From assembly GCF_039537965.1 (NCBI RefSeq), contig NZ_BAABBM010000001.1, forward strand, positions 372,001-436,000: a stretch of DNA of 64,000 nt, read 5' to 3'. Below are positions 1 to 64,000 of this stretch, one piece after another. How positions within the stretch are numbered: position 1 is the first letter of the stretch; every line of letters starts with the position of its first letter. A program made the position numbers and the translations under genes. Origin of the DNA: Sphingomonas limnosediminicola. Its GTDB lineage: Bacteria > Pseudomonadota > Alphaproteobacteria > Sphingomonadales > Sphingomonadaceae. Under the pieces are notes generated by a model. That model saw only the letters and a program-made list of their open reading frames with translations, ran no database searches and was not told where the DNA came from.

Positions 1-44
1 GCCACGAGCAGAGCGCCAAGCAGGAGAAGCATCGCCCGGTTCAT
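1..44 (-). CDS. FecCD/BtuC-type ABC permease, N-terminal fragment
   Basis: Only the first 14 codons lie in the window; the gene runs off the left edge. They read MNRAMLLLLGALLV, a hydrophobic start as expected for the first membrane helix of an inner-membrane permease. The ATG overlaps the stop codon of the binding-protein gene (ATGA arrangement), so the two are translationally coupled. The BtuC-type assignment is inferred from the order riboswitch, TonB receptor, binding protein and from the hydrophobic start; the fragment itself is too short to identify the family. Confidence 0.55.
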   Translation of the reverse strand, partial: MNRAMLLLLGALLV

Positions 45-796
45 CGGACGAGCCGGCGCAGACGCTCGATCTCGCCGATCATCAGCGGCCCCAGGCAGGT
101 CCAGGGCCGCCCGTCCGTGGACACTTGCCTGGAACCAGACCGGCGCACGATAGGATTATCGAGCCATCGATTGCCACCAGACATTTGGCCCGACCGATAA
201 TCGCTTTTTATCAGAAGAGTGGGTGGCTTGGTTAGCAAGGTTTCCAATGTGGCTTTGCCCCCTGGAAGCGATCGCTGTTGCAGGCCTGCAAGTCGAAGCC
301 ACTGCGTACCGAGTGAACCCGCCGTCAGGCTGTCTCCCCGGCCCGATATCCAGATACTGTCAACCGCACGGCGAGGCGCCGACGCCTCCAGTTGCTTCAA
401 CCGCGCTACCCAGGGTTCCGCGCGGCGACCATCGCCCAGAGCTGTCGCGACAGTCCGAAGATTGCGCGCCACGCCGGCGAGGTCGGTCGCATAGGGCAAG
501 TCGAGCGCTTGTATGTGCAGCCTGCCAGCAATCAGCGCGGTCGCGCGGCCGCCACCGCCCATGGTCATGATCACGGTCGGTTTGAGCGTCAGGACCTCTT
601 CGATTGAGCCCCGATTTCCTTTGAAGTGACGCGCCGACGTCCACAGCCGCGACTCGAGTGGTTCCTGGGAGAGAAAGCTCACGCTAACGATCTGCACAGG
701 ACGACCCAGAAGCAGCAGATATTCGTCCGTGCACAGGTTCAGCGAGGCGAACTTCGCCGCGGCCGCGCTAGCGAGGAGAAAGGCGGATGCCGCCAT
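41..796 (-). CDS. btuF: Periplasmic cobalamin-type ABC substrate-binding protein (BtuF-like)
   Basis: A 251-residue periplasmic binding protein that should hand cobalamin or a related corrinoid to an inner-membrane ABC permease. The N-terminus MAASAFLLASAAAA is a short signal peptide. The mature part begins KFASLNLCTDEYLLLLG, typical of helical-backbone (class III) binding proteins, followed by the IEEVLTLKPTVIM segment of the first lobe. The ATG at 796 was chosen because AAGGGAGGAG lies just upstream; an earlier in-frame start would run further into the receptor gene. The gene overlaps the 3' end of the receptor by 29 bases and the next permease start by 4, so the three form one operon under the riboswitch. 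The ligand is inferred from the riboswitch; the fold alone does not separate cobalamin from siderophores. Confidence 0.8.
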   Translation of the reverse strand: MAASAFLLASAAAAKFASLNLCTDEYLLLLGRPVQIVSVSFLSQEPLESRLWTSARHFKGNRGSIEEVLTLKPTVIMTMGGGGRATALIAGRLHIQALDLPYATDLAGVARNLRTVATALGDGRRAEPWVARLKQLEASAPRRAVDSIWISGRGDSLTAGSLGTQWLRLAGLQQRSLPGGKATLETLLTKPPTLLIKSDYRSGQMSGGNRWLDNPIVRRSGSRQVSTDGRPWTCLGPLMIGEIERLRRLVR

Positions 797-2609
797 AGAT
801 GCTCCTCCCTTCAGTCCGGTAGCCTGACACGTCCTGATAGCGTGCGTTGAAGGCATTTGCCGCGCGGGCGAAAATCTCGATTTGCGGAGTAATCGAAAAG
901 GCTACGCGAGCGCCCGCCTGCCAATAGCTATCCAGCCTCACGACATCGAACGGGAACACGTCCCTGCGATCGAGATGATTGCCGACATAGGCAATCGACG
1001 CGCCGTAGGTCAGTTTGCCCGAAACCCCGTCGAGCGCCACCGATCCGCTGTGCTTCGGGCGCCGGAGTTCGGTCACCTGGCCGATGCCACTGTCGCTCGG
1101 CTGACTTGCGTGGAGATAGGCATAGTTCGCCGACAGCCTCAGCCTGTTCCCTAATTGCCAGCCCAGCCCGGCTTCGACGCCCGAGCGGTGGCTGATGCCG
1201 TCTCTATTCAACGTGCCCGAAAGGAATGTCGCACTGTCGAACGTGTCGACGATCTCGTCGCGAAGCCGTTGCTTGTATCCGGTCAAGGACGCATCGAACG
1301 AGCCCCGGCGATGACGAATGGATAGCTCGAACCCCCGAGAGCTTTCTGGCTTAAGCGAAGGGTTTCCAACAAAACTCCCCGGAAAGAAGCCGTAAAGGTC
1401 GAAGAATGTCGGCTGCGCGATGCCTTCGGCATAGGAGCCCGCTACCGCGAAGCCGCCACCAAGTTCCGCAAGCAATGACGCTCGCAATGAGGTGGCGTCC
1501 TTGAACCGGTTGAACAGATCGCGCCTGACCGCCACGTCGCCCGTGAAACGCTTGGCTTGGCCGCGCCATTCGACCGTCAGCGCATCGTGCTCGCGAGACC
1601 GGTCCTGGTTCGTGAAACCGCCATATACCGTGTCGTGTGCATTGAACGTTTCTCGCTCGGCTTCAGCGGCGACGATAAGCCGATGCTTCACTGGGCCCGT
1701 CTGAAAAGTTCTCGCGACCTGCCCATCGACGGCTCGACGAGATCCCCTCGTGCCGTTCAGTTGATCGGAAGCGAGGAAATTCCTGTTCGACGAACCAAGC
1801 AGCGAACCGGAGAGATAACCGCTCCATGCCGAACCGTTGTCGCCGAGCTGTATCCAGAGCCTCGCTGCCGCGAGCCGGTTGCGGCTGTTGTCGAGGGTGT
1901 CGGCATGTTCGAATGGCGGATTGGGATTGAAACCGTCGAATTGGCTCTTTGCCGCCACTGCAAAGGCTGCTGCGCCGATCTCCACTTTAGGCGCCACCTT
2001 CCAGTTCGCTCGAATGCGCCCGGACAGGTTTTGATATCCGTCCTTGTCGCCGTGGCCGTTGAAGCTGTCGATGCCGGTGGCGTTTTGCCATCCGGTCGCA
2101 ACCGCGATGCTTCCTCTGTCAGAAGAAGTGGCACCGGCGGCCGACGTCCGTTGAAAGCCGAAAGACCCTGCCTCAAGCGAACCGGTGTGACCCGACGGAT
2201 CGTCGACGCCGTTGACAGCCACGACGCCCCCGATGGCATCCGATCCCCACAAGGCCGATTGCGGGCCCCGTATGACCTCGATGCGCGAGGCGATGTCGGC
2301 ATTGAGCAGGTCGAAACGCGGAATATCGCCGGACGCGGGATCGTTGGCGCGGATGCCGTCGATGAAGAGCAATGTGTGATTGGCCTCAGCGCCACGGATC
2401 CGGACGTCGGTCAGCGACCCGAGCGGGCCAGACGTCGAAACCGAAGTGCTTGGCACCAGGCGGAGCAGGGCAGGGACGAGCGGCTCGCCTAGGCGCTCGA
2501 TGCGCTTGCTGTCGATGATCGTAACGCTCGCGGGGGCCTGCGCTTCGCTTTCCGGCGCGCGCGATGCGGTAATGACGATCTGGTCAGTGTCGAAAATTGT
2601 GGCGGGCAA
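768..2609 (-). CDS. btuB: TonB-dependent cobalamin receptor (BtuB-like), no visible signal peptide
   Basis: A 613-residue outer-membrane receptor for energy-dependent corrinoid uptake. The TonB-box-like stretch DQIVITASR lies at residues 9-17, followed by the plug domain (RIRGAEANHTLLFIDG, IEVIRGPQSALWGSDAIGG) and a beta-barrel ending in YGGIRLSPR. The TTG start at 2609 has a strong AGGAGG five bases upstream. Translation from there yields no hydrophobic signal sequence: the TonB box starts almost at once, and an in-frame TGA lies 14 codons upstream. No hydrophobic leader is visible in the other two frames either. The gene follows a cobalamin riboswitch and precedes the binding protein. The family call is firm; whether the protein is exported as drawn is doubtful. 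Confidence 0.85.
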   Translation of the reverse strand: MPATIFDTDQIVITASRAPESEAQAPASVTIIDSKRIERLGEPLVPALLRLVPSTSVSTSGPLGSLTDVRIRGAEANHTLLFIDGIRANDPASGDIPRFDLLNADIASRIEVIRGPQSALWGSDAIGGVVAVNGVDDPSGHTGSLEAGSFGFQRTSAAGATSSDRGSIAVATGWQNATGIDSFNGHGDKDGYQNLSGRIRANWKVAPKVEIGAAAFAVAAKSQFDGFNPNPPFEHADTLDNSRNRLAAARLWIQLGDNGSAWSGYLSGSLLGSSNRNFLASDQLNGTRGSRRAVDGQVARTFQTGPVKHRLIVAAEAERETFNAHDTVYGGFTNQDRSREHDALTVEWRGQAKRFTGDVAVRRDLFNRFKDATSLRASLLAELGGGFAVAGSYAEGIAQPTFFDLYGFFPGSFVGNPSLKPESSRGFELSIRHRRGSFDASLTGYKQRLRDEIVDTFDSATFLSGTLNRDGISHRSGVEAGLGWQLGNRLRLSANYAYLHASQPSDSGIGQVTELRRPKHSGSVALDGVSGKLTYGASIAYVGNHLDRRDVFPFDVVRLDSYWQAGARVAFSITPQIEIFARAANAFNARYQDVSGYRTEGRSIYGGIRLSPR

Positions 2610-2694
2610 AGGATCCTCCTGTTGACGAACATGTCGTCACAAGAGGGCACGCCCTCCGATCCGTGGCTGAACCCGGCCGGGAAACGAACGACGG

Positions 2695-2815
2695 AGCAGG
2701 GCAAGTGTCTGACTCGATCAGCCTTGCGGCCGGTCCTACAGTTGCGGGCACAGCGCCGGATTTCGACCGGCTTCCTTATAAACCGGCGGCCGTAACCGCC
2801 GGACCCTGTTCCTGG
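2695..2815 (-). promoter_or_regulatory. Cobalamin riboswitch
   Basis: Read on the minus strand, the leader of the receptor gene holds the conserved cobalamin-aptamer parts in order. These are AAGGAAGCCGGT then AAATCCGGC (paired arm), GCTGTGCCCGCAACTGTA (core, about 2730-2750), and a B12 box GAGTCAGACACTTGCC (about 2700-2715). The B12 box ends about 90 bases before the TTG start, leaving room for an expression platform. It should reduce expression of the receptor, binding protein and permease when adenosylcobalamin is plentiful. The ends are approximate. Confidence 0.93.
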
Positions 2816-2928
2816 CGCGTGGCTAGGTGGTGAAGCGAAACCTTGTCAAGGAAGGCCTCTTTCGCTAGGGCCGCGCGACACTTGCTGCCGCTGGTCGGAA
2901 ACCAGTAGCTAACCCAAGGAAATCTAAG

Positions 2929-3159
2929 ATGAAGTCCGGTATCCACCCCGATTATCACATGATCAACGTCGAGATGACCGACGGCACCACGTTCCAGGTT
3001 CGTTCGACCTGGGGCAAGGAAGGCGACACGCTCCACCTCGACATCGATCCGAAGGTGCATCCGGCCTGGACCGGCGGCAACACGCGTCTGCTTCAGGAAG
3101 GCGGCCAGGTCGCGCGCTTCAACAAGCGCTTCGGCGGCCTCGCGCTCGGCAAGAAGTAA
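2929..3159 (+). CDS. rpmE: 50S ribosomal protein L31
   Basis: A 76-residue protein, the usual length for bacterial L31, a component of the large subunit at the central protuberance bridging to the small subunit. It starts [10 protein letters not shown] and contains [12 protein letters not shown] and [13 protein letters not shown], all typical of L31. The zinc-ligand cysteines are absent, so this is the zinc-independent (C-minus) form. AAGGAAA sits at ribosome-binding distance upstream of the ATG. It is followed after 17 bases by an acetyltransferase gene on the same strand. Confidence 0.97.
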
Positions 3160-3164
3160 GCGGC

Positions 3165-3185
3165 CGGCTGCGCTCGATGCAGCCG
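3165..3185 (+). promoter_or_regulatory. Stem-loop over the start codon of the acetyltransferase gene
   Basis: A perfect 7-bp inverted repeat, CGGCTGC and GCAGCCG around a 7-base loop, lies right after the rpmE stop. It contains the ATG of the next gene at 3177-3179. No U-run follows, so it is not a normal intrinsic terminator. It could damp translation of the downstream gene or mark the rpmE mRNA end; this is inference from the fold alone. Confidence 0.35.
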
Positions 3186-3728
3186 TTCCACGATCCCGAA
3201 CTGCGCAATCGCTCGGCTCCGCGGCTGGAGACCGAGCGCTTGGTGCTGCGTGAATTCGAGCTGCGCGACGTCGATTATTTCCTGAAGTTCTTCAGCGACC
3301 CCGAAGCCAGCAAGCATGTCGGCGGACCGAGCAGCCGCGAGGATACGTGGCGCCGGATGCTGGCCAGCTCGGCATTCTGGCCGCTGACCGGTGTCGGCAT
3401 GTGGGCGGTCGAGCGCCGCGATGATGGCGCGACCATCGGCCATGTCGGCTTCTTCGACTTCATGCGCGACTGCGAGCCGCCGATTGTGGGGCGGCCGGAA
3501 ATGGGCTGGATTCTGGCGCCCAAAGCGCATGGCAAGGGACTGGCCAGCGAGGCGTGCCGCACCGCGCTCGACTGGTTTGATGCGAATTTCGGCAGGCGGG
3601 ACATTCACGCGATGATTTCGCCGGGCAACGACCCATCGATGAAACTGGCTACGAAGCTGGGCTTCGTCCGTTGCGACGACGGTGTCTACCGAGACAAGCC
3701 GCAGACGATGTGGATGCGTCCGGCCTAG
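3177..3728 (+). CDS. GNAT family N-acetyltransferase (RimJ/RimL type)
   Basis: A 183-residue acetyl-CoA-dependent N-acetyltransferase. The N-terminal part LETERLVLREFELRD is the typical beta1-alpha1 start of RimJ/RimL-like enzymes. The acetyl-CoA segment appears as AHGKGLASEACRTALDW (about residues 120-136), and NDPSMKLATKLGFVR follows near the C-terminus. Length fits a single GNAT domain. The substrate (ribosomal protein N-terminus, drug or small amine) cannot be read from sequence. It lies 17 bases after rpmE and may be co-transcribed; its ATG sits within a stem-loop. Confidence 0.85.
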   Translation: MQPFHDPELRNRSAPRLETERLVLREFELRDVDYFLKFFSDPEASKHVGGPSSREDTWRRMLASSAFWPLTGVGMWAVERRDDGATIGHVGFFDFMRDCEPPIVGRPEMGWILAPKAHGKGLASEACRTALDWFDANFGRRDIHAMISPGNDPSMKLATKLGFVRCDDGVYRDKPQTMWMRPA

Positions 3729-3731
3729 GTT

Positions 3732-5804
3732 CTACCAACCGCCTCCGCCGCCGCCACCACCGCCGCCACCCGACGACCCGCCCCCGCCCGAGCCGCTGCT
3801 CGATCCGGGCGCCGTCGAGGCGGAGCTAATCGTGCTTGCGAGTGATGATCCCACAGAATCGACGAAACCGCCGGGGTTCGACCACGGGCTGCTCGATCCG
3901 GAATACCAGGCGAAGCCTTGCTGCCCCTGCGCGGCGGCAGCCGCCAGAACACCCTGAAAGCGATCCGCCCAGCTATTCTCAACGCCGAGCGCGATTGCAT
4001 AGGGCAGGTAGCGCTCGAACAGTTCAGGCGTGTCGGCTGGAGGCGTCATCCGGTCGAGGCGGTCGCGCTCGGTGATCGAAAGATACTGCTTGAAACCCGC
4101 AATATGGTCGAGGACGGCGCGCCCTTCCTTGGTCGGCGCGGCGATCCACCAGAATGCGGAAATCACCAGGGGTATCGCCAGGAGAGGAAGGACCAGCGGC
4201 AGGATCCAGCCGCTGCTCAGCGCCTGGCCCAAGATCGGCATGCCCAACGCGAAAAGGACGAACAGCGCGACGACGCTGATGAGCGAGAGCAGGCATTTGC
4301 CCGTCGAGGAATCGTGAAAGACCATCCACAACAGGGCGCAGACAGCCAGGCAGCCGAAGACGACGCCGATCTGCCAAGCCGAAGCCCCATCGCTCGCGAC
4401 GACGACGGCGGCCGCGGCAAGCCACAATGCAGCGACGAAGAGCAACGTGCCTGCAGCGGCCCAGCCGTAATTCCGCTTGAACAGCTTTCCTTCGTAAGTT
4501 ATCTTCAATACCTGAGCCAAGTCGCTCTGTGCGCTTGAGAAACGTTCGTGGTTTTTCTGCTCCATCACAACCGACTCGCCGGTCGTGGCGAGTTGGGAGA
4601 GGGCGGCTTGCTCCTCTTCGGGAAGTGGAGAGTCGGCGCTGAGGCGCTCCAGCCGCGTCTTCTTGCCCGAGAACCATCCGCCGTCCTCTTCGACCAGGCG
4701 AATGTGCCCGCGAACGCCCATGTCGACGACGGCCGCCGCGAATGCGCGATTATCGGCGCCCATCTTTGTGACGTAGCGCATGCCCGCCGGTGAGAGATTG
4801 TCGGGCGGCGAGAAGATCGGGACGGCCGTTCCCGCGCGCGGATTGCGGCCCGCGCGCGACCAGGCGAAGAAATAGAAGATGCAGAGGCCGAGCAGTCCGA
4901 GTGCGCCGATCGCCGGCGGCCCGTAGTCCGACAGCCACCAGGCGGCGCGGGTGCTACCGGCCGCGTCCGCGACGACACCCTTGGGAAAGGCGATCGCGAC
5001 GGTCAGGCCCTCGTTGGGCTCAAGCGGCTGGGTCGTCTGGAAGGTGATGTCGCCGGGTTTTTCCTCGATCACCTCCGCATTGGTCGCCGTCGAGCCCTGC
5101 GGTCCGGTATAATAAGCGTGCTGCCCGAGCTGGACGGACGAAGGCAGGCGGATGCGCGCCACCGCTTCGTCGATGGGGAACAGCCAGCCATTGCCGGTCG
5201 CGTTCCAGTAAAGCTCGTCATAGTCCTTGAAGCGGCCGATCTGGCGTGTGGTCCGATAGTGCAGCACGAAGCTGTGCTCACCGACGTCGACGAACTTTTC
5301 GGGGTCGCCGACCTTGATCCTGACGCCGTTGCCGATGGATTCGGTGCTCGCCGGAACCGGCATCCCATCCATGGTCGCGCCTTCGAAGGTGAAGCCGACG
5401 TGGACCATGCTCCCTTGGCGCCCGCGATAGCGGGTCGGGAAATCGCGATAGATGCCGTGGTTGATGCGATCCCGCTCGGCGCGGATGTCGATCGTCTCGG
5501 TGACGTCGAGCGAGCTGTCCTTCTGAACTTGGGCGTCGCTGACGTAGCGGAGGATGCGTTCGTCCGCATTTGCCGCCGAACTCGCCGCAAAAAGCGCAAT
5601 CGCGCAGGCCTTTAGCGCTCCGCCGAGCCATGTGCGCTGAGAGAAAACACGCTTATCGTCATTAAAGTCACGGAGAGCGGCGCCCTTCCGATGGCTTTTG
5701 GACCGACCATCCGACGAGAAGCGGGCGAACGGGCCACGGACGATCATGGCGCCAAGGCTGGCACCCAAACTCCTATTTTGGAAGATTTTACGCGCCACGC
5801 TCAA
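3732..5804 (-). CDS. DUF2207 membrane protein with a glycine-rich tail
   Basis: A protein of about 690 residues. A possible signal sequence (ALKACAIALFAASSAANA) precedes an extracytoplasmic DUF2207 domain (about residues 85-290, e.g. GIYRDFPTRYRGR). One membrane segment near residue 300 (ALGLLGLCIFYFFAW), a cytoplasmic region and two or three further segments (about 455-560) follow, and it ends in a Ser/Gly tail closing with a run of eleven glycines and W. This layout and tail are usual for DUF2207 proteins, which are commonly encoded beside LemA, as here. The start is unclear: TTG at 5804 and ATG at 5747 both lack a good ribosome-binding site, and the first 60 residues look unlike the family. 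Its molecular function is not established. Confidence 0.8.
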   Translation of the reverse strand: MSVARKIFQNRSLGASLGAMIVRGPFARFSSDGRSKSHRKGAALRDFNDDKRVFSQRTWLGGALKACAIALFAASSAANADERILRYVSDAQVQKDSSLDVTETIDIRAERDRINHGIYRDFPTRYRGRQGSMVHVGFTFEGATMDGMPVPASTESIGNGVRIKVGDPEKFVDVGEHSFVLHYRTTRQIGRFKDYDELYWNATGNGWLFPIDEAVARIRLPSSVQLGQHAYYTGPQGSTATNAEVIEEKPGDITFQTTQPLEPNEGLTVAIAFPKGVVADAAGSTRAAWWLSDYGPPAIGALGLLGLCIFYFFAWSRAGRNPRAGTAVPIFSPPDNLSPAGMRYVTKMGADNRAFAAAVVDMGVRGHIRLVEEDGGWFSGKKTRLERLSADSPLPEEEQAALSQLATTGESVVMEQKNHERFSSAQSDLAQVLKITYEGKLFKRNYGWAAAGTLLFVAALWLAAAAVVVASDGASAWQIGVVFGCLAVCALLWMVFHDSSTGKCLLSLISVVALFVLFALGMPILGQALSSGWILPLVLPLLAIPLVISAFWWIAAPTKEGRAVLDHIAGFKQYLSITERDRLDRMTPPADTPELFERYLPYAIALGVENSWADRFQGVLAAAAAQGQQGFAWYSGSSSPWSNPGGFVDSVGSSLASTISSASTAPGSSSGSGGGGSSGGGGGGGGGGGW

Positions 5805-5811
5805 CGAGCGC

Positions 5812-6378
5812 TCAGGCAGCCGGACGGGCGAATGCCACCTTCGGGGCGCTCTGAATGGCGGGGTCGTCGTCCTGGTAGAAGGGCTCTTCGGTGAAGCCCA
5901 TCGGCCGGGCGATCAGCACCGGCGGGAAGCTCTGGATCGACGAGTTCAGGTCGCGAACCGTGGCGTTGTAATAGCGACGGGCGCTTTGCAGCTCGCCCTC
6001 GATGTTCGCGAGCTGGTCCTGAAGCTGAAGGAAGTTCGTGTTGGCCTTCAGCTCCGGATAGGCCTCGGCGACAGCGAACAAACGGCCGAGCAACCCGGTC
6101 ATCTGCGCATCGGCCTGCGCCGTCGCCTCGACGCCGCCGGCGTTCACGGTGGCGGCACGGGCTCGCGAGACTTCTTCGAACACCTCGCGCTCGTGCGTGG
6201 AATAGCCCTGGACGGTCTCGACAAGGTTGGGGATCAGATCGGCGCGGCGGCGCAGCTGGACGGTGATCCCGCTGAAGCCTTCCTTCACCAGCGCCCGCAG
6301 CCGAACGAGCCGGTTGTAGGTCGCAACCAGGTACAAAAGGACCAGGACAGCGACGCCCAGGACAATCCAGCCAATCAT
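5812..6378 (-). CDS. lemA: LemA family protein
   Basis: A 188-residue LemA protein: one N-terminal membrane helix (MIGWIVLGVAVLVLLYLVAT) followed by a helical extracytoplasmic domain with the family motifs YNRLVRLRALVKEGFSGI, RRADLIPNLVETV and YNATVRDLNSSIQSFP. The start at 6378 was preferred to 6393 because GGGGATG lies at the right distance and the helix then begins at once. It lies 8 bases upstream of the DUF2207 gene, and the two form an operon. The cellular role of LemA is unclear; linkage suggests both act in the same envelope process. Confidence 0.92.
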   Translation of the reverse strand: MIGWIVLGVAVLVLLYLVATYNRLVRLRALVKEGFSGITVQLRRRADLIPNLVETVQGYSTHEREVFEEVSRARAATVNAGGVEATAQADAQMTGLLGRLFAVAEAYPELKANTNFLQLQDQLANIEGELQSARRYYNATVRDLNSSIQSFPPVLIARPMGFTEEPFYQDDDPAIQSAPKVAFARPAA

Positions 6379-6492
6379 GATTTCATCCCCCAAAGCCCGA
6401 TCGCGAACATAAGTGCGATTACAACGGTCGCCTAGCCATCATCATGAGAAGCGGTAGTGAAGATGCATAGTTCGCAACGGGAAGGCAGCTAG

Positions 6493-6520
6493 TGGCAGCA
6501 TTCGACCCATTCCTGCCATC
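6493..6520 (+). repeat. Palindromic intergenic repeat, copy 1 (short form)
   Basis: TGGCAG and CTGCCA form perfect 6-bp arms around the family core TTCGACCCATT. It lies in the spacer between the lemA promoter region and the 3' end of the next minus-strand gene. Additional remnants (GGCAGCTAG) lie just to the left. Confidence 0.7.
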
Positions 6521-6548
6521 GCCATAGGCTTGCCAGCCCGAGCTGAGC

Positions 6549-7016
6549 TTAGAGTGGACGCAGGGTGCAGCTAATTGCGCCGATAGAGACGACCCGCGCT
6601 TCCTTCAGTGGGCCGACCGCTGGGAACGGAGGATGCTGGACTATAATGTCAGTACCCCATGGAGCGGTCGAAACGTTAAGCACGCCGCTAACCGTGGCGA
6701 GGCGGCCTTCGTTAGCAGCAAAGGACTGGCCGACAGCTCGCTGTCCGAGCGCGGAGCGGTCCATCGTCGTTGTTACGTGGGCTCGCTCGCCTTCAGGGGC
6801 ATAGCAGTCCTTCACGCTTTGGCTGAGGACTTGGACGTGGCCATCCACACTGACGAGGTATCCGGTGACCTCCACTCGCTTGCCGTCGTATTTGCCCTGT
6901 TGCCGGATCAGGTCCTCAACCGAAATAGAAGCGCGATAGACACCGGGCCTATTGTTGGAAACGCAGGACCCTAGAGCAACATAGGCCCCTGCAACGTATA
7001 GTTTCCAACGCGGCAT
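6549..7016 (-). CDS. Putative lipoprotein with an OB-fold-like domain
   Basis: A 155-residue protein with a lipoprotein signal: MPRWKLYVAGAYVALGSC, with the lipobox ALGSC giving an acylated cysteine near residue 18. The ATG at 7016 was chosen because CCGGAGGGAGG is directly upstream. The mature part includes YDGKRVEVTGYLVSVDGH and LATVSGVLNV, patterns of short beta-strands like those in small OB-fold domains. No enzyme motif is visible. It is probably anchored in the envelope; function unknown. It is transcribed alone, with repeat copies in the spacers on both sides. Confidence 0.65.
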   Translation of the reverse strand: MPRWKLYVAGAYVALGSCVSNNRPGVYRASISVEDLIRQQGKYDGKRVEVTGYLVSVDGHVQVLSQSVKDCYAPEGERAHVTTTMDRSALGQRAVGQSFAANEGRLATVSGVLNVSTAPWGTDIIVQHPPFPAVGPLKEARVVSIGAISCTLRPL

Positions 7017-7074
7017 AGACCTCCCTCCGGAACCCATTTCCTCCATGACGACCCTGGGGGTCAGTCGGCAAGCC

Positions 7075-7105
7075 TAATGGCAGCTTTCGAGCCAAAGCAG
7101 ACATT
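7075..7105 (+). repeat. Palindromic intergenic repeat, copy 2 (mixed arms)
   Basis: Reads TAATGGCAGC, core TTTCGAGCCAAA, then GCAGACATT. The left arm is of the TGGCAG type and the right arm of the GCGGACA type. It lies in the spacer upstream of the lipoprotein gene at 6549-7016. Confidence 0.65.
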
Positions 7106-7216
7106 CGGTTCACCACTAGCGGACCACCGGCAACGCGCTTAGATCAGGGCCGAGATGGCGATCCACGGCTTATGCCGAACACGCCTCCGGCGACGAACGC
7201 GGCGCCTGCGGCCGCC

Positions 7217-7729
7217 CTAACTTCCGCGGGCTGGCAAATCACTGTTGAAGATGTCTGCGGCGGCTTTCCACTCGCTTCCGATCTTCCGCCAGACGACCAC
7301 GTACTTGCCGGTGTCGGTCTGCGCAGTGCCGTCGGGCGCCACCGCTAGCCTGTACGTCCCACGATCGAGCGCCATGTCACCTGACGATGACACGATGATC
7401 TGCTCCGGAACGAAGGTCAGATCGAATCCGGGCGTCTGCATCATGGAAGCCCACGTCTTCTGGATCGCAGCGCGGCCTTTGACGATCGGGCCGTTGGGCG
7501 GCATCACCGCGCCGTCCTCGGCGTAGAGTGCCGCAATGCCTCCCGCATCCTTGGCTTTGACGAGCTGAAGCCAGTGATCGACCTGCCCGCGGATTGCCTG
7601 CTCATCCGCGCCAGTGTTGGCAGCGGCGACGGTGTTCACTTCGGAGGTGTTATTTGCGGACTTCTCACCTGCCTGGCACGCGGGCAGAAGAAGCACTGTG
7701 GCAGAAAGAAGCAACAGCGTCTTCGTCAT
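7217..7729 (-). CDS. SnoaL/DUF4440-like (NTF2-fold) lipoprotein
   Basis: A 170-residue protein with a lipoprotein signal, MTKTLLLLSATVLLLPAC, cysteine at residue 18. After a Ser/Asn/Ala-rich linker comes an NTF2-like domain from about residue 43: VDHWLQLVKAKDAGGIAALY, GAVMPPNGPIVKGRAAI and YVVVWRKIGSEWKAAADIF, the usual pattern of SnoaL-like proteins. Such domains form small pockets and are either enzymes or binding modules; no catalytic pair can be named here. It is probably attached to a membrane in the periplasm. Transcribed alone; AGGAGG lies just before the ATG. Confidence 0.8.
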   Translation of the reverse strand: MTKTLLLLSATVLLLPACQAGEKSANNTSEVNTVAAANTGADEQAIRGQVDHWLQLVKAKDAGGIAALYAEDGAVMPPNGPIVKGRAAIQKTWASMMQTPGFDLTFVPEQIIVSSSGDMALDRGTYRLAVAPDGTAQTDTGKYVVVWRKIGSEWKAAADIFNSDLPARGS

Positions 7730-7792
7730 TGGGACCTCCTCTCGCTTGTCCTCGCCATTGCACGGTTAACGTGCATCGCGTCGCGTCGCCAC

Positions 7793-7845
7793 TGTCCGCT
7801 TCCCACCCAAAGTTATCGCGGCAGATTTCGACCCATTGCCGCCAT
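7793..7845 (+). repeat. Palindromic intergenic repeat, copy 3 (long form)
   Basis: The long two-core form: TGTCCGC, first core TTCCCACCCAAA, centre ATCGCGGCA, second core TTTCGACCCATT, then GCCGCCA. GCGGCA and TGCCGC make perfect 6-bp arms around the second core. It lies between the divergent genes at 7217-7729 and 7989-8528. Confidence 0.75.
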
Positions 7846-7988
7846 CGGGGTGGACGTCTGTGTCGTCCCGCCTGGCCTTCAAAGCGTGGCCGGATTGCTG
7901 GTGAGACTTCATCAACGATTTTGCTGGCAGTGAGAGCCGCGCTCCCGATGAGCCCAGTATCATCGCGTGTGGTCTGAAGGAGTACTGA

Positions 7989-8528
7989 GTGCCGCTGGCT
8001 ATTCACGAAGAACAGGCTTGCGCCAACAGCCGCCTCGCAGCCCATCGCTTGATCAGCATGCAGTTGCGTTTACTGGAGCTCTGGCGCGACGTTACCGGCG
8101 GCCATGAGGAAGCGCTGGTTGTGATGGCTGTCGTGGCCATCACGGGAGATCGGCTAACCCGAATCGATGCGAACCCTGAGCTGCGGAACATGGCTCATCC
8201 TGTTCCACGAACGATCCTCGGGCGATGCAACATCAGTTCGCTGGCTGCAGCTACGGGTCTGAACAGGGAAACGGCTCGACGCGTCGTCAATCGCTTGGTC
8301 GAACGCGGCGTCCTCGAGCGGTCCCCTGATCGTTCCATCAATTTCACAGCGGGTAGGATGCAAGAGCCCAACGCTTACCGGCTCAGCAAAATTCAACTCG
8401 AGGAGTTTGCTCGGACGGTAAACGCGCTGATGCGGGATGGCGTTCTAACCGGCAGGACTCAATCACCGAAACACATGAAGCCGACGGATGATTTCGAAGC
8501 GGCGCAAATCGTGCCGTCAGGGGAGTAA
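7989..8528 (+). CDS. Winged-helix DNA-binding protein (MarR/Crp-like HTH)
   Basis: A 179-residue protein with a helix-turn-helix at about residues 82-105 (NISSLAAATGLNRETARR) followed by VVNRLVERGVLER, the usual recognition helix and wing of winged-helix regulators. The N-terminal part (LLELWRDVTGGHEEALVVMAVVAI) is helical and may dimerise. The GTG at 7989 has AAGGAG eight bases upstream. No ligand domain is recognisable. It is a probable transcription regulator, but no target is obvious beside it. It stands alone on the plus strand. Confidence 0.65.
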   Translation: MPLAIHEEQACANSRLAAHRLISMQLRLLELWRDVTGGHEEALVVMAVVAITGDRLTRIDANPELRNMAHPVPRTILGRCNISSLAAATGLNRETARRVVNRLVERGVLERSPDRSINFTAGRMQEPNAYRLSKIQLEEFARTVNALMRDGVLTGRTQSPKHMKPTDDFEAAQIVPSGE

Positions 8529-8663
8529 CGCGAGGCGATCAGAAATGCGCCCCGAGTAGGATCACTTACCATAGGGCTCGTAGAAGCTGTCGCGGCCAGG
8601 TGTCGGAGCTCAGTCGAAGTGCACAAAATGTGCGCTAGATGACTGTTCGTCCATCACAGACGA

Positions 8664-8855
8664 ATGTCACGCTCTGCCGATCTGCGAGGGCGGCACTGGA
8701 ACGTGGAGAAGGCAATATCCGAACTGAGCCTCGCATTAGCTGAATGCCGTGCGCACATGGCGCGGCTGACAAATAGTCATCAAAAACTGGAATATCTTGG
8801 GGAAGCCGCACGCGAGATTGAGCAAGCGCTTCAGCTCTTAAGATCGATCAAGTGA
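8664..8855 (+). CDS. Small hypothetical helical protein
   Basis: A 63-residue reading frame beginning MSRSADLRGRHWNVEKAI. Almost all of it is predicted amphipathic helix with heptad-like spacing (ISELSLALAECRAH, LGEAAREIEQALQLL). No known family is recognised and the ribosome-binding site is weak. It is followed after 24 bases by another small gene on the same strand, which favours a real two-gene unit. Confidence 0.45.
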   Translation: MSRSADLRGRHWNVEKAISELSLALAECRAHMARLTNSHQKLEYLGEAAREIEQALQLLRSIK

Positions 8856-8879
8856 TGCTTCGCCAGCATTCGTTGCAGA

Positions 8880-9059
8880 ATGTCCGAAGCAGCGGCCCGC
8901 TCGGTGAGTAGACCGGATCTTCCGCCGTGTTCGGTACCGGGCTGTAAGCGCGCTGCTGGGGCAATAATCAACGGGCAACTCCTGTGCGGAGAGCACGCAT
9001 TAGAGGAGTTCAAGAAGCTGCGAAGAGCGAACGCCGGTTGTACCGACGACGTCCCCTAA
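8880..9059 (+). CDS. Small putative zinc-ribbon protein (59 residues)
   Basis: A 59-residue frame starting MSEAAARSVSRPDLPPC. Its centre has the spacing C-x4-C (CSVPGC), then 14 residues later C-x2-H (CGEH), a plausible four-ligand zinc site. A basic helical tail EEFKKLRRAN follows. The clean ligand spacing and charged tail argue for coding, though the ribosome-binding site is weak. Function unknown; small proteins of this layout often bind nucleic acid or a protein partner. It follows the 63-residue gene by 24 bases. Confidence 0.55.
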   Translation: MSEAAARSVSRPDLPPCSVPGCKRAAGAIINGQLLCGEHALEEFKKLRRANAGCTDDVP

Positions 9060-9130
9060 CGGCCATCGGCGCGGGGTGATGCTCAATTGGCTGACCTGAC
9101 CGAACGCGGCGGTCAGCGGACTGTCAGCTG

Positions 9131-9160
9131 ATGGCAGCTTTCGACCCAAACTTGCCGGTA
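9131..9160 (+). repeat. Palindromic intergenic repeat, copy 4 (partial)
   Basis: ATGGCAGC, core TTTCGACCCAAA, then CTTGCCGG: the left half of a long-form element with the right half degraded. It lies in the spacer after the zinc-ribbon gene and before the OmpA-like fragment. Confidence 0.6.
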
Positions 9161-9216
9161 GCAGCTAGGTCGAATTCGCTCGTTGCAGATTTTCGATCTG
9201 TTCGCCTAATGCGCGG

Positions 9217-9474
9217 ATGACCTTCAGGTTCGTCGTTGCGTTCGTCGGGATATGCTTCGCTGCCACTCCGGCCATGGCGTGCGACAACGGTCCATTCCCT
9301 ATCGACTTCGTCGCAGGCACCGCCACGCTTTCGAAGGGGTCTGGCAAAGAACTGGACAACTCACGAAGCTGGCTCAACGCATATTTGAGATACCCCGCCC
9401 GTCATTTGCCATTGAAAAGCTTGATCTCAGATCCCTTAAACAAATCCACGAAATCGCTCGACCAAGTTGGCTAG
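9217..9474 (+). CDS. Short exported protein resembling a truncated OmpA-like domain
   Basis: An 85-residue frame with a clear signal peptide, MTFRFVVAFVGICFAATPAMA, then CDNGPFPIDFVAGTATLSKG and KELDNSRSWLNAY. That stretch matches the first strand and helix of OmpA-type peptidoglycan-binding domains (IDF, then a small residue-rich loop, then LDN). After about residue 55 the resemblance is lost, and the protein is too short for the full domain of about 100 residues. It looks like a remnant or a shortened gene. It is the last gene before the ABC sugar importer, on the same strand. Confidence 0.45.
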   Translation: MTFRFVVAFVGICFAATPAMACDNGPFPIDFVAGTATLSKGSGKELDNSRSWLNAYLRYPARHLPLKSLISDPLNKSTKSLDQVG

Positions 9475-9582
9475 TCACCGTCGGAGCGGCTCTCATCCCG
9501 GCAATCGAGATTAAAGGGTTTGCTCCACCCCATTGCTGCGGCGATTTCCTTCGGTAAGGATGCGTTGCAAAGGGAGAGTTGC

Positions 9583-10671
9583 GTGGCGAGCCTGGAGCTG
9601 AAGGGCGTCCGAAAGTCGTTCGGTTCGACGTCGGTGCTCGACGATATCGACCTCACGCTCGACGCGCGCGAATTCATCGCCTTCCTGGGTCCGTCCGGCT
9701 CCGGAAAATCGACCTTGTTGCGGATCATCGCCGGCTTGGAGACCGCGGACGCCGGTGAGGTTTGGCTCGAGGGGCGGCGCATCGATGGTTTGCCGCCTGG
9801 CGAGCGCGGCGTCGCCATGGTTTTCCAGCAATACGCACTCTACCCGCACATGAGCGTGCGGGAGAATATGGCGTTCGGCCTCAAGAACGCGCGCGTGCCT
9901 AAGGAGGAGATCGCACGCCGCATTACGGAGGCTGCGCGCGTACTGGAGATTGAGCCGTTGTTAGATCGAAGGCCGGCAGAGATGTCGGGCGGGCAGCGGC
10001 AACGCGTTGCTCTCGGTCGTGCGCTGGTCAAGGAACCCAAGCTGTTCTTGCTCGATGAGCCACTGTCGAACCTCGATGCTGCGCTGCGCCTGCGCACGCG
10101 CGTCGAGCTGGCGCAGCTCAAACAGAGGGTGGATGCGGCTGTGATCATGGTCACGCACGACCAGGCGGAAGCGATGACGCTGGCGGACCGGATCGTCGTG
10201 ATGAACGACCGCAAGATTCAGCAGGTCGGCCCGCCAATGGAGATTTACGGACGACCGGCGAACACCTTCGTTGCGCAATTCGTCGGATCGCCAGCGATGA
10301 CCTTGCTGCCGGCGCAGATGGTCGACGGGACACTCACAACGCTCAAACTTGGTGACGGCACTGTCGTCGGTACGCAGGTGCCGCGGGAGTCGCTGCCATC
10401 TTGGGCGAACCTTCGCCTTGGTCTTCGCCCCGAGGCCGTCCGGATCGGCGGGCGCGGGAAGGGCAAGCCGAAAGCGAAGGTTGAACTCGTCGAACGTCTC
10501 GGCGAGCGGACCTTGATTTATGCCCGGATGGCGGACGGTCAGGCGATCACGGCAGAAGATGAGGGCAACAGCCGCGCCAGGATCGGCGACGAGGTGTCGC
10601 TGAAGATAGACGGTGCGTTGGCATATGTCTTCGACAGTGACGGCAACGGCCATCATCGGGGCGCTGCATGA
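9583..10671 (+). CDS. Sugar ABC transporter ATP-binding protein (MalK/UgpC type)
   Basis: The 362-residue ATPase of a carbohydrate importer. Walker A GPSGSGKST lies at about residue 36, the Q-loop is VFQQYALYPHMSV, the signature MSGGQRQRVALGRAL, Walker B LFLLDEPLSNLD and the H-loop MVTHDQAEAMTLADR. The C-terminal part is the regulatory TOBE/OB region of MalK-type subunits (FVGSPAMTLLPA, LGLRPEAVRIG). The GTG at 9583 was chosen because AAGGGAGAG precedes it and MASLELKGVRKSFG is the usual start. It opens a four-gene operon: ATPase, two permeases, binding protein. Confidence 0.93.
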   Translation: MASLELKGVRKSFGSTSVLDDIDLTLDAREFIAFLGPSGSGKSTLLRIIAGLETADAGEVWLEGRRIDGLPPGERGVAMVFQQYALYPHMSVRENMAFGLKNARVPKEEIARRITEAARVLEIEPLLDRRPAEMSGGQRQRVALGRALVKEPKLFLLDEPLSNLDAALRLRTRVELAQLKQRVDAAVIMVTHDQAEAMTLADRIVVMNDRKIQQVGPPMEIYGRPANTFVAQFVGSPAMTLLPAQMVDGTLTTLKLGDGTVVGTQVPRESLPSWANLRLGLRPEAVRIGGRGKGKPKAKVELVERLGERTLIYARMADGQAITAEDEGNSRARIGDEVSLKIDGALAYVFDSDGNGHHRGAA

Positions 10672-11546
10672 CGAGCGCGCGCGACTGGCGCGGGTTTTTG
10701 TTCGTAGCGCCGTTCCTTCTGCTTTATTCGGTCATCCTCATCTTCCCGCTGCTGCGCGGATTATGGCTGAGCCTCAATCAGGTCGACCTGTTCGGTGCCG
10801 GCCATTTCGTTGGGGCAGGGAATTACGTGCGGCTCGCACGAGACCCTGTGTTTGGTGCGTCGCTTGTCCAGACGTTCGAAGTCACGCTGATGATCGTACC
10901 AGCGCTGACAGTGATCGCGCTCGCACTTGCTCTGGCGCTCAATCGCGGAGGCCGCGGTGCCGCCTTGATGCGCGGCATCTTTTTTTCGTCGGCAGTGCTG
11001 TCTGTAACGATCGTTACCCTGATCTGGCGGTTCATGTTGGCACCGGACGCGGGATTTCTAGGCTTTGCCGCCAAGGCGTTTGGGGTTGAGCCGCTGCCGT
11101 TTCTTAGCGACGAGCATCTCGTATTGCCCGCGCTTGCCGTGACCACGATCTGGTGGTCGGTGGGATTTCCAATGCTGCTGTTCCTTGCCGGACTGCAGCA
11201 GATTCCAGAAGACATGTACGAGGCTGCGGCGCTGGACAATGCGGGCCGCTGGACGACCCTCTGGCGGATCACATTGCCGTCGCTTCGGCGCACTGTCGTG
11301 CTCGTCGTAATGCTGCAGACTGCCGCGCAATTGCAGTTGTTCGGACAATCGCAATTGCTCACGGCCGGCGGTCCCAGCGGAGCATCGCGAACTGCTGTGC
11401 TTTTCCTTTTCGAGACGGCCTTCGGGCGGTGGGAGCTCGGATATGCCAGCGCTGCCGCGGAAGTCCTATTCCTAATCATCCTCGCGGTCACGCTCACCCA
11501 ATATTGGGCAACGGGCAGGGCAACGGCGGCGCAGGATGGCCGCTAA
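10668..11546 (+). CDS. Sugar ABC transporter permease (UgpA/MalF type)
   Basis: The 292-residue first inner-membrane subunit of the importer. It has six or so membrane helices, beginning FLFVAPFLLLYSVILIFPLL. The EAA loop that docks on the ATPase reads YEAAALDNAGRWTTLWRITL (about residues 185-204). The ATG overlaps the stop of the ATPase gene by 4 bases, so translation is coupled. Length and layout match the binding-protein-dependent CUT1 sugar transport family. Confidence 0.92.
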   Translation: MTSARDWRGFLFVAPFLLLYSVILIFPLLRGLWLSLNQVDLFGAGHFVGAGNYVRLARDPVFGASLVQTFEVTLMIVPALTVIALALALALNRGGRGAALMRGIFFSSAVLSVTIVTLIWRFMLAPDAGFLGFAAKAFGVEPLPFLSDEHLVLPALAVTTIWWSVGFPMLLFLAGLQQIPEDMYEAAALDNAGRWTTLWRITLPSLRRTVVLVVMLQTAAQLQLFGQSQLLTAGGPSGASRTAVLFLFETAFGRWELGYASAAAEVLFLIILAVTLTQYWATGRATAAQDGR

Positions 11547-12372
11547 GGTCCTCCGCAACGGGCTTGGGCCAGCCGGGTGGGCGGGCTTGCTTGCGGGCGC
11601 GGCAATCATGCTCGCGCCGCTTGTCTGGACCTTGCTCTTATCTCTCAAGAACAATGCCGAGCTCATCGGGCACAGCGAGGCGGCCTTGCGGGCGCCTTAC
11701 ACATTGCAGAATTATGCGGCTATCATCGGCAACAGCCTCACATTGCGCTGGCTGCTCAACAGCACAATTGTGGCGCTTGGTACGACGGCGGGCGTACTGA
11801 TTCTCGCCAGTCTAGCGGGGTACGGCTTCGCGCGCCTGGACTTCCCGTTGCGCAAAATATTGTTCGTCTTCGTGCTGATCGGCCTCGCGATACCGAGCCA
11901 AGCGGTGATCCTCCCGCAGCATCAGCTGTTTTCCTGGGCGCACCTGCACAACAGCTATCCGGGTCTGATCTTGCCGGGTCTAATCGCGCCGTTCGGCGTG
12001 TTCTTCATGACTACCTACATGCGCGGAATACCACGCGAGCTCGACGAAGCTGCGATGCTCGACGGCGCGTCGCGCTGGACGATTTTCTGGAAGATTATCT
12101 TGCCACTGACCAAGCCGGCCCAGTCGACCTTGGCAGTGTTCACGTTCCTGGGCAGCTGGAATGATTATTGGTGGCCGCTAATCAGCGCCACGCGAAGTGA
12201 TATGTATACGCTGACGGTCGGGCTCGCGGCGGCGCAGATGAATTACGCGCAGACGAGCGGGCTTGGCTATCTGATGGCGCAGGCGATCTTTGCCTCCTTC
12301 CCGATTTTCATCGTCTACATCATCTTCCAGAAGCAAATCGTGCGCGCGATGGCCGGGACCGCCGTTCGATGA
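11536..12372 (+). CDS. Sugar ABC transporter permease (UgpE/MalG type)
   Basis: The 278-residue second permease, partner of the preceding subunit. It starts with a membrane helix (GWAGLLAGAAIMLAPLVWTL), and the EAA loop reads DEAAMLDGASRWTIFWKIIL (about residues 170-189), followed by FTFLGSWNDYWWPL, very typical of MalG/UgpE proteins. It overlaps the previous permease by 11 bases and the binding-protein gene by 4. Confidence 0.92.
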   Translation: MAAKVLRNGLGPAGWAGLLAGAAIMLAPLVWTLLLSLKNNAELIGHSEAALRAPYTLQNYAAIIGNSLTLRWLLNSTIVALGTTAGVLILASLAGYGFARLDFPLRKILFVFVLIGLAIPSQAVILPQHQLFSWAHLHNSYPGLILPGLIAPFGVFFMTTYMRGIPRELDEAAMLDGASRWTIFWKIILPLTKPAQSTLAVFTFLGSWNDYWWPLISATRSDMYTLTVGLAAAQMNYAQTSGLGYLMAQAIFASFPIFIVYIIFQKQIVRAMAGTAVR

Positions 12373-13676
12373 TGCGCGCCCTTGCAGCGGGATTGGCTCT
12401 GCTGAGTCTCGGCAGTTGCACACGCGGCGATGGCATGACGCATATCTATCTGCAGCGCTTCTTTGGCGAGTGCGGCGCCGAATATGGCAAGACGACCGAC
12501 ATCTCGAAAGCTGAAGGCGAGTGCGGGATCATCACGGCGATGGTCGCGAAGTTCAACGCCGAGAATCCCGACCTGCGCGTCGATGTAAATGTCGTCGCAT
12601 GGCCCGGTTATCCGCAGCTTACAGCGCAGGTCGCGGCACGCGACCCACCGGACCTTGTCACGATGCACGAGGGCGTCATCAGTGACTATGCGACGAAGGA
12701 CCTGCTGGAACCCGTCGAGCCTTACCTGAAGGCCGCTGGCATAGCGCCCGACGCCTTCACCGATGCCGCTCGCCGCGGCGTCACCATCGGCAAACGCATT
12801 TATGCGCTTCCGTGGGACACGCACGGCGGCCTCTTTCACATCAACACCGCGCTATTTGCGAAGGCTGGGCTGATGCGTGGCGGCAAGCCAGTGCTGCCGA
12901 ATTCGGCGGAAGAATTCGTCGCGCAAGCGCGTCAGTTCCAAGCGCGCACCGGCAAACCTTATTTTATCCAAAGTAACGTCGCCGACCCTGCTTTTGCGGC
13001 CCGCAACTTGTTTACCTACATCATGGCTCAGGGCGCGCCCGTATTCACCGATCCCAAGCACATTCGGCTGAATACGCCGGAAGGTCTGCGCGCCGCCAAT
13101 TTCCTTCGACTCATCAACGTCGAAAGGCTGGGCACGCAGAACATGGATACGCCAGCGGCGATCGCTGCGTTCATGAGCGGTGAGGGCGGAATCTATCCCA
13201 CCGGCACGTGGATGATCGGCACGTTCGAGCAAGAAGCGAACTCGCCCGGACGGCCGCTCTACAAGAGCTATGCCGTCTTTCCCTACCCGCGGCTGTGGGG
13301 CGAGCATGTCGAGTTCGTCAGTGGCCACTCATGGGTCGTGCCGGCGCGCAGGCGAACGCCTCAGCAGCGGGAGGCGATCGCACGCTTTTTCAAGTTCATG
13401 GCTGCACACAATTTCGACTGGGCGCGCACCGGCCACATACCTGCGTTCAAAGCTGTTCTCGAGGATCCTCGATTCATTGCCTTGCCACATCGCGCAGACA
13501 TCGCGCCGCTAGCGACAATAGGCCGCCCTCTGCCAAGCTATGTTTTGCGGCAAAATGCGATTGAAGGGCTTGTTGGCGAGGAAGCCGCTGCTGCATTCAC
13601 TGGCCAGAAGCCGGTGCAACGCGCGCTTGCTGATGCCGAACGTCGCGTCAATCAACTCCTCAGCCAAGCAGAGTAG
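12369..13676 (+). CDS. Extracellular solute-binding lipoprotein of the sugar importer (family 1)
   Basis: A 435-residue binding protein. The N-terminus MMRALAAGLALLSLGSC is a lipoprotein signal with cysteine at residue 17, so it is probably tethered to the outer face of the inner membrane. The family-1 fold shows in ITAMVAKFNAENPDLRVDV, DPPDLVTMHEG and, later, FMSGEGGIYPTGTWMIG. Two extra cysteines (GECGAEYG, EGECGII) near residues 35-55 may form a disulphide. Unusually it is the last gene of the importer operon, overlapping the second permease by 4 bases. The nearby GH43 enzymes suggest an arabinose- or xylose-containing oligosaccharide as ligand; this is inference. Confidence 0.88.
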   Translation: MMRALAAGLALLSLGSCTRGDGMTHIYLQRFFGECGAEYGKTTDISKAEGECGIITAMVAKFNAENPDLRVDVNVVAWPGYPQLTAQVAARDPPDLVTMHEGVISDYATKDLLEPVEPYLKAAGIAPDAFTDAARRGVTIGKRIYALPWDTHGGLFHINTALFAKAGLMRGGKPVLPNSAEEFVAQARQFQARTGKPYFIQSNVADPAFAARNLFTYIMAQGAPVFTDPKHIRLNTPEGLRAANFLRLINVERLGTQNMDTPAAIAAFMSGEGGIYPTGTWMIGTFEQEANSPGRPLYKSYAVFPYPRLWGEHVEFVSGHSWVVPARRRTPQQREAIARFFKFMAAHNFDWARTGHIPAFKAVLEDPRFIALPHRADIAPLATIGRPLPSYVLRQNAIEGLVGEEAAAAFTGQKPVQRALADAERRVNQLLSQAE

Positions 13677-13739
13677 CAATCTTGATCAGTGTTGCTGCTT
13701 TGCCGCTTGAATGTTGCGGTCGCGTCGCGGTAACTTTGG

Positions 13740-13766
13740 CTTAAGGTTCAGTAAAACAGCCTTAAG
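13740..13766. promoter_or_regulatory. Perfect 7-bp dyad before the TonB receptor gene
   Basis: CTTAAGG and CCTTAAG face each other across 13 bases, ending 18 bases before the ATG of the receptor gene. It could be a regulator half-site pair or a stem-loop in the leader. No regulator gene is adjacent, so the binder is unknown. Confidence 0.4.
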
Positions 13767-13784
13767 TCGCAAAGGGGGAGAGTT

Positions 13785-16778
13785 ATGCGGCATCCATCGT
13801 CATTCCTGTGGTCTTCGACGGTTCTGACGACGCTATTGGCTGCGTCGTCGCCAGCGTTGGCGCAAGACCAATCTGTGCCGCCCCCGGATCCAGGCGCAAC
13901 GGCGCAGCAGAGTCCTGCGCAACCATCGCAGAACGCGGATGCGCCTCAGACTAACGCGAGCGCAGCCAGTGCCGATACCCAGATCGTCGTCACTGGTCAG
14001 CGTCGCGCATTGCAGTCAGCGCGCAACGTCAAGCGTAATAGCGACCAGATCGTCGACGCCATCGTGGCGGCAGACATCGGCAAGCTGCCGGACATCGCGG
14101 TTTCGGACACCGCGGCACGCATCCCCGGAATCCAGGTGACACGCGAACGCGGCGAAGCCGACCGGGTGCTTCTCCGTGGCCTCGACCGCAGTTACTATAC
14201 GACCACGTACAACGGCAGAGAGATTTTTACGGCCGAGACGCGATCGGTCGCTCTGCAGGATTTTCCCTCGGGTGCAATCGCTGCCCTCGAAGCGTTCAAG
14301 ACATCAACTGCCAATCTCATCGAGCCCGGAATCGCGGGCTTGGTGAACGTCCGCTCGCGCCGGCCGTTCGACTTCAAGGGCTTTGAGGTGAACGGATCGT
14401 TTTGGGAGCTTCACCCACGTCAAGCGGGCGGTTGGAACCCCAACGGCAACATCATGATCACCGATCGGTGGAATGTTGGTCAAGGTGAGATGGGCGCATT
14501 GCTCAACTTCTCATATACGCGCCTGCACTACGAGGATTCGATTATCTCTAATGCCTATTTCGTGGCGCCAGGCCCGTCGGGCGGTCGGTTCCCGGACTGG
14601 CCGTTCATCGAGTATGACGAAGCCACGCGGTACCGGCCATCTTTGAATGGAGCCATTCAGTGGCGGCCGAGCCCGGACCTCGAGTTCTATGTCGAGGGTC
14701 TGTGGCAAGGCTTCCGTCATGAGATTCAGGATCGTCATTTTGAACAGCCGCTTTGGGGCGGCGCATCTTATACGAACTTGCAGTTCCAAGAGGGCACCAA
14801 CCTGATCGAGAGCGGTACGGTGAACAACCCGTTCCGGGGCGAGGGGTGGCAAGGCGGCACTTACAACAAGACGAATACATATCAGGTGGCGGCAGGCGGT
14901 CGCTACGACGCGGGACCGCTCCAAATCACCGCTGACATCGGCCGCACCGACAGCACATTTACCGGATCGACCGAGAGCGTTGATTACGTGCTCTGCCGCG
15001 ACCAGTTCAACTGCGGTCAAACCGTCGACTTCGTCATCGGCGCCCCCGGCGCTATCCCGAGGTTCGACCTGGTAGGCTTTGACCCGAGTAATCCGGCAAA
15101 CTTCTCTTATCGCGGGCTGTTCGAGGAAGCGCAGAAGGCGAAGGGTCAGGATTGGCAAAGCCGCGTGGACTTCGATTACCAGACGGGTCTTTCGTTTATC
15201 CCGAAGATCCAGTGGGGTATTCGCTACGTCGATCGCGACGCGAGCCGACAGTATGGAAGCCGTTACAACGACAGCAGGCGCGGCACGCCAATCGAACTCG
15301 TGCCACTCGATTACCAGATGTTCCGCCCCGGCTTCCGGGGCGCTGATAATCCCCCGTTCCCCACAAGTTGGCTCACGCCCACTTATTCAAGCATTCGGGA
15401 AAACCTCGGTCTGCTTCGCGAATTTGCCGGGTATGGCTCACCGGCCCCCCCAGTTTACGATCCGACCGCAAGCTTCAAGGCAAACGAAAAGAGCTTAGCG
15501 GGCTATGTTCAGGCGGACTGGGCTTTCAATCTCGGCGGTGTAGCAGTTGACGGCCAGCTCGGCGTCCGCGGTGTGAGCGCCGACAGAAAACTTCATGGCA
15601 CGGAGCGCGAAGACACGCCAACGGGCTTCGTGTTCACGCCGGTCAATGCGAGCGACAAGGAAACGTACTGGCTCCCGAACATCAATGCCAGGTTCCACCT
15701 GACGCACGACCTGCAGTTCCGTCTCGCAGCAACCAAGACTCGGACACGTCCGCAGTTCCTCGACTTGAACCCGTCTGTGAGTATCGGACGTCCGCCAGAT
15801 CCATCCACCTGCGTTCCTACGGTGGTGATCTGCGAAACGGTGGCGACGGGCGGCAATCCTAACCTGAGCGACCTCAAGTCGACGAACTACGATGCGAGCC
15901 TCGAATATTACTTCTCACCGACCGGCTTTGCAGCGTTCGCGGCCTTCGATCACGAGTTGAAGGGTTTCGTGACTCCGTCGTCGTTCGTTTTGGGTGACGT
16001 CGGTGGCTTCCCGCTCCGGGTGAATGCGCCGATCAATTCTGGCAAGGGGCACGTCCGCGGGTTCGAAGGTCAGGTGAACACATTCTTCGACTTCATGGGC
16101 GGGCCCAACTGGCTCAGTTGGTTCGGCGTTCAGGCGAATGTCACTTACCTTAGCCACGGCGCGAAGTACCCGCGGCCCGTTCTGAGGGTCGATCCGTTGG
16201 GCAATCCGCTGCCAGGCCAGCTCACGAACGATCCGACAGACCCGATCACCCGGCCGCTGCTCAATGTTTCCAAGTGGACGTACAACATCATCGGGATGTT
16301 CGAGCGCGGACCGATGTCGATGCGGCTCGCCTATAACAAGCGCAGCGCTTATTGGGCCGATTGGTCAGAACGTACTGACTTCTCCAGCAATGGGTTGCCG
16401 TATGTCTTACGGCAAAAGGTACATGAGCCGGGCCGTCTTGACGTATCGGCGAGCTACACGTTCCTCGACCGTTTCACCATCTTTGGCGATTGGACAAATA
16501 TCCTTTCGAAGCCACAAAAAGTCGACCTCGTTCGAATGGATCCGACTGGCGCAAGATTTGATCCAAGCGCTAGCGAAATTGCCCAATTCGCATGGAGGGC
16601 CAGATACCAGGAGCGGATCGTTTCGCTCGGTGTCCGATTCCGTTTCGGTGGAGGAGATGCTCGTGCGGGATCGCCTCCTCCGCTCCCAGCCGCCCTTCCG
16701 CCGCCAGCACCCGTGACGCCGGAACCTGCTCCGCCCCCGCCACCGCCTCCGCCGCCAGCGGCACCGGAGCGCGGCTGA
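13785..16778 (+). CDS. TonB-dependent receptor of the carbohydrate locus, with proline-rich tail
   Basis: A 997-residue outer-membrane receptor, a length typical of glycan-linked TonB receptors in sphingomonads and Caulobacter. A signal peptide ends near residue 27 (SSPALAQ). A TonB-box-like TQIVVTGQRRAL follows at about 65, then the plug (LPDIAVSDTAARIPGIQV, VLLRGLDRSYYTTTYNGRE) and a large barrel ending IVSLGVRFRFGG. After that last strand comes an unusual tail of about 45 residues rich in proline and alanine. The ATG has AAAGGGGGAGAG upstream. It follows the ABC importer and precedes a terminator and the halogenase pair. The likely role is outer-membrane entry of the oligosaccharide used by this locus. 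Confidence 0.92.
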   Translation: MRHPSSFLWSSTVLTTLLAASSPALAQDQSVPPPDPGATAQQSPAQPSQNADAPQTNASAASADTQIVVTGQRRALQSARNVKRNSDQIVDAIVAADIGKLPDIAVSDTAARIPGIQVTRERGEADRVLLRGLDRSYYTTTYNGREIFTAETRSVALQDFPSGAIAALEAFKTSTANLIEPGIAGLVNVRSRRPFDFKGFEVNGSFWELHPRQAGGWNPNGNIMITDRWNVGQGEMGALLNFSYTRLHYEDSIISNAYFVAPGPSGGRFPDWPFIEYDEATRYRPSLNGAIQWRPSPDLEFYVEGLWQGFRHEIQDRHFEQPLWGGASYTNLQFQEGTNLIESGTVNNPFRGEGWQGGTYNKTNTYQVAAGGRYDAGPLQITADIGRTDSTFTGSTESVDYVLCRDQFNCGQTVDFVIGAPGAIPRFDLVGFDPSNPANFSYRGLFEEAQKAKGQDWQSRVDFDYQTGLSFIPKIQWGIRYVDRDASRQYGSRYNDSRRGTPIELVPLDYQMFRPGFRGADNPPFPTSWLTPTYSSIRENLGLLREFAGYGSPAPPVYDPTASFKANEKSLAGYVQADWAFNLGGVAVDGQLGVRGVSADRKLHGTEREDTPTGFVFTPVNASDKETYWLPNINARFHLTHDLQFRLAATKTRTRPQFLDLNPSVSIGRPPDPSTCVPTVVICETVATGGNPNLSDLKSTNYDASLEYYFSPTGFAAFAAFDHELKGFVTPSSFVLGDVGGFPLRVNAPINSGKGHVRGFEGQVNTFFDFMGGPNWLSWFGVQANVTYLSHGAKYPRPVLRVDPLGNPLPGQLTNDPTDPITRPLLNVSKWTYNIIGMFERGPMSMRLAYNKRSAYWADWSERTDFSSNGLPYVLRQKVHEPGRLDVSASYTFLDRFTIFGDWTNILSKPQKVDLVRMDPTGARFDPSASEIAQFAWRARYQERIVSLGVRFRFGGGDARAGSPPPLPAALPPPAPVTPEPAPPPPPPPPPAAPERG

Positions 16779-16803
16779 GCGGTCGTGCATTAGGTACTAA
16801 ATC

Positions 16804-16837
16804 AGGCCGGGGGGCTTAAGTCCTCCGGCCGTTTTTC
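16804..16837 (+). terminator. Intrinsic terminator after the TonB receptor
   Basis: AGGCCGG and CCGGCC form a GC-rich stem (extended by GGG/CTC pairs) around CTTAAG, followed directly by GTTTTTCTT. It starts 26 bases after the receptor stop and ends 14 bases before the halogenase start on the same strand. It should limit read-through into the halogenase genes. Confidence 0.85.
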
Positions 16838-16850
16838 TTGAGCCCGAAGC

Positions 16851-18359
16851 GTGAACGAGCAGCCTCCTAAGACGCGCGTTATCATCCTGGGCGGCGGAAC
16901 CGCGGGGTGGATGACGGCAGCCGCGCTCATAAACGAGCTCAGCCACGCTTGCGATGTCCGCCTCATTGAGTCCGAGGAGATCGGGATCGTCGGCGTTGGC
17001 GAGGCGACGCTGCCGCACATCCGATACTTCGTCGAAAGCCTTGGAATCGACGAAGCGGATTTCATGAAGGCAACGCACGCGACCTTCAAGCTTGGAATCG
17101 AGTTCCACGATTTTGGAAGCATCGGCACGCGCTACCTGCACCCCTTCGGAACCTTCGGCGCTCCGCTTCATGATGTTCCGTTTCACCACTATTGGCTGCG
17201 GCTCCACTCCGAGGGGCGCGGTGGCGAGCTCTGGGATAGCTCAATCTGTAATGTCATGGCGGTACGAAACCGCTTTGCGCCGCCACAACCGGGAAGCTCC
17301 CTGTACAATTATGCATATCAATTCGACGCCACCTTGTTCGGTCCATATCTGCGTTCGTACGCAGTTTCACGAGGTGCGGTGCGGACAGAGGGAAAGGTTG
17401 TCGACGTCGAACTTGACGGGGCGATCGGCAACGTCGTGGCGCTCAAAATGGAAAGCGGTGAGCGCGTAGAAGGCGACCTGTTCGTCGATTGCTCTGGCTT
17501 TCGAGCTTTGCTCATCGAGCAGAAGCTGGAAGAGGACTGGGAAGATTGGTCTCAGTGGCTGCCGTGCGATCGCGCAGTGGCGATGCCATGCACGTCGGCA
17601 CTAGGAACGATCGAACCCTATACTCGAGCGCACGCGATGACCGCTGGTTGGCGCTGGCGTATTCCACTGCAGAACCGGGTGGGAAACGGCTACGTTTATT
17701 CGAGCGCGCATACCAGTGACCAGGATGCGGTAGATTCGTTGGTCTCCGCCCTCGAGGGAGAGCGATTGGCGGAGCCGCGTATGCTCCGTTTCCGTGCAGG
17801 GCGACGAAAACGGAGTTGGTCCAGGAATGTCGTTTCGATTGGTCTCGCTTCCGGTTTCCTCGAGCCGCTGGAATCGACGAGCATTTATCTCGTTCAAGGA
17901 GCCATTGCGCAGCTCATAGAGTTGTTTCCGATCGGTCGCATAAGGGACGAGGATCGAGACGAGTTCAACCATGCGGTCGATATCGAATACGAGCGGATCC
18001 GCGACTTTCTCATTCTTCACTACCACGCAACTAGGCGGGATGATTCCAGCTTCTGGAATCATGTCCGCAACATGGAAGTGCCCGAGACGCTCCACAGCAA
18101 GATGGATTTGTGGCGGCGGAGCGCGCGAGTGGCCAAATACAGCCAGGGCCTGTTCTTCGAGCCGAGCTGGATTGCCGTCTATGTTGGCCAGGGCATTATG
18201 CCGGATGGTTGGGATCAGCGGGCGGAAATTCAGGACGCGTCGGCACTCGACAGATCTGTGAACCGTCTGATTGAGAGAGTCCGTCGGACTGTGGAGGCCG
18301 CACCGGATCACGCTGATTTCATTCGAACCAGAAATGCTTCCATCGGCATGCCAGCGTGA
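16851..18359 (+). CDS. Flavin-dependent tryptophan-halogenase family protein, catalytic residues intact
   Basis: A 502-residue flavoprotein of the tryptophan 7-halogenase (PrnA-like) family. The FAD motif is GGGTAGW (residues 14-20). The catalytic lysine of the family is at residue 80 (ATFKLGIEF). The halogenase motif WxWxIP appears as GWRWRIPLQNR, and the catalytic glutamate lies in FLEPLESTSIYLV. All key residues of a working halogenase are present. In glycan loci of sphingomonads and relatives such proteins commonly lie beside TonB receptors, and their natural substrate there is not known, so tryptophan should not be assumed. GTG start at 16851. The stop overlaps the next gene by 4 bases. 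Confidence 0.88.
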   Translation: MNEQPPKTRVIILGGGTAGWMTAAALINELSHACDVRLIESEEIGIVGVGEATLPHIRYFVESLGIDEADFMKATHATFKLGIEFHDFGSIGTRYLHPFGTFGAPLHDVPFHHYWLRLHSEGRGGELWDSSICNVMAVRNRFAPPQPGSSLYNYAYQFDATLFGPYLRSYAVSRGAVRTEGKVVDVELDGAIGNVVALKMESGERVEGDLFVDCSGFRALLIEQKLEEDWEDWSQWLPCDRAVAMPCTSALGTIEPYTRAHAMTAGWRWRIPLQNRVGNGYVYSSAHTSDQDAVDSLVSALEGERLAEPRMLRFRAGRRKRSWSRNVVSIGLASGFLEPLESTSIYLVQGAIAQLIELFPIGRIRDEDRDEFNHAVDIEYERIRDFLILHYHATRRDDSSFWNHVRNMEVPETLHSKMDLWRRSARVAKYSQGLFFEPSWIAVYVGQGIMPDGWDQRAEIQDASALDRSVNRLIERVRRTVEAAPDHADFIRTRNASIGMPA

Positions 18360-19777
18360 GCCATGATCGGGCTATCCGTACTATCGTAGTTGCCGGCGGC
18401 GGGATCGTTGGCCTGTCGGCAGCCATTGCGTTCGCCCGAGTCCTTCCGGGCACAGCAGTGAAGGTCGTTGAGACGACGCCCGATCCGGCAGCACTTGCAG
18501 ACCGCTTGCCGACCGCGCATCCGGGTGTGACCCGCTTTCACGCGTTCATCGGCATCGATGAGACTGACCTCGTCCGTAGCGGCGTCGCGACGCACCACCT
18601 TGGTACAGCATTCACGGATTGGTCGGCGAATGGCGAGCCTTGGATTTGGGCGTTTGGCAGCTATGGGAAACCCGCGGGTGCCATTCCATTCGATCAAGTT
18701 TGGGTGCGGGCACAGCGTGCCGGGCACGCCTTGCCTTATGATCGCTATTCGATCGCAGCTGCGTTGGCGCAAGCAGGCAAGTTCGTCCATCCAGCGCGCG
18801 ATCCCGAATTTGTCGGATCGCGCTTCACTTACGGTCTCCGTCTGAATCCTGAAGCTTATCAGCAGCGACTGCGGACTGAGGCCCAAAGGAGTAGGGTTAC
18901 GTTCCAGCGGGGGGAGATCGGCGGCTTGGAGATAGGCGAGGACGGTCGCGCTTCGGCGCTAGTCCTCACGGAAGGGACGCGCATCGAGGCAGACTTGTTC
19001 GTCGATTGCGCAGGGCCTGCGGGGCGCCTGATCAGAAAGCTGGATGACAGCTTCGAAGATTGGAGTGGGTGGATGCCATTTGGCCGGCTTTCGCTGTCTT
19101 CATCGGAAAGTGAACTCATTCCGCGCACTATGGATGTCGCGCGTGCCGCTCCTTGGGGCTGGACGAGCGAGCTTTCTTTGCGTGGAAGAACCCTGAGCGT
19201 ATCGATGGGTGAACAAGGGGATGTGGCGGTGGTGCGCGGCCGCCGGCTCCGACCATGGGTTCACAATGTATTGGCACTGGGTGATTCGGCCACGGCAGTA
19301 GATCCCCTGCAGGGTTTCAATCTGGAGCTCGCACAGATCTCAATCCTGCTGGCACTCGAAATGCTACCGGGCCGCGACTTCGCGGACATTGAGACGGGCG
19401 AGTATAATCGGAGATATGAACGGATCACACGACGCGTGCGCGACTTTCTTGCGCTGCACTATTCTCGGTCGGGTCGCTCGGGTGGACTTTGGCTGGATGT
19501 TGCCGACCGAGAGCCCCCCGACAGCTTGCGGCGGACGCTCGATCAATATGAATATCGTGGCCGCATGCCTTTTCACGAAGATGAAAGCGTCAGCCGAGAC
19601 AGCTGGACCGCCGTTCTGCTCGGTCTAGGAGTGAGACCGCGAGAACTCGACCCGCGGGCAGGGGCCGTACCTCTTGACCAGGCTATGACGGCGATGGAGC
19701 GCCTTGCGAGCGATATTGCGCAAATGCCAGCCCAACTTCCCAAGTATGGCGACTATCTTGCGCGTATAACGCACTAG
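18356..19777 (+). CDS. Halogenase-like flavoprotein lacking halogenase catalytic residues
   Basis: A 473-residue paralogue of the preceding protein. The FAD-binding GGGIVGLSAA (about 14-23) is kept and the same layout can be followed. The catalytic lysine position reads THHLGTAF, so a histidine replaces lysine. The WxWxIP segment is replaced by GWTSELSLRGR, and the LEST glutamate region reads DPLQGFNLEL, with no glutamate at that point. It is therefore unlikely to halogenate by the known mechanism; it may be a partner subunit or have another flavin-dependent role. GTG start, with a 4-base overlap with the intact paralogue, so the two are made together. Confidence 0.82.
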   Translation: MSHDRAIRTIVVAGGGIVGLSAAIAFARVLPGTAVKVVETTPDPAALADRLPTAHPGVTRFHAFIGIDETDLVRSGVATHHLGTAFTDWSANGEPWIWAFGSYGKPAGAIPFDQVWVRAQRAGHALPYDRYSIAAALAQAGKFVHPARDPEFVGSRFTYGLRLNPEAYQQRLRTEAQRSRVTFQRGEIGGLEIGEDGRASALVLTEGTRIEADLFVDCAGPAGRLIRKLDDSFEDWSGWMPFGRLSLSSSESELIPRTMDVARAAPWGWTSELSLRGRTLSVSMGEQGDVAVVRGRRLRPWVHNVLALGDSATAVDPLQGFNLELAQISILLALEMLPGRDFADIETGEYNRRYERITRRVRDFLALHYSRSGRSGGLWLDVADREPPDSLRRTLDQYEYRGRMPFHEDESVSRDSWTAVLLGLGVRPRELDPRAGAVPLDQAMTAMERLASDIAQMPAQLPKYGDYLARITH

Positions 19778-19782
19778 TCCTT

Positions 19783-20796
19783 TTAGCGCAGGCTCGGTCC
19801 GAGTTGCGGCTTGCCGTCTTTCCAGAAGATTGGGGCGATATAGAGATAGCGCTTGTCGGCCGCCTTGCGGCAGCCGCTTGTCGCTTCCCACGCATGGAAG
19901 CTCATGAAGCTCCTCTGTCCGACTGTGAAGATGCTCTGGTGCCCTGGACCGCTAATGCAGCCCGATTCGCGGTCGTAGAAGCTGTGCAGCATCGGATTGG
20001 TCGGCGATTTCTTGCACGGGCCTAGCGGACCTGAACAGGTAGCGTAGCCCATTCCGTACGGCGATCGTTCCTGGTCGTCGTTCCAACCGAAAAATGCAGC
20101 GGAAAAGAACAACTCGTAGCCGATCGGCGAGCGGACCATCGTCGGCGCCTCGACCAGTTTCTGCTCCCAGCCCTGATCGTCGTGAATTAGCTCTTTCGCT
20201 TCACCAGAAACGGACAGACCGTCGGCGCTCAACTGCTGCGCCCAGATCGACGAATGCTTGCCGACGCGGTTACCGTCATTCTTGAAGTACAGGTAGAGCT
20301 TGCCGTCAGCATCCTTGAAAGCATCTGCGTCGATGCTCCCGCCGAGTTGTGTCTGGCACACGATCGGGTCGTTTCGGCTATCGACGAACGGCCCCAACGG
20401 ATCGGCGGCTTCCGCGACCCCGATACACTGCGCATTCCGCTTAGCGTCGCTCGCCGTGTAATAAAGCAAGTAGCGGCCGCCAAGCTGAAGCACTTCGGGC
20501 GCCCAGGTGAAGCCGGTCTTTGCCCAACTGCCAAGCCGAGGCAACGCGTCGCGTTTGCGCCCCGATGCATCGGTGACGAAGCGCCAGTTCACAAGATCCG
20601 GCGAGGTCGCCATCGGGACGTTCGGCCCGTCGTTGGTAGAGTAGGCGACGAATTCGCTGCCATGCAAAAGCACGAACGGGTCAGGAAAGTTCTGCTGGAA
20701 AACCGGCACGAACGCCGGGTCGGCTCCCGCGGAGGCTGTGACGCACGACAGGCTCGCTGCAATCGCGAGCCGTTTTAGAATAGCGCGTAACGCCAC
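19783..20796 (-). CDS. Glycoside hydrolase family 43 protein
   Basis: A 337-residue secreted enzyme of the five-bladed beta-propeller GH43 group (arabinofuranosidases, xylosidases and related). A signal peptide MALRAILKRLAIAASLSC leads to FVPVFQQNFPDPFVLLHG, where the Asp of FPDPF is the likely general base. The pKa-modulating Asp fits SIDADAF, and the likely acid Glu is in KLVEAPTMVRS. The GTG at 20796 was chosen for its ACGGAGG site. It is convergent with the halogenase pair and divergent from a second GH43 gene, sharing an 82-base promoter region. Exact substrate cannot be set from the sequence. Confidence 0.87.
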   Translation of the reverse strand: MALRAILKRLAIAASLSCVTASAGADPAFVPVFQQNFPDPFVLLHGSEFVAYSTNDGPNVPMATSPDLVNWRFVTDASGRKRDALPRLGSWAKTGFTWAPEVLQLGGRYLLYYTASDAKRNAQCIGVAEAADPLGPFVDSRNDPIVCQTQLGGSIDADAFKDADGKLYLYFKNDGNRVGKHSSIWAQQLSADGLSVSGEAKELIHDDQGWEQKLVEAPTMVRSPIGYELFFSAAFFGWNDDQERSPYGMGYATCSGPLGPCKKSPTNPMLHSFYDRESGCISGPGHQSIFTVGQRSFMSFHAWEATSGCRKAADKRYLYIAPIFWKDGKPQLGPSLR

Positions 20797-20878
20797 AAGC
20801 GCCTCCGTTCTCGTTGATGACAAGCCTTAGCGATCATTGGTGCTTCCGCAACGGCCGGGGTGCACTTATGGTCGCGGT

Positions 20879-21937
20879 GTGCGGCTGTTCATTGCTTTCG
20901 CTTTCGTGGCGTCCATCGGCCTCAGCGGCTGCGCGAATGTGCCCGCACAAGAACCACGTAGCGCAACGTACACTAATCCCGTCATCGACGCTGATTTTCC
21001 GGACCCGACAGTGATCAAAGCGGTCGACGGAAACTACTACGCTTATGCGACGCAGACGGAGCGCGATGGGCGCTGGGTGAACATTCAGGTCGCCCGATCG
21101 AGCGACCTGGTGCATTGGCAGTATCTGGGAGACGCGCTGCCAGCCAAGCCTGCTTGGGCGGACAAGACGCAAGACTTCTGGGCGCCGGACGTTGTGCGCG
21201 ATGGCAACCGCTATCTGATGTATTATTCCGCCAAGCCAAACGATTCAGACGAACGACACGGCATTTGCCTCGCCGTCGCGACCGGCAAATCGCCAGCCGG
21301 TCCATTCGTCGACATGGGCAATCCCCTGTTGTGCGGCGAAAGCTTCATTAACATCGATCCGATGGCGCTGGATGATCCGGCGTCCGGAAAGCATTTGCTC
21401 TACTGGGGCTCCGGGTTCGAACCATTGAAGGTTCAGGAACTGGGACCGGATCGTATGTCTTTCGCGACTGGAAGCATCGCAAAGCCGCTCGTCTGGCCGG
21501 CTCCCCAGCGCGCATCGTTTCCCGTCCTGATCGAAGGTTCTTGGGTGACGCAGCACGATGGCTGGTTCTATATCTTCTACTCAGGCGACAATTGCTGCGG
21601 CCCGAAAGCGAACTACGCGGTGATGGTTGCGCGTTCTCGCAGCCCTTATGGACCGTTCGAAACGCTCGAGCAGGCAACCGGTCAGCCCCATAGCATCGTC
21701 CTGCAAAAGAGTGCCAAATGGTTCGCACCTGGTCATAATTCAGTTGTCACCGACGCTTCCGGGCAGGATTGGATCGCGTACCACGCCGTGGACGTCGAGC
21801 ATCCACGCGAGAAGCCCACCGACGAGGTGAACACTCGCCGCATCATGCTGATCGACCGCATCAAGTGGCGCAATGGCTGGCCCTACATCGCCGGTCCTAG
21901 CGAGTATCCCCAGCCCGCCCCCCATAATAATCATTGA
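20879..21937 (+). CDS. Glycoside hydrolase family 43 lipoprotein
   Basis: A 352-residue GH43 enzyme. From the GTG at 20879 the N-terminus is MRLFIAFAFVASIGLSGC, a lipoprotein signal with lipobox LSGC, so the enzyme is probably membrane-anchored. The likely general base is in DADFPDPTV, the modulating Asp in INIDPMALDD and the acid Glu in VLIEGSWVTQ. Alternative starts at 20837/20840 would place 13-14 residues before the signal, and no strong ribosome-binding site separates them. It is divergent from the other GH43 gene. The pair probably trims side chains from the glycan taken up by the locus. Confidence 0.87.
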   Translation: MRLFIAFAFVASIGLSGCANVPAQEPRSATYTNPVIDADFPDPTVIKAVDGNYYAYATQTERDGRWVNIQVARSSDLVHWQYLGDALPAKPAWADKTQDFWAPDVVRDGNRYLMYYSAKPNDSDERHGICLAVATGKSPAGPFVDMGNPLLCGESFINIDPMALDDPASGKHLLYWGSGFEPLKVQELGPDRMSFATGSIAKPLVWPAPQRASFPVLIEGSWVTQHDGWFYIFYSGDNCCGPKANYAVMVARSRSPYGPFETLEQATGQPHSIVLQKSAKWFAPGHNSVVTDASGQDWIAYHAVDVEHPREKPTDEVNTRRIMLIDRIKWRNGWPYIAGPSEYPQPAPHNNH

Positions 21938-21943
21938 GCCTGG

Positions 21944-22279
21944 ATGCAGTACAAACCTGGAGTGACTTCGGCCGTGCCGAGACGCGTAAAAGACTTCATC
22001 GACATCAGCGAATATACGTCGCTGTCGGATCTCATCCGCTATCTGGAAACGATCCGGGACAATCTTCCTCCTGAGCACGAGGCGGAGCTGAAGATCCGCG
22101 GCGACGACGTGTTCGGGCGTCGACTGACGATCACCTATTTTCGCGAGCAGACGGCCGAGGAACTGGAGATCGAGTCACGCTACAACGGCGCGACGAAGGC
22201 CGGCGATGCTGACATCGAGGAGTTGCGGCACAAGCTGGATGACGTGCCGCTGAGGCGCGAAGGCATTCCTAAAGTGTAG
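21944..22279 (+). CDS. Conserved-looking hypothetical protein, 111 residues
   Basis: An acidic 111-residue protein starting MQYKPGVTSAVPRRVKDFID. It has a helical SLSDLIRYLETIRDNLPPEHE segment, a strand pair (AELKIRGDDVFGRRLTITYF) and a charged tail (EELRHKLDD). No family is recognised. It begins 6 bases after the GH43 lipoprotein gene and could be read through from it, but nothing in the protein points to sugar metabolism. No signal or membrane segment. Confidence 0.6.
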   Translation: MQYKPGVTSAVPRRVKDFIDISEYTSLSDLIRYLETIRDNLPPEHEAELKIRGDDVFGRRLTITYFREQTAEELEIESRYNGATKAGDADIEELRHKLDDVPLRREGIPKV

Positions 22280-22437
22280 GTCAGCACTTGCGCCGGCATA
22301 GCACCAAAGAGCGCATCGCTTTTCGATGTCGCGTAGTTGTTGGGGCGGCTTGTGCGGCACCCTGACGTCAGCCGTGCTCGTACGTGCCTCGAAACGCCGG
22401 TGTCAGCATCAAGGCCAAAAATGCTCCGCCTCGCTAG

Positions 22438-22469
22438 TGTGCGCAATGGGTGGAAACCGGACGTTAGCG
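22438..22469 (-). repeat. Palindromic intergenic repeat, copy 5
   Basis: TGTGCGC, core AATGGGTGGAAA, then CCGGACGTTAGCG. It lies between two convergent genes, and its TTA supplies the stop codon of the minus-strand gene at 22464. Confidence 0.7.
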
Positions 22470-22691
22470 AACGGGTGGTAGCAGCTCGCGCGATCGTTCA
22501 ATCAGCCATTCGATAGCTACCAACGGAACCGCATTGTGGAGCGTGGTGAGGCTAAATTCGCCCGTCTCGTCGGAGTAGAAAACCTCAGCGACTTCGTCTG
22601 GGTCGCCGTCTCGTCTCAACTCAAGATACATGCCGTCTCGGTCAACGTCGCTCCCCCTTATGAGCGAATACCTTTGACCTGCGGTCTCCAT
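22464..22691 (-). CDS. Small hypothetical protein, 75 residues
   Basis: A 75-residue acidic protein, METAGQRYSLIRGSDVDRDG at the N-terminus, with YLELRRDGDPDEVAEVFYSD (probable beta hairpin) and an amphipathic helix VPLVAIEWLIERSRELL near the end. No known family recognised; no signal peptide. Its stop codon lies inside a repeat copy. AGGGGG lies a few bases before the ATG. Confidence 0.55.
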   Translation of the reverse strand: METAGQRYSLIRGSDVDRDGMYLELRRDGDPDEVAEVFYSDETGEFSLTTLHNAVPLVAIEWLIERSRELLPPVR

Positions 22692-22730
22692 CGTCCCCCT
22701 CCAGACTCGAAAGCTACGGCGACGTTATGG

Positions 22731-22761
22731 TGTCTGCAATGGGTGGAAAGCGGACGCTACG
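22731..22761 (-). repeat. Palindromic intergenic repeat, copy 6
   Basis: TGTCTGC, core AATGGGTGGAAA, GCGGACGCTACGA. The arms pair over seven positions if one G-T wobble is allowed. CTA at 22757-22759 is the stop of the minus-strand membrane protein gene. Confidence 0.75.
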
Positions 22762-23017
22762 AAGGGCGACCCTGGCTAACCAAAATCGCGTATGTTGCAT
22801 TCCCACAAATTGCGAAAAGAATGAGGGGAATACGCATGTCCCTTTCCAGGGATCGCCTCGTCAATGCCACTCCGCGAATCCTCGGTAAGAGCCAAATCCC
22901 GTGAAACGCGATGAAGTTCACAACCCCAAGTATAAGAAACGGTGTCACTCCTCCCAGTAGACCCACGGGAACAAATGCGAGTGACAGAGCCGACGAAAAG
23001 ATTGGAAGCCTGCCCAC
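22757..23017 (-). CDS. Small membrane protein, 86 residues
   Basis: An 86-residue protein with two or three hydrophobic segments: LSLAFVPVGLLGGVTPFLIL, LGVVNFIAFHGIWLL and IPLILFAICGNATYAILV. Between them lies a basic loop (PRIRGVALTRRSLERDM). The frame opens with GTG at 23017. No family recognised. The stop codon falls in repeat copy 6, and the gene is divergent from another membrane protein at 23112 with copy 7 between them. Confidence 0.55.
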   Translation of the reverse strand: MGRLPIFSSALSLAFVPVGLLGGVTPFLILGVVNFIAFHGIWLLPRIRGVALTRRSLERDMRIPLILFAICGNATYAILVSQGRPS

Positions 23018-23042
23018 CCGCCGAAACTCGCATGCGTCACGA

Positions 23043-23098
23043 GTGCCCGCAATAGGTCGCTTCCGGCCGGAATGGGTGGAAAGCGGACATTCCGTTAG
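23043..23098 (-). repeat. Palindromic intergenic repeat, copy 7 (extended)
   Basis: Contains a first degraded unit (GCCCGCAATAGGTCGC) and a full unit GGAATGGGTGGAAAGCGGACATTCC, whose ends GGAATG and CATTCC are perfectly complementary. It lies between two divergent membrane-protein genes. Confidence 0.7.
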
Positions 23099-23111
23099 AT
23101 AGCTTCATAGG

Positions 23112-23615
23112 ATGGACGGCTATCAGACAAGCGACCGAAAGCCTTGGTTCAAATCCAAGCTTTTCCATCTGGGTCTAGCGCTCCTTGGGATAGCAGTGTT
23201 CATCGCCCTCGGAGCGGAATTGAGGAGCGCCTTCGGAATACCATTCAAGACAACCTATCGCGTAGCCTGTGCAGCAGCGTGCCTCCTTTTCATCTACAAG
23301 TTGGGGTCAGATTACCCTTCGGAGACGTGGCCACGGATCAGCTTTTGGCTGTCTTTGCTCATCAACATCGCGATCTTCTTCACGCCGCTCGTCGACCGTC
23401 CGGCTTCGCGAGGCGAACTCATCTTATTTGCTCTGCCGGATGCCGTGGTGACGCTGACGACTTTGCTCGCGACTTATCGCGTTGCTGACTTTCATCAGCG
23501 CGCCATGCGCCAGCAGATGATCCTTGGCCTCATCGTCACAGTTGCAGCTTGTGCTACTCTCTTCACGTTGGTGCTGATGGACCCACACACGGGCCACTTT
23601 TGGGGACTGGGTTGA
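23112..23615 (+). CDS. Integral membrane protein, 167 residues
   Basis: A 167-residue protein with four to five membrane helices: LFHLGLALLGIAVFIALGA, a second from about 45-60, ISFWLSLLINIAIFFTPLV, LFALPDAVVTLTTLLATYRV and MILGLIVTVAACATLFTLVL. The N-terminus is short and basic. The ATG at 23112 lies 14 bases after repeat copy 7, and the ribosome-binding site is weak (TAGG). No family recognised. Confidence 0.65.
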   Translation: MDGYQTSDRKPWFKSKLFHLGLALLGIAVFIALGAELRSAFGIPFKTTYRVACAAACLLFIYKLGSDYPSETWPRISFWLSLLINIAIFFTPLVDRPASRGELILFALPDAVVTLTTLLATYRVADFHQRAMRQQMILGLIVTVAACATLFTLVLMDPHTGHFWGLG

Positions 23616-23649
23616 GCGTCAGTTTTGGGTGGAAAAGCTGACCTTAGCG
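23616..23649 (-). repeat. Palindromic intergenic repeat, copy 8 (arms changed in both halves)
   Basis: GTCAGTTTT, loop GGGTGG, AAAAGCTGAC, then CTTAGCG. The arms differ from the other copies (TCAG in place of TCCG) and the opposite arm has changed to match (CTGA in place of CGGA). It fills the gap between two convergent genes; the stop of the minus-strand gene begins at the next base. Confidence 0.75.
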
Positions 23650-23883
23650 TTAGACCACGCCCCTCTTGTTCCGCTCAATGGTTTCGGGGTCGTACGGCCC
23701 GACCTTCTTCCAGCGGTTACGCAATGTCACGACTACCACACCGAAAGCGGCTGGCACGATGATTAGCTGAAGGTTTTGGAGCAGCCCGGCGCGGGGGTCG
23801 TAAGCCGTCCACCAAATCAGGACGCCAACTGCGATACCGACAATCACCCCAATGTCAGTTCGCCGAGGCTTTGCCCTCGTCAT
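23650..23883 (-). CDS. Small membrane protein, 77 residues
   Basis: A 77-residue protein, MTRAKPRRTDIGVIVGIAVG at the N-terminus, with two membrane segments (IGVIVGIAVGVLIWWTAY and LQLIIVPAAFGVVVVTL) and a basic tail (RNRWKKVGPYDPETIERNK). It looks like a two-helix hairpin with both ends in the cytoplasm. No family recognised. Repeat copies flank it on both sides. Confidence 0.6.
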   Translation of the reverse strand: MTRAKPRRTDIGVIVGIAVGVLIWWTAYDPRAGLLQNLQLIIVPAAFGVVVVTLRNRWKKVGPYDPETIERNKRGVV

Positions 23884-23919
23884 GTCTACCGTCCTCGCCA
23901 GCCAACTATCACGTCCGGC

Positions 23920-23950
23920 GCTAATGTCCGCAATGGATGGAAAGCGGCCT
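23920..23950 (-). repeat. Palindromic intergenic repeat, copy 9
   Basis: GCTAATGTCCGC, core AATGGATGGAAA, GCGGCCT. The left arm is the best match to the family arm; the right arm is shortened. The likely stop of the frameshifted membrane gene (TCA, 23950-23952) starts at its last base. Confidence 0.7.
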
Positions 23951-24379
23951 CAGAGATCTCGCCTTTCGGCATAGTCGCGCGCTGCGCGAGGCTCTGGCGC
24001 GAAGAGTCTCTGGGGTGCCCCGTGTATTAGCCGAAACGTTACGTACACGACGCCCATCGTGACCAAGGTGTCTACTGCCATAACGGGCATTATCGTGAGC
24101 CCCGTCCACGAGCCTGCGACGGACCAGTTGATACGAGAAAGAAACTACGAAATGGAGGGCTGCCACAGCCGCCGCGACGACCCAGAACCAAGGTCGGTGC
24201 CGCAGTGGCCAACACGTTCCCATACACGAGATGAGAACACCGACTGCAGCACCGCATGCAACGCAGAGACCTGCATGACCGTAAGAACTAAGCGACAAAT
24301 ACACGGCCGCTGCAGCGCCGATGCATAAGTACGCTTCGAGGTTCGATATCACTCGGAATGGCGAGATGTTTTCACCCAT
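23950..24379 (-). pseudogene. Membrane protein gene with an apparent frameshift
   Basis: The frame from ATG 24379 codes for a plausible membrane protein (AYLCIGAAAAVYLSLSSYG, a second helix, FWVVAAAVAALHFVVSFSY). After about 24140 it turns into arginine/histidine-rich sequence. From there the +1 frame reads SRINWSVAGSWTGLTI, then MPVMAVDTLVTMGVVYVTF, a convincing fourth helix, and stops with TGA at 23950-23952 beside a repeat copy. The composite protein would have about 142 residues and four helices. A one-base insertion (or two-base loss) between about 24145 and 24110 explains this; a sequencing error is equally possible. No family recognised. Confidence 0.5.
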
Positions 24380-24467
24380 CTTCAGGTTGCCTCAAAGCCC
24401 CAGGTGAAATCCATGGTTCCAGAATCCTAGAACCTCTGCAAGCGGACGGATTCTGAGGTTTCTCTAG

Positions 24468-24498
24468 AGTCCGCTTTGGGTCGAAAGCCGCCGCTAGC
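24468..24498 (-). repeat. Palindromic intergenic repeat, copy 10
   Basis: AGTCCGCTTT, GGGTCG, AAAGCCGCC, then GCTAGCG. CGCTTT is answered by AAAGC, so the stem runs into the core. A weaker related fragment (TGGCAG, TTTCGACACATT) lies at about 24570-24595 in the same spacer. Confidence 0.65.
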
Positions 24499-24607
24499 GG
24501 ACGGTCCGCTGGCGGCCAAAGCTGGACACAGGGCAGGGGGGGGATGTCCGCCAAGCGCCCAAACTTGGCGTGGCAGGTTTCGACACATTGTTGATAGCGC
24601 GCCGGTG

Positions 24608-24796
24608 CTATCCGGCTGCAAGCCAAGCATCGCTGCAAACCAAGATGAGTTCGCGTCTTTCAGCTGGCTTCCTCAGGTGTTCCTCGACAGCCATTCGATC
24701 GTCCTCTGACAAGAGCCGGATGATGGCTGCAACACTGCGGCACTGTCCCGATCGCGCGAGGGTAAACGCACGTTCAACGGCAGCAGACCTGGTCAT
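24608..24796 (-). CDS. Small hypothetical protein, 62 residues
   Basis: A 62-residue helical protein starting MTRSAAVERAFTLARSGQCR, then SVAAIIRLLSEDDRMAVEEH and a C-terminal part ending SDAWLAAG. The pattern of a short helix, a Ser-Val turn and a second helix suggests a small DNA- or protein-binding bundle, and I have the impression of similar short proteins in sphingomonads. The start at 24796 was preferred because upstream in-frame sequence reads through a repeat copy. No signal or membrane segment. Confidence 0.5.
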   Translation of the reverse strand: MTRSAAVERAFTLARSGQCRSVAAIIRLLSEDDRMAVEEHLRKPAERRELILVCSDAWLAAG

Positions 24797-24830
24797 CAAT
24801 GATGCATAGCCCGCACGAAGGCCGAGGCGA

Positions 24831-24883
24831 ATGTTCTTTTCCACCCAAGCCTGCCGCGGCAACTTTCGACCCATTCCTGCCAT
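24831..24883 (+). repeat. Palindromic intergenic repeat, copy 11 (long form)
   Basis: ATGTTC, first core TTTTCCACCCAAG, centre CTGCCGCGGCA, second core CTTTCGACCCATT, CCTGCCAT. It has the palindromic centre TGCCGCGGCA of the long form. It lies between the 62-residue gene and the EF-hand gene. Confidence 0.75.
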
Positions 24884-24926
24884 GAGCAACGCCTCGTCCG
24901 GAGCTACGTGGAGACCTGACGCTCCG

Positions 24927-25451
24927 CTAATAGCAGCCGCGGATCGGTTGTCGGTCTCTTCCGAAGTTGTCGGCAGTGAACTCAGCAAAAGTGATTTTAC
25001 CGTCGTGGTTGCTATCCATCAGCTTGAACTCTTGGTCCGTCGCGCACATCAACTGCACGCGACCATTCTGCGGGACGGGAGCGACCATCCGCGCTTGCAT
25101 GAATGACCACTCTTTGCGTGAAATCACGCCATCGTGGTTCAGGTCTAGTCCCGAAAAGCCTCTTTTTGCCGCCTGCATATGCTGTTCATAGGTGGGAGTT
25201 CGGGCTCGGCTGAGCGTTAATTTAGAAGCGGACGACACAACTCCGCAATAGACTGAGCGTGGAGCACTCGCGATGTTAGGCCTGTTCAGAACCCCGCACG
25301 CCGGGGGAGGCGTTAGAGGCGGTATCTCACCAACACGCAGCGGATAGCTTCTCTGCGTTATTCGGATGTCTGACGGGTTCGTTGCCTGCGCGAATGCCGT
25401 CCCCTCGTATCCGAAGATCAGTGCCGGGAAGAACGCTACGAGGACCCGCAA
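24927..25451 (-). CDS. Exported EF-hand protein
   Basis: A 174-residue protein with a signal-like N-terminus (RVLVAFFPALIFGYEGTAFAQA) and two EF-hand loops: DLNHDGVISRKEW (about residues 103-115) and DSNHDGKITFAEF (about 151-163). Both have the acidic residues at positions 1, 3, 5 and 12 needed to bind calcium. The TTG start at 25451 was chosen because GGAG precedes it by 6 bases and the signal then starts at once. A longer frame back to 25541 would begin inside a repeat copy. Such proteins probably sense or buffer calcium in the envelope; no partner is apparent nearby. Confidence 0.75.
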   Translation of the reverse strand: MRVLVAFFPALIFGYEGTAFAQATNPSDIRITQRSYPLRVGEIPPLTPPPACGVLNRPNIASAPRSVYCGVVSSASKLTLSRARTPTYEQHMQAAKRGFSGLDLNHDGVISRKEWSFMQARMVAPVPQNGRVQLMCATDQEFKLMDSNHDGKITFAEFTADNFGRDRQPIRGCY

Positions 25452-25525
25452 ACCCGTCTCCAGAACAACCTCGCCTCTGCCTTCAGTTCTCGTCGCGATG
25501 ACCCATGGCGTCAACCGCGTCACGT

Positions 25526-25582
25526 AATGTCCGCTTTCCACCCAAACTTACCGCGGCAGCTTTCCACCCATTGCAGACGTAA
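25526..25582 (+). repeat. Palindromic intergenic repeat, copy 12 (long form)
   Basis: AATGTCCGC, core TTTCCACCCAAA, centre CTTACCGCGGCAGC, second core TTTCCACCCATT, GCAGACGTAA. It is the best-preserved long copy in the window. It lies between the divergent EF-hand and lipoprotein genes. Confidence 0.8.
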
Positions 25583-25605
25583 GGGGTCTGTGGGACTTCG
25601 GTGTG

Positions 25606-26079
25606 ATGCGCGGACAGATAATATTCATCGCGGCATCGCTCTCGTCAGCCTGTTCGACCGCCGAGGAGCGGCAGCACTCGCGGCTCATGGACCAGATTGA
25701 AAAGAAAGTGCGGATGCCAGCTGGCTCCCGCCCGCTCGCAGAATATGCCCGATATTACGCGTTCGATAAGCGTGGGCATGTTATCGCGGTTTACACGACC
25801 TTCCTTGAACCAAGCTACACCTCGCTAAACCTACCTGCCGGGCATCGAAGGTGCGTGAGCGACGAGGGAAAACTACCATCAATCTCCGATGGAGGATGCG
25901 GTGTCGTTGAAGTGCGGTTCGACCCTACCGCCGAAGAAGTCCTAGGAGTGGCGTGCAACGGCTTGGCCTATTGTCCGCTTTCCACCCAAACCTGCCGCGG
26001 CAGCGTTCAACCCAAACCAGACATTAACGGGCAGACAAGGTTGCAGGTGAATGCTTGCCAGCCATCCGACGCATGGTAG
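25606..26079 (+). CDS. Putative lipoprotein whose 3' end runs through a repeat
   Basis: A 157-residue frame with a lipoprotein signal MRGQIIFIAASLSSAC (cysteine at 16). The mature part contains LAEYARYYAFDKRGHVIAVY and CVSDEGKLPSISDGGCGVVE, the latter with paired cysteines. From about residue 122 (YCPLSTQTCRGSVQPKPD) the frame translates repeat copy 13 and then spacer, so the last 35 or so residues are unlikely to be original. The native C-terminus was probably lost or replaced when the repeat arrived. No family recognised. Confidence 0.55.
   Translation: MRGQIIFIAASLSSACSTAEERQHSRLMDQIEKKVRMPAGSRPLAEYARYYAFDKRGHVIAVYTTFLEPSYTSLNLPAGHRRCVSDEGKLPSISDGGCGVVEVRFDPTAEEVLGVACNGLAYCPLSTQTCRGSVQPKPDINGQTRLQVNACQPSDAW
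25970..26028 (+). repeat. Palindromic repeat, copy 13 (long form), within a reading frame
   Basis: ATTGTCCGC, core TTTCCACCCAAA, centre CCTGCCGCGGCAGC, second core GTTCAACCCAAA, CCAGACATTAA. The same long form as copies 11 and 12, but here translated as the end of the lipoprotein gene. Confidence 0.75.
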
Positions 26080-26104
26080 CGTCGCCGGCAAAGAGGTGGC
26101 GGAA

Positions 26105-27667
26105 ATGAGAAGAACCTGGCTTTTGACGGTCGCGGCAATGGTCGCCGCGCCGTGTTACGCGCAGAGTTCGCAGCACGCGATGCACGCGGATATGGCTGCT
26201 CCCAAAACACCGATGCTGCTCGAAGGCTATGGCAGCGGGGGTTTCAAGATCACGACCGCGAACCCAATGGCGCAGGCCTATTTCGATAACGGCATGCAGC
26301 TTGCCCACGCTTTCGCGCACAAGGCGGCGATCGAAGCGATGACCGAAGCCGTCCGGCTCGATCCGCAGTGCGCGATGTGCCTTTGGGGCGAGGCCTGGAC
26401 CTCGGGGCCCACGATCAACTTTGGGAAGAGCGAGGATGAGACGGCGAAGCTCGCCGAAATGGCGGACAAAGCGGCGGAGCTCGCCAAGGAGAACGGCACC
26501 GAGCGCGAGCGCGCGATGATTCACGCGATGCAGTTGCGCTACAAAAAAGGCGGCGGGGACAAGAGGGGCGATCTCAATTTCGCAAGGGCGATGGCGGCGC
26601 TTGCCGACCGCTATCCGAACGACAACGAGATCGCAGTGATTTCCGCGGACGCCTGGCTGATGGCGCCGGCGGACAATGCAGAGGAGTGGAAACTCAACGC
26701 AGGCCTCGCGATGCCACTGCTGGAAGCTGCTCTCAAACGGAACCCTAACGATACCGCCGCGATCCACTTCTACATTCACGCGACCGAAGCGGCGGGGGCG
26801 CCCGAGAAGGCTGAACCTTACGCCGACCGGCTGGCTGGGCTCGCGCCCAAGGCTAGCCACCTCGTGCACATGCCCAGTCACACCTATTACTGGGTCGGCC
26901 GTTACGAGGACGCGGCGACTGCCAACATGCGCGCAGTCGAGCTCGGTATCGACAATGCCAAGCGTCTCGGCCTGCCGCCGCCCGATGGCGTATGGGGTTT
27001 GCCCTACCACGCGCACAACGTGACCTTTGGATTGGGCGGAGCGCTCGAGGCCGGCGATGCCAACATCGCGCTGAAGCTGGGCCGCCCGCTGGTCGTGAGA
27101 TCGCAGGAGCGTAAGGAGGCTGCCCCTGCAAGCCAGCTGATCGCCGCAAACGGCTATTACGCCCTGGCCCGGTTCGCGGATCCGGCTGAGGTTTTATCTC
27201 TCCCCAAACCGAAACTGCCCTTTCTCGAGGCAGCCTGGCACTACGCGCGCGGAGAAGCCTTCGCTCGCCGCAACGACGTCGAAGGAGTCCGCTCTGAGGC
27301 CGCCGCGATCCACGGGATCACCGGTGAGCTGAGCAAGGACGATGGATCCCTACAAGCGCAGACCATGACGTTTATCGCCCGAAACGTCCTGATCGGCAGG
27401 ACTGCGATGATGGAGCACCGGCCGAAGGAAGCGGCCATAGCCTTCGCCCAGGCCGCCGAGCTCCAGGAGAGCGACGACTTCAGTTCGTTTTCCGATCCTC
27501 CAGCTTGGCACTATCCAATTCGGCGTGACTTTGCTTCGGCGCTAATGGCAAGTAACGATCTGGTGGCCGCCCGGCGCGAAGCCGAGGGCGCACTCAAATA
27601 CCGGCCGAAGGACCCTGGGACAGTCGCACTCCTAAAGACGCTTGGGGCCGTTGCGGCTGCGCGCTAG
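26105..27667 (+). CDS. Exported tetratricopeptide-repeat protein
   Basis: A 520-residue protein with a signal peptide (MRRTWLLTVAAMVAAPCYAQ) and many TPR-like helical pairs. Examples are MAQAYFDNGMQLAHAFAHKA, AIEAMTEAVRLDPQCAMCLW and YADRLAGLAPKASHLVHM. Two conserved-looking clusters, CAMCLWGEAW and HMPSHTYYWVGRY, suggest a bound metal or haem, but no standard CxxCH site is present. The ATG at 26105 follows AGAGGTGGCGG. It is a family of uncharacterised periplasmic TPR proteins common in proteobacteria. Transcribed alone. Confidence 0.75.
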   Translation: MRRTWLLTVAAMVAAPCYAQSSQHAMHADMAAPKTPMLLEGYGSGGFKITTANPMAQAYFDNGMQLAHAFAHKAAIEAMTEAVRLDPQCAMCLWGEAWTSGPTINFGKSEDETAKLAEMADKAAELAKENGTERERAMIHAMQLRYKKGGGDKRGDLNFARAMAALADRYPNDNEIAVISADAWLMAPADNAEEWKLNAGLAMPLLEAALKRNPNDTAAIHFYIHATEAAGAPEKAEPYADRLAGLAPKASHLVHMPSHTYYWVGRYEDAATANMRAVELGIDNAKRLGLPPPDGVWGLPYHAHNVTFGLGGALEAGDANIALKLGRPLVVRSQERKEAAPASQLIAANGYYALARFADPAEVLSLPKPKLPFLEAAWHYARGEAFARRNDVEGVRSEAAAIHGITGELSKDDGSLQAQTMTFIARNVLIGRTAMMEHRPKEAAIAFAQAAELQESDDFSSFSDPPAWHYPIRRDFASALMASNDLVAARREAEGALKYRPKDPGTVALLKTLGAVAAAR

Positions 27668-27700
27668 GCGGACGGCAAGGACGAAGCGGCTCTAGCTTCG

Positions 27701-27722
27701 CGCTAACGTCTGCTCTCGACCC
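27701..27722 (+). repeat. Degenerate fragment of the palindromic repeat
   Basis: CGCTAACGTCTGC followed by TCTCGACCC resembles the left arm and core of the family (CGCTAATGTCCGC, TTTCGACCC). The right half is not recognisable. It lies in the spacer between the TPR gene and the convergent MBL hydrolase. Confidence 0.35.
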
Positions 27723-27745
27723 GGCGCGTGTTTACGGATGCTCGG

Positions 27746-29119
27746 TCACGAGCCCAGCGTGAACGTCGCCCTGTACTTCGGGATGGTGCACTTCCACCCG
27801 AACTCACCGACCACTCGAGCGTGCAGCGCCGCCGATGCACTTGGCTCCCCATGCACGACGAAGGTTTCTTTCGGAGCCGACTTGAAGCCTTCAAGCCATC
27901 GGACAAGTTCATTCGAGTCCGCGTGCGCTGAAAGCATGGTCAGGTCCGCGACCTCGGCGCGGATGTCGATCCATTCGCCATGGATCTTCACCTCGCGAAC
28001 ACCGTCGACCATGGCACGGCCCCGTGTGCCCGCTGCCTGAAATCCGGCGAACAGGATTGTATTGCGCGGATCCGGCCCGAACGCCTTGATGTGGTGGAGA
28101 ACCCGGCCGCCAGTCGCCATTCCACTTGCCGAAACAATGACCTTCGGCATGCGGCTTGCCGTCAGTGCCTTCGACCCTTCGGTGTCGCGGACGTAAGTCG
28201 CCATCCCGAATGCTTCGCGGCATACGACCGGTTGAAGCCGGTGATCGTCCATGTGCGCCGACATGAGGTCGGTCGCGTTAGTGGCCATCGGGCTGTCGAC
28301 ATAGATCGGCACGAGCTCGAGCTCGCCCTTCATTTTCAAAAGCGACAGTTCATAGAGGAGCGATTGCGTGCGACCGACCGCAAAGGCGGGAATGACGACC
28401 GTGCCGCCGCGCCGGACCGTCCGGCCGATGACGTCCTTGAGCATCGCGGCGGCATCCAGCTTCGGGTGGATGCGGTCGCCGTAGGTCGACTCCACGACTA
28501 GGTAATCAGCGTGGAGAATCGGATCGGGATCGAGCATCACCGGATCGCCGAAGCGCCCCAGATCGCCCGAGAAAGCAATCGTCTTACCTCCAAGGCGAAG
28601 TGTCGCCGTCGCGGCACCAAGGATATGTCCCGCGCGACGGAACTGGAGCGAGGCGTCATCGCCCATGCGTAATTCAGTCCCGAACTCAGTCACTTCGAAC
28701 AACGACAATGCGCTTTCGGCATCGGCAGTCGTGTAGAGTGGCAGCGCAGGCTTGTGGCGGCTGAACCCGTGCCGGTTGGCAAACTCCGCGTCCTTTTCCT
28801 GAAGATGCGCGCTATCGAGCAGGATCAGCCGTGCGACGTCCCGGGTCGCCGCCGTGGCATAAATGGGGCCCGAAAAGCCGTCCCTGACGAGCCGCGGCAA
28901 ATAACCGCTGTGGTCCAGATGGGCGTGGGTGAGGATGACTGCATCGATGGATCGCGGCTCAACCGGGAAGGGTGCCCAGTTGAGCTCGCGAAGCTCGCGA
29001 AGTCCCTGAAAGAGGCCGCAGTCGACCAGCAGGCGTTGGCCGTTCCAGTCGATGAGATGGCGTGAGCCCGTCACGGTGCCCGCGGCGCCGAAGAAAGATA
29101 AGCGCGGATCGAGATTCAC
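27746..29119 (-). CDS. MBL-fold beta-CASP hydrolase with RNA-specificity domain
   Basis: A 457-residue metallo-beta-lactamase-fold protein of the CPSF/Ysh1-like group. The metal site HAHLDH is at about residues 65-70, further ligand segments are AGHILGAATA and FSGDLGRFG, then come the beta-CASP domain (STYGDRIHPK, PAFAVGRTQSLLYEL, SASGMATGGRVLHH) and the C-terminal RMMBL part with SAHADSNEL and FVVHGEPSA. Such enzymes cleave RNA or process nucleic-acid ends. It lies 90 bases downstream of the thymidine phosphorylase gene on the same strand, a pairing that recurs in proteobacteria and suggests a shared nucleotide-salvage or RNA-turnover role (inference). Confidence 0.9.
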   Translation of the reverse strand: MNLDPRLSFFGAAGTVTGSRHLIDWNGQRLLVDCGLFQGLRELRELNWAPFPVEPRSIDAVILTHAHLDHSGYLPRLVRDGFSGPIYATAATRDVARLILLDSAHLQEKDAEFANRHGFSRHKPALPLYTTADAESALSLFEVTEFGTELRMGDDASLQFRRAGHILGAATATLRLGGKTIAFSGDLGRFGDPVMLDPDPILHADYLVVESTYGDRIHPKLDAAAMLKDVIGRTVRRGGTVVIPAFAVGRTQSLLYELSLLKMKGELELVPIYVDSPMATNATDLMSAHMDDHRLQPVVCREAFGMATYVRDTEGSKALTASRMPKVIVSASGMATGGRVLHHIKAFGPDPRNTILFAGFQAAGTRGRAMVDGVREVKIHGEWIDIRAEVADLTMLSAHADSNELVRWLEGFKSAPKETFVVHGEPSASAALHARVVGEFGWKCTIPKYRATFTLGS

Positions 29120-29209
29120 ACTGCGGCGCTCGCTGCCGGAGACGGTGAAGCGCGCATAAGTGCGTCAGCAACGGCTGTGTTGCCTGGAATGGTGAAGAAG
29201 GCAGCCAAG

Positions 29210-30736
29210 TTAGGGTGCAAGGCTGATCGCAAGGTCGACAGACTCCGCGTAGTTCATGGCATAGGCAAGCTCGGATGGCGTATCCGCGTAGAGCGTCATC
29301 ATGGGCTGACCCGCGCTCACTTCGTCGCCGATGTGCACATCAAGCAGCAAACCTGCACCAGCATCGCCGGGTGCTCCAGCGAATTTCGCGATGCGCGCGA
29401 TCTTTCGATTGTCGATCTCGGTCACTCGTCCCGACCGGTCCGACGTCAGGACCCGTTTCAGCGAGGCGACGATGGGCTCCCGGAAGCCACCTTGGGCGAG
29501 GCAGATTTTCTCGAACTTCTGGTAAGCGGCTCCACTGATGAGTAGTTCCTCGGCACGAGCTGTCCCGCGTTCGGGAGCTGCTGCTCCACCGAGTTCAAGC
29601 ACGGCAGCCGCGACTGCAAGCGCGCGCAGTCGAAGGTCGATGGGAGCATTCGTGTCGCATCGAAGGACGGCAAGCACATCGCGCATCTCGAGAGCTGGTC
29701 CTATCGCCCTTCCGACCGGCTGGGATCCGTCCGAAATGACAGTGACCGTTTCCAGACCGAAGTGCGACGCCACGTCGCGCATTCGCATGGCGAGCCTTTG
29801 GCCGGCCGCGGCACTTCTGACCTTTGCGGTCGGGCCCACGGGTATGTCCAACACAAGCTTTTGAATGCCGGCAGCAATCTTCTTCGACAAGACCGAGGCG
29901 ATGAGCTGTCCCTCAGGGTCAATGTCCAACTGGCGCTCGACGCCGATGAAGATGTCATCAGCGGGGCTTAGGTTCAGCGCGCCGCCCCAGGCGAGACACC
30001 CCCCTTCAGCGTCAACGACCCTTCGGATCGCATCGATGTCGAGATCGACGCGCGTGACGGTTTCCATCGCATCAGCAGTTCCTGCCGGCGACGTGATCGC
30101 CCGCGACGACGTCTTGGGAATCGTCAGGCCGGCCGCGGCCGCAATAGCGACGACGATCGGGGTCGTGCGGTTGCCCGGTAGTCCGCCCACACTGTGTTTG
30201 TCGATGACGTCGCGGTTCCATCCCAGCTGCTCGCCCGCGCGGGCCATCGCACTAGTAAGTGCGACCGTCTCGTCATCAGTCAGGGGGAGGGCCGATCCAG
30301 CAGTAAGGAAAGCGGCGAGCTGGACATCGCTGTAACGGCCCGCGACCACGTCTTGGACAATGCTGTCGAACGCGGCCGCCTCTAGCGTTGTGCCGAAGAT
30401 GCGGCTTCGAACGAAACCCATCGAAGTCACCGCAGGGGGATGACTGATCGTGACCCATTCGCCTTCCGAAGCGTGCAGGAGCTGCCAGGCGGCTTCCGAA
30501 AGCCCGACCTCGTCTTTCCCAAGGGCCTTGTCCGCACCCTGGAACAGGATCGCCATGATCTCGCGGCCGTCCGCACGGAGCAAAACCTGGGACCGAGGGG
30601 CAAGACCCTCCGATCTGCAGACAGGGCAGTCTGTCCGCATGATGACGATGGGTTCCCGCTGAGTATGCAGGTGCAGGCGTCGGACGCGCAGACGCGCCCC
30701 TATTGCCGAGACATTCTCGGATACCCGTGAATCCAT
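29210..30736 (-). CDS. Thymidine phosphorylase / AMP phosphorylase family protein
   Basis: A 508-residue member of the long thymidine phosphorylase-like family related to archaeal AMP phosphorylase. It has an extra N-terminal domain of about 90 residues (RLRVRRLHLHTQREPIVIMR), then the phosphorylase core with DKHSVGGLPGNRTTPIV (phosphate-binding region) and SSRAITSPAGTADAMETVTR. The segment GGCLAWGGALNLSPADDIFI and a C-terminal pyrimidine-phosphorylase domain follow. It should split a nucleoside or nucleoside monophosphate with phosphate to give a ribose phosphate and base. The exact substrate (thymidine or AMP-like) cannot be fixed here. It precedes the MBL hydrolase gene. Confidence 0.85.
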   Translation of the reverse strand: MDSRVSENVSAIGARLRVRRLHLHTQREPIVIMRTDCPVCRSEGLAPRSQVLLRADGREIMAILFQGADKALGKDEVGLSEAAWQLLHASEGEWVTISHPPAVTSMGFVRSRIFGTTLEAAAFDSIVQDVVAGRYSDVQLAAFLTAGSALPLTDDETVALTSAMARAGEQLGWNRDVIDKHSVGGLPGNRTTPIVVAIAAAAGLTIPKTSSRAITSPAGTADAMETVTRVDLDIDAIRRVVDAEGGCLAWGGALNLSPADDIFIGVERQLDIDPEGQLIASVLSKKIAAGIQKLVLDIPVGPTAKVRSAAAGQRLAMRMRDVASHFGLETVTVISDGSQPVGRAIGPALEMRDVLAVLRCDTNAPIDLRLRALAVAAAVLELGGAAAPERGTARAEELLISGAAYQKFEKICLAQGGFREPIVASLKRVLTSDRSGRVTEIDNRKIARIAKFAGAPGDAGAGLLLDVHIGDEVSAGQPMMTLYADTPSELAYAMNYAESVDLAISLAP

Positions 30737-30875
30737 TGCGCGATGCTATGAGCCTACTCGCGACGTAACGCTACGCAATGCCCCTTACGCCGCCGCAGCA
30801 GCGGCTTCCGGGCTCTTACGGATCGATGCCTCGCGGACGCCGCAGACTGAGTCCCACACAGCCGTCCGGTCGAAA

Positions 30876-32072
<1,197 letters not shown>

Positions 32073-32134
32073 ATCTCCGTGAAAAGGAAGTGCGCCGCCC
32101 TTAGCCGCGCTTCACGAATCTTGCAAAACGGCCT

Positions 32135-34288
32135 TCACTGTTTCGAGGCGACCTTCGTGCTGCCGCTGCCGCCGAAGCTATGTTTGAAGGTGATGCCGAA
32201 GCTGCGGTGGCGATTACGCTCGCGGAATTCGTGGATCATGAAATCGGTATGGGCACGATCTTGGAAGAAGCGAAGACGATCACGATTGCCGCTGGTCTCG
32301 AACAGATTGTCGACATCGAAGGTGACCGCCGTGTTGGCCCATGGCCTGAACTCGACGAACGCCGTGCCATAGGGGCCGCCGTTGAAGTTCGTATCGAACT
32401 CGTCGGTGCGGTAGAAAGTGAAGCGCTGGTTGTCGTTGAGCGAGAAGCCGTACGATCATTTCCCTGAATCGCGGCGAACGTCCACGTTCCATTGCCAAGC
32501 CGGGAAGAAGCCGCTCCACTTGCGCGGCTTGCCGTCGATCGGATCGTCGACCCGGGTGCGCTGAAGGGTCGCGCCACCCTTGACGCGCAACCCGCTCCAC
32601 AAAGTCGATAAGGGCACGTCCACGGTCAATGCGGCGAAATCGCGCCGGCCCGTGCCGATGTTTCCCGGAGCATCGAAGCATTCGAGGGGATGATCCGGGT
32701 CGCAGATCAGGATCCGGTCCTGAAGCAGGCTCACCTGGTCGTGCCCAAGGTCGAGCTTGATGAGGCCATCGCCGAGGATCGGATGATCGACGGTCGCCCT
32801 AAACTCCCACGCTCTTTGCGGTTGCAGGCCCGCGTTGCCGCCGTTGATGCGCTGTGCAGAAAAGTCCGCGCTGCTGATGAAGTCGTAGAAATCGAGCTGC
32901 GCCACGGTCCGCTTGACAGATAGCTGCGCGTGCCAGGTCTTGCCGGGCTTCCAGTCGAGCGTGAGGCTTGGCTTCAGGAACTTGAGCTTGCGGTCCTCGC
33001 TTGCGTCGCCGGAAACGGTCAGGTGCGAGAATTCGAAGTTGATGCCGCCGTCGATTCTGAGATGGGGCGAGAGGTTCTTGCCGGCGTTCACATAGACCTC
33101 GGCCCGCTTTTCCTTGACGGTCGCGTCCGAGATCGGGAGGTCGATCGGAACCTCGTCCCCGTTTTCGTCGAAGCCGGACAAGGTCACGTGATCGTCCAGC
33201 GTGTTGTAGGCGGCTTCGGCGCCTGCCTCGAACGAGAAGCCGAGCAGGGTCGATCGCGTCCAGCTGAGGCGCCCCAGGGTTTCGTTGCGTTGCGCTTCGA
33301 TGGTCTGGTGGAAGCCGCCAACCACCGTGGCGCCGTCCTCGATCAGGCCGTTCCTGACGAGGGAGAGATCGACGTCATCGCGCTTGCGGCGCGTGGCGAG
33401 GGCGACGAACTTTATCGCGCCGCCGGCCAAGGGGCGCGTGACGTCGCCACCGAGCTCAAACACGGGATCCTTGTAGTTCTGGTAGAGATTGTCGTCGTGC
33501 TGCGGCCCGACATCCGGAGTCACAAGGTTGCGCTGGTAGAGGTCAAAGCTGCTGGGCTGCCAGCGCACGTTCACGCGATAGGAATCGTTAGCTCCATGCT
33601 CGAGCGCGTAGGCAGCCGCGAGGTAGGGATCGCGGTTTTCGTAGACGTTGTGCTTCCGGCGAAATTCGAGGAGGTCGCCCGTCGCCGGATCGGTCAGCGT
33701 ATCCGTGCCCTCTTCATATTGCTTGTTGCGGCCGAGGCCTGCCGAAAAGTTGAACGTGGAAGGTCCGCGCCGAATGATCGCGGAGCCCGAGAGGTTCGGC
33801 TGGATATAGCCGGTGAAGCGCCTCGTTGCCGAAGCGGTGACGTCCGCGTCGAACCCCGCATCCTTTGACAGGATGACGTTGAGAACTTGGCTCCTTCCCG
33901 AATAATCGGAGCCGAACAGGTCGCCGGGACTGACCTCCACCCGGACGACTTGCTGTGCGGGGATGCGCTGCAATGTCGAGTCGAGCGTCTCCGCCTTCGA
34001 GCTCGGCCTTGAGCCGTTGATCACGACGTTGCCGGCAGTCCCGGCGAACCCGCGAACGTCTACGCTTCCCGTGGCGCCCTGCGTGCTCCCGAGATCGAGC
34101 TGAAAGCCGGGGACGTGCTGGGCGATATCGAGCGCCGTGCGAGGCGCGAACTGGGCGAAATAGTCCGATTGATAAACGGTCGTGCGGCTGGCTTGCGCCG
34201 GAGGGGGAGAGGCCGCAGGCGTCTGCGCCTGCACTGCCGTCGTGAACGCAAAGGCCGCAACGCCGGCCAGCCATGGCGTACTTGCCAC
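32135..34288 (-). pseudogene. TonB-dependent receptor interrupted by an in-frame TGA
   Basis: An outer-membrane receptor of about 717 codons broken at TGA 32456-32458. The first 610 residues hold a signal peptide (ending AVQAQ), a plug domain (LDIAQHVPGFQLDLGS, VDVRGFAGTAGNVVINGSRP) and much of the barrel. Past the TGA the same frame continues as good barrel sequence, beginning YGFSLNDNQRFTFYRTDEF and ending near SFGITFKHSFGG, to a TGA at 32135-32137. The codon before the break is K and after it SYGF, so a TGG-to-TGA change at one tryptophan explains it. Without the last 107 residues the barrel cannot close. The GTG at 34288 follows GGGGAG. The ligand is unknown. Confidence 0.85.
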
Positions 34289-34418
34289 TTCCAACTCCCC
34301 TGTCTTTCGAATGTGCGGCTATGAAGCCGGCCGGGCACGCGCGACCGGGCTTCGATCAATCGACTAACGGATCGACCGATGCGGTGCCCGGCGGCACGAA
34401 CGGCGGTGGACGTTGCCC

Positions 34419-35294
34419 TTAGCGGCGGCGGCCGAAGATCTTGGCCTGCACCAGCTCATCGACCGGCGGCATCGTCGAACGGCCGTTGGCCGCCCAGCGG
34501 GCGAACTCCGGCGTGACGTCGAGGGCCTTCAGCTGCACCAGCGTTTCCGCCGGAAGGTGCCGATACCCCGCGCGGTCGAAGCCGGCGATATAGTCGGGCG
34601 TGATGTTCATCGCCTTGAGCTGCACGAGTTGGTCGCTCGGCAGCCCGGCATAGCCGGCCCGGACGAAACCGCCGATCCAGGCGGCGTCGATGCCGAGCGC
34701 CTTGAACTCGATCAGCGCGTGGATCGACTTCGGCCGGTAGCCGGCCTGCGCCATCTGGTTGATGTAGCTGCCGGTAACGCCAAGGGCGGTAAGCGCCATC
34801 AAATCATCGATGGTCGGGGTCGGATAGTGCGCGGCCGCAACTGCATCGACGATATCCCGGCGGACGTTCAGCGCCATCAGGCCCATACCCTGATCGCGCG
34901 TCGGACGTCCGATACCGCGGCTCGTCAGCATCTGCACGAAAGCCGGGTTCTCGCTATAGTTGCAATTGCCCCAGGCATGGGAGCCGCCGCCGGTGCCGGT
35001 GCAATCGAGGCGGCCAGCCTCGCGGACTAGGGCAAAATGGAGCGGTCGCGACCCAGCGCCACGAAACCCGGCCATATCGAGTCCGACGAGGTCGGAGGGC
35101 ATGAAGCTCGACGACCAATTGTTCTCTTGCTTGCCGTTCTCACCGTGGCGAAAGTTGGCGTGAACCTTCCCATCGGCACCTCGCGAGGGCTGGAGATTGA
35201 AGTCGATCGCGTCGCTGGCAGCAGCCGCGCAGGCCGACGAAACGGTGACGCTGGCGAATAGCAGCGCCAGCATGAAAGCGAGAAAGCGGTTCAT
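34419..35294 (-). CDS. Secreted protein with helical repeats shared with the neighbouring M56 sensor
   Basis: A 291-residue exported protein. The signal peptide MNRFLAFMLALLFASVTVSS is followed by a domain with HGENGKQENNWSSSF and two cysteines (RLDCTGTGGG, WGNCNYSE). From about residue 145 the rest is tandem helical units of about 29 residues, e.g. LPSDQLVQLKAMNITPDYIA, GFDRAGY. The same unit type forms the C-terminal half of the M56 protein encoded next. The ATG at 35294 has GAGGAG upstream at 7 bases. It is likely periplasmic or cell-surface; it may be a ligand, antagonist or partner of the sensor (inference). Confidence 0.75.
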   Translation of the reverse strand: MNRFLAFMLALLFASVTVSSACAAAASDAIDFNLQPSRGADGKVHANFRHGENGKQENNWSSSFMPSDLVGLDMAGFRGAGSRPLHFALVREAGRLDCTGTGGGSHAWGNCNYSENPAFVQMLTSRGIGRPTRDQGMGLMALNVRRDIVDAVAAAHYPTPTIDDLMALTALGVTGSYINQMAQAGYRPKSIHALIEFKALGIDAAWIGGFVRAGYAGLPSDQLVQLKAMNITPDYIAGFDRAGYRHLPAETLVQLKALDVTPEFARWAANGRSTMPPVDELVQAKIFGRRR

Positions 35295-35396
35295 GGTCAT
35301 TCTCCTCGAAATCTGGGCAAAGCTCGCCCGTTCGCCCAAGCCGGGCGGTCGAAAATTCGAAATTCGGTTCGTCGGTTAGTTCGCTAGCGAGGCTGG

Positions 35397-37253
35397 TCAG
35401 CCGTCGTCTGGGTCAGGCCGGGGGGCTGGCGGCGCCGGCGGAGATCTCCGATTCGGTGGCGCTGCCGCCGGAAGTCCCATCCGCGATGTCCTTGGCGGAG
35501 CTGGCGGTTGCACCCGGACCCTCAAGTCGTCGGGCTTGACGCCGACGGCCCACATTTCGACGATCTTGTCGGTGTCCGTGACGGAATAGCCAGCGCGGCG
35601 GATGCTCGTCACATAACTGACCGGAACCCCCACGGTGCGGAGCTTCACATAATCGTTTAGCCGGAGCGGCACGCCGGCAGACGCCATCCCGCTTACGTAG
35701 GCACCTTCCAGGCCAATCGCGCGAGCGGTCGTCAGGTCGTTGAGGTCGAGGTTGCGGAAACCAGCCGCCGCGAGTTCGCGAGCATATTCGGGCGACACGC
35801 CGATCGCTTTCAGGCCGGCGAAGTTGGCCGCTTCGGTGCTCCGAAGGCGCGGTTGAGTAGCGAGGATTGCGTTGACGTAATCTGATGAAATTCCGGCGGC
35901 CCTCATCTTCATAGCCTGGTCGATGCGTCCGTTGCTCGCGAGCGTGACACGCATGACATTGCGAGCCTCTTTCATGGCGTCCTTCGCGTTGTCGGCGGCG
36001 TCCTGGCGGGCTTCACGAGCGGCGCGGGCCGCTTCGGCAAAGGCTTCCGCGCGCGCTTGCTGGGCATCGTCCACCGAATCGACGGCAACGGCAGCCTTGG
36101 CGGTCTGGACCGATGTCGAAACGCCACTGGCGATGATGTGCGCCAGGTCGGCGGGCGGTTCGCTGGGGGAATAATATGGCTTGCTCGTGTCGACCTGCGC
36201 CAGGGCGGCCTTGGGCGAGCCCGACTCGGCTGCTTTCTTGGTGCCGCCGGGGGTCAGTGTGAGCGCTGCCAGCGGCGCCGCAATCAGCACGGCACCGACG
36301 AACACCCCCATCGCGAAGGAACGAGCGGCCGGACCACGCACCGACTTGCCATCGAGGACGCGTGCGACGCGGCGGGCGAGCGAGCTCTTGGAAGGAGCAA
36401 CACCATTCGCGCCGAGCAATAGCCCCGGGCACTCGTGGCGGGCGACGCCGACCAGCAGTTGCGCGTAATCGGTATCGACGATGTCGGAGGCGAGCACCGC
36501 GTCGTCGGCCGCTTCCTCGCGCAGCTGGTGCGCTTCACGGGCAAGCACCCAGACGAGCGGGTTGAACCAGAACAGGGCGGTCGCAATGCGCGCCAGCAGC
36601 AGCTTCACCCAATCCATGCGAGCTACGTGCGCCAGTTCATGCGCGATGATCGCTTCCGCTTCGCTGGCCGCTTCCACGGCGCGGTCGTTGAGGACGATCA
36701 CCGGGCGCATCAGGCCCCAGCTGATCGGCGAGGCGAGCTCGTTGCTGGTGAGCAGGGCAGTGCCATGCTTGAAGCCCATGCGGCGCTGGGCACGAGCGAG
36801 AGCGCTCAGCCAATGGCCGTCGACAAGGACGTCGGCGCGGGCGCGGAGCGCGACGAGACGCGCCAACGCCAGGAATGTGACGAAGAGTAAGACGGCTGAT
36901 GGGATCGCATAAGCAGCGGTCGCAGCCGCAGCCAGGCTGATCGACACACGCGATGGGGCCTTGATCTCGGGCAGTGCCTTCGGCGCCGTGGTCAGCGTGG
37001 CGTCGCCAGTGGTCAGTGTTGCGGGTTGTGCGGCCGCTTCGATCGGCGGCGCGCTGCCGAGCAGGGCGGGGGCCTCGACCCTCCAAGTGGGAATGACCAG
37101 CGGCGCGAAGGCCATGATGACCAGCGCGAGCAGGCCGATATGCGCGACCCAGGACCGTTCGGCCGCGGAGCGCTGCTTCAGCAGGGAGAGCAGCCCGAGC
37201 GTCAGCCCCGCGATCAGCAGCGACTTCAGCGCAATGGCGATGAGCACCTGCAT
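35397..37253 (-). CDS. M56 family (BlaR1-type) sensor metalloprotease with C-terminal repeats
   Basis: A 618-residue membrane protein with helices at the N-terminus (two before residue 60, one at about 110-135). A cytoplasmic M56 protease domain follows with the zinc motif HELAH (about 205) and FNPLVWVLAREAHQLREEAA, then a last helix near 315 (FAMGVFVGAVLIAAPLAAL). The C-terminal half is extracytoplasmic. Instead of the penicillin-binding sensor of true BlaR1 it has an Ala/Arg-rich coiled segment and tandem helical units (IGVSPEYARELAAAGF, VGVPVSYVTSIRRAGY). The family senses a signal outside and cleaves or inactivates its BlaI repressor inside. It overlaps the BlaI gene by one base (TGATG). 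Confidence 0.88.
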   Translation of the reverse strand: MQVLIAIALKSLLIAGLTLGLLSLLKQRSAAERSWVAHIGLLALVIMAFAPLVIPTWRVEAPALLGSAPPIEAAAQPATLTTGDATLTTAPKALPEIKAPSRVSISLAAAATAAYAIPSAVLLFVTFLALARLVALRARADVLVDGHWLSALARAQRRMGFKHGTALLTSNELASPISWGLMRPVIVLNDRAVEAASEAEAIIAHELAHVARMDWVKLLLARIATALFWFNPLVWVLAREAHQLREEAADDAVLASDIVDTDYAQLLVGVARHECPGLLLGANGVAPSKSSLARRVARVLDGKSVRGPAARSFAMGVFVGAVLIAAPLAALTLTPGGTKKAAESGSPKAALAQVDTSKPYYSPSEPPADLAHIIASGVSTSVQTAKAAVAVDSVDDAQQARAEAFAEAARAAREARQDAADNAKDAMKEARNVMRVTLASNGRIDQAMKMRAAGISSDYVNAILATQPRLRSTEAANFAGLKAIGVSPEYARELAAAGFRNLDLNDLTTARAIGLEGAYVSGMASAGVPLRLNDYVKLRTVGVPVSYVTSIRRAGYSVTDTDKIVEMWAVGVKPDDLRVRVQPPAPPRTSRMGLPAAAPPNRRSPPAPPAPRPDPDDG

Positions 37254-37633
37254 CACTTGCCCCCTTTCGCCTCACGAGCCTTGGCAATCATCTGCTCGAG
37301 CTCGCTCAGCTCATCGTCCTTCAGCTTGTCGGACATGCCGAGGAGCGCGGTCGCGGCGCTTGCCGGCGAACCGTTGAAGAAGACGCGCACGATTTCGCTG
37401 AGCGCCGACTTCTTCGCCGCAGTTTCGGAAAGCGCGGGGCTGTAGAGGAAGCCGCGCTCCGAATCCTCGCGCGTTACATAGCCTTTGTCCTCGAGCCGCT
37501 TGAGCATCGCGCGTACTGCCGATCCGCTCAGCTGGTCAGGCAATGCCTCGCAGATATCGGATACGAGGAGAGGGCCGCCCTGATAGAGGATGTCTACGAT
37601 CTGGCGTTCACGCGGCGGCAACTTGCTCAGCAT
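37253..37633 (-). CDS. BlaI/MecI/CopY family transcriptional repressor
   Basis: A 126-residue winged-helix repressor: MLSKLPPRERQIVDILYQGG, then SDICEALPDQLSGSAVRAML (HTH) and KRLEDKGYVTRE (wing), and a C-terminal dimerisation helix region. Length and layout fit BlaI/MecI. It should bind TACAxxTGTA sites, and two perfect ones lie 37-64 bases upstream of its start, so it probably represses its own operon. It is released when the M56 partner is triggered. GAGGGAATTCG precedes the ATG. Confidence 0.92.
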   Translation of the reverse strand: MLSKLPPRERQIVDILYQGGPLLVSDICEALPDQLSGSAVRAMLKRLEDKGYVTREDSERGFLYSPALSETAAKKSALSEIVRVFFNGSPASAATALLGMSDKLKDDELSELEQMIAKAREAKGGK

Positions 37634-37669
37634 TCGAATTCCCTCTTTCGAGCACGCCGAATCGTCGCG

Positions 37670-37697
37670 CTACATTTGTAGAGTGCTACATTTGTAG
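37670..37697. promoter_or_regulatory. Pair of BlaI-type operators
   Basis: CTACATTTGTAG occurs twice, at 37670-37681 and 37686-37697, a centre-to-centre distance of 16 bases. Each contains TACATTTGTA, a perfect dyad matching the TACA-n2-TGTA operator known for BlaI/MecI repressors. They lie upstream of the BlaI-type gene (start 37633), so autoregulation is expected. Confidence 0.88.
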
Positions 37698-37747
37698 CGT
37701 GAATGCAAGATGAATGTGTCCACAAGCGGACAGTTGCTTTCGACCAA

Positions 37748-37837
37748 TGGCGGATGGGGTGGGATTCGAACCCACGGTGAGCTTACACCCACGGCGGTTT
37801 TCAAGACCGCTGCCTTAAACCACTCGGCCACCCATCC
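37748..37837 (-). tRNA. tRNA-Ser (anticodon TGA)
   Basis: A 90-base tRNA. The acceptor arm GGATGGG pairs with CCCATCC, the discriminator is G, and CCA is encoded (37748-37750). The anticodon arm GCGGT-CTTGAAA-ACCGC gives anticodon TGA, reading UCA and probably other UCN codons. A long variable arm is present as in all serine tRNAs, and the T arm reads GTGGGTTCGAATCCCAC. Confidence 0.97.
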
Positions 37838-37937
37838 TTATTTGGCGCAGCCCTATCGCTTGCTGGGCTGAGCTGTGCAAGGCGCGCGGTGAACCATGCT
37901 GGCCTTTCCAGCATTGGTCACTTTAGCCTCGACACTA

Positions 37938-39026
37938 ATGAGGAGGGCGGTTTTGAGGGCAAGCGGCAGTTGGATTGTGGTGGCGTTGGCGGGCTCGTGC
38001 CTTGCGGCGTCGAGCGAAGCGCCGGCGCAATTTGCCCAAACCTATGGCCAACCGTCCTATGCCGTAACGCCGAGCAGCCCGTGGCAAAACTACAAGCTGC
38101 GGCTGGCGGCATTGGCGCGCCAGGCCGGCGTGCGCGAGGCGACGATCCAGCAAAATGTGCCGGGTCTGTCTGTCAACGATCGGGTGATCGAGCTGGAACG
38201 CGCCGAACCTATCGCGAGGACGAGCAATGGCGTCGTCGGCGCGTTGTCGCCTTATCTTCGGGCGCACGTGACACCGACGCTCATCAACCGCGGTCGCGCG
38301 AACTACTCCAACCTTTACGGGGGGCTGCGGCAGATCGAGGCCCGCTACGGTGTCGAGGCGCCGGTGTTGCTCGCGATATACGGCCACGAAACCAGCTACG
38401 GCCTCGTTACCGGGAGCACGGATCTGCTCCAGGCGCTCGCTAGCCTCGGCTATTACGGCCGTCGCCGCGAATTCTTCGAAACCGAGTTCGTGTCGGCGCT
38501 CAAGCTAATGGACCAGGGCGTACCACGCTGGCGGCTGAAAGGCAGCTGGGCAGGGGCGACCGGCTTTCCGCAATTCATGCCTTCCGTGGCCCTCAGGCTC
38601 CGCGCCGACGGCGATGGCGACGGCTATGCCAATATCTGGTCAGACGAGCTCGACGGGCTGGCGTCCATCGCGAATTATCTTCGCGACGCCGGATGGAAAC
38701 CCAATGTCCATTGGGGCATCCCGGTTCGAACTCCCGCGGGACTGAACCGCGCGGCGTTACGGACGACCGTCACTGCCCAACGCTGCCCGCAAGTCTATCG
38801 TCGTCACACGCGGTGGCTGACGGTGCGTGAATGGCGCTCGCTTGGGGTAGTGTCGATCGGGCGTAGCTTGCCCGACAACGAGATGGCGAGCCTGATCGAA
38901 CCCGACGGGCAGGATGCGACGGCATACCTGCTGACCACCAACTACCGGGCGATCCTCGATTATAATTGTTCGAATTTCTACGCGATTTCGGTCGGGGTTC
39001 TGGCGGACGCGATTGCACAGCGATAG
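37938..39026 (+). CDS. Lytic murein transglycosylase (MltB family)
   Basis: A 362-residue exported peptidoglycan-cleaving enzyme forming 1,6-anhydro-muropeptides. A signal-like N-terminus (SGSWIVVALAGSCLAASSEA) precedes the SLT/MltB catalytic domain. The catalytic glutamate is in LLAIYGHETSYGLVTGS, and GSWAGATGFPQFMPS and DGDGDGYANIWSDELDGLAS are signature segments. A C-terminal part of about 100 residues follows. The start is either ATG 37938 or TTG 37953, the latter with GAGGAGG at better spacing. It is followed by a D,D-carboxypeptidase gene, so both act on the cell wall. Confidence 0.92.
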   Translation: MRRAVLRASGSWIVVALAGSCLAASSEAPAQFAQTYGQPSYAVTPSSPWQNYKLRLAALARQAGVREATIQQNVPGLSVNDRVIELERAEPIARTSNGVVGALSPYLRAHVTPTLINRGRANYSNLYGGLRQIEARYGVEAPVLLAIYGHETSYGLVTGSTDLLQALASLGYYGRRREFFETEFVSALKLMDQGVPRWRLKGSWAGATGFPQFMPSVALRLRADGDGDGYANIWSDELDGLASIANYLRDAGWKPNVHWGIPVRTPAGLNRAALRTTVTAQRCPQVYRRHTRWLTVREWRSLGVVSIGRSLPDNEMASLIEPDGQDATAYLLTTNYRAILDYNCSNFYAISVGVLADAIAQR

Positions 39027-39068
39027 ACAGGGTTCATCGCCAGCAAATCCAAGGTCCCCGGTCCATTC

Positions 39069-40250
39069 ATGCGTAGAACCATCCTCGCCGCCACCGCCGC
39101 CTCCGTCCTCTTAGCCTCGTCGGCCCCGGCCGCAGCCCCGCAGTTCGACACGCCCGCAAAAGTCGCGTTCCTCATCGACCTGTCCTCCGGGGCGGTGCTC
39201 TACGCCAAGAACGCCGACATGCGGATGCCGCCGGCGTCCATGGCAAAGATGATGACGACCGACGTCGCGTTCGAGCTGATCGACAGCGGCAAGCTGCCTC
39301 TCAACAAGATGTGCACCGTTCGCCCGGAGACCTGGCAGAAGTGGCACGGTCCGCAGGCCGGTTCGACCATGTTCCTGTCCGCGAACGAGCAGGTCAGCGT
39401 CGAGAATTTGTTGAAGGGCATCGTGACGTTGTCGGGCAACGATGCGTCGGTTGTGCTCGCCGAGTGTATCTCGGGGACCGAGCAGGCCTTCACCGAGCAG
39501 ATGAATGCGCTCGCGAAGAAGATCGGCCTGACCAACAGCCACTTCGGCACCGCCAACGGCTGGCCGGACAATGGCGTCACCTATGTCTCCGCGCGCGATC
39601 TCGCGACGCTCGCCCGCTACGAGATCGAGAACCACTATAAGCTCTACAAGCAGTTCTATTCGTTGCCGAACTTCACGTGGGGCAAGACGCTCGGCTCGAA
39701 CGCCGACATCACGCAGTCAAACCGCAACCCGATCCTCGGGGTCGTCCCAGGCGCGGACGGTCTCAAGACCGGTCATACCGACGAGGCGGGTTATGGATTC
39801 ACTGGCTCGGCCGAGCAAAATGGGCGCCGCTTGATCGAGGTCGTCGCCGGTCTCGATAGCTGGAACGGCCGCGTCACCGAATCCAAGCGTCTCATGGAAT
39901 GGGGTTTCGGCGCTTGGCAGGCGAAGCCGTTGTTCCAGAAGGACGCGAAGGTTGGCAGCGCGAAGGTGCAGCTTGGCAGCCAGAGCGAGGTCTCGCTGGT
40001 CGCCCCGCGTAATCTCGCTGTCACCATCCCGGCAGGACTGGTCACCGGTGGCCAGACGACGATGAAGATCCGCTACGACGGCCCTCTGGTCGCGCCGATC
40101 GCTAAGGGGCAGCAGGTCGCGCAACTCGTCATCACGACGGGTGACACGCCACCGCAAGTAGTGCCGCTGGTCGCGGGTGAGGATGTCGGGAAGGCCGGCT
40201 TCTTCGGACGCATCTGGCTCGGGTTCAAGCAGCTGTTCGGGATGGCGTGA
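39069..40250 (+). CDS. D-alanyl-D-alanine carboxypeptidase (PBP5/6 type)
   Basis: A 393-residue serine peptidase that removes the terminal D-Ala from peptidoglycan stem peptides. The signal peptide is MRRTILAATAASVLLASSAPA. The active-site SxxK is in PPASMAKMMTTDV (about residues 57-69), SxN is in TLSGNDASVVLAE and KTG in GADGLKTGHTDEAGYGF. The C-terminal beta domain and terminal amphipathic helix (FFGRIWLGFKQLFGMA) for membrane attachment are typical of DacA/DacC. Its stop overlaps the tmk start by 4 bases. Confidence 0.95.
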   Translation: MRRTILAATAASVLLASSAPAAAPQFDTPAKVAFLIDLSSGAVLYAKNADMRMPPASMAKMMTTDVAFELIDSGKLPLNKMCTVRPETWQKWHGPQAGSTMFLSANEQVSVENLLKGIVTLSGNDASVVLAECISGTEQAFTEQMNALAKKIGLTNSHFGTANGWPDNGVTYVSARDLATLARYEIENHYKLYKQFYSLPNFTWGKTLGSNADITQSNRNPILGVVPGADGLKTGHTDEAGYGFTGSAEQNGRRLIEVVAGLDSWNGRVTESKRLMEWGFGAWQAKPLFQKDAKVGSAKVQLGSQSEVSLVAPRNLAVTIPAGLVTGGQTTMKIRYDGPLVAPIAKGQQVAQLVITTGDTPPQVVPLVAGEDVGKAGFFGRIWLGFKQLFGMA

Positions 40251-40873
40251 CTTCACGCGGGCGGTTCATCAGCCTTGAAGGCGGGGAGGGGGTCGGCAAG
40301 TCCACGCAGGTCAAGGCGCTCGCCGCAGCGCTGGAGGCGCGTGGAATTTCCTGCCTCGTCACGCGAGAGCCCGGCGGAAGCCCAGGAGCCGAGGCAATCC
40401 GGGAGTTGCTTCTTCAGGGTGAAGAGACGCGCTGGGGCGCGCAGGCCGAAGCGCTTTTGTTCGCCGCTGCCCGCGCCGACCATGTCGAGAAGACCATCCG
40501 TCCAGCGCTAGAGCAGGGGCGCTGGGTGCTTTCCGACCGCTTCGTCGACAGCTCGCTCGCCTATCAGGGCGGAGCGGGCGGGCTCGGCATTGAGACCGTG
40601 CGGAGCATCAACGCCTTCGCCATCGGCGAGCATTTCCCGGACCGCACGCTCATTCTCATGCTCGACGAAGGCCGCGACCGGGCCATGGAGCGCGACCGCG
40701 ATGCTTCCGACCGGATCGGAGGACGACCGAGCGAGTATCACCACAAGGTCGAAACCGCCTTTCGGCTGATCGCCGCCGAAGAGCCCAATCGCGTTCGCCT
40801 GATCGACGCATCCGGATCGCCTGACGAAGTGACGCAACGCCTGGTCGCTGCCCTTGGGGACCTGCTGCCGTGA
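40247..40873 (+). CDS. tmk: Thymidylate kinase
   Basis: A 208-residue kinase making dTDP from dTMP. The P-loop is EGGEGVGKSTQ (about 10-20), the DR(E/H)-like TREPGGSPGAEAIRELLL follows, then SDRFVDSSLAYQG and a lid region with ERDRDASDRI. GTG start within the overlap GTGA with the carboxypeptidase stop. It is the first gene of the tmk-holB pair, conserved in many bacteria, and supplies DNA synthesis. Confidence 0.96.
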   Translation: MTSRGRFISLEGGEGVGKSTQVKALAAALEARGISCLVTREPGGSPGAEAIRELLLQGEETRWGAQAEALLFAAARADHVEKTIRPALEQGRWVLSDRFVDSSLAYQGGAGGLGIETVRSINAFAIGEHFPDRTLILMLDEGRDRAMERDRDASDRIGGRPSEYHHKVETAFRLIAAEEPNRVRLIDASGSPDEVTQRLVAALGDLLP

Positions 40874-41850
40874 TCGTGGGGCAGGATCGCGCGATTGAGC
40901 AATTCGCAAGCGCCTGGGCCACGCGCCGGCTGCACCACGCCTGGCTTGTCGCCGGGCCGAAGGGCGTAGGAAAGGCGGCGTTCGCCCATGCGGCCGCTCG
41001 GCGCGTGCTCGCCGACGCGGCCGGGCCCGCAATCGAATTGCCCGGCGTCGAGACGCCGGACGATCATCCCATGGTCAAGCTGGTCGAGGCCGGCAGCCAC
41101 CCAGACATGCGTTGGCTGCAGCGGCTAGAGAACGAGAAGACCGGCAACCTCGCCCGCAACATCAGCGTCGACCAGGTCCGCGGGCTTGGTGACTTGTTCG
41201 ACCTCAGTCCGGCGATGTCGCCGTGGCGCGTCGCGGTCCTCGACACGGTCGACGAGCTAGAAGCGTCCGGCGCTAACGCGCTGCTGAAGATGCTCGAGGA
41301 GCCGCCGGCGAACTGCCTGTTCTTCCTCGTCAGCCATGCGCCGGGACGCCTGCTTCCGACCATCCGGTCGCGCTGCCGCCGCCTCGACTTCGCCAAGCTC
41401 GACGATGACGCCATGACGTCGATCTTGGGGGAACACGCGCCGCAGCTGAAGGACACCGAGCGCCAGCGCATCATCTGCATGTCGTTCGGGTCTGCGGGCA
41501 GGGCGCTAGCTTTCGCCGAGCTGGATCTTGCGAAGCTGGAGGATTCGGCCCTGACCATCCTCCGAAGCGGCGATCCTACCAATGCGCGGCGTTCCGACCT
41601 TGCGCTCGAGCTTGGGAAGAAAGGCGCCGCCGAGCGCTACGCCGCTTTCCTCGACCTTGCGCCGACATTGATTGCCCGCGAGGCGCGGCGCCTGCAGGGG
41701 GCGCCGCGGGAACGGGCGCTCCACGCCTACGCGAAAGCGCGCGAGCTGGCGGCGATCGCGCCACGCCTTTCGCTCGACCCGGCATCGACCGTGTTTCAGA
41801 TCGGCGGAATTCTTGCGGACGTTGCCGAACAGGCTTCCTTGAAGCGCTAG
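40870..41850 (+). CDS. holB: DNA polymerase III subunit delta prime
   Basis: A 326-residue clamp-loader subunit. The AAA+ fold shows as IVGQDRAIEQFASAWAT, a P-loop-like GPKGVGKAAFAHAAARR, VAVLDTVDELEASGANALLK and LEEPPANCLFFLVSHAPGRL, with sensor region TIRSRCRRLDF. The SRC motif of clamp loaders is present. GTG start overlapping tmk by 4 bases. It loads the sliding clamp together with the DnaX subunit, which is also encoded in this window (61908-63542). Confidence 0.94.
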   Translation: MIVGQDRAIEQFASAWATRRLHHAWLVAGPKGVGKAAFAHAAARRVLADAAGPAIELPGVETPDDHPMVKLVEAGSHPDMRWLQRLENEKTGNLARNISVDQVRGLGDLFDLSPAMSPWRVAVLDTVDELEASGANALLKMLEEPPANCLFFLVSHAPGRLLPTIRSRCRRLDFAKLDDDAMTSILGEHAPQLKDTERQRIICMSFGSAGRALAFAELDLAKLEDSALTILRSGDPTNARRSDLALELGKKGAAERYAAFLDLAPTLIAREARRLQGAPRERALHAYAKARELAAIAPRLSLDPASTVFQIGGILADVAEQASLKR

Positions 41851-41874
41851 GACTCGGCGGCTAGGGCATCGCGC

Positions 41875-43386
41875 ATGGGCGAGCCCTTCTACATCACCAC
41901 CGCGATTTCGTACCCAAACGGCCCGCCGCACATCGGGCATGCGTACGAGGCCATTGCCGCGGACGCGATTGCGCGTTTCCAGCGGTCGCAAGGCCGCGAT
42001 GTGCGTTTCCAGACGGGCACTGACGAGCATGGGCTGAAGATGGCTCAGGCGGCGCGTGCCGAGAACGTTGAGCCGCGCGCTCTGGCGGACAGAATGTCGC
42101 GTCTTTTCCAAGGCATGTGTGATACACTTAACGTATCGTACGACCGCTTCATCCGTACGTCGCAGCCCGATCATTATCGCGCCAGCCAGGCGATCTGGAA
42201 GGCGATGGAGGAGAGGGGAGACCTTTACCTCGACCGTTACGAGGGTTGGTACTCGGTGCGCGACGAGGCTTATTACGAGGCCGAGGAAATCACCGAGGGC
42301 GAAGACGGCGTAAAGCTTTCGCCGCAAGGGACGCCGGTCGAATGGACGGTCGAGGAAAGCTGGTTCTTCCGCCTGTCGAAATATCAGCAGCCGTTGCTCG
42401 ACCTTTATGCAACGAACCCGGACTTCATCCAGCCCGACAGCCGCCGCAATGAGGTCGTCCGCTTCGTCGAAGGCGGGCTCAAGAATCTCAGCATCTCGCG
42501 TACCAGCTTCGATTGGGGCGTGCCGGTGCCGGGCAGCGACAATCACGTCATGTACGTGTGGCTCGACGCCCTCACCAATTACATCACGGGTCTCGGCTAT
42601 CCCGACGATACGGAGCTGTGGCAGCGCTACTGGCCGGCGAACGTACACCTGATCGGCAAGGACGTGGTTCGTTTCCACGCGGTCTACTGGCCCGCGTTCC
42701 TGATGTCTGCCGGCATCCCGCTGCCGAAGCAGGTCTACGGCCACGGCTTCCTGCTCAGCCGCGGTGAGAAGATGTCGAAGAGCGTCGGCAACGTCGTCGA
42801 TCCGATGGTTCTCGCCGACCGCTTCGGCGTCGATGCGCTTCGCTATTTCCTCCTCCGCGAGGTCACCTTTGGCCAGGACGGAAGCTATAGCGCCGAAGCC
42901 ATCGTCAACCGCGCCAACGCGGAGCTGTCGAACAGCTTCGGCAATCTTGCGCAGCGCACATTGTCGATGATCTTCAAGAATTTGGATGGAGTTCTTCCGT
43001 CGGCCGGCGATGCGGCGGAGGATCGTGAACTCCTAGCACTGGTTGACCGTGTCACGACCGTGGACATGGTCGAGCACTTCAATCGCCTGGGCTTTTCATT
43101 CGGCATCGACGCGTGGATGCAGGCCGTGTTCGCGTGCAACGCCTACGTCGACGCACAGGCACCCTGGGCACTGCGCAAGACCGATCCGGCGCGGATGGCA
43201 GCGGTGCTCGGCACGCTAGTCGCCGCGGTACGCCAGCTCGCGCAGGCCATCGCGCCGATCATCCCGGATTCTGCCGAGAAGCTCGTGAACCTGATCGATG
43301 CAGGGAAGGGCGGGGCGCCCATTTCGCAGCCGACGCCCCTCTTCCCGCGCCTCGAACTCGAAGCGGAGGACGAGGCCACGGCATGA
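41875..43386 (+). CDS. metG: Methionine-tRNA ligase, zinc-free short form
   Basis: A 503-residue synthetase. Signature motifs are PNGPPHIGHAYE (HIGH) near residue 15 and KMSKSVGNVVDP (KMSKS) near 299. TGTDEHGLKM and VYWPAFLMSAGIPLPKQ are also typical. The cysteine knuckles of the zinc-binding insertion are absent between about residues 115 and 160, so this is the compact form found in many alphaproteobacteria. No C-terminal tRNA-binding appendage. It is followed with a 4-base overlap by tatD. Confidence 0.95.
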   Translation: MGEPFYITTAISYPNGPPHIGHAYEAIAADAIARFQRSQGRDVRFQTGTDEHGLKMAQAARAENVEPRALADRMSRLFQGMCDTLNVSYDRFIRTSQPDHYRASQAIWKAMEERGDLYLDRYEGWYSVRDEAYYEAEEITEGEDGVKLSPQGTPVEWTVEESWFFRLSKYQQPLLDLYATNPDFIQPDSRRNEVVRFVEGGLKNLSISRTSFDWGVPVPGSDNHVMYVWLDALTNYITGLGYPDDTELWQRYWPANVHLIGKDVVRFHAVYWPAFLMSAGIPLPKQVYGHGFLLSRGEKMSKSVGNVVDPMVLADRFGVDALRYFLLREVTFGQDGSYSAEAIVNRANAELSNSFGNLAQRTLSMIFKNLDGVLPSAGDAAEDRELLALVDRVTTVDMVEHFNRLGFSFGIDAWMQAVFACNAYVDAQAPWALRKTDPARMAAVLGTLVAAVRQLAQAIAPIIPDSAEKLVNLIDAGKGGAPISQPTPLFPRLELEAEDEATA

Positions 43387-44168
43387 GGCTGATCGATAGC
43401 CATTGCCATCTCAACTACGAAGGCCTGGTCGAGCGCCAGGACGAGGTCCTCGACAGCGCGCGGGAGCGCGGCATCGCCGGGTTCCTCAACATCTCGACGC
43501 GGCAGCGGGAATGGGCGGACATTATCTCGGTTGCCGACCGGAACGCCGATGTCTGGGCCAGCGTCGGCGTCCACCCGCACGAAGCGGACGCGCATCCAGA
43601 CCTTGGTGCCGCCGCGCTTGTGGAGGGCGCCGACCATGCGCGCGTAATCGCGATCGGCGAGTGCGGGCTCGATTATTATTACGACAAGTCGGACCGCGAC
43701 GCACAACGCGAGCGCTTCGAAGCGCATATCGATGCCGCGCGCCAGACCGGCTTGCCGCTAGTGGTGCACACGCGGGACGCAGAGGACGATACAGCCGAGA
43801 TCCTGTCGCGCGCCGTGAAGGAGAAGGGGGTCACCGGCGTCCTGCATTGTTTCACTGGTTCGGCCGACCTGGCGCGCAAGGGTCTGGACCTGGGCTTCTA
43901 CATCTCGCTGTCCGGCATCGTGACGTTCAAGAATGCGCGCGAATTGCAGGACACCGCAAAGTGGCTGCCGGCGGAGCAGATACTCGTGGAAACGGATTCT
44001 CCGTTCCTTGCGCCCGTTCCGCACCGCGGCCAGAAATGCGAACCGGCGTTCGTCGCAGACACCGCCGCCTTCGTTGCTCAATTGCGAGGCGAGCCAATCG
44101 AGGCGCTGGCTGAGAACACGACCGCGAATTTCTTCCGGCTTTTCAACAAGGCGGCAGGTGAAGCTTAG
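43383..44168 (+). CDS. tatD: TatD family metal-dependent hydrolase
   Basis: A 261-residue TIM-barrel hydrolase; family members act as metal-dependent DNases and possibly on D-aminoacyl products. Metal ligands appear in MRLIDSHCHLNYEG, AIGECGLDYYYDKSDRDAQR, LPLVVHTRDAEDDT, GVLHCFTGSADLA and LVETDSPFLAPVPHRG. The ATG at 43383 gives the normal N-terminus and a 4-base overlap with metG. Its end overlaps the next gene by 11 bases; the order metG-tatD-MBL is common in alphaproteobacteria. Confidence 0.94.
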   Translation: MRLIDSHCHLNYEGLVERQDEVLDSARERGIAGFLNISTRQREWADIISVADRNADVWASVGVHPHEADAHPDLGAAALVEGADHARVIAIGECGLDYYYDKSDRDAQRERFEAHIDAARQTGLPLVVHTRDAEDDTAEILSRAVKEKGVTGVLHCFTGSADLARKGLDLGFYISLSGIVTFKNARELQDTAKWLPAEQILVETDSPFLAPVPHRGQKCEPAFVADTAAFVAQLRGEPIEALAENTTANFFRLFNKAAGEA

Positions 44169-44922
44169 AATTTTGGGTTGCGGGACGTCGACTGGCGTTC
44201 CGAAGATCGGAAACGACTGGGGCAGGTGCGATCCGGACGAGTCGCGCAATGCCCGCCTGCGGTCTTCGATACTGGTCGAGAGTGGCGGCGAGCGTGTGCT
44301 CGTCGACTGTGGCCCGGACCTTCGCCAGCAGCTTTTGAACGCCGAAGTCGGGCGGCTCGACGCCGTGATCGTCACGCACACGCATGGCGACCATTGTCAC
44401 GGCCTCGATGAGCTGCGGCCGATCGCACAGGTGATGGAAAAGCCGGTGCCCATCCATGCGCGGCCGCACGATCTTGCCGAACTGAAGCAACGCTTCGGTT
44501 ATTCATTCTCCCGGTCCGGTTTCTATCGGCCGATCGCTGCGGCTGTTCCGATCGCCGACGAGCTGAGGTTCGGAGAGATTTCCGTTCGCACGGTCGAGCA
44601 GCCGCATGGCGGTCCCACGACACTCGGGTTGCGCTTCGATGAGGGTCAAAAGTCTGCCGTCTACGCAATAGACTTCAATGACTTAACCGAAGACATGGCG
44701 GCACTCTATGAAGGCGCGGACGTCTGGATCGCCGACTGCCTGACCCGAACGCCGCACCCGACCCATGCCCATCTCGACGGCATTCTCAAGTGGGCGCGTG
44801 AATTGCGGGTAGGCCGAGTCTATCTAACGCACATGGGCAATGGCCTGGACTATCGGACGCTGGTGAGCGAGCTGCCCGACTGGGCGGCACCGGCGCACGA
44901 CGGACTGGAGATCGTGCTGTGA
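44158..44922 (+). CDS. MBL-fold metallohydrolase (PhnP-like)
   Basis: A 254-residue metallo-beta-lactamase-fold protein beginning MKLRILGCGTSTGVPKIGND, the usual start of this group. The metal motif is VTHTHGDHCHGLDELRP (about 79-95), with further ligands in YAIDFNDLTEDM and LTHMGNGLDY. PhnP-type enzymes are phosphodiesterases acting on cyclic phosphates; the substrate here is unknown. The GTG at 44158 was chosen from the family N-terminus and lies inside the end of tatD. Confidence 0.9.
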   Translation: MKLRILGCGTSTGVPKIGNDWGRCDPDESRNARLRSSILVESGGERVLVDCGPDLRQQLLNAEVGRLDAVIVTHTHGDHCHGLDELRPIAQVMEKPVPIHARPHDLAELKQRFGYSFSRSGFYRPIAAAVPIADELRFGEISVRTVEQPHGGPTTLGLRFDEGQKSAVYAIDFNDLTEDMAALYEGADVWIADCLTRTPHPTHAHLDGILKWARELRVGRVYLTHMGNGLDYRTLVSELPDWAAPAHDGLEIVL

Positions 44923-45509
44923 TGACCAACGATGTCATGCTCGGCGGACTTTACTTGATGATGGCTGCTATGCTCGTGCTCGGTTCGCTCATGTCGCGGC
45001 GAGAGCCGGCGGCCAAGATGTTTACGATGGCGTTGGCCTGGGTGGCGATCTTTGGCGCCGGCTTCGTGCTCTTCACATTCCGTGACAACTTCGGCTGGGT
45101 TGCCCAGCGCCTGAAGGCCGAGGCGGTCGGCACGCCGGTTCAGGAAGGACGCGAAACGCGTATCCCGATGGCGATCGACGGCCATTTCTGGGTCGATGCC
45201 AAGCTCAACGACAAGGACGTGAAGTTCCTGGTCGATAGCGGCGCGACCATGACCACGATCGACCGCGACACGGCGAAGGCCGCAGGCATCGACGTTCCGG
45301 AGCAGCGGGATCAGTTCGTGCGGACTGGCAACGGCATCATTCGCGTCGCGAGCGCGCGAGCTTCGGAGATCGAGGTGGGTGGGATCAAGCGCAGGGACGT
45401 CGGACTTCAAGTCGCGGATAACGACGATCTCAACGTGCTGGGGATGAATTTTTTGTCATCGCTGAGCCGCTGGAGCGTGGAGGGACGATGGCTGGTTCTC
45501 GTCTCCTGA
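44922..45509 (+). CDS. Membrane-anchored retropepsin-like aspartic protease
   Basis: A 195-residue protein with two N-terminal membrane segments (GLYLMMAAMLVLGSLM and FTMALAWVAIFGAGFVLFTF). A single retropepsin-type domain follows, with the active-site motif VKFLVDSGATMTTIDRDTA (about 100-118) and VLGMNFLSSLSRW near the end. Proteins of this clan work as dimers, each giving one Asp. The start codon ATG overlaps the stop of the MBL gene (TGATG). The substrate is not known; the domain is expected outside or at the membrane face. Confidence 0.85.
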   Translation: MTNDVMLGGLYLMMAAMLVLGSLMSRREPAAKMFTMALAWVAIFGAGFVLFTFRDNFGWVAQRLKAEAVGTPVQEGRETRIPMAIDGHFWVDAKLNDKDVKFLVDSGATMTTIDRDTAKAAGIDVPEQRDQFVRTGNGIIRVASARASEIEVGGIKRRDVGLQVADNDDLNVLGMNFLSSLSRWSVEGRWLVLVS

Positions 45510-45575
45510 CATAAATACCACTTAACATAATGCATATTATCATACTTTCGGAATATAGAGGATTGGAGGCCCCCG

Positions 45576-46328
45576 GTGCCGCTTGAACGGCTTGTCGAGA
45601 TCATGCGCCGTCTTCGCGATCCGGCCAGCGGTTGCGAATGGGATACCGTCCAGACGTTCGAGACGATCGCGCCATATACGATCGAGGAAGCCTACGAGGT
45701 CGCGGACGCGATCGCGCGCAACGACATGGACGCGCTCGCCGACGAACTTGGAGATCTGCAGCTACAGGTCGTCTTCCATTCGCGCATCGCTGAGGAAGCC
45801 GGGCATTTCACGCTTACTGATGTGCTGACACGCATCAGTGACAAGATGGAGCGCCGCCATCCGCACATTTTCGGCGACGCTGAGCATGGTGGGCATCACC
45901 TGTGGGAAGAAATAAAGGCGGCGGAACGGCAAAAATCGCCGGATGACAGCGCTTTGGCAGGCGTTGCTCTGGCGCTACCCGCGTTGGAACGTGCAGCAAA
46001 ACTGCAGCGCCGAGCTGCTCGCGTTGGCTTCGACTGGCCAGACGCCGCCGGCCCACGCGCCAAGATCGACGAAGAGCTTGCCGAACTGGACGCCGAAAGT
46101 GATCACGACCGTATGCTCGACGAACTCGGAGACCTCTTGTTCGCGGTTGTGAACCTCGCACGGCATCTCAACATCGAGCCCGAAGCGGCGTTGCGCGAAG
46201 CCAACCGCAAGTTCGAAAAGCGCTTCCGCGCAATTGAGAAAGCGCCCGGGTTCGGCGGCATGTCACTCGACGAAAAAGAAGCTCTGTGGGCCGAGGCGAA
46301 GAAGGTTCAGGCCGATTCCATCGCCTGA
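45576..46328 (+). CDS. mazG: Nucleoside triphosphate pyrophosphohydrolase
   Basis: A 250-residue two-domain MazG that hydrolyses NTPs or dNTPs to monophosphates. Domain one has CEWDTVQTFETIAPYTIEEA, then EVADAIARNDMDALADELGD, with the EExxE...ExxD metal pattern. Domain two repeats it in KIDEELAELDAESDHDRMLD. GTG start with GGAGGCCCCC upstream, after an AT-rich 66-base spacer. Its last 22 bases overlap the 3' end of the convergent hflX. Confidence 0.94.
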   Translation: MPLERLVEIMRRLRDPASGCEWDTVQTFETIAPYTIEEAYEVADAIARNDMDALADELGDLQLQVVFHSRIAEEAGHFTLTDVLTRISDKMERRHPHIFGDAEHGGHHLWEEIKAAERQKSPDDSALAGVALALPALERAAKLQRRAARVGFDWPDAAGPRAKIDEELAELDAESDHDRMLDELGDLLFAVVNLARHLNIEPEAALREANRKFEKRFRAIEKAPGFGGMSLDEKEALWAEAKKVQADSIA

Positions 46329-47617
46329 AAGCGCGCCCAATTGTCGGGTGAAAGCCTGACGGAAAGCTGCACTTCTTCATCGTCCATTGTCTGCTCGAGC
46401 ACTTCGCCGCGGGAATGCAGCCAGGCGATCTTGCTGCCGTCGGTCGCCGACACGCGGATCAAATGCACCTGTTCCCCACTTCTAAGGCGCTCGGCCATGA
46501 GTTCGCGCAACGCATCGAGTCCTTCGCCGGTGGCGGCCGAGATCGGTACGACATCGTCACGGCGCTTGGCTTCCTCGAAGAGGCGATCGCGCTCTTCGCC
46601 GTTGAGCAAATCAACCTTGTTCCAGGCTTCGATTCGAGGCGGCGCCCCCTCTTCTGCCAGCCCGAGGGAGGTGAGAACGTCGTCTACATCCTCACGCTGC
46701 GCCTCGCTGTCGGGATGCGCCATGTTGCGGAGGTGGATCAGCAGGTCGGCCGACGCGACCTCTTCCAGCGTCGCGCGAAACGCGGCGATGAGTTCGGTCG
46801 GCAGGTCCGAAACGAAGCCGACCGTGTCCGACACGATGACCTTGTCGAACCCCGGCAGCCGAATGTCGCGCATCGTTGGGTCGAGCGTGGCGAACAGCAG
46901 GTTCTCAGCGAACACAGCTTCGCCCGTCAGGCGATTGAAAAGCGTAGACTTTCCAGCGTTGGTATAACCGACCAGCGCGATGACCGGCCAGGGCGCACGT
47001 TGGCGCCGGTCGCGATGTAACGACCGCGTCCTCTTAACCTGCTCCAGCTCGCGACGGATCTTGGCCATCCGGTCGCGGATCATCCGCCGATCCGCCTCGA
47101 TCTGCGTTTCACCCGGGCCGCCCAGGAAGCCGAAGCCACCGCGCTGCCGTTCGAGGTGGGTCCAGCTGCGAACGAGACGGCCCGCCTGATAGTCCAGATG
47201 TGCCAGCTCGACCTGCAGGCGGCCCTCGGCCGTCGCCGCGCGCTCGCCGAAAATTTCGAGGATCAGCCCGGTCCGGTCGATCACCTTAGTGCCGGACTCT
47301 TCTTCCAGATTTTTCTGCTGGATCGGCGTCAGCGCGGCATCGACGATCAGCAGGCCGGCATGGTGCTCCTTGGCCGCCTCGGCGATCTCTTCGACCTGAC
47401 CCTTTCCCAGCAGGGTTGCGGGCCGGACAGTGCGCACGCGAAATGACTTCGCGGCCACGACCTTGATCCCGATCGCTTCGGCAAGGCCCTGCGCCTCTTC
47501 TACCCGCGCATCTGCGGACCGTCGCACGCCCTCGCGCGGAAGCTCCGGCACGGCAATCACCGCCCGCTCGCCGCGCGAGACCTCGATGGCGCCGTTCCCG
47601 TCGAAGGTCGTGCTCAC
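46307..47617 (-). CDS. hflX: Ribosome-associated GTPase HflX
   Basis: A 436-residue GTPase that rescues or splits stalled ribosomes. The N-terminal nucleotide-binding part has [20 protein letters not shown] and the glycine-rich linker [19 protein letters not shown]. The G domain has [16 protein letters not shown] (G1), [16 protein letters not shown] (G3) and EAWNKVDLL (G4). GTG start overlapping the hfq stop by 4 bases; hfq-hflX coupling is conserved widely. Confidence 0.96.
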
Positions 47618-48105
47618 GACGGCTCCTCGGCTTCGCCGTTCTGCTCGGCCTCGAGGTCGAGCGGGTGCGCCGGCTGCAGGGTGGAAATTGCGTGCTTGTA
47701 GACGAGCTGGATCTGCCCCGACCGCTCAAGCACCAATGAGAATTGGTCGAAGCCTGCCACGGCCCCTTGGAGCATTACCCCATTCACGAGAAACAAGGTC
47801 ATTCGCCCCGAATCGCGCATCGCGGCGGCGAGAAAGAGGTCCTGGAGGGCGGCCTTGGCTCCCTGCTCCGCTACCTTGGCCGGGACGAACTCGGTCAGCG
47901 TCGTCGTCGGCATGATCGTCGAGATCGAATGTTTGTAGACGAGTTGCGACGTCCCTTCCCTCCGCAGAAGGAGCGAGAATGAGTCGAACCACGTGATTAC
48001 GCCCTGCAGCTTGACGCCTTTGACGAGAAAGATGGTCACCGGCACCTTCGCGCGGCGAACGCTGTTCAGGAACTGATCCTGCAGGCTCAATGCGCGTGCT
48101 GACAT
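47614..48105 (-). CDS. hfq: RNA chaperone Hfq with two tandem Sm domains
   Basis: A 163-residue Hfq, about twice the length of the usual single-domain protein. Domain one (about residues 7-68) has [29 protein letters not shown] and [12 protein letters not shown]. Domain two (about 85-147) repeats it as [29 protein letters not shown] and [12 protein letters not shown]. Both keep the YKHxIST proximal-face motif. The linker is short ([12 protein letters not shown]) and the C-terminal tail acidic. Three such chains could form a six-domain ring. The gene sits between ntrX and hflX, the standard alphaproteobacterial order. Confidence 0.95.
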
Positions 48106-48118
48106 TGCCTACCTCGCT

Positions 48119-49504
48119 TTACGGCTCGTCCCCTTCACGCTTGTCGCCGATTCCCAGCGCCTTCAACTTCCGATGCAAGGCCGAGCGCTCCATGCCGATG
48201 AACGAGGCTGTGCGCGAGATGTTGCCCGAGAAGCGCCGAATCTGAATTTTCAAATATTCGCGTTCAAAAGACTCGCGCGCTTCCCGCAGCGGGCTGCCCA
48301 TAATTGCCATCGCGGTGGTCGAACCGCCCATCGCGCTTTGATTGTCGAGGATTTCAGGCGGCAACAGGTCGACGTCGATGCATGACACGCGATCGCCGGG
48401 CGCGAGGATGATCGTTCGCTCTATGATATTGCGGAGCTGGCGAACGTTGCCCGGCCATTCATGCGCCTGCAGTGCCGCCATCGCCTCCTCGGAAATACGA
48501 AGAGCCGGCAGCCGACGTTCGGCCGCGAGACGGGCGAGGAAGTGGCTGACTAACTCGGGGATATCCTCGCGCCGCTCGCGCAGTGGCGGCAGCCGCACCG
48601 GAACGACGTTGAGGCGATAAAACAAATCCTCGCGAAAGCGACCGGCAGAAATCTCGTCCTGCAGGTTCCGAGAGGTTGCCGAGAGGACTCGCACGTCGAC
48701 CTTCACCGGCCGCTGGCCACCGACGCGGTGATAGCTCTGGTCGGTCAGGACGCGCAGGATTTTCGCCTGCGTCGTCAATGGCATGTCGGCAATCTCGTCG
48801 AGGAACAGCGTGCCGCCATGTGCGTGCTCCAGAAGACCTGGGCGAGCCGTGCCATCAACCTCGCTGCCGAATAATTCCTCCTCAACCCGTTCCGGGCTCA
48901 TCATCGCCGCCGATAGCACGATGAAGGGCGCCTTCGCGCGCGGACTCCACAGGTGGATCATGCGGGCGGCGATTTCCTTGCCCACGCCCGGCGGGCCCGA
49001 GATCAGCACCCGGCTGCCGGTCGGCGCCACGCGCTTCAGTGTGGCGCGCACCGTGTTGATGGAAACCGAGCTGCCGTGAAGCTGGTCTTCCTCGCCCACT
49101 TTCAGCTTCAAAGTCTCGTTCTCTCGCCGAAGCCGGTCCGTCTCGGTCGCGCGATTGACGAGGTAGATCAGGCGCTCGGCCTCGAAGGGCTTCTCGATGA
49201 AGTCGACGGCCCCTTCCCTCACCGCGGCAACCGCCGTGTCGAGATTGCCGTGACCCGAAATCATCAGGACCGGGATCGTCGAATCCCGCCGCTTGATCTC
49301 CTGCAGAAGTTGGAGCCCGTCCAGCTTCGATCCCTGAAGCCACACGTCGAGCAAGACCATCGATGGCCGCCGCTCTTCGATCGCTTCGAGCGTCTGGGTG
49401 CTGTCGGCGGCGGTTCGGACGGAATAGCCCTCATCCTCCAGCACGCCGCTGACCAACTCCCGGATGTCGGCCTCATCGTCGACCACGAGCACTTCAAGCG
49501 CCAT
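48119..49504 (-). CDS. ntrX: NtrX-type response regulator without GAFTGA motif
   Basis: A 461-residue regulator: a receiver domain ([13 protein letters not shown], phospho-acceptor Asp in MVLLDVWL), an AAA+ domain (Walker [12 protein letters not shown], Walker B-like [13 protein letters not shown]) and a Fis-type HTH ([20 protein letters not shown]). Where sigma54 activators carry GAFTGA, this protein reads [20 protein letters not shown], so that loop is absent. It is paired with the NtrY kinase gene (one-base overlap, TGATG). It probably regulates respiration, nitrogen or envelope genes as known for NtrX; direct sigma54 activation is doubtful. Confidence 0.93.
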
Positions 49505-51756
49505 CAGGCTCCCTCGCCATTTCCGTCTGTGTTTTCAGATGTTTCGCTGGATACACCCTCGAGCGCGGCCAGCTTTGCGGTATCGAAGGCGATGCGGACG
49601 TGAGTCCCGCCGCCAGGACGGTCGAGGAAGGCGATCTCGCCCATATGTTCCTCGACAATCTTCTTCACGATCGCGAGCCCGAGACCGGTGCCGCGGACAC
49701 GCGTCGTCATATAAGGCTCCGTCAGGCGCGCCCGGTCTTCCGGCAGTCCGATGCCGGTATCCATCACGTCGATGATGAGGTGGCCGTCCTCAACGTGGAG
49801 GCGAAGCTCGATGCGGTCGCCGGCAAGGCTATGCTCACCGCGATTACGCCTTCCTTCAATAGCTTCCACACCATTCTTCACGACATTTGTCAGCGCCTGA
49901 CCCAGTTGGCGGCGGTCGCACACCATCGGAAACTCCCCCTGCGGGGGCGCGAGGACGAAGGTGATGCCCGGGTGCGCGACTTCGTGCAGGAACAGTGCCT
50001 GGCGCGCAATTTCATGGACATTTTCGGTCCGGAAGATCGGCTTCGGCATGCGCGCGAAGTTGGAGAATTCGTCGACCATCCGCCGCAGGTCGCCGACCTG
50101 CCGGACGATGGTGCCGGTCAAGCGCCCAAATGTATCCTTGTCGGACTGGATTTCCTCCCCGAACCGCCGCTGGAGCCGCTCGGCCGCCAGCTGGATCGGC
50201 GTCAGCGGATTCTTGATCTCGTGCGCGATACGTTGGGCGATGTCGGACCACGCGGCCCGTCGCTGGTCGGTCAGCTGGTCGGTGATGTCGTCGAAGGTCA
50301 TCACCGAGCCGTCTTGGTAGCGCGCCCGCTTCACCGCCAGCGTCCGCTGTCCGGAATCGATGACCACAATGACGTTGGCTTCGGACTGATCGCCGCGCAT
50401 GAATTCTTCGAGGTCGGGCGAGACGGATTGGAGTGCCCCGCCCTCCAGCTCGTCCTGAACCTTCTGCAGCAGAGTTTCCGCAGAGCGGTTCACCAACAAG
50501 ATGCGATGGCTTGAATCGAGCGCGATCACGCCCGCCGTCACGCTCGACAGCACCGCCTCAATAAAGGCGCGCCGCGTGTCGAGCTGGATATTGGCAGTCC
50601 TGAGCGCACCGGTCTGCTCGTCAAGCCGCCCCGCCATCCGGTTGAAGGCGCTGGCAAGGGTTTCGATTTCGTCGCCCGTATCCGCGACGTGCACCCGGGC
50701 CGAAAAGTCGCCTTCCTCGATGCGTCCCGCCGCGCAGACCAGTTCGCCAACTGGCCTTACGAGCCGGTCGGCGATCTTCAGCGCGGTAAAGATCGCAAGC
50801 CCGACAATGATTAGAGCGCCCAGGAGAAGCGCCGCGTTGAAGCGCAACTGGTTCGCGCGCGATTTGTTGAGCAGCGCCCGGTATTCGCTGAGCACGTCGC
50901 TAGAACGCTTAACCTGCGTTTTGAACCGCGGGTCGAACACTCGCGCAGCGTAAAGGAAGGTGTCCGGACCATAATCCAGGCGGGTCAGCGCACCGATCCT
51001 GTCCGACGCGTTCACCGACACAACTTCGCGCGGGCCGAGGTTTTTGAGCGTTTCCGGCGGAATGTCCTTGTCGAGCGGCCGTTCGTACGGATCAACCAGC
51101 GCCAGCGTGCGGATCTGCTTGTCTGGCCCGTAAGTGAAAATGATCGCTTCCGAGAGGTTGCGGTTCAGCACCTGCCGCCCGAAGCCTTCGACAAAGCGCG
51201 GATCGTCGCGCGGTACGAGCTTCAAATAACCGGCGAGGTCGCCGCTCATTGTCGTCGTTTCATTGGCGACGCGCTCGACCTCGGCTTCATAACTGCTGCG
51301 CGCGATCTGAACCGTATTCTCCAGCATCCCCCGCGCGCGGTCCGAAAACCAGAATTCCAACCCGCTCTGGAACAGCAGTGACGCGAAGATTGCGACAAGC
51401 ACCGTCGGTACCGCGGCAATGACTGAGAATAGCGCGACCAGCCTGGTGTGAAGACGTCCACTGCCAAGCCCCCCCTCCTCCGCCCGGCGCAAGGCAACCT
51501 TGCGGGAATAGAGCACCATCAGCGCGATCGCCGGCAGGAGGTTGGCGACCATCAGTAGGGCGATGAGAGGCGGTGAGAGCAGGGTCCCGGGCTCGGCCCC
51601 GCGGTTGAGCGCCCAGACGCTGAACGCGATCATCGCAACCAGGAAGATGCCGATCGCGAGCGTCAGCCGGTCGTAGAAGCGCTGGCTCTGGCGCTTTTCC
51701 TGAAGCCAGTTCTGCGCTTTCGAGGTCACCCGCGATTCTGCCGTACGCGCATCCAT
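49504..51756 (-). CDS. ntrY: NtrY-type sensor histidine kinase
   Basis: A 750-residue membrane kinase. Helices appear at about 30-55 (LTLAIGIFLVAMIAFSVWAL), about 65-100 and about 305-330 (LLGALIIVGLAIFTALKIA), with a periplasmic domain between. A HAMP domain (RPVGELVCAAGRIEEGDFSA), a PAS domain (VLSSVTAGVIALDSSHRILL), the phospho-acceptor His in AQRIAHEIKNPLTPIQLAAE and an ATPase with VMDTGIGLPEDR and GTGLGLAIVKKIVEEHMG follow. ATG 51756 gives a normal N-terminus. Only 51 bases separate the longest frame from dusB; ntrB and ntrC, often found here, are absent. Confidence 0.94.
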   Translation of the reverse strand: MDARTAESRVTSKAQNWLQEKRQSQRFYDRLTLAIGIFLVAMIAFSVWALNRGAEPGTLLSPPLIALLMVANLLPAIALMVLYSRKVALRRAEEGGLGSGRLHTRLVALFSVIAAVPTVLVAIFASLLFQSGLEFWFSDRARGMLENTVQIARSSYEAEVERVANETTTMSGDLAGYLKLVPRDDPRFVEGFGRQVLNRNLSEAIIFTYGPDKQIRTLALVDPYERPLDKDIPPETLKNLGPREVVSVNASDRIGALTRLDYGPDTFLYAARVFDPRFKTQVKRSSDVLSEYRALLNKSRANQLRFNAALLLGALIIVGLAIFTALKIADRLVRPVGELVCAAGRIEEGDFSARVHVADTGDEIETLASAFNRMAGRLDEQTGALRTANIQLDTRRAFIEAVLSSVTAGVIALDSSHRILLVNRSAETLLQKVQDELEGGALQSVSPDLEEFMRGDQSEANVIVVIDSGQRTLAVKRARYQDGSVMTFDDITDQLTDQRRAAWSDIAQRIAHEIKNPLTPIQLAAERLQRRFGEEIQSDKDTFGRLTGTIVRQVGDLRRMVDEFSNFARMPKPIFRTENVHEIARQALFLHEVAHPGITFVLAPPQGEFPMVCDRRQLGQALTNVVKNGVEAIEGRRNRGEHSLAGDRIELRLHVEDGHLIIDVMDTGIGLPEDRARLTEPYMTTRVRGTGLGLAIVKKIVEEHMGEIAFLDRPGGGTHVRIAFDTAKLAALEGVSSETSENTDGNGEGA

Positions 51757-51825
51757 TCGGGCGCGCCCTAGCACGCTCCAAGCAGCCGTTGCATCAAAAA
51801 CACAGTTGTGACGCGAAAAATCGCG

Positions 51826-52824
51826 TCAGGCCGCTGTCCGTCTCAGCCAGGGCGAATAGAATTCCTGCAGCATCGCAACCACAACCGCAGGATCGTCCTG
51901 CTGGTTGGCCTTGTTGCGGAGCTCCGCGGAGCCCGGAAGGCCCTTGGTGTACCAGCCGATATGCTTGCGCGCGAGGTTCACGCCGGTGTGCGTGCCGTAA
52001 AGCGAAAGCATGTCCTCATATTGTTCGAGCATGGCGTCGAGCTGCTCGTCGAGGCTCGGGTCCGGACGATGCCCGCCGCCAGTCAGCTCGGAAATGACCT
52101 GGCCGATCAGCCACGGCCGTCCATAGGCGCCGCGCCCGATCATCACGCCGTCCGCGCCCGATTGGTCGAGGGCAGTCCGCGCATCGTCGATCGAGCAAAT
52201 GTCGCCGTTGACGATCACTGGCACCGACACAGCTTCCTTTACGCTGTGAACGAAAGCCCAGTCGGCTTCGCCCTTGTACATCTGGCAGCGTGTGCGGCCG
52301 TGGATCGTGATCATCTTCACGCCGAGGTCCTCGGCGATCCGCGCCAGTTCGGGCGCGTTGAGGTTCTCGTGGTTCCAGCCCATGCGGGTCTTGAGCGTGA
52401 CCGGCACCTTCACCGCCTTGACCGTCGCTTCGATCAGGCGAGCGGCGAGCGGCAAGTCGCGCATCAGTGCCGACCCGGCCTCGCCGTTGACGACCTTCTT
52501 CACGGGACAGCCCATGTTGATGTCGATGATCGCCGCGCCGCGTTGCTCATTGAGCTTCGCCGCTTCCGCCATGATGTGCGGCTCGCAGCCGGCGAGCTGG
52601 ACGGAGACTGGCTCTTCAGCCGGATCCCACATCGCTTTCTGCAGCGACTGACGCGTTTCGCGAACCATCGCCTGGCTCGCGATCATCTCGCTGACCGTCA
52701 GGCCAGCGCCGTAGCGCTTCACGATCCGCCGGAACGGCAAATCGGTGACAGCCGTCATCGGCGCCAGGATGACCGGCGCGTCGATCCTCACCGGACCGAT
52801 CGAGATGGGCTTCAGCTCGCTCAT
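51826..52824 (-). CDS. dusB: tRNA-dihydrouridine synthase B
   Basis: A 332-residue FMN enzyme reducing uridines in the tRNA D-loop. Family segments are [20 protein letters not shown], the catalytic cysteine in [34 protein letters not shown] and [18 protein letters not shown]. The ATG at 52824 is preferred because [14 protein letters not shown] is the usual N-terminus; a TTG at 52863 is possible. It is divergent from ispDF, sharing about 65 bases, and heads the dusB-ntrYX-hfq-hflX strand. Confidence 0.94.
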
Positions 52825-52889
52825 GAGTGGCGCGCAGATAATGGAGAAGCCCTTGGCGGACAAGGCAAGCGGCCCTAAACGCGCAGTGC

Positions 52890-54032
52890 GTGACCACGAC
52901 CGCCCTCATTGTCGCTGCCGGTAAAGGCGAGCGTTTGGGCGGCGGCGTGCCCAAGCAATATCGGATGCTCGGCGGTAAGCCGGTACTGCGGTGGGCGGTT
53001 GAGGCGCTGATCGATCATCCTGCGATCCGCTCCACGCGTGTCGTCATCGGCAAGGGCCAAAGGGAGCAAGCATCACAAGCGATCGAGGGATTAGACGTCG
53101 GTGACCTGATCGAAGGCGGAGGAGAGCGCGCGGACTCTGTCCGGAACGGCCTCGCTGCAGTCGAAGGCGATGCGATCCTTATCCATGACGCTGCCCGACC
53201 CTTCTGTCCCGCGGATGTCGTCGACCGTCTTCTCGCCCCGCTGGAATTCTTCGAGGGCGCAACGCCAGTGCTGCCCATCGGCGATACCGTTGCGCGCGCC
53301 TCCGACCGGCTCGCCGACCTGGTCGAGCGGAGCAATCTTGTTCGTGTGCAGACCCCGCAAGCCTTCCGCCTCGAAGCGCTTCGCAGCGCCTATGCACAAT
53401 GGCAGACAATTGCGCCGACCGACGAGACAACCGTGCTAAGGGCGGCCGGCATGGAAGTTGCCGCCGTCGCGGGAGATTTATCCCTAGAAAAGCTCACAAC
53501 GCCAGCGGACTTCGAGCGCGCCGAGCAATGGCTTGCGTCCCGGATGATCCCGCGCACCGGAACGGGCTTCGATGTGCATGCGTTCGCCGGCGAGGGTCCT
53601 GTTATGCTTGGAGGCATTGCCGTACCTCATAACCGCGGCCTTGCTGGGCACAGTGACGCGGACGTGGTGCTCCACGCCCTGACCGATGCCTTGCTCGGCG
53701 CCGGCGGGCTGGGGGATATTGGCGAGCATTTCCCGCCCTCCGATCCGCAGTGGAAAGGAGCGAGCTCCGACCGTTTCCTCCGCCATGCGATCGACCTGCT
53801 CCGCGATCGTGGGGCGGTCATCGACCACCTCGACTGCACGATCATCGCCGAAGAGCCCAAGGTCGGGCCCTACCGCGCCGCCATGCGCGCCAGGGTTGCC
53901 GAGATTGCGGGTCTCGGCCTGGATCAGGTGAGCATCAAGGCAACCACTACCGAACGTCTGGGTTTCACCGGCAGGCGTGAAGGAATAGCGGCGCAGGCTG
54001 TCGCGAGCATTCGCATGGGACTGAGTCGATGA
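52890..54032 (+). CDS. ispDF: Bifunctional IspD/IspF enzyme of the MEP isoprenoid pathway
   Basis: A 380-residue fusion. The N-terminal half (about 1-215) is the cytidylyltransferase Isp[35 protein letters not shown] and [14 protein letters not shown]. The C-terminal half (about 220-380) is the cyclodiphosphate synthase Isp[34 protein letters not shown] and [19 protein letters not shown]. Together they carry two of the steps from MEP to the isoprenoid precursors. The fusion is common in alphaproteobacteria. GTG start; overlaps cinA by 4 bases. Confidence 0.96.
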
Positions 54033-54532
54033 CGGACCAACTCATTTCCGAACAGCTGGTCGCCAAGGCGCGCGAAGTCGTCGAAGCCAATCGCGCCGCA
54101 GCTCGTCGAATCGCGGTCGCAGAAAGTTGTACAGGCGGTCTCGTCAGCGCTGCGCTCACAGAAATCCCTGGCTCCTCCGAGGTCTTCGAGGCTGGCTACG
54201 TCACTTATTCAAACGCTGCCAAGATCTCGCAGCTGAAGGTCAGCGAAGAGGTTGTCGAGACCTTTGGCGCTGTGAGCGTCGCGACCGCCTGGGCCATGGC
54301 GCGGGGCGCACTCGCGTCTTCGGAGGCCGATGTGGCAGTCGCCATCACTGGCATTGCCGGCCCCGGCGGTGGGACTGCGCAGAAGCCCGTCGGTACGGTC
54401 GTCTTCGCTCGCGCCGAGCGCGACGCCGACCCGGCAAAGATCGTCGCCGACCAAAAATTCTTCAATGAAAAGACCCGCGCCGGGGTGCGACTTCAGGCCG
54501 CGCTTTGCGCGCTCGACTTGCTCTTGCCGTAA
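54029..54532 (+). CDS. CinA-family nicotinamide-nucleotide amidase (PncC type)
   Basis: A 167-residue single-domain protein matching the C-terminal amidase domain of CinA, which hydrolyses NMN to nicotinate mononucleotide in pyridine-nucleotide salvage. Motifs are [20 protein letters not shown] (with the catalytic Ser-Cys-Thr region), [33 protein letters not shown] and ARAERDADP. The ATG overlaps ispDF by 4 bases. Its last 40 bases overlap the convergent gene at 54493-54954. Confidence 0.93.
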
Positions 54533-54954
54533 AGCGCCGCGGCGCGCTGCTCGAAGGCTGACGTCATCCGTCGCAAAGCGCGGTCGAACATCGCCCCCGC
54601 CAGCGTCTCGAACAACCGCGACTTGAAGGCGAAATCGACAGAGAAATTGACGTTGGTCCCGCCATCCTCGGCGCGGTCGAACTTCCACTCGTTATGAAGA
54701 TATTTCAGCGGGCCCTCGACGTAATCGACGGTGATCTGCAACGGCTTGTCCTTGCGCACCCTGCTGGTGAATCGCTCTTTGAAGGCATTGAAGCCGACGA
54801 CAAGGTCGGCGACCGTCTCAGTCTCACTAGATGAGCGGACGCGCACCGCGACCACCCAAGGCAGGAATTCGTCGTAGCGCTCAACGTCCGCGACGAGGTC
54901 GAACAGCTGCTCCGGCGTATAGGGAAGATGCCGCGTCTCGCTATGCCGCGGCAT
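54493..54954 (-). CDS. RatA/COQ10-type START-domain protein
   Basis: A 153-residue small START-like domain protein. Typical segments are [50 protein letters not shown] and [20 protein letters not shown]. In proteobacteria this family is annotated as ubiquinone-binding Coq10-like or RatA; a lipid-binding role in ubiquinone handling is the likelier one here. The ATG at 54954 overlaps the lipA stop by 14 bases, so the two are co-transcribed. Confidence 0.88.
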
Positions 54955-55873
54955 TCGCCCCTTCCCTCTTAAGCTGCTCGGCGCGGTTGGCCTGCATCTT
55001 CTTGAAGTCGTCGCCCGCGTGATAGCTTGACCGCGTAAGTGGCGATGCCGCAACCAGCAGGAAGCCCTTCGCCCGCGCGATAGCTGCATAAGCATCGAAA
55101 GCCTGGGGCGTGACGAACTCCTCAACCTTCGCATGGCGCGGCGTCGGCTGGAGATACTGGCCCATGGTCAGGAAATCGACGCTGGCGGAGCGCATGTCGT
55201 CCATCACCTGGTGGACCTCAAGCCGCTGCTCGCCGAGCCCGACCATGACACCGGACTTGGTGAAGATCTGCGGCGCATGGCGCTTCACGCTCTCAAGCAG
55301 CCGTAGCGACGCGTAATAACGCGCGCCCGGGCGGATCGTCGGATAGAGCCTCGGGACGGTCTCGAGGTTGTGATTGTAGACGTCAGGGCCAGCCTCGACG
55401 ATCGCCTCGACCGCCGCCTCGCTTTTGTTGCGGAAGTCGGGCGTCAGGATTTCGATTGTCGTCGATGGCGTATTCCGGCGCAGTGCCTGGATCACCTTCA
55501 CGAATTGCGATGCGCCGCCGTCCGGCAGATCGTCACGATCGACCGACGTCACCACGATATGCTCCAGCCCGAGCTCGGCGGCGGCCGTCGCCACATGCTC
55601 CGGCTCCAGCGGATCGACGGCTCGCGGCATGCCGGTCTTCACGTTGCAGAAGGCACAGGCACGCGTGCAGGTGTCGCCGAGAATCATCACCGTCGCATGC
55701 TTCTTCGTCCAGCACTCGCCGATGTTAGGGCAGGCGGCTTCCTCGCACACGGTCGCGAGATTGAGGTCGCGCATCAGGCGGCGTGTTGCGTGATATCCCT
55801 CGCTGACGGGGGCCTTCACCCGGATCCAGTCCGGCTTGCGCTGCTTCGGAGGAACTGCGGCTGGGGCGTTCAT
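54941..55873 (-). CDS. lipA: Lipoyl synthase
   Basis: A 310-residue radical-SAM enzyme that inserts two sulphurs into octanoyl groups on lipoyl domains. The auxiliary cluster cysteines are in [13 protein letters not shown] (CX4CX5C) and the SAM cluster in [10 protein letters not shown] (CX3CX2C). [24 protein letters not shown]-like segment [19 protein letters not shown] and [11 protein letters not shown] follow, and the terminal RSSYHAG is the family signature. The ATG at 55873 gives [20 protein letters not shown], a normal N-terminus. Confidence 0.96.
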
Positions 55874-55938
55874 TCGGCGCGAGATAGCGACTGTGCTCGC
55901 CGCTTGCCACCCCCGCCTTGTCTGGCTAGCCGGAGCCC

Positions 55939-56574
55939 ATGCCATATCTCACCCAGTTGATCGAAGGTTATCGACGCTTCCGCGAAACGGATTGGGCACA
56001 CGAACGCGAACGCTGGTCGGAGCTTGCGGAGGGCCAGAGCCCACGGGTGATGATCCTGTCCTGCGCCGACAGCCGTGTCGATCCGGCCCAAATTTTCGAC
56101 GCGAAGCCTGGCGAGATGTTCGTCGTTCGCAACATCGCCGGCCTGGCACCGCCCTATGAAACCAGTCGGGGTTACCACGGCGTCTCGGCCGCACTGGAAT
56201 TCGCGGTCACCCAGCTGCAGGTCGGCGAGATCATGGTGATGGGGCATGGCCTATGCGGCGGCTGCGCGGCGGCACTAACGGGCAAATTCGACGATACCGA
56301 GCCCGGCGAAGGTCATTTCATTTCCGATTGGGTTCACATGCTCGACCATGCGAGCAAGACCGTCCGCGATCGGCACGATAAGCTGGACACTGCGGCTTAT
56401 ACGGACATGGAGCAGGAGGCGGTGAAGGTCAGCCTCGCCAACCTGCGCACCTTCCCGTGGATCGCGGAACGCGAGCAATCCGGCGATCTGAAGCTACACG
56501 GAGCCCACTTTTCGGTTGCGGAAGGCCAGCTCTACATACTGGACGAGGCGGAAGGTGACTTCCGCCTCGTCTGA
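55939..56574 (+). CDS. Beta-class carbonic anhydrase
   Basis: A 211-residue zinc enzyme interconverting carbon dioxide and bicarbonate. Zinc ligands and the Asp-Arg pair are in [18 protein letters not shown] (Cys, Asp, Arg), and the His and second Cys in [28 protein letters not shown] is also a family segment. Full family length, cytoplasmic, no signal peptide. It is divergent from lipA and stands alone. Confidence 0.94.
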
Positions 56575-56601
56575 ACGCAAAAACGCTGGTTTGTCAGTCG
56601 A

Positions 56602-56982
56602 CTAGCAGCGAGTGTTATAATCGTAGTGCGGGTTGCCGTACTGGTCGACGTAATAGCAATATCCGCGCGTATCACGGTAGTACTGACGGCCGTTCACCAC
56701 GGCGCCGAGAACGCCGCCGAGAATTGCGCCGGCAACCGCGCCGCCGACCGTGCTGACGCCCGGAATAACCGCACCAGCCACGCCACCGGCAACCGCGCCG
56801 ACCGCAGCGCCCGTCGCGACGCGACGACCCTGGCTGTCGTAGGTGTAGCCGTTGTTGTAGCCATTATTATAGTAGCCGTTGTTCCCGTAATAGGGATCAT
56901 AGCCATACTGGTTCGGATAAGTCGTGCAGCCGGCTGCGGCCAGGCTGCCAGCGGCAATTGCCGCAAGTCCGATCTTCCTCAT
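56602..56982 (-). CDS. Glycine-zipper outer-membrane lipoprotein (17 kDa antigen-like)
   Basis: A 126-residue lipoprotein: MRKIGLAAIAAGSLAAAGC carries the lipobox AAGC. A Tyr/Asn/Gly-rich stretch (about 22-50) follows, then a glycine zipper (ATGAAVGAVAGGVAGAVIPG, AVAGAILGGVLGAVV), a pattern of 17 kDa surface antigens and Rcs-type lipoproteins that insert in or line the outer membrane. The tail has CYYVDQYGNPHYDYN with a cysteine pair. Role probably structural. Convergent with the carbonic anhydrase gene. Confidence 0.85.
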   Translation of the reverse strand: MRKIGLAAIAAGSLAAAGCTTYPNQYGYDPYYGNNGYYNNGYNNGYTYDSQGRRVATGAAVGAVAGGVAGAVIPGVSTVGGAVAGAILGGVLGAVVNGRQYYRDTRGYCYYVDQYGNPHYDYNTRC

Positions 56983-57143
56983 CGTCTCATCCCTCTATCT
57001 ACTCGCCCCCTGTGCAGCATTAGTGCGCGGGGCGCTCTTTCGTTCCGCCACCGGTGATGAACGGTGCAGGAACGAAACAACTTGTCGAGCCAACCTGTGG
57101 CCATTCCGCGATGCCGCGCTAGAGAGATTGCAGAGGAGTCGTG

Positions 57144-57872
57144 ATGCGCGAAAGAACAATGGTCGAGCAGGAAGCCAATATCGCCCTTTTGATCGACGCG
57201 GATAATGCCTCACCTGACCATCTCGACGAGCTTCTCCTCGTGCTTGGCGAGCTCGGGACCATCAATATTCGCCGCGCCTATGGCAATTGGGCCAAGGCAA
57301 GCCTCAAGGGCTGGGGCAACCTCACCGGCAGCCACTCGATCGTCCCGATGCAGCAATTCGATGTCGTGAAGGGCAAGAGCGCGACCGATATGCGAATGAC
57401 GATCGATGCGATGGACCTGCTTTATCGCGGCAGCGTCGACGGCTTCGGGATCATGTCGTCGGACAGCGACTTCCTGCCCCTTGCCCAGCGCATCCGCGAG
57501 GATGGCCTGCCGGTCTACGGCTTTGGGACGGCCAAAACGCCCGTCTCCTTCCAGCAGGCCTGCACGCGATTCTTCGACGTCGGCGCGCTGGCTTTGGAGG
57601 ATGAAGAGCTGGAGCAGCCCGCTTTCGCGAAGGGACAGCGGCCCGTCGATACCGAGCTGCTCCAGGTTCTCGGCTCAGCCTACAAGGCGTCGAAGCGTGA
57701 CGAGGAGGGATTCACGCCGCTTTCGGAGCTGGGCCAGCGCGCCAAGGCGGTCTCGAGCTTCGCTGCCCGCAACTACGGCTTCACGCGTTTGTCGGACCTC
57801 ATCAAGGCGGTGCCGAACTTCGAGGTAAAGAGCGGCGACGACGGCCGGCTCCTTGTGAAGCGCCTCCGCTAG
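57144..57872 (+). CDS. NYN-domain protein with C-terminal LOTUS/OST-HTH domain
   Basis: A 242-residue protein of the LabA/NYN type. The PIN-like NYN domain (about 10-150) shows acidic metal positions in IALLIDADNASPDHL, ATDMRMTIDAMDLLYRG and IMSSDSDFLPLAQRI, as expected for a ribonuclease fold. The C-terminal part (about 170-242) with SAYKASKRDEEGFTPLSELG and NYGFTRLSDLIKAVPNFEVK is a LOTUS/OST-HTH domain, thought to bind RNA. It is probably an RNA-processing or RNA-binding protein. The ATG at 57144 follows GAGGAG; GTG at 57141 is possible. Confidence 0.88.
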   Translation: MRERTMVEQEANIALLIDADNASPDHLDELLLVLGELGTINIRRAYGNWAKASLKGWGNLTGSHSIVPMQQFDVVKGKSATDMRMTIDAMDLLYRGSVDGFGIMSSDSDFLPLAQRIREDGLPVYGFGTAKTPVSFQQACTRFFDVGALALEDEELEQPAFAKGQRPVDTELLQVLGSAYKASKRDEEGFTPLSELGQRAKAVSSFAARNYGFTRLSDLIKAVPNFEVKSGDDGRLLVKRLR

Positions 57873-58156
57873 AGCAGTTCCAGCGCAACCGTGACGTCAT
57901 CGCCCGCGGCGATGCCGGCTTCCCGGCACACGGCAATCTTCACCGGCAGGAAGTAGCCGCCGCTCTTGGTCGGGAATATCGACGTCCGCCAAGTGACGTC
58001 ATCAATCGTCGCTTCAACCCGCACCGACCCGAAGCCGCGGCGCACCAACATCGAATGCGCCTTCGCTTCGCCGGCGTCCTCCGGTGGCAAGGTCATGAAG
58101 TGGACGCTCCCCTCACCGTTTGTCCAGACTTCGAGTGGCGCGGTGAGGGTAATCAC
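57869..58156 (-). CDS. DUF1905 domain protein
   Basis: A 95-residue small beta-barrel protein: LEVWTNGEGSVHFMTLPPED, then FGSVRVEATIDDVTWRTSIF and SGGYFLPVKIAVCREAGIAA, GDDVTVALELL. These are the strands of the DUF1905 family, related to double-psi or AbrB-like barrels. Function not established. GTG start. It lies 6 bases downstream of ettA on the same strand and its end overlaps the NYN gene by 4 bases from the other side. Confidence 0.85.
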   Translation of the reverse strand: MITLTAPLEVWTNGEGSVHFMTLPPEDAGEAKAHSMLVRRGFGSVRVEATIDDVTWRTSIFPTKSGGYFLPVKIAVCREAGIAAGDDVTVALELL

Positions 58157-58162
58157 GCGAAC

Positions 58163-59842
<1,680 letters not shown>

Positions 59843-59910
59843 GGGGTCGCTTCGATCCTTCGGTAAGATACGGGAATTGCCTGCCAGTTAGTGGAGCGCG
59901 CGAACTTTTT

Positions 59911-61518
59911 CTAGTCGCGTCCGACCATCGCCTCGGCATTGGCGAAGCGATAATCGCGATATTGGTCGCGAAGGTCCTTCTTGCTGAGCTTGCCGGTCGC
60001 CGTGTGCGGAAGCTCGGTGACAAACTCGATAGCGTCGGGAAGCCACCATTTCGCCATCTGCGACGAGAGGAAAGACCGCACCTCGGCCTCGCAGATTTCG
60101 CTGCCAGGATCGCGAACGATCAGCAACAGCGGCCTTTCGTCCCACTTTGGATGCGGAATGCCGATTGCCGCGGCTTCGGCGACACCCGGGCAGGCCACGG
60201 CCATATTCTCGATCTCGATCGAGCTTATCCACTCCCCGCCCGACTTGATGACGTCCTTCGCGCGGTCAGTAAGGCGCAGGCTGTTGTCGGGGTGAATTAC
60301 GGCGATGTCGCCCGTGTCGAACCAATTGTCCGCCTCCACGCTGTCGTGATCGTGCTTGAAGTAGCGCTTTACGACGGCCGGCCCGCGGGCCTGCAGCCTC
60401 CCCGAGCTGACGCCGTCGCGCGGCATGACGCTGCCTTCGTCGTCGACGACTCGAAGCTCGACGCCGAACATGGACCGCCCGGGCCGCGCCATGTAGGCGA
60501 GCTGTTCCTCATCGCTCATCTGCTCCCAGTTTGCCGGCGGCGCGCCGACCGTTCCGACCGGCGACATCTCAGTCATGCCCCAGAGGTGATTCACGCGGAT
60601 GTTGCGGTCCCTGAACCAGCGGATGGTCGCGGGCGGCGCTGATGAACCGCCGACGATGATCGTGTGAAGCTTGCCCAGCGATGCGCCGGTCCGCTCGACA
60701 TGATCGATTAGGCTCAGCCACACGGTGGGGACGCCGGCGGAGTGCGTCACGCCCTCCGCCTCGAAAAGCGAGCGTATCCTCTCTGGGTTGTTGTCTGCGC
60801 AGCTGACCAGCTTGAAACCAGCCATCGCCGCCGCATAGGGGATGCACCAGCTGCCGGCGTGGAACATCGGCACCACCGGCAGCATCACCGATCGCGCGGA
60901 AACGTCGAAGATGTCGGGCGCTATGATCGACATGGTGTGAAGCACCGTCGATCGGTGCTCGTACAACACGCCTTTCGGATGGCCTGTCGTGCCGCTGGTA
61001 TAGCAAAGCCCGCAGGGGTCGCGCTCGTCGCCCTCGTGCCAGCTATAATTGCCGTCCTCAGCCGCCAGCACGTCGTCGAATTCGTCGTCGAAGCAGATGT
61101 AATGTTCGATCGTCTTCCACTTGGGCTTCATCCGCTCGACCAGCGGCGCGAAAGCCCGATCGTGGAGAAGGATGCGGTCCTCCGCATGGTTGACGATATA
61201 TTCTAGCTGGTCGTCGAACAGCCGCGGATTGTTGGTGTGGATGACGCCGCCCATGCCGACCACGCCGAACCAGGCGACGAGGTGGCGGTCGTGGTTCATA
61301 GCCAGCGTTCCAACCCGATCGCCCGGCTTCACGCCGCGTCGCTCCAGCGCCTGCGCAAGCCGGCGCGCATCATGCGCGACTTCAGTCCAGTTCGTCCGAT
61401 GAGTAGTTCCGTCAGTGCGCGCGGCGACAATTTCGCGGCTGCCGTGCTCGCGCTCGGCGTGGTCGAGTATCCGCGAGATGCGGAGCGGAAAATCCTGCAT
61501 TGCGCCGAGCGTGCCCAT
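59911..61518 (-). CDS. Fatty acid-CoA ligase (AMP-binding family)
   Basis: A 535-residue adenylate-forming enzyme that activates a carboxylic acid to its CoA thioester. The AMP-binding motif is [20 protein letters not shown] (about 168-187), then [36 protein letters not shown] and [16 protein letters not shown], with the C-terminal lysine in [20 protein letters not shown]. It is of the long/medium-chain fatty acyl-CoA synthetase group; chain length is not readable. It lies between ettA and ybaB on the same strand with its own spacer of about 55 bases upstream. Confidence 0.92.
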
Positions 61519-61573
61519 CAGCGCCTCCCCTCAGAGCGCGCATCATGACGTAAATTCGGCGTTGAACAAGCGG

Positions 61574-61906
61574 CTAGAAAGGGAGCTTGAATCCCGGCGG
61601 GAGTGGTAGCGAACCCTGCATCTTCTGCATTTCTGTCGCCGCGGCCGCATCCGCCTTGCCCCGGGCGTCATTGAGCGCCGCGGCGATGAGGTCTTCCAGC
61701 ATGGACTTTTCAGACGGCGCAAGCAGGCTTTCGTCGATGTCGACACCGAGGATTCGGCCCTTTGCGGTGGCGCGGATCTTCACGAGCCCGCCACCGGACG
61801 CGCCTTCGACCTCTACCTTGTCCAGGCTATCCTGCGCTTTTTGAAGCTCGGCCTGCGCATTCTGCGCCATTTTCATGATTTCGTCGAAGTCGGGCATCTC
61901 GGGCAT
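61574..61906 (-). CDS. ybaB: YbaB/EbfC nucleoid-associated protein
   Basis: A 110-residue DNA-binding protein: MKMAQNAQAELQKAQDSLDK (helix), then VEGASGGGLVKIRATAKGRI (sheet), DESLLAPSEKSMLEDLIAAA and a Met/Pro-rich tail (SLPLPPGFKLPF). Full family length. It starts one base before the dnaX stop end region, the conserved dnaX-ybaB order; recR, which often follows, is not here. Confidence 0.95.
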   Translation of the reverse strand: MPEMPDFDEIMKMAQNAQAELQKAQDSLDKVEVEGASGGGLVKIRATAKGRILGVDIDESLLAPSEKSMLEDLIAAALNDARGKADAAAATEMQKMQGSLPLPPGFKLPF

Positions 61907-61907
61907 C

Positions 61908-63542
61908 TCAGGAGCCTCTCGTGGAAAAGGATTCGAGTTCGGATTCCGGGAACGCGTCCATCACGGCCCGGACATTGGGATCGGCAAGCACGTCGGCGCG
62001 AACGCGTTGCTCGGCCATTTTCTCCTGATCGAGGAGCGATGGGGCACCGGAATCGTCGGATAGCGAGACCTGCCAAGTGGCTCCGGTCGCAGCCTTGAGC
62101 GCAGCGGCAAGGTCGCGCGACCAGTCGGATCCGAGCGGCCGCAGGGGCTTCACGACGAGCTCAGGCGGCTCAAAGCGAACGAGCCCGACCTGATCATGGA
62201 GCTGAACGGCAAGCTGATGCCGGCCGCTCTGCTCGAGCCTGGCAATAAGTGCTGGGAAATCCGAGGGAAGCTGCGCCGTCGGTGTGCTGCCCTTGCCTTG
62301 AGGCGCCGCCGCCGGGCTCGCGACGGCACCCTCCCCGCTCAATCGCTGAAGAAGGCTTGCCGGGTCCGGCATCTCCGCCGCGTGGATCAGCCTTAACAGC
62401 GCCATTTCGGCTGCCTCGCGCGGATCGGGCGCCACCTCCACGTCCTGCAGCCCCTTGAGAAGCATTTGCCACAGCCTGTGAATGGTGCCCCAGGAAAGCT
62501 GCCGCGCCATCTCCGCCGCGCTCTCAGTTTCCTCGGCGGACTGCAGGGCGTGGATGGTGGCACCGGCCTTAGCCCGCGTGGCGCCGTGAAGGCTTTCCAT
62601 CAAACCGCGCAGCAATTGAGTCGGGTCGATGCCGAGCTCGTGGGTTTCATCGAGCTCCGCCAACGCTGCACCTGCGTCTCCCTTGAGCACGAGCTGCAGG
62701 AGCCTGCGGATCCGGCCACGATCGGCGAGGCCCAACATTTCGCGAACCTGCGATGTCGTCACTGCGCCCGCCCCATGCGCGATCGCCTGATCAAGGATCG
62801 ATAGACCATCGCGCGCCGAGCCTTCAGCCGCGCGGGCGATCATGCCAAGCGCCTCGGATTCGACCTCAACGCCTTCAGCTTTGGAAACCTGGGCGAAATG
62901 CGCGGCGAGTTTCTCGGCTGGAATGCGGCGGAGGTCGAAACGCTGGCAGCGCGACAGCACAGTGACCGGTACCTTGTTGACCTCGGTCGTAGCGAACAGA
63001 AACTTCACATGCTCAGGCGGTTCCTCAAGAGTCTTTAGCAACGCATTGAAAGCACTCTTGGAAAGCATGTGGACTTCGTCGATGATGTAAATCTTGTAAC
63101 GCGCGCTGACCGAAGCGTAGCGAACCGCGTCGATGATCTCGCGAATATCGTCGATGCCGGTGTGCGAGGCGGCGTCCATCTCGATCACGTCGATGTGTCG
63201 GCCCTCCGCGATGGCGCGGCAGGGCTCGCAAACATTGCAGGGACTGATCGTCGGCCCGCCCTGCCCGTCCGGCCCGATGCAATTGAGCGCCTTGGCAATG
63301 AGGCGCGCCGTCGAAGTCTTGCCGACCCCGCGGACGCCGGTGAGCAGGAAAGCATGAGCGATTCGGCCACGCGCGATCGCGTTGCCCAGGGTCGTCACCA
63401 TTGCATCCTGTCCGATAAGCTCGGCAAAAGTCTGCGGGCGATACTTGCGCGCAAGGACGCGATAGGGCGACGCGCTGGCCGGCTGCTGAGGCTGCTCAGA
63501 GAGATCGAGCCCAAGGCCCGGCGATTCGAGGTCGTCCATCAC
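61908..63542 (-). CDS. dnaX: DNA polymerase III subunit gamma/tau
   Basis: A 544-residue clamp-loader ATPase. Motifs: RKYRPQTFAELIGQDAMVTT, Walker A LTGVRGVGKTSTARLIAKAL, a zinc module with cysteines in NCIGPDG and SPCNVCEPCRAI, YIIDEVHMLSKSAFNALLKT (Walker B) and VLSRCQRFDLRRI (SRC). The tail after about 360 is the variable tau part. No slippery frameshift site was recognised. It is 35 bases downstream of the SRP RNA gene and 2 bases upstream of ybaB's coding start. Confidence 0.95.
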   Translation of the reverse strand: MMDDLESPGLGLDLSEQPQQPASASPYRVLARKYRPQTFAELIGQDAMVTTLGNAIARGRIAHAFLLTGVRGVGKTSTARLIAKALNCIGPDGQGGPTISPCNVCEPCRAIAEGRHIDVIEMDAASHTGIDDIREIIDAVRYASVSARYKIYIIDEVHMLSKSAFNALLKTLEEPPEHVKFLFATTEVNKVPVTVLSRCQRFDLRRIPAEKLAAHFAQVSKAEGVEVESEALGMIARAAEGSARDGLSILDQAIAHGAGAVTTSQVREMLGLADRGRIRRLLQLVLKGDAGAALAELDETHELGIDPTQLLRGLMESLHGATRAKAGATIHALQSAEETESAAEMARQLSWGTIHRLWQMLLKGLQDVEVAPDPREAAEMALLRLIHAAEMPDPASLLQRLSGEGAVASPAAAPQGKGSTPTAQLPSDFPALIARLEQSGRHQLAVQLHDQVGLVRFEPPELVVKPLRPLGSDWSRDLAAALKAATGATWQVSLSDDSGAPSLLDQEKMAEQRVRADVLADPNVRAVMDAFPESELESFSTRGS

Positions 63543-63577
63543 GTATGGTTTAGGGTGAGAGCATCGCTATTGCGAGC

Positions 63578-63668
63578 GGTGGAAGCCGACGACCCGGCAC
63601 GAAATCGTTGTGGCTGCTTCCTTCCGGACCTGACCAGGTTGGCGACAATGCCGTCCGCCGACTTCCGC
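63578..63668 (-). ncRNA. ffs: Signal recognition particle 4.5S RNA
   Basis: Read on the minus strand, the apical domain shows CCTGGTCAGGTCCGGAAGG then AAGCAGCCA (about 63609-63640), the conserved Ffh-binding loop of bacterial SRP RNA. The ends GGAAGTCGGC and GTCGGCTTCC pair to close the long hairpin. It targets nascent membrane proteins together with Ffh. The position just before dnaX is common in alphaproteobacteria. Ends are estimated to within about five bases. Confidence 0.93.
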
Positions 63669-63771
63669 GCGGGCATATGGGTGAAGCGGACCGCTCGTGC
63701 AAGTTCATCTTCCTTCATCGGCGGTTCACGCGCATGGACCGACCAGCCTGCTATTCCCGGAGGCCGACCGA

Positions 63772-64000
63772 ATGCCCCTTCTCGCCTTGCTCATGCTGGT
63801 CGCAGCCGCCCAGGCCGAGCCACGCCCGATCGTCGTGACAGGCCGAGGCGGCATTCCCTTCATCAGCCCGATGGGCGAGCCGTTTCGCGCTCGCAGCGTG
63901 GGCGAGGACACGCTGGCGCGCTGGTTCTATCAAGCCGACCGCAACCACGACGGCTTTCTGACACCTGACGAAATGCAAGCCGACGCCGAGCGCTTCTTCC
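63772..64000 (+). CDS. Exported EF-hand protein, partial
   Basis: A gene running off the right edge; 76 codons are visible. It starts MPLLALLMLVAAAQAEPRPI (signal peptide), and FISPMGEPFR follows. The stretch FYQADRNHDGFLTPDEM (about 51-67) is an EF-hand loop with acidic residues at positions 1, 3, 5 and 12. GGAGG lies eight bases before the ATG. It is divergent from the SRP RNA gene. A calcium-binding envelope protein is likely; the rest is outside the window. Confidence 0.8.
   Translation, partial: MPLLALLMLVAAAQAEPRPIVVTGRGGIPFISPMGEPFRARSVGEDTLARWFYQADRNHDGFLTPDEMQADAERFF

Follow-up and report, generated by a model that had tools for sequence, protein, structure and literature searches.

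Two islands of small genes in a 64,000-nucleotide stretch of the Sphingomonas limnosediminicola genome (the whole stretch is called the window here) carry a short palindromic repeat in spacer after spacer, which raises the question of what such a repeat does between genes. The original prediction counted thirteen copies and compared them with REP/BIME elements. All thirteen were matched, in an unfiltered search, by a covariance model, R1, trained on 52 copies from the same genome (13/13, E = 5.5e-10 to 7.4e-5), five training rows coming from the window, so that their matches are partly by construction. The copies represent one 36-bp element, GCTAATGKCMGC-TTTCSACCCAWW-SCKGMCATTAGC, and lie where they had been placed, four between 6.5 and 9.2 kb and nine between 22.4 and 26.0 kb. 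Two reported faint traces fared less well: 27701 scores E = 0.2 and 37723 is absent at E <= 1. At E <= 0.01 the window has just one further match, the copy at 7073 read on the opposite strand. The two-core form that had been described does exist, and is two elements in direct tandem; same-strand close pairs are spaced by 26 bp (24 cases) or 35-38 bp (41), with one case each of 33 bp and 34 bp.

In the first island, plus-strand elements lie at 6488..6523 (GGCAGC-ATTCGACCCATT-CCTGCC, R1 E = 2.4e-7), 7073..7108 (E = 1.7e-7) and 9127..9162 (E = 7.2e-10), together with a two-core element at 7788..7849 (+), a 26-bp tandem with cores at 7800 and 7826 and its second unit at 7814-7849 (E = 5.8e-5 at 7818-7845). 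Between them stand a gene without a Pfam family at E <= 0.001 (6552..7016, minus strand), a DUF4440/SnoaL-like gene (7217..7729, minus; PF14534, 1.5e-16) and a winged-helix regulator-like gene (7989..8528, plus) most of whose matches fall under the Pfam cut-offs. The second island begins with minus-strand elements at 22433..22468 (E = 7.5e-9), 22726..22761 (E = 4.1e-8), 23059..23094 (E = 1.1e-8; adjoined by a degenerate second unit at about 23039-23074, read from the sequence and repeat family D2), 23612..23648 (divergent, E = 7.4e-5), 23920..23955 (E = 1.2e-6) and 24463..24498 (E = 5.5e-10), and continues with plus-strand two-core elements at 24826..24887 (E = 4.2e-6 at 24853-24887), 25523..25584 (E = 1.2e-5 at 25551-25584; PWM places at 25523 and 25549) and 25967..26028 (E = 4.3e-6 at 25967-26001; PWM places at 25967 and 25993). 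Its inter-element genes include two without a Pfam family, 23112..23615 (plus) and the small 23650..23847 (minus), and one for an EF-hand protein at 24927..25541 (minus; PF13202, 8.6e-11).

The covariance-model search found at least 145 element matches at E <= 0.1 in the same genome, where there are 198 occurrences of the 9-base core TTTCSACCC against 32 of the backward-read pattern. A search of relatives found the element in 36 of 61 genomes; Lysobacter, Dyella and Caulobacter genomes hold up to 33, 16 and 28 matches, respectively, and Pseudomonas a few copies. The family is almost confined to spacers, as predicted: only 13 of 187 own copies have their centre inside a called gene, against 135 expected from coding density. 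Its spread is also uneven, with 23 of 32 grid stretches (640 kb) empty and two stretches carrying 17 of the 27 elements; of 40 grid positions, six were left out (one the window, two near 925 and 1210 kb adjoining clusters) and two overlapping ones removed, so the cluster count is rather too low. The supposed preference for the neighbourhood of small genes is weakly supported (OR 1.68, p = 0.017; p = 0.15 once spacer length is matched); this test and the spacer counts rest on a home-made gene caller. The spacer position is better explained if the element joins mobile units of mostly one gene each. An RNA element was discarded, since no Rfam family was found at the elements of the window or of loci L113, L121, L116, L118 and L241. 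In a largely open-access literature without preprints, no title or abstract opening was found that describes the element or the system.

The most conserved part of the element is its centre. Among copies picked by their arms alone, the core is within one mismatch in 74 of 86 places, and the remaining 12 may all be false given that the reversed control gave 39 raw matches against 141. These places come from a PWM scan, used instead of a loose arms-only scan (at least 11/12 arm positions) that was uninformative, with 596 matches and 524 in reversed sequence. The arms behave as separate blocks. Within the own genome (121 copies), alleles show linkage inside the left arm (phi 0.74) and inside the right arm (0.55). 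Across the core there is none (L5-R16 -0.08, p = 0.42; L3-R14 0.02, p = 1.0), and position 4 of the core goes with the left arm (0.38) and not with R14/R16. Among 443 copies from several genomes, which contain the 121, stratified Mantel-Haenszel odds ratios are 19 and 23 within arms and 0.72 and 1.46 across. Counter to free assortment, core position 4 and W11 covary with R16 in G010 (p = 3e-4, 9e-6), and core position 4 covaries weakly with R16 in the own genome (p = 0.048). Arm pairing equals that of shuffles (67.8% of cells paired vs 67.3%), with no compensatory change; folded as single strands, the consensus and one perfect copy are strong, whereas a third sequence shows lost pairing.

The homology of duplicated genes also often breaks off at elements. 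Counting homology ends no more than 1.5 kb from an element, 25 of 48 inside the own genome and 15 of 28 among relatives lie 30 bp or less from the centre of one (null 3.2, maximum 12 of 1000, and null 1.7, maximum 7, respectively), while own-versus-relative ends showed no enrichment at elements (1/22, null 0.9). Some breakpoints fall inside the core and not at the outer ends of the element. Homology of L033 7532-8117 with L211 runs from core to core, and two units that are neighbours in L211 stand 4.5 kb apart in L210. In the window, blastn against L034 (11713-11306) identified a duplicated gene unit at 24464..24877 with elements at both ends; the second copy (L034 11306-11713, approximately G000:C1:2263306-2263713) is 95.7% identical over 414 columns. 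Its homology begins at 24464, in the element at 24463..24498 that forms the left end of the unit, and stops where core meets right arm in the second unit of element 24826..24887. The flanking sites of this unit are oppositely directed, an arrangement for which a simple one-site circle gives no explanation.

Neighbouring elements rarely change strand (26 of 284 pairs, against 66.8 +/- 5.0 in permutations), and exactly one called gene lies in 164 of 255 same-strand intervals. The cargo is diverse, with 144 Pfam families matched among 140 scanned proteins. Neighbouring elements converge at 24 places, of which 18 hold neither the small tyrosine recombinase described below nor a remnant of it; one convergence point, in L242, has such a remnant, and that of a Caulobacter array (9 + 10 elements) is occupied by ORFs that, by eye, resemble sensor kinases.

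One island of the genome, outside the window, contains a gene for a tyrosine recombinase of about 200 aa (G000:C1:2258586-2259179). It shows the PF00589 fold with R-K-H-R-H-Y residues; the active-site Arg, Lys, His, Arg and Tyr are present in 28/28 sequences and the second His in at least 90%, L191 being without it. The predicted structure (pLDDT 84) is closest to XerH and XerA, then to Tn1549 Int and Cre. An excerpt of PMC8138268 describes a simple tyrosine recombinase as CB plus CAT domains, whereas here the catalytic domain alone was matched and the N-terminal core-binding domain is absent. Wherever a clade-A locus has elements on both sides (nine loci), the arrays converge on this gene; where the flanks are wide (five clade-A loci), 33/33 left elements point right and 30/33 right elements point left. 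Clade-A carriers are richer in elements (MWU p = 0.021), and clade A occurs in 5/8 genomes with at least 40 elements versus 4/29 with fewer (p = 0.012, at a cut chosen post hoc).

Clade B showed no association with element number (p = 0.51). G002, G006 and G013 have a clade-B recombinase and no elements. Outside clade A, nearby elements point away in L100, L180, L196 and L098, while at other clade-B loci (L192, L204) they point inward. By eye, other recombinase lineages adjoin other cores, for example TTTTAGCC in G060 and TTTGCGCCCC in G002/G006/G013; a strict arm pattern run on the 61 genomes did not raise these as families among the matches listed, so they are not proven cognate sites. A palindrome search at the recombinase on four plasmids, of Bosea, Kozakia, Asticcacaulis and Paracoccus, returned no R1-like site. 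At E <= 1e-25 the small recombinase is absent from 15 of 31 element-bearing genomes of the genus, seven of the 15 being less than 90% complete, and from 17 of 23 further element-carrying genomes; G014, with 77 elements and 100% completeness, has none. Because about half of the element-bearing genus genomes do without it, we infer the role of the small recombinase rather than observe it: it would cut the elements, with circles as intermediates, and the arrays may be active at present.

The element is likely to be the core recombination site of an integron-like cassette system, with the CAT-only enzyme of about 200 aa as its likely recombinase. Judging from Xer/Cre sites, one recombinase subunit would bind to each of two inverted arms, GCTAATGKCMGC(TTT) and its mirror, and a short asymmetric overlap between them, CSACCCA, would have to match between partners and would set the direction of the site. 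Recombination of direct-oriented sites within the overlap would excise a gene as a circle with one hybrid site, and the reverse reaction would insert the circle into any site. Repetition of these steps would yield arrays in which sites of one strand alternate with genes and left and right arms are freely mixed. Cargo stands between sites in direct orientation, whereas the recombinase gene is flanked by two that face each other, which would make it invertible but not excisable. Both window islands are arrays of this proposed kind, but neither has its own recombinase gene.

Other readings share parts of this evidence. A REP/BIME-like hairpin, in line with the resemblance originally suggested, or a MITE-like one, spread by a transposase, would account for short intergenic palindromes in single and double forms, in more than 100 copies and patchy across species. 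It deserves hardly any credence, as several breakpoints lie inside the element, the supposed loop and not the stem is conserved most, and the arms are without compensatory pairing; REP/BIME with RAYT was ruled out by this missing pairing constraint and by the missing Y1 transposase (PF01797, no match in the own genome; 5/14 control genomes matched). Ordinary integron cassette arrays (CALINs) with unusual attC sites are very improbable, although they resemble the arrays here in their mostly one-gene units, sites repeated in a single direction per array, accessory cargo of many kinds, the presence of a tyrosine recombinase in some arrays and not in others, and a dyad symmetry reminiscent of attC. 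The end boxes of attC are RYYYAAC and GTTRRRY, and they flank none of 186 own elements within 20 bp on either strand (one of 187 lay too close to an end). No protein in the 61 genomes reaches the 265-bit cut-off for integron integrase (TIGR02249; own best 73.7 bits). There is no IntI here, and the site is a near-symmetric duplex-type core of 36 bp with an asymmetric centre to which the crossovers map. Integron sites are recognized by their fold, whereas here pairing equals that of shuffles and the core sequence is nearly invariant; moreover, clade-A arrays face the recombinase from both sides. These arrays occur in Alphaproteobacteria, and an excerpt of a survey (PMC9668308) reports integrons to be entirely absent from Alphaproteobacteria. 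Integron/CALIN membership was therefore rejected on the missing integrase and attC boxes, and the analogy retained.

The elements might instead be mere short homologies or fragile hairpins, joined by RecA or replication slippage without a dedicated recombinase. This is improbable: it suits a repeated element whose consensus folds strongly, but leaves the conserved asymmetric core, free arm assortment with lost pairing and same-strand arrays converging on a recombinase gene unexplained, and 36 bp of partly diverged repeat is, by general knowledge, a short substrate for RecA. A cassette system driven by host XerC/XerD or another integrase (e.g. of 495 aa, G000:C1:319848-320402), with the small recombinase a frequent passenger, is somewhat less improbable, though still unlikely. 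Element-rich genomes without the small recombinase speak for it, as do matches below the cut-off of the integron-integrase model in 61/61 genomes, read as Xer-type, and an element at a distance of about 0.8 kb from the portion of the 495-aa recombinase that was matched; the 9/9 convergence on the small recombinase and its remnant at the L242 convergence point speak against it. Xer/dif sites, including pdif modules, and Cre/lox sites have inverted arms flanking a short asymmetric overlap, in an 11-6-11 arrangement, and the element would share this design at about 15-6-15. Its arms appear to differ in sequence from the XerC/XerD-binding arms of Xer/dif modules, its recombinase is without a core-binding domain, and more than 100 sites lie between genes. 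In the shufflon (Rci) and in FimB/FimE-type DNA invertases, a small tyrosine recombinase acting on inverted sites gives inversion, as would be expected of the gene here (weak matches to NF007370/NF007371), but here most sites flank unrelated whole genes in direct orientation.

In the cassette reading, the palindromes look like crossover sites at which genes are shuffled much as in an integron, with another site and probably another, very small recombinase. More tentatively, Alphaproteobacteria and some Gammaproteobacteria may possess a distinct platform for gene capture that is independent of integrons and in which a CAT-only recombinase, held between inverted sites and unable to excise itself, feeds two outward-growing arrays, with ordinary double-stranded core sites as joints and several site/recombinase lineages that differ in overlap. 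The system allows tests of how so small a recombinase, with a single domain, keeps direction; element and enzyme form a compact candidate site/enzyme pair. Sphingomonad islands of hypothetical genes become readable arrays with exact unit boundaries and, if the arrays are active, Alphaproteobacteria would own a means of stockpiling and shuffling single genes that is invisible to searches for IntI.

The 13 copies of the element claimed for the window by the original prediction were all matched (E ≤ 7.4e-5) by a covariance model, R1, built from 52 aligned copies, which a 36-column gapless alignment takes in; the five flanking bases on each side show little base preference. The genome of S. limnosediminicola, a single contig (G000:C1) of 2,848,166 bases in which the window spans 372001-436000, holds at least 145 matches at E ≤ 0.1 (150 scored of 2089 first-look candidates), and the core TTTCSACCC occurs 88 + 110 times, against 13 + 19 times for the pattern read backwards. 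The predicted uneven spread was also borne out, with 27 elements confined to nine of 32 grid stretches (640 kb) and 23 stretches empty; from 40 grid positions, six midpoints were left out (one is the window and two adjoin clusters), and two overlapping stretches were excluded. Loci L029-L034 and L209-L248 were picked for their element hits. Elsewhere in the window, on the minus strand, lie a cobalamin riboswitch (2683-2823), a tRNA (37751-37837) and a bacterial small SRP RNA (63575-63669).

Strand switches separate 26 of 284 neighbouring element pairs lying 60-3000 bp apart, compared with 66.8 ± 5.0 in permutations. The 255 same-strand intervals have a median of 666 bp and, by a home-made hexamer gene caller, contain one gene in 164 cases, two in 45 and none in 24; a lone gene shares the element's direction in 98 intervals and has the opposite one in 66 (p=0.015). 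Of the 196 genes between elements, i.e. the cargo, the 140 that scored best match a total of 144 Pfam families, the commonest being the PEP-CTERM sorting motif (13/140 genes), followed by families with five. Close same-strand pairs are spaced by 26 bp (24 cases, e.g. window 25523/25549 and L029 1218/1244) or 35-38 bp (41 cases), together 65 of 67, with 33 and 34 bp found once each. Five convergent close pairs abut at 34-35 bp, and no divergent close pairs were found across the loci of the spacing survey.

PF00589 is matched six times in the S. limnosediminicola genome, once by a 197-aa ORF in the L034 island, relatives of which occur in further element-holding loci. This small recombinase consists of the catalytic domain alone; across 28 sequences, five residues of the active site do not vary, and the second His is kept in at least 90%, L191 lacking it. 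Its predicted structure is good (pLDDT 84.3, pTM 0.81), with matches to XerH, XerA, Tn1549 Int and Cre and, lower, to an integron integrase (2a3v). In a tree of the 28 sequences, clade B has a support of 1.0 and clade A 0.71, or 0.945 with L100 and L196 included. The wider protein family is common on plasmids (427 of 72,556 records, E ≤ 1e-20), and the four plasmids examined at the recombinase had no R1-like sites there. A further PF00589 recombinase at G000:C1:319848-320402, in a 495-aa open frame, has its matched part about 0.8 kb from the element at 319008. Further small-recombinase lineages (L188, L192, L193, L195, L196, L203) are adjoined, just up- or downstream and as read by eye, by palindromes whose centres differ, among them TTTCGGCCA, TTTGCGCCCC and TTTTAGCC.

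In clade A, the elements converge on the recombinase gene, regardless of its strand, in all nine loci flanked on both sides (L179, L181, L184, L185, L186, L191, L199, L201 and L207), these being partly non-independent, i.e. L201 and L207 are near-identical and from one genome and L181 and L199 share another. L182 and L183 have left elements only, likewise aimed at the recombinase, and a recombinase remnant at G010:C1:679728-679928, in a relative's genome, also sits at a convergence point. Across five wide clade-A loci, 33/33 left and 30/33 right elements point inward, the three outward exceptions all lying in L034, at least 4.5 kb out. Outside clade A, L100, L196, L098 and L180 depart from this rule, and the 24 convergent neighbour pairs enclose an intact recombinase in five cases, a remnant in one and neither in 18. 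In a Caulobacter sp. 17J80-11 array (L264, 1349-17380), nine right-pointing and ten left-pointing elements face a common gap, in which the small recombinase was unmatched and the ORFs resemble sensor kinases by eye; a tRNA-Lys lies near this convergence point.

The relatives search covered 61 genomes, counting the own one, of which 36 carry elements at E ≤ 0.001 under strict filters; genomes of the genus have between 0 and 111 each. A scan of GTDB genomes with an exact 24-base pattern gave at least 120 matching stretches, where roughly one or fewer would be expected by chance; the listed matches include Lysobacter, Dyella, Pseudomonas, Brevundimonas, Caulobacter, Phenylobacterium and one sphingomonad plasmid. 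Intact clade-A recombinase is present in 9/37 genus genomes, and carriers are richer in elements (Mann-Whitney p=0.021; p=0.012 with a post hoc cut of 40). At E ≤ 1e-25 the small recombinase is unmatched in 15 of the 31 genus genomes that bear elements (seven being less than 90% complete) and likewise in 17 of 23 other element-bearing genomes.

The arrays work like those of integrons, yet three defining integron tests failed: nothing in the 61 genomes searched reached the integron-integrase cut-off, attC boxes were found at 0/186 elements, and structure-based conservation, as of integron sites, was not seen, pairing being at shuffle level. The original prediction had likened the elements to REP/BIME, a comparison that does not hold, as REP tests (Y1 transposase and stem pairing) failed too. 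A constrained hairpin was likewise rejected; in an imposed 12-bp stem, 67.8% of cells are paired compared with 67.3% ± 1.2 in shuffles, and double-sided pair changes number 7 against 8.4. Single-strand folding is very good for the consensus and one perfect copy, but not for a mixed-arm copy. Integrons are described in PMC9668308 as entirely absent from Alphaproteobacteria. Tyrosine recombinases are of CB+CAT or AB+CB+CAT types according to PMC8138268, and the CAT-only recombinase falls outside both. Among the open-access titles and abstract openings searched, none gave an account of such a system.

Blastn among the own stretches gave duplicated segments. Homology ends were counted if an element lay no more than 1.5 kb away, and each pair contributes both of its partners, so the ends are partly non-independent. 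In own duplicated segments, 25 of 48 ends fall no further than 30 bp from the centre of an element, against 3.2 ± 1.7 (maximum 12 in 1000) under local random shifts. Among relatives, 15 of 28 ends lie at element centres, compared with 1.7 expected, and own-versus-relatives ends show no excess (1/22, 0.9 expected). In alignments, L033 7532-8117 and L211 (96.4%) have unrelated left flanks, with homology beginning at TTCCACCC and stopping in the next core, and two neighbouring units of L211 lie 4.5 kb apart in L210. Homology runs from the core onward, with differing left arms, in L034 5591-6169 versus L046 and in L025 6349-6485 versus L033. The window unit 24464-24877 aligns with L034 11713-11306 at 95.7% identity, which at its right end continues through the core and is lost at the right arm. 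Of eight aligned pairs, two, L029/L033 (12.7 kb) and window 21949/L014, lack elements at the ends, and the L029 17306/L033 pair does not terminate at one; the 300-bp window segment 21949-22248 is copied at L014 9172-8872 (98.7% identical), both ends element-free. A tRNA-Arg(TCG) at L029 9282-9358 and L032 15022-15098 lies in related segments, element-ended on one side; the same tRNA is present in L059 and L123. Another repeat, about 85 bp long (82-91% identity), adjoins elements at window 24473-24561, L032 18027-18111, L025 4738-4816 and L034 11619-11706.

The centre is the best-conserved portion of the element. Selection on the 24 arm columns only gave 86 places, 74 of them with a core that differs from TTTCSACCC by one mismatch at most, and the remaining 12 may all be false, the threshold giving 39 raw hits in the reversed control compared with 141. 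Each arm has two alleles, GTCCGC/GGCAGC on the left and GCGGAC/[CG]CTGCC on the right. Among the 121 own copies that pass a threshold giving zero control hits, alleles are inherited as blocks within an arm (phi 0.74 left, 0.55 right) and assort freely between arms (phi -0.08 and 0.02). Linkage of core position 4 is to the left arm and to R18 (p=0.003), not to R14/R16. Stratified by genome, 443 copies, these 121 included, gave odds ratios of 19 and 23 within arms and 0.72 and 1.46 across. Against clean assortment, position 4 (p=3e-4) and W11 (p=9e-6) are associated with R16 in G010; in the same stratified analysis the own genome shows a weak position 4-R16 association (p=0.048), and in G014, another relative, L3-R14 gave p=0.065. 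Crossing-over inside the core is the simplest reading of this assortment, with the crossover probably located in ACCCA.
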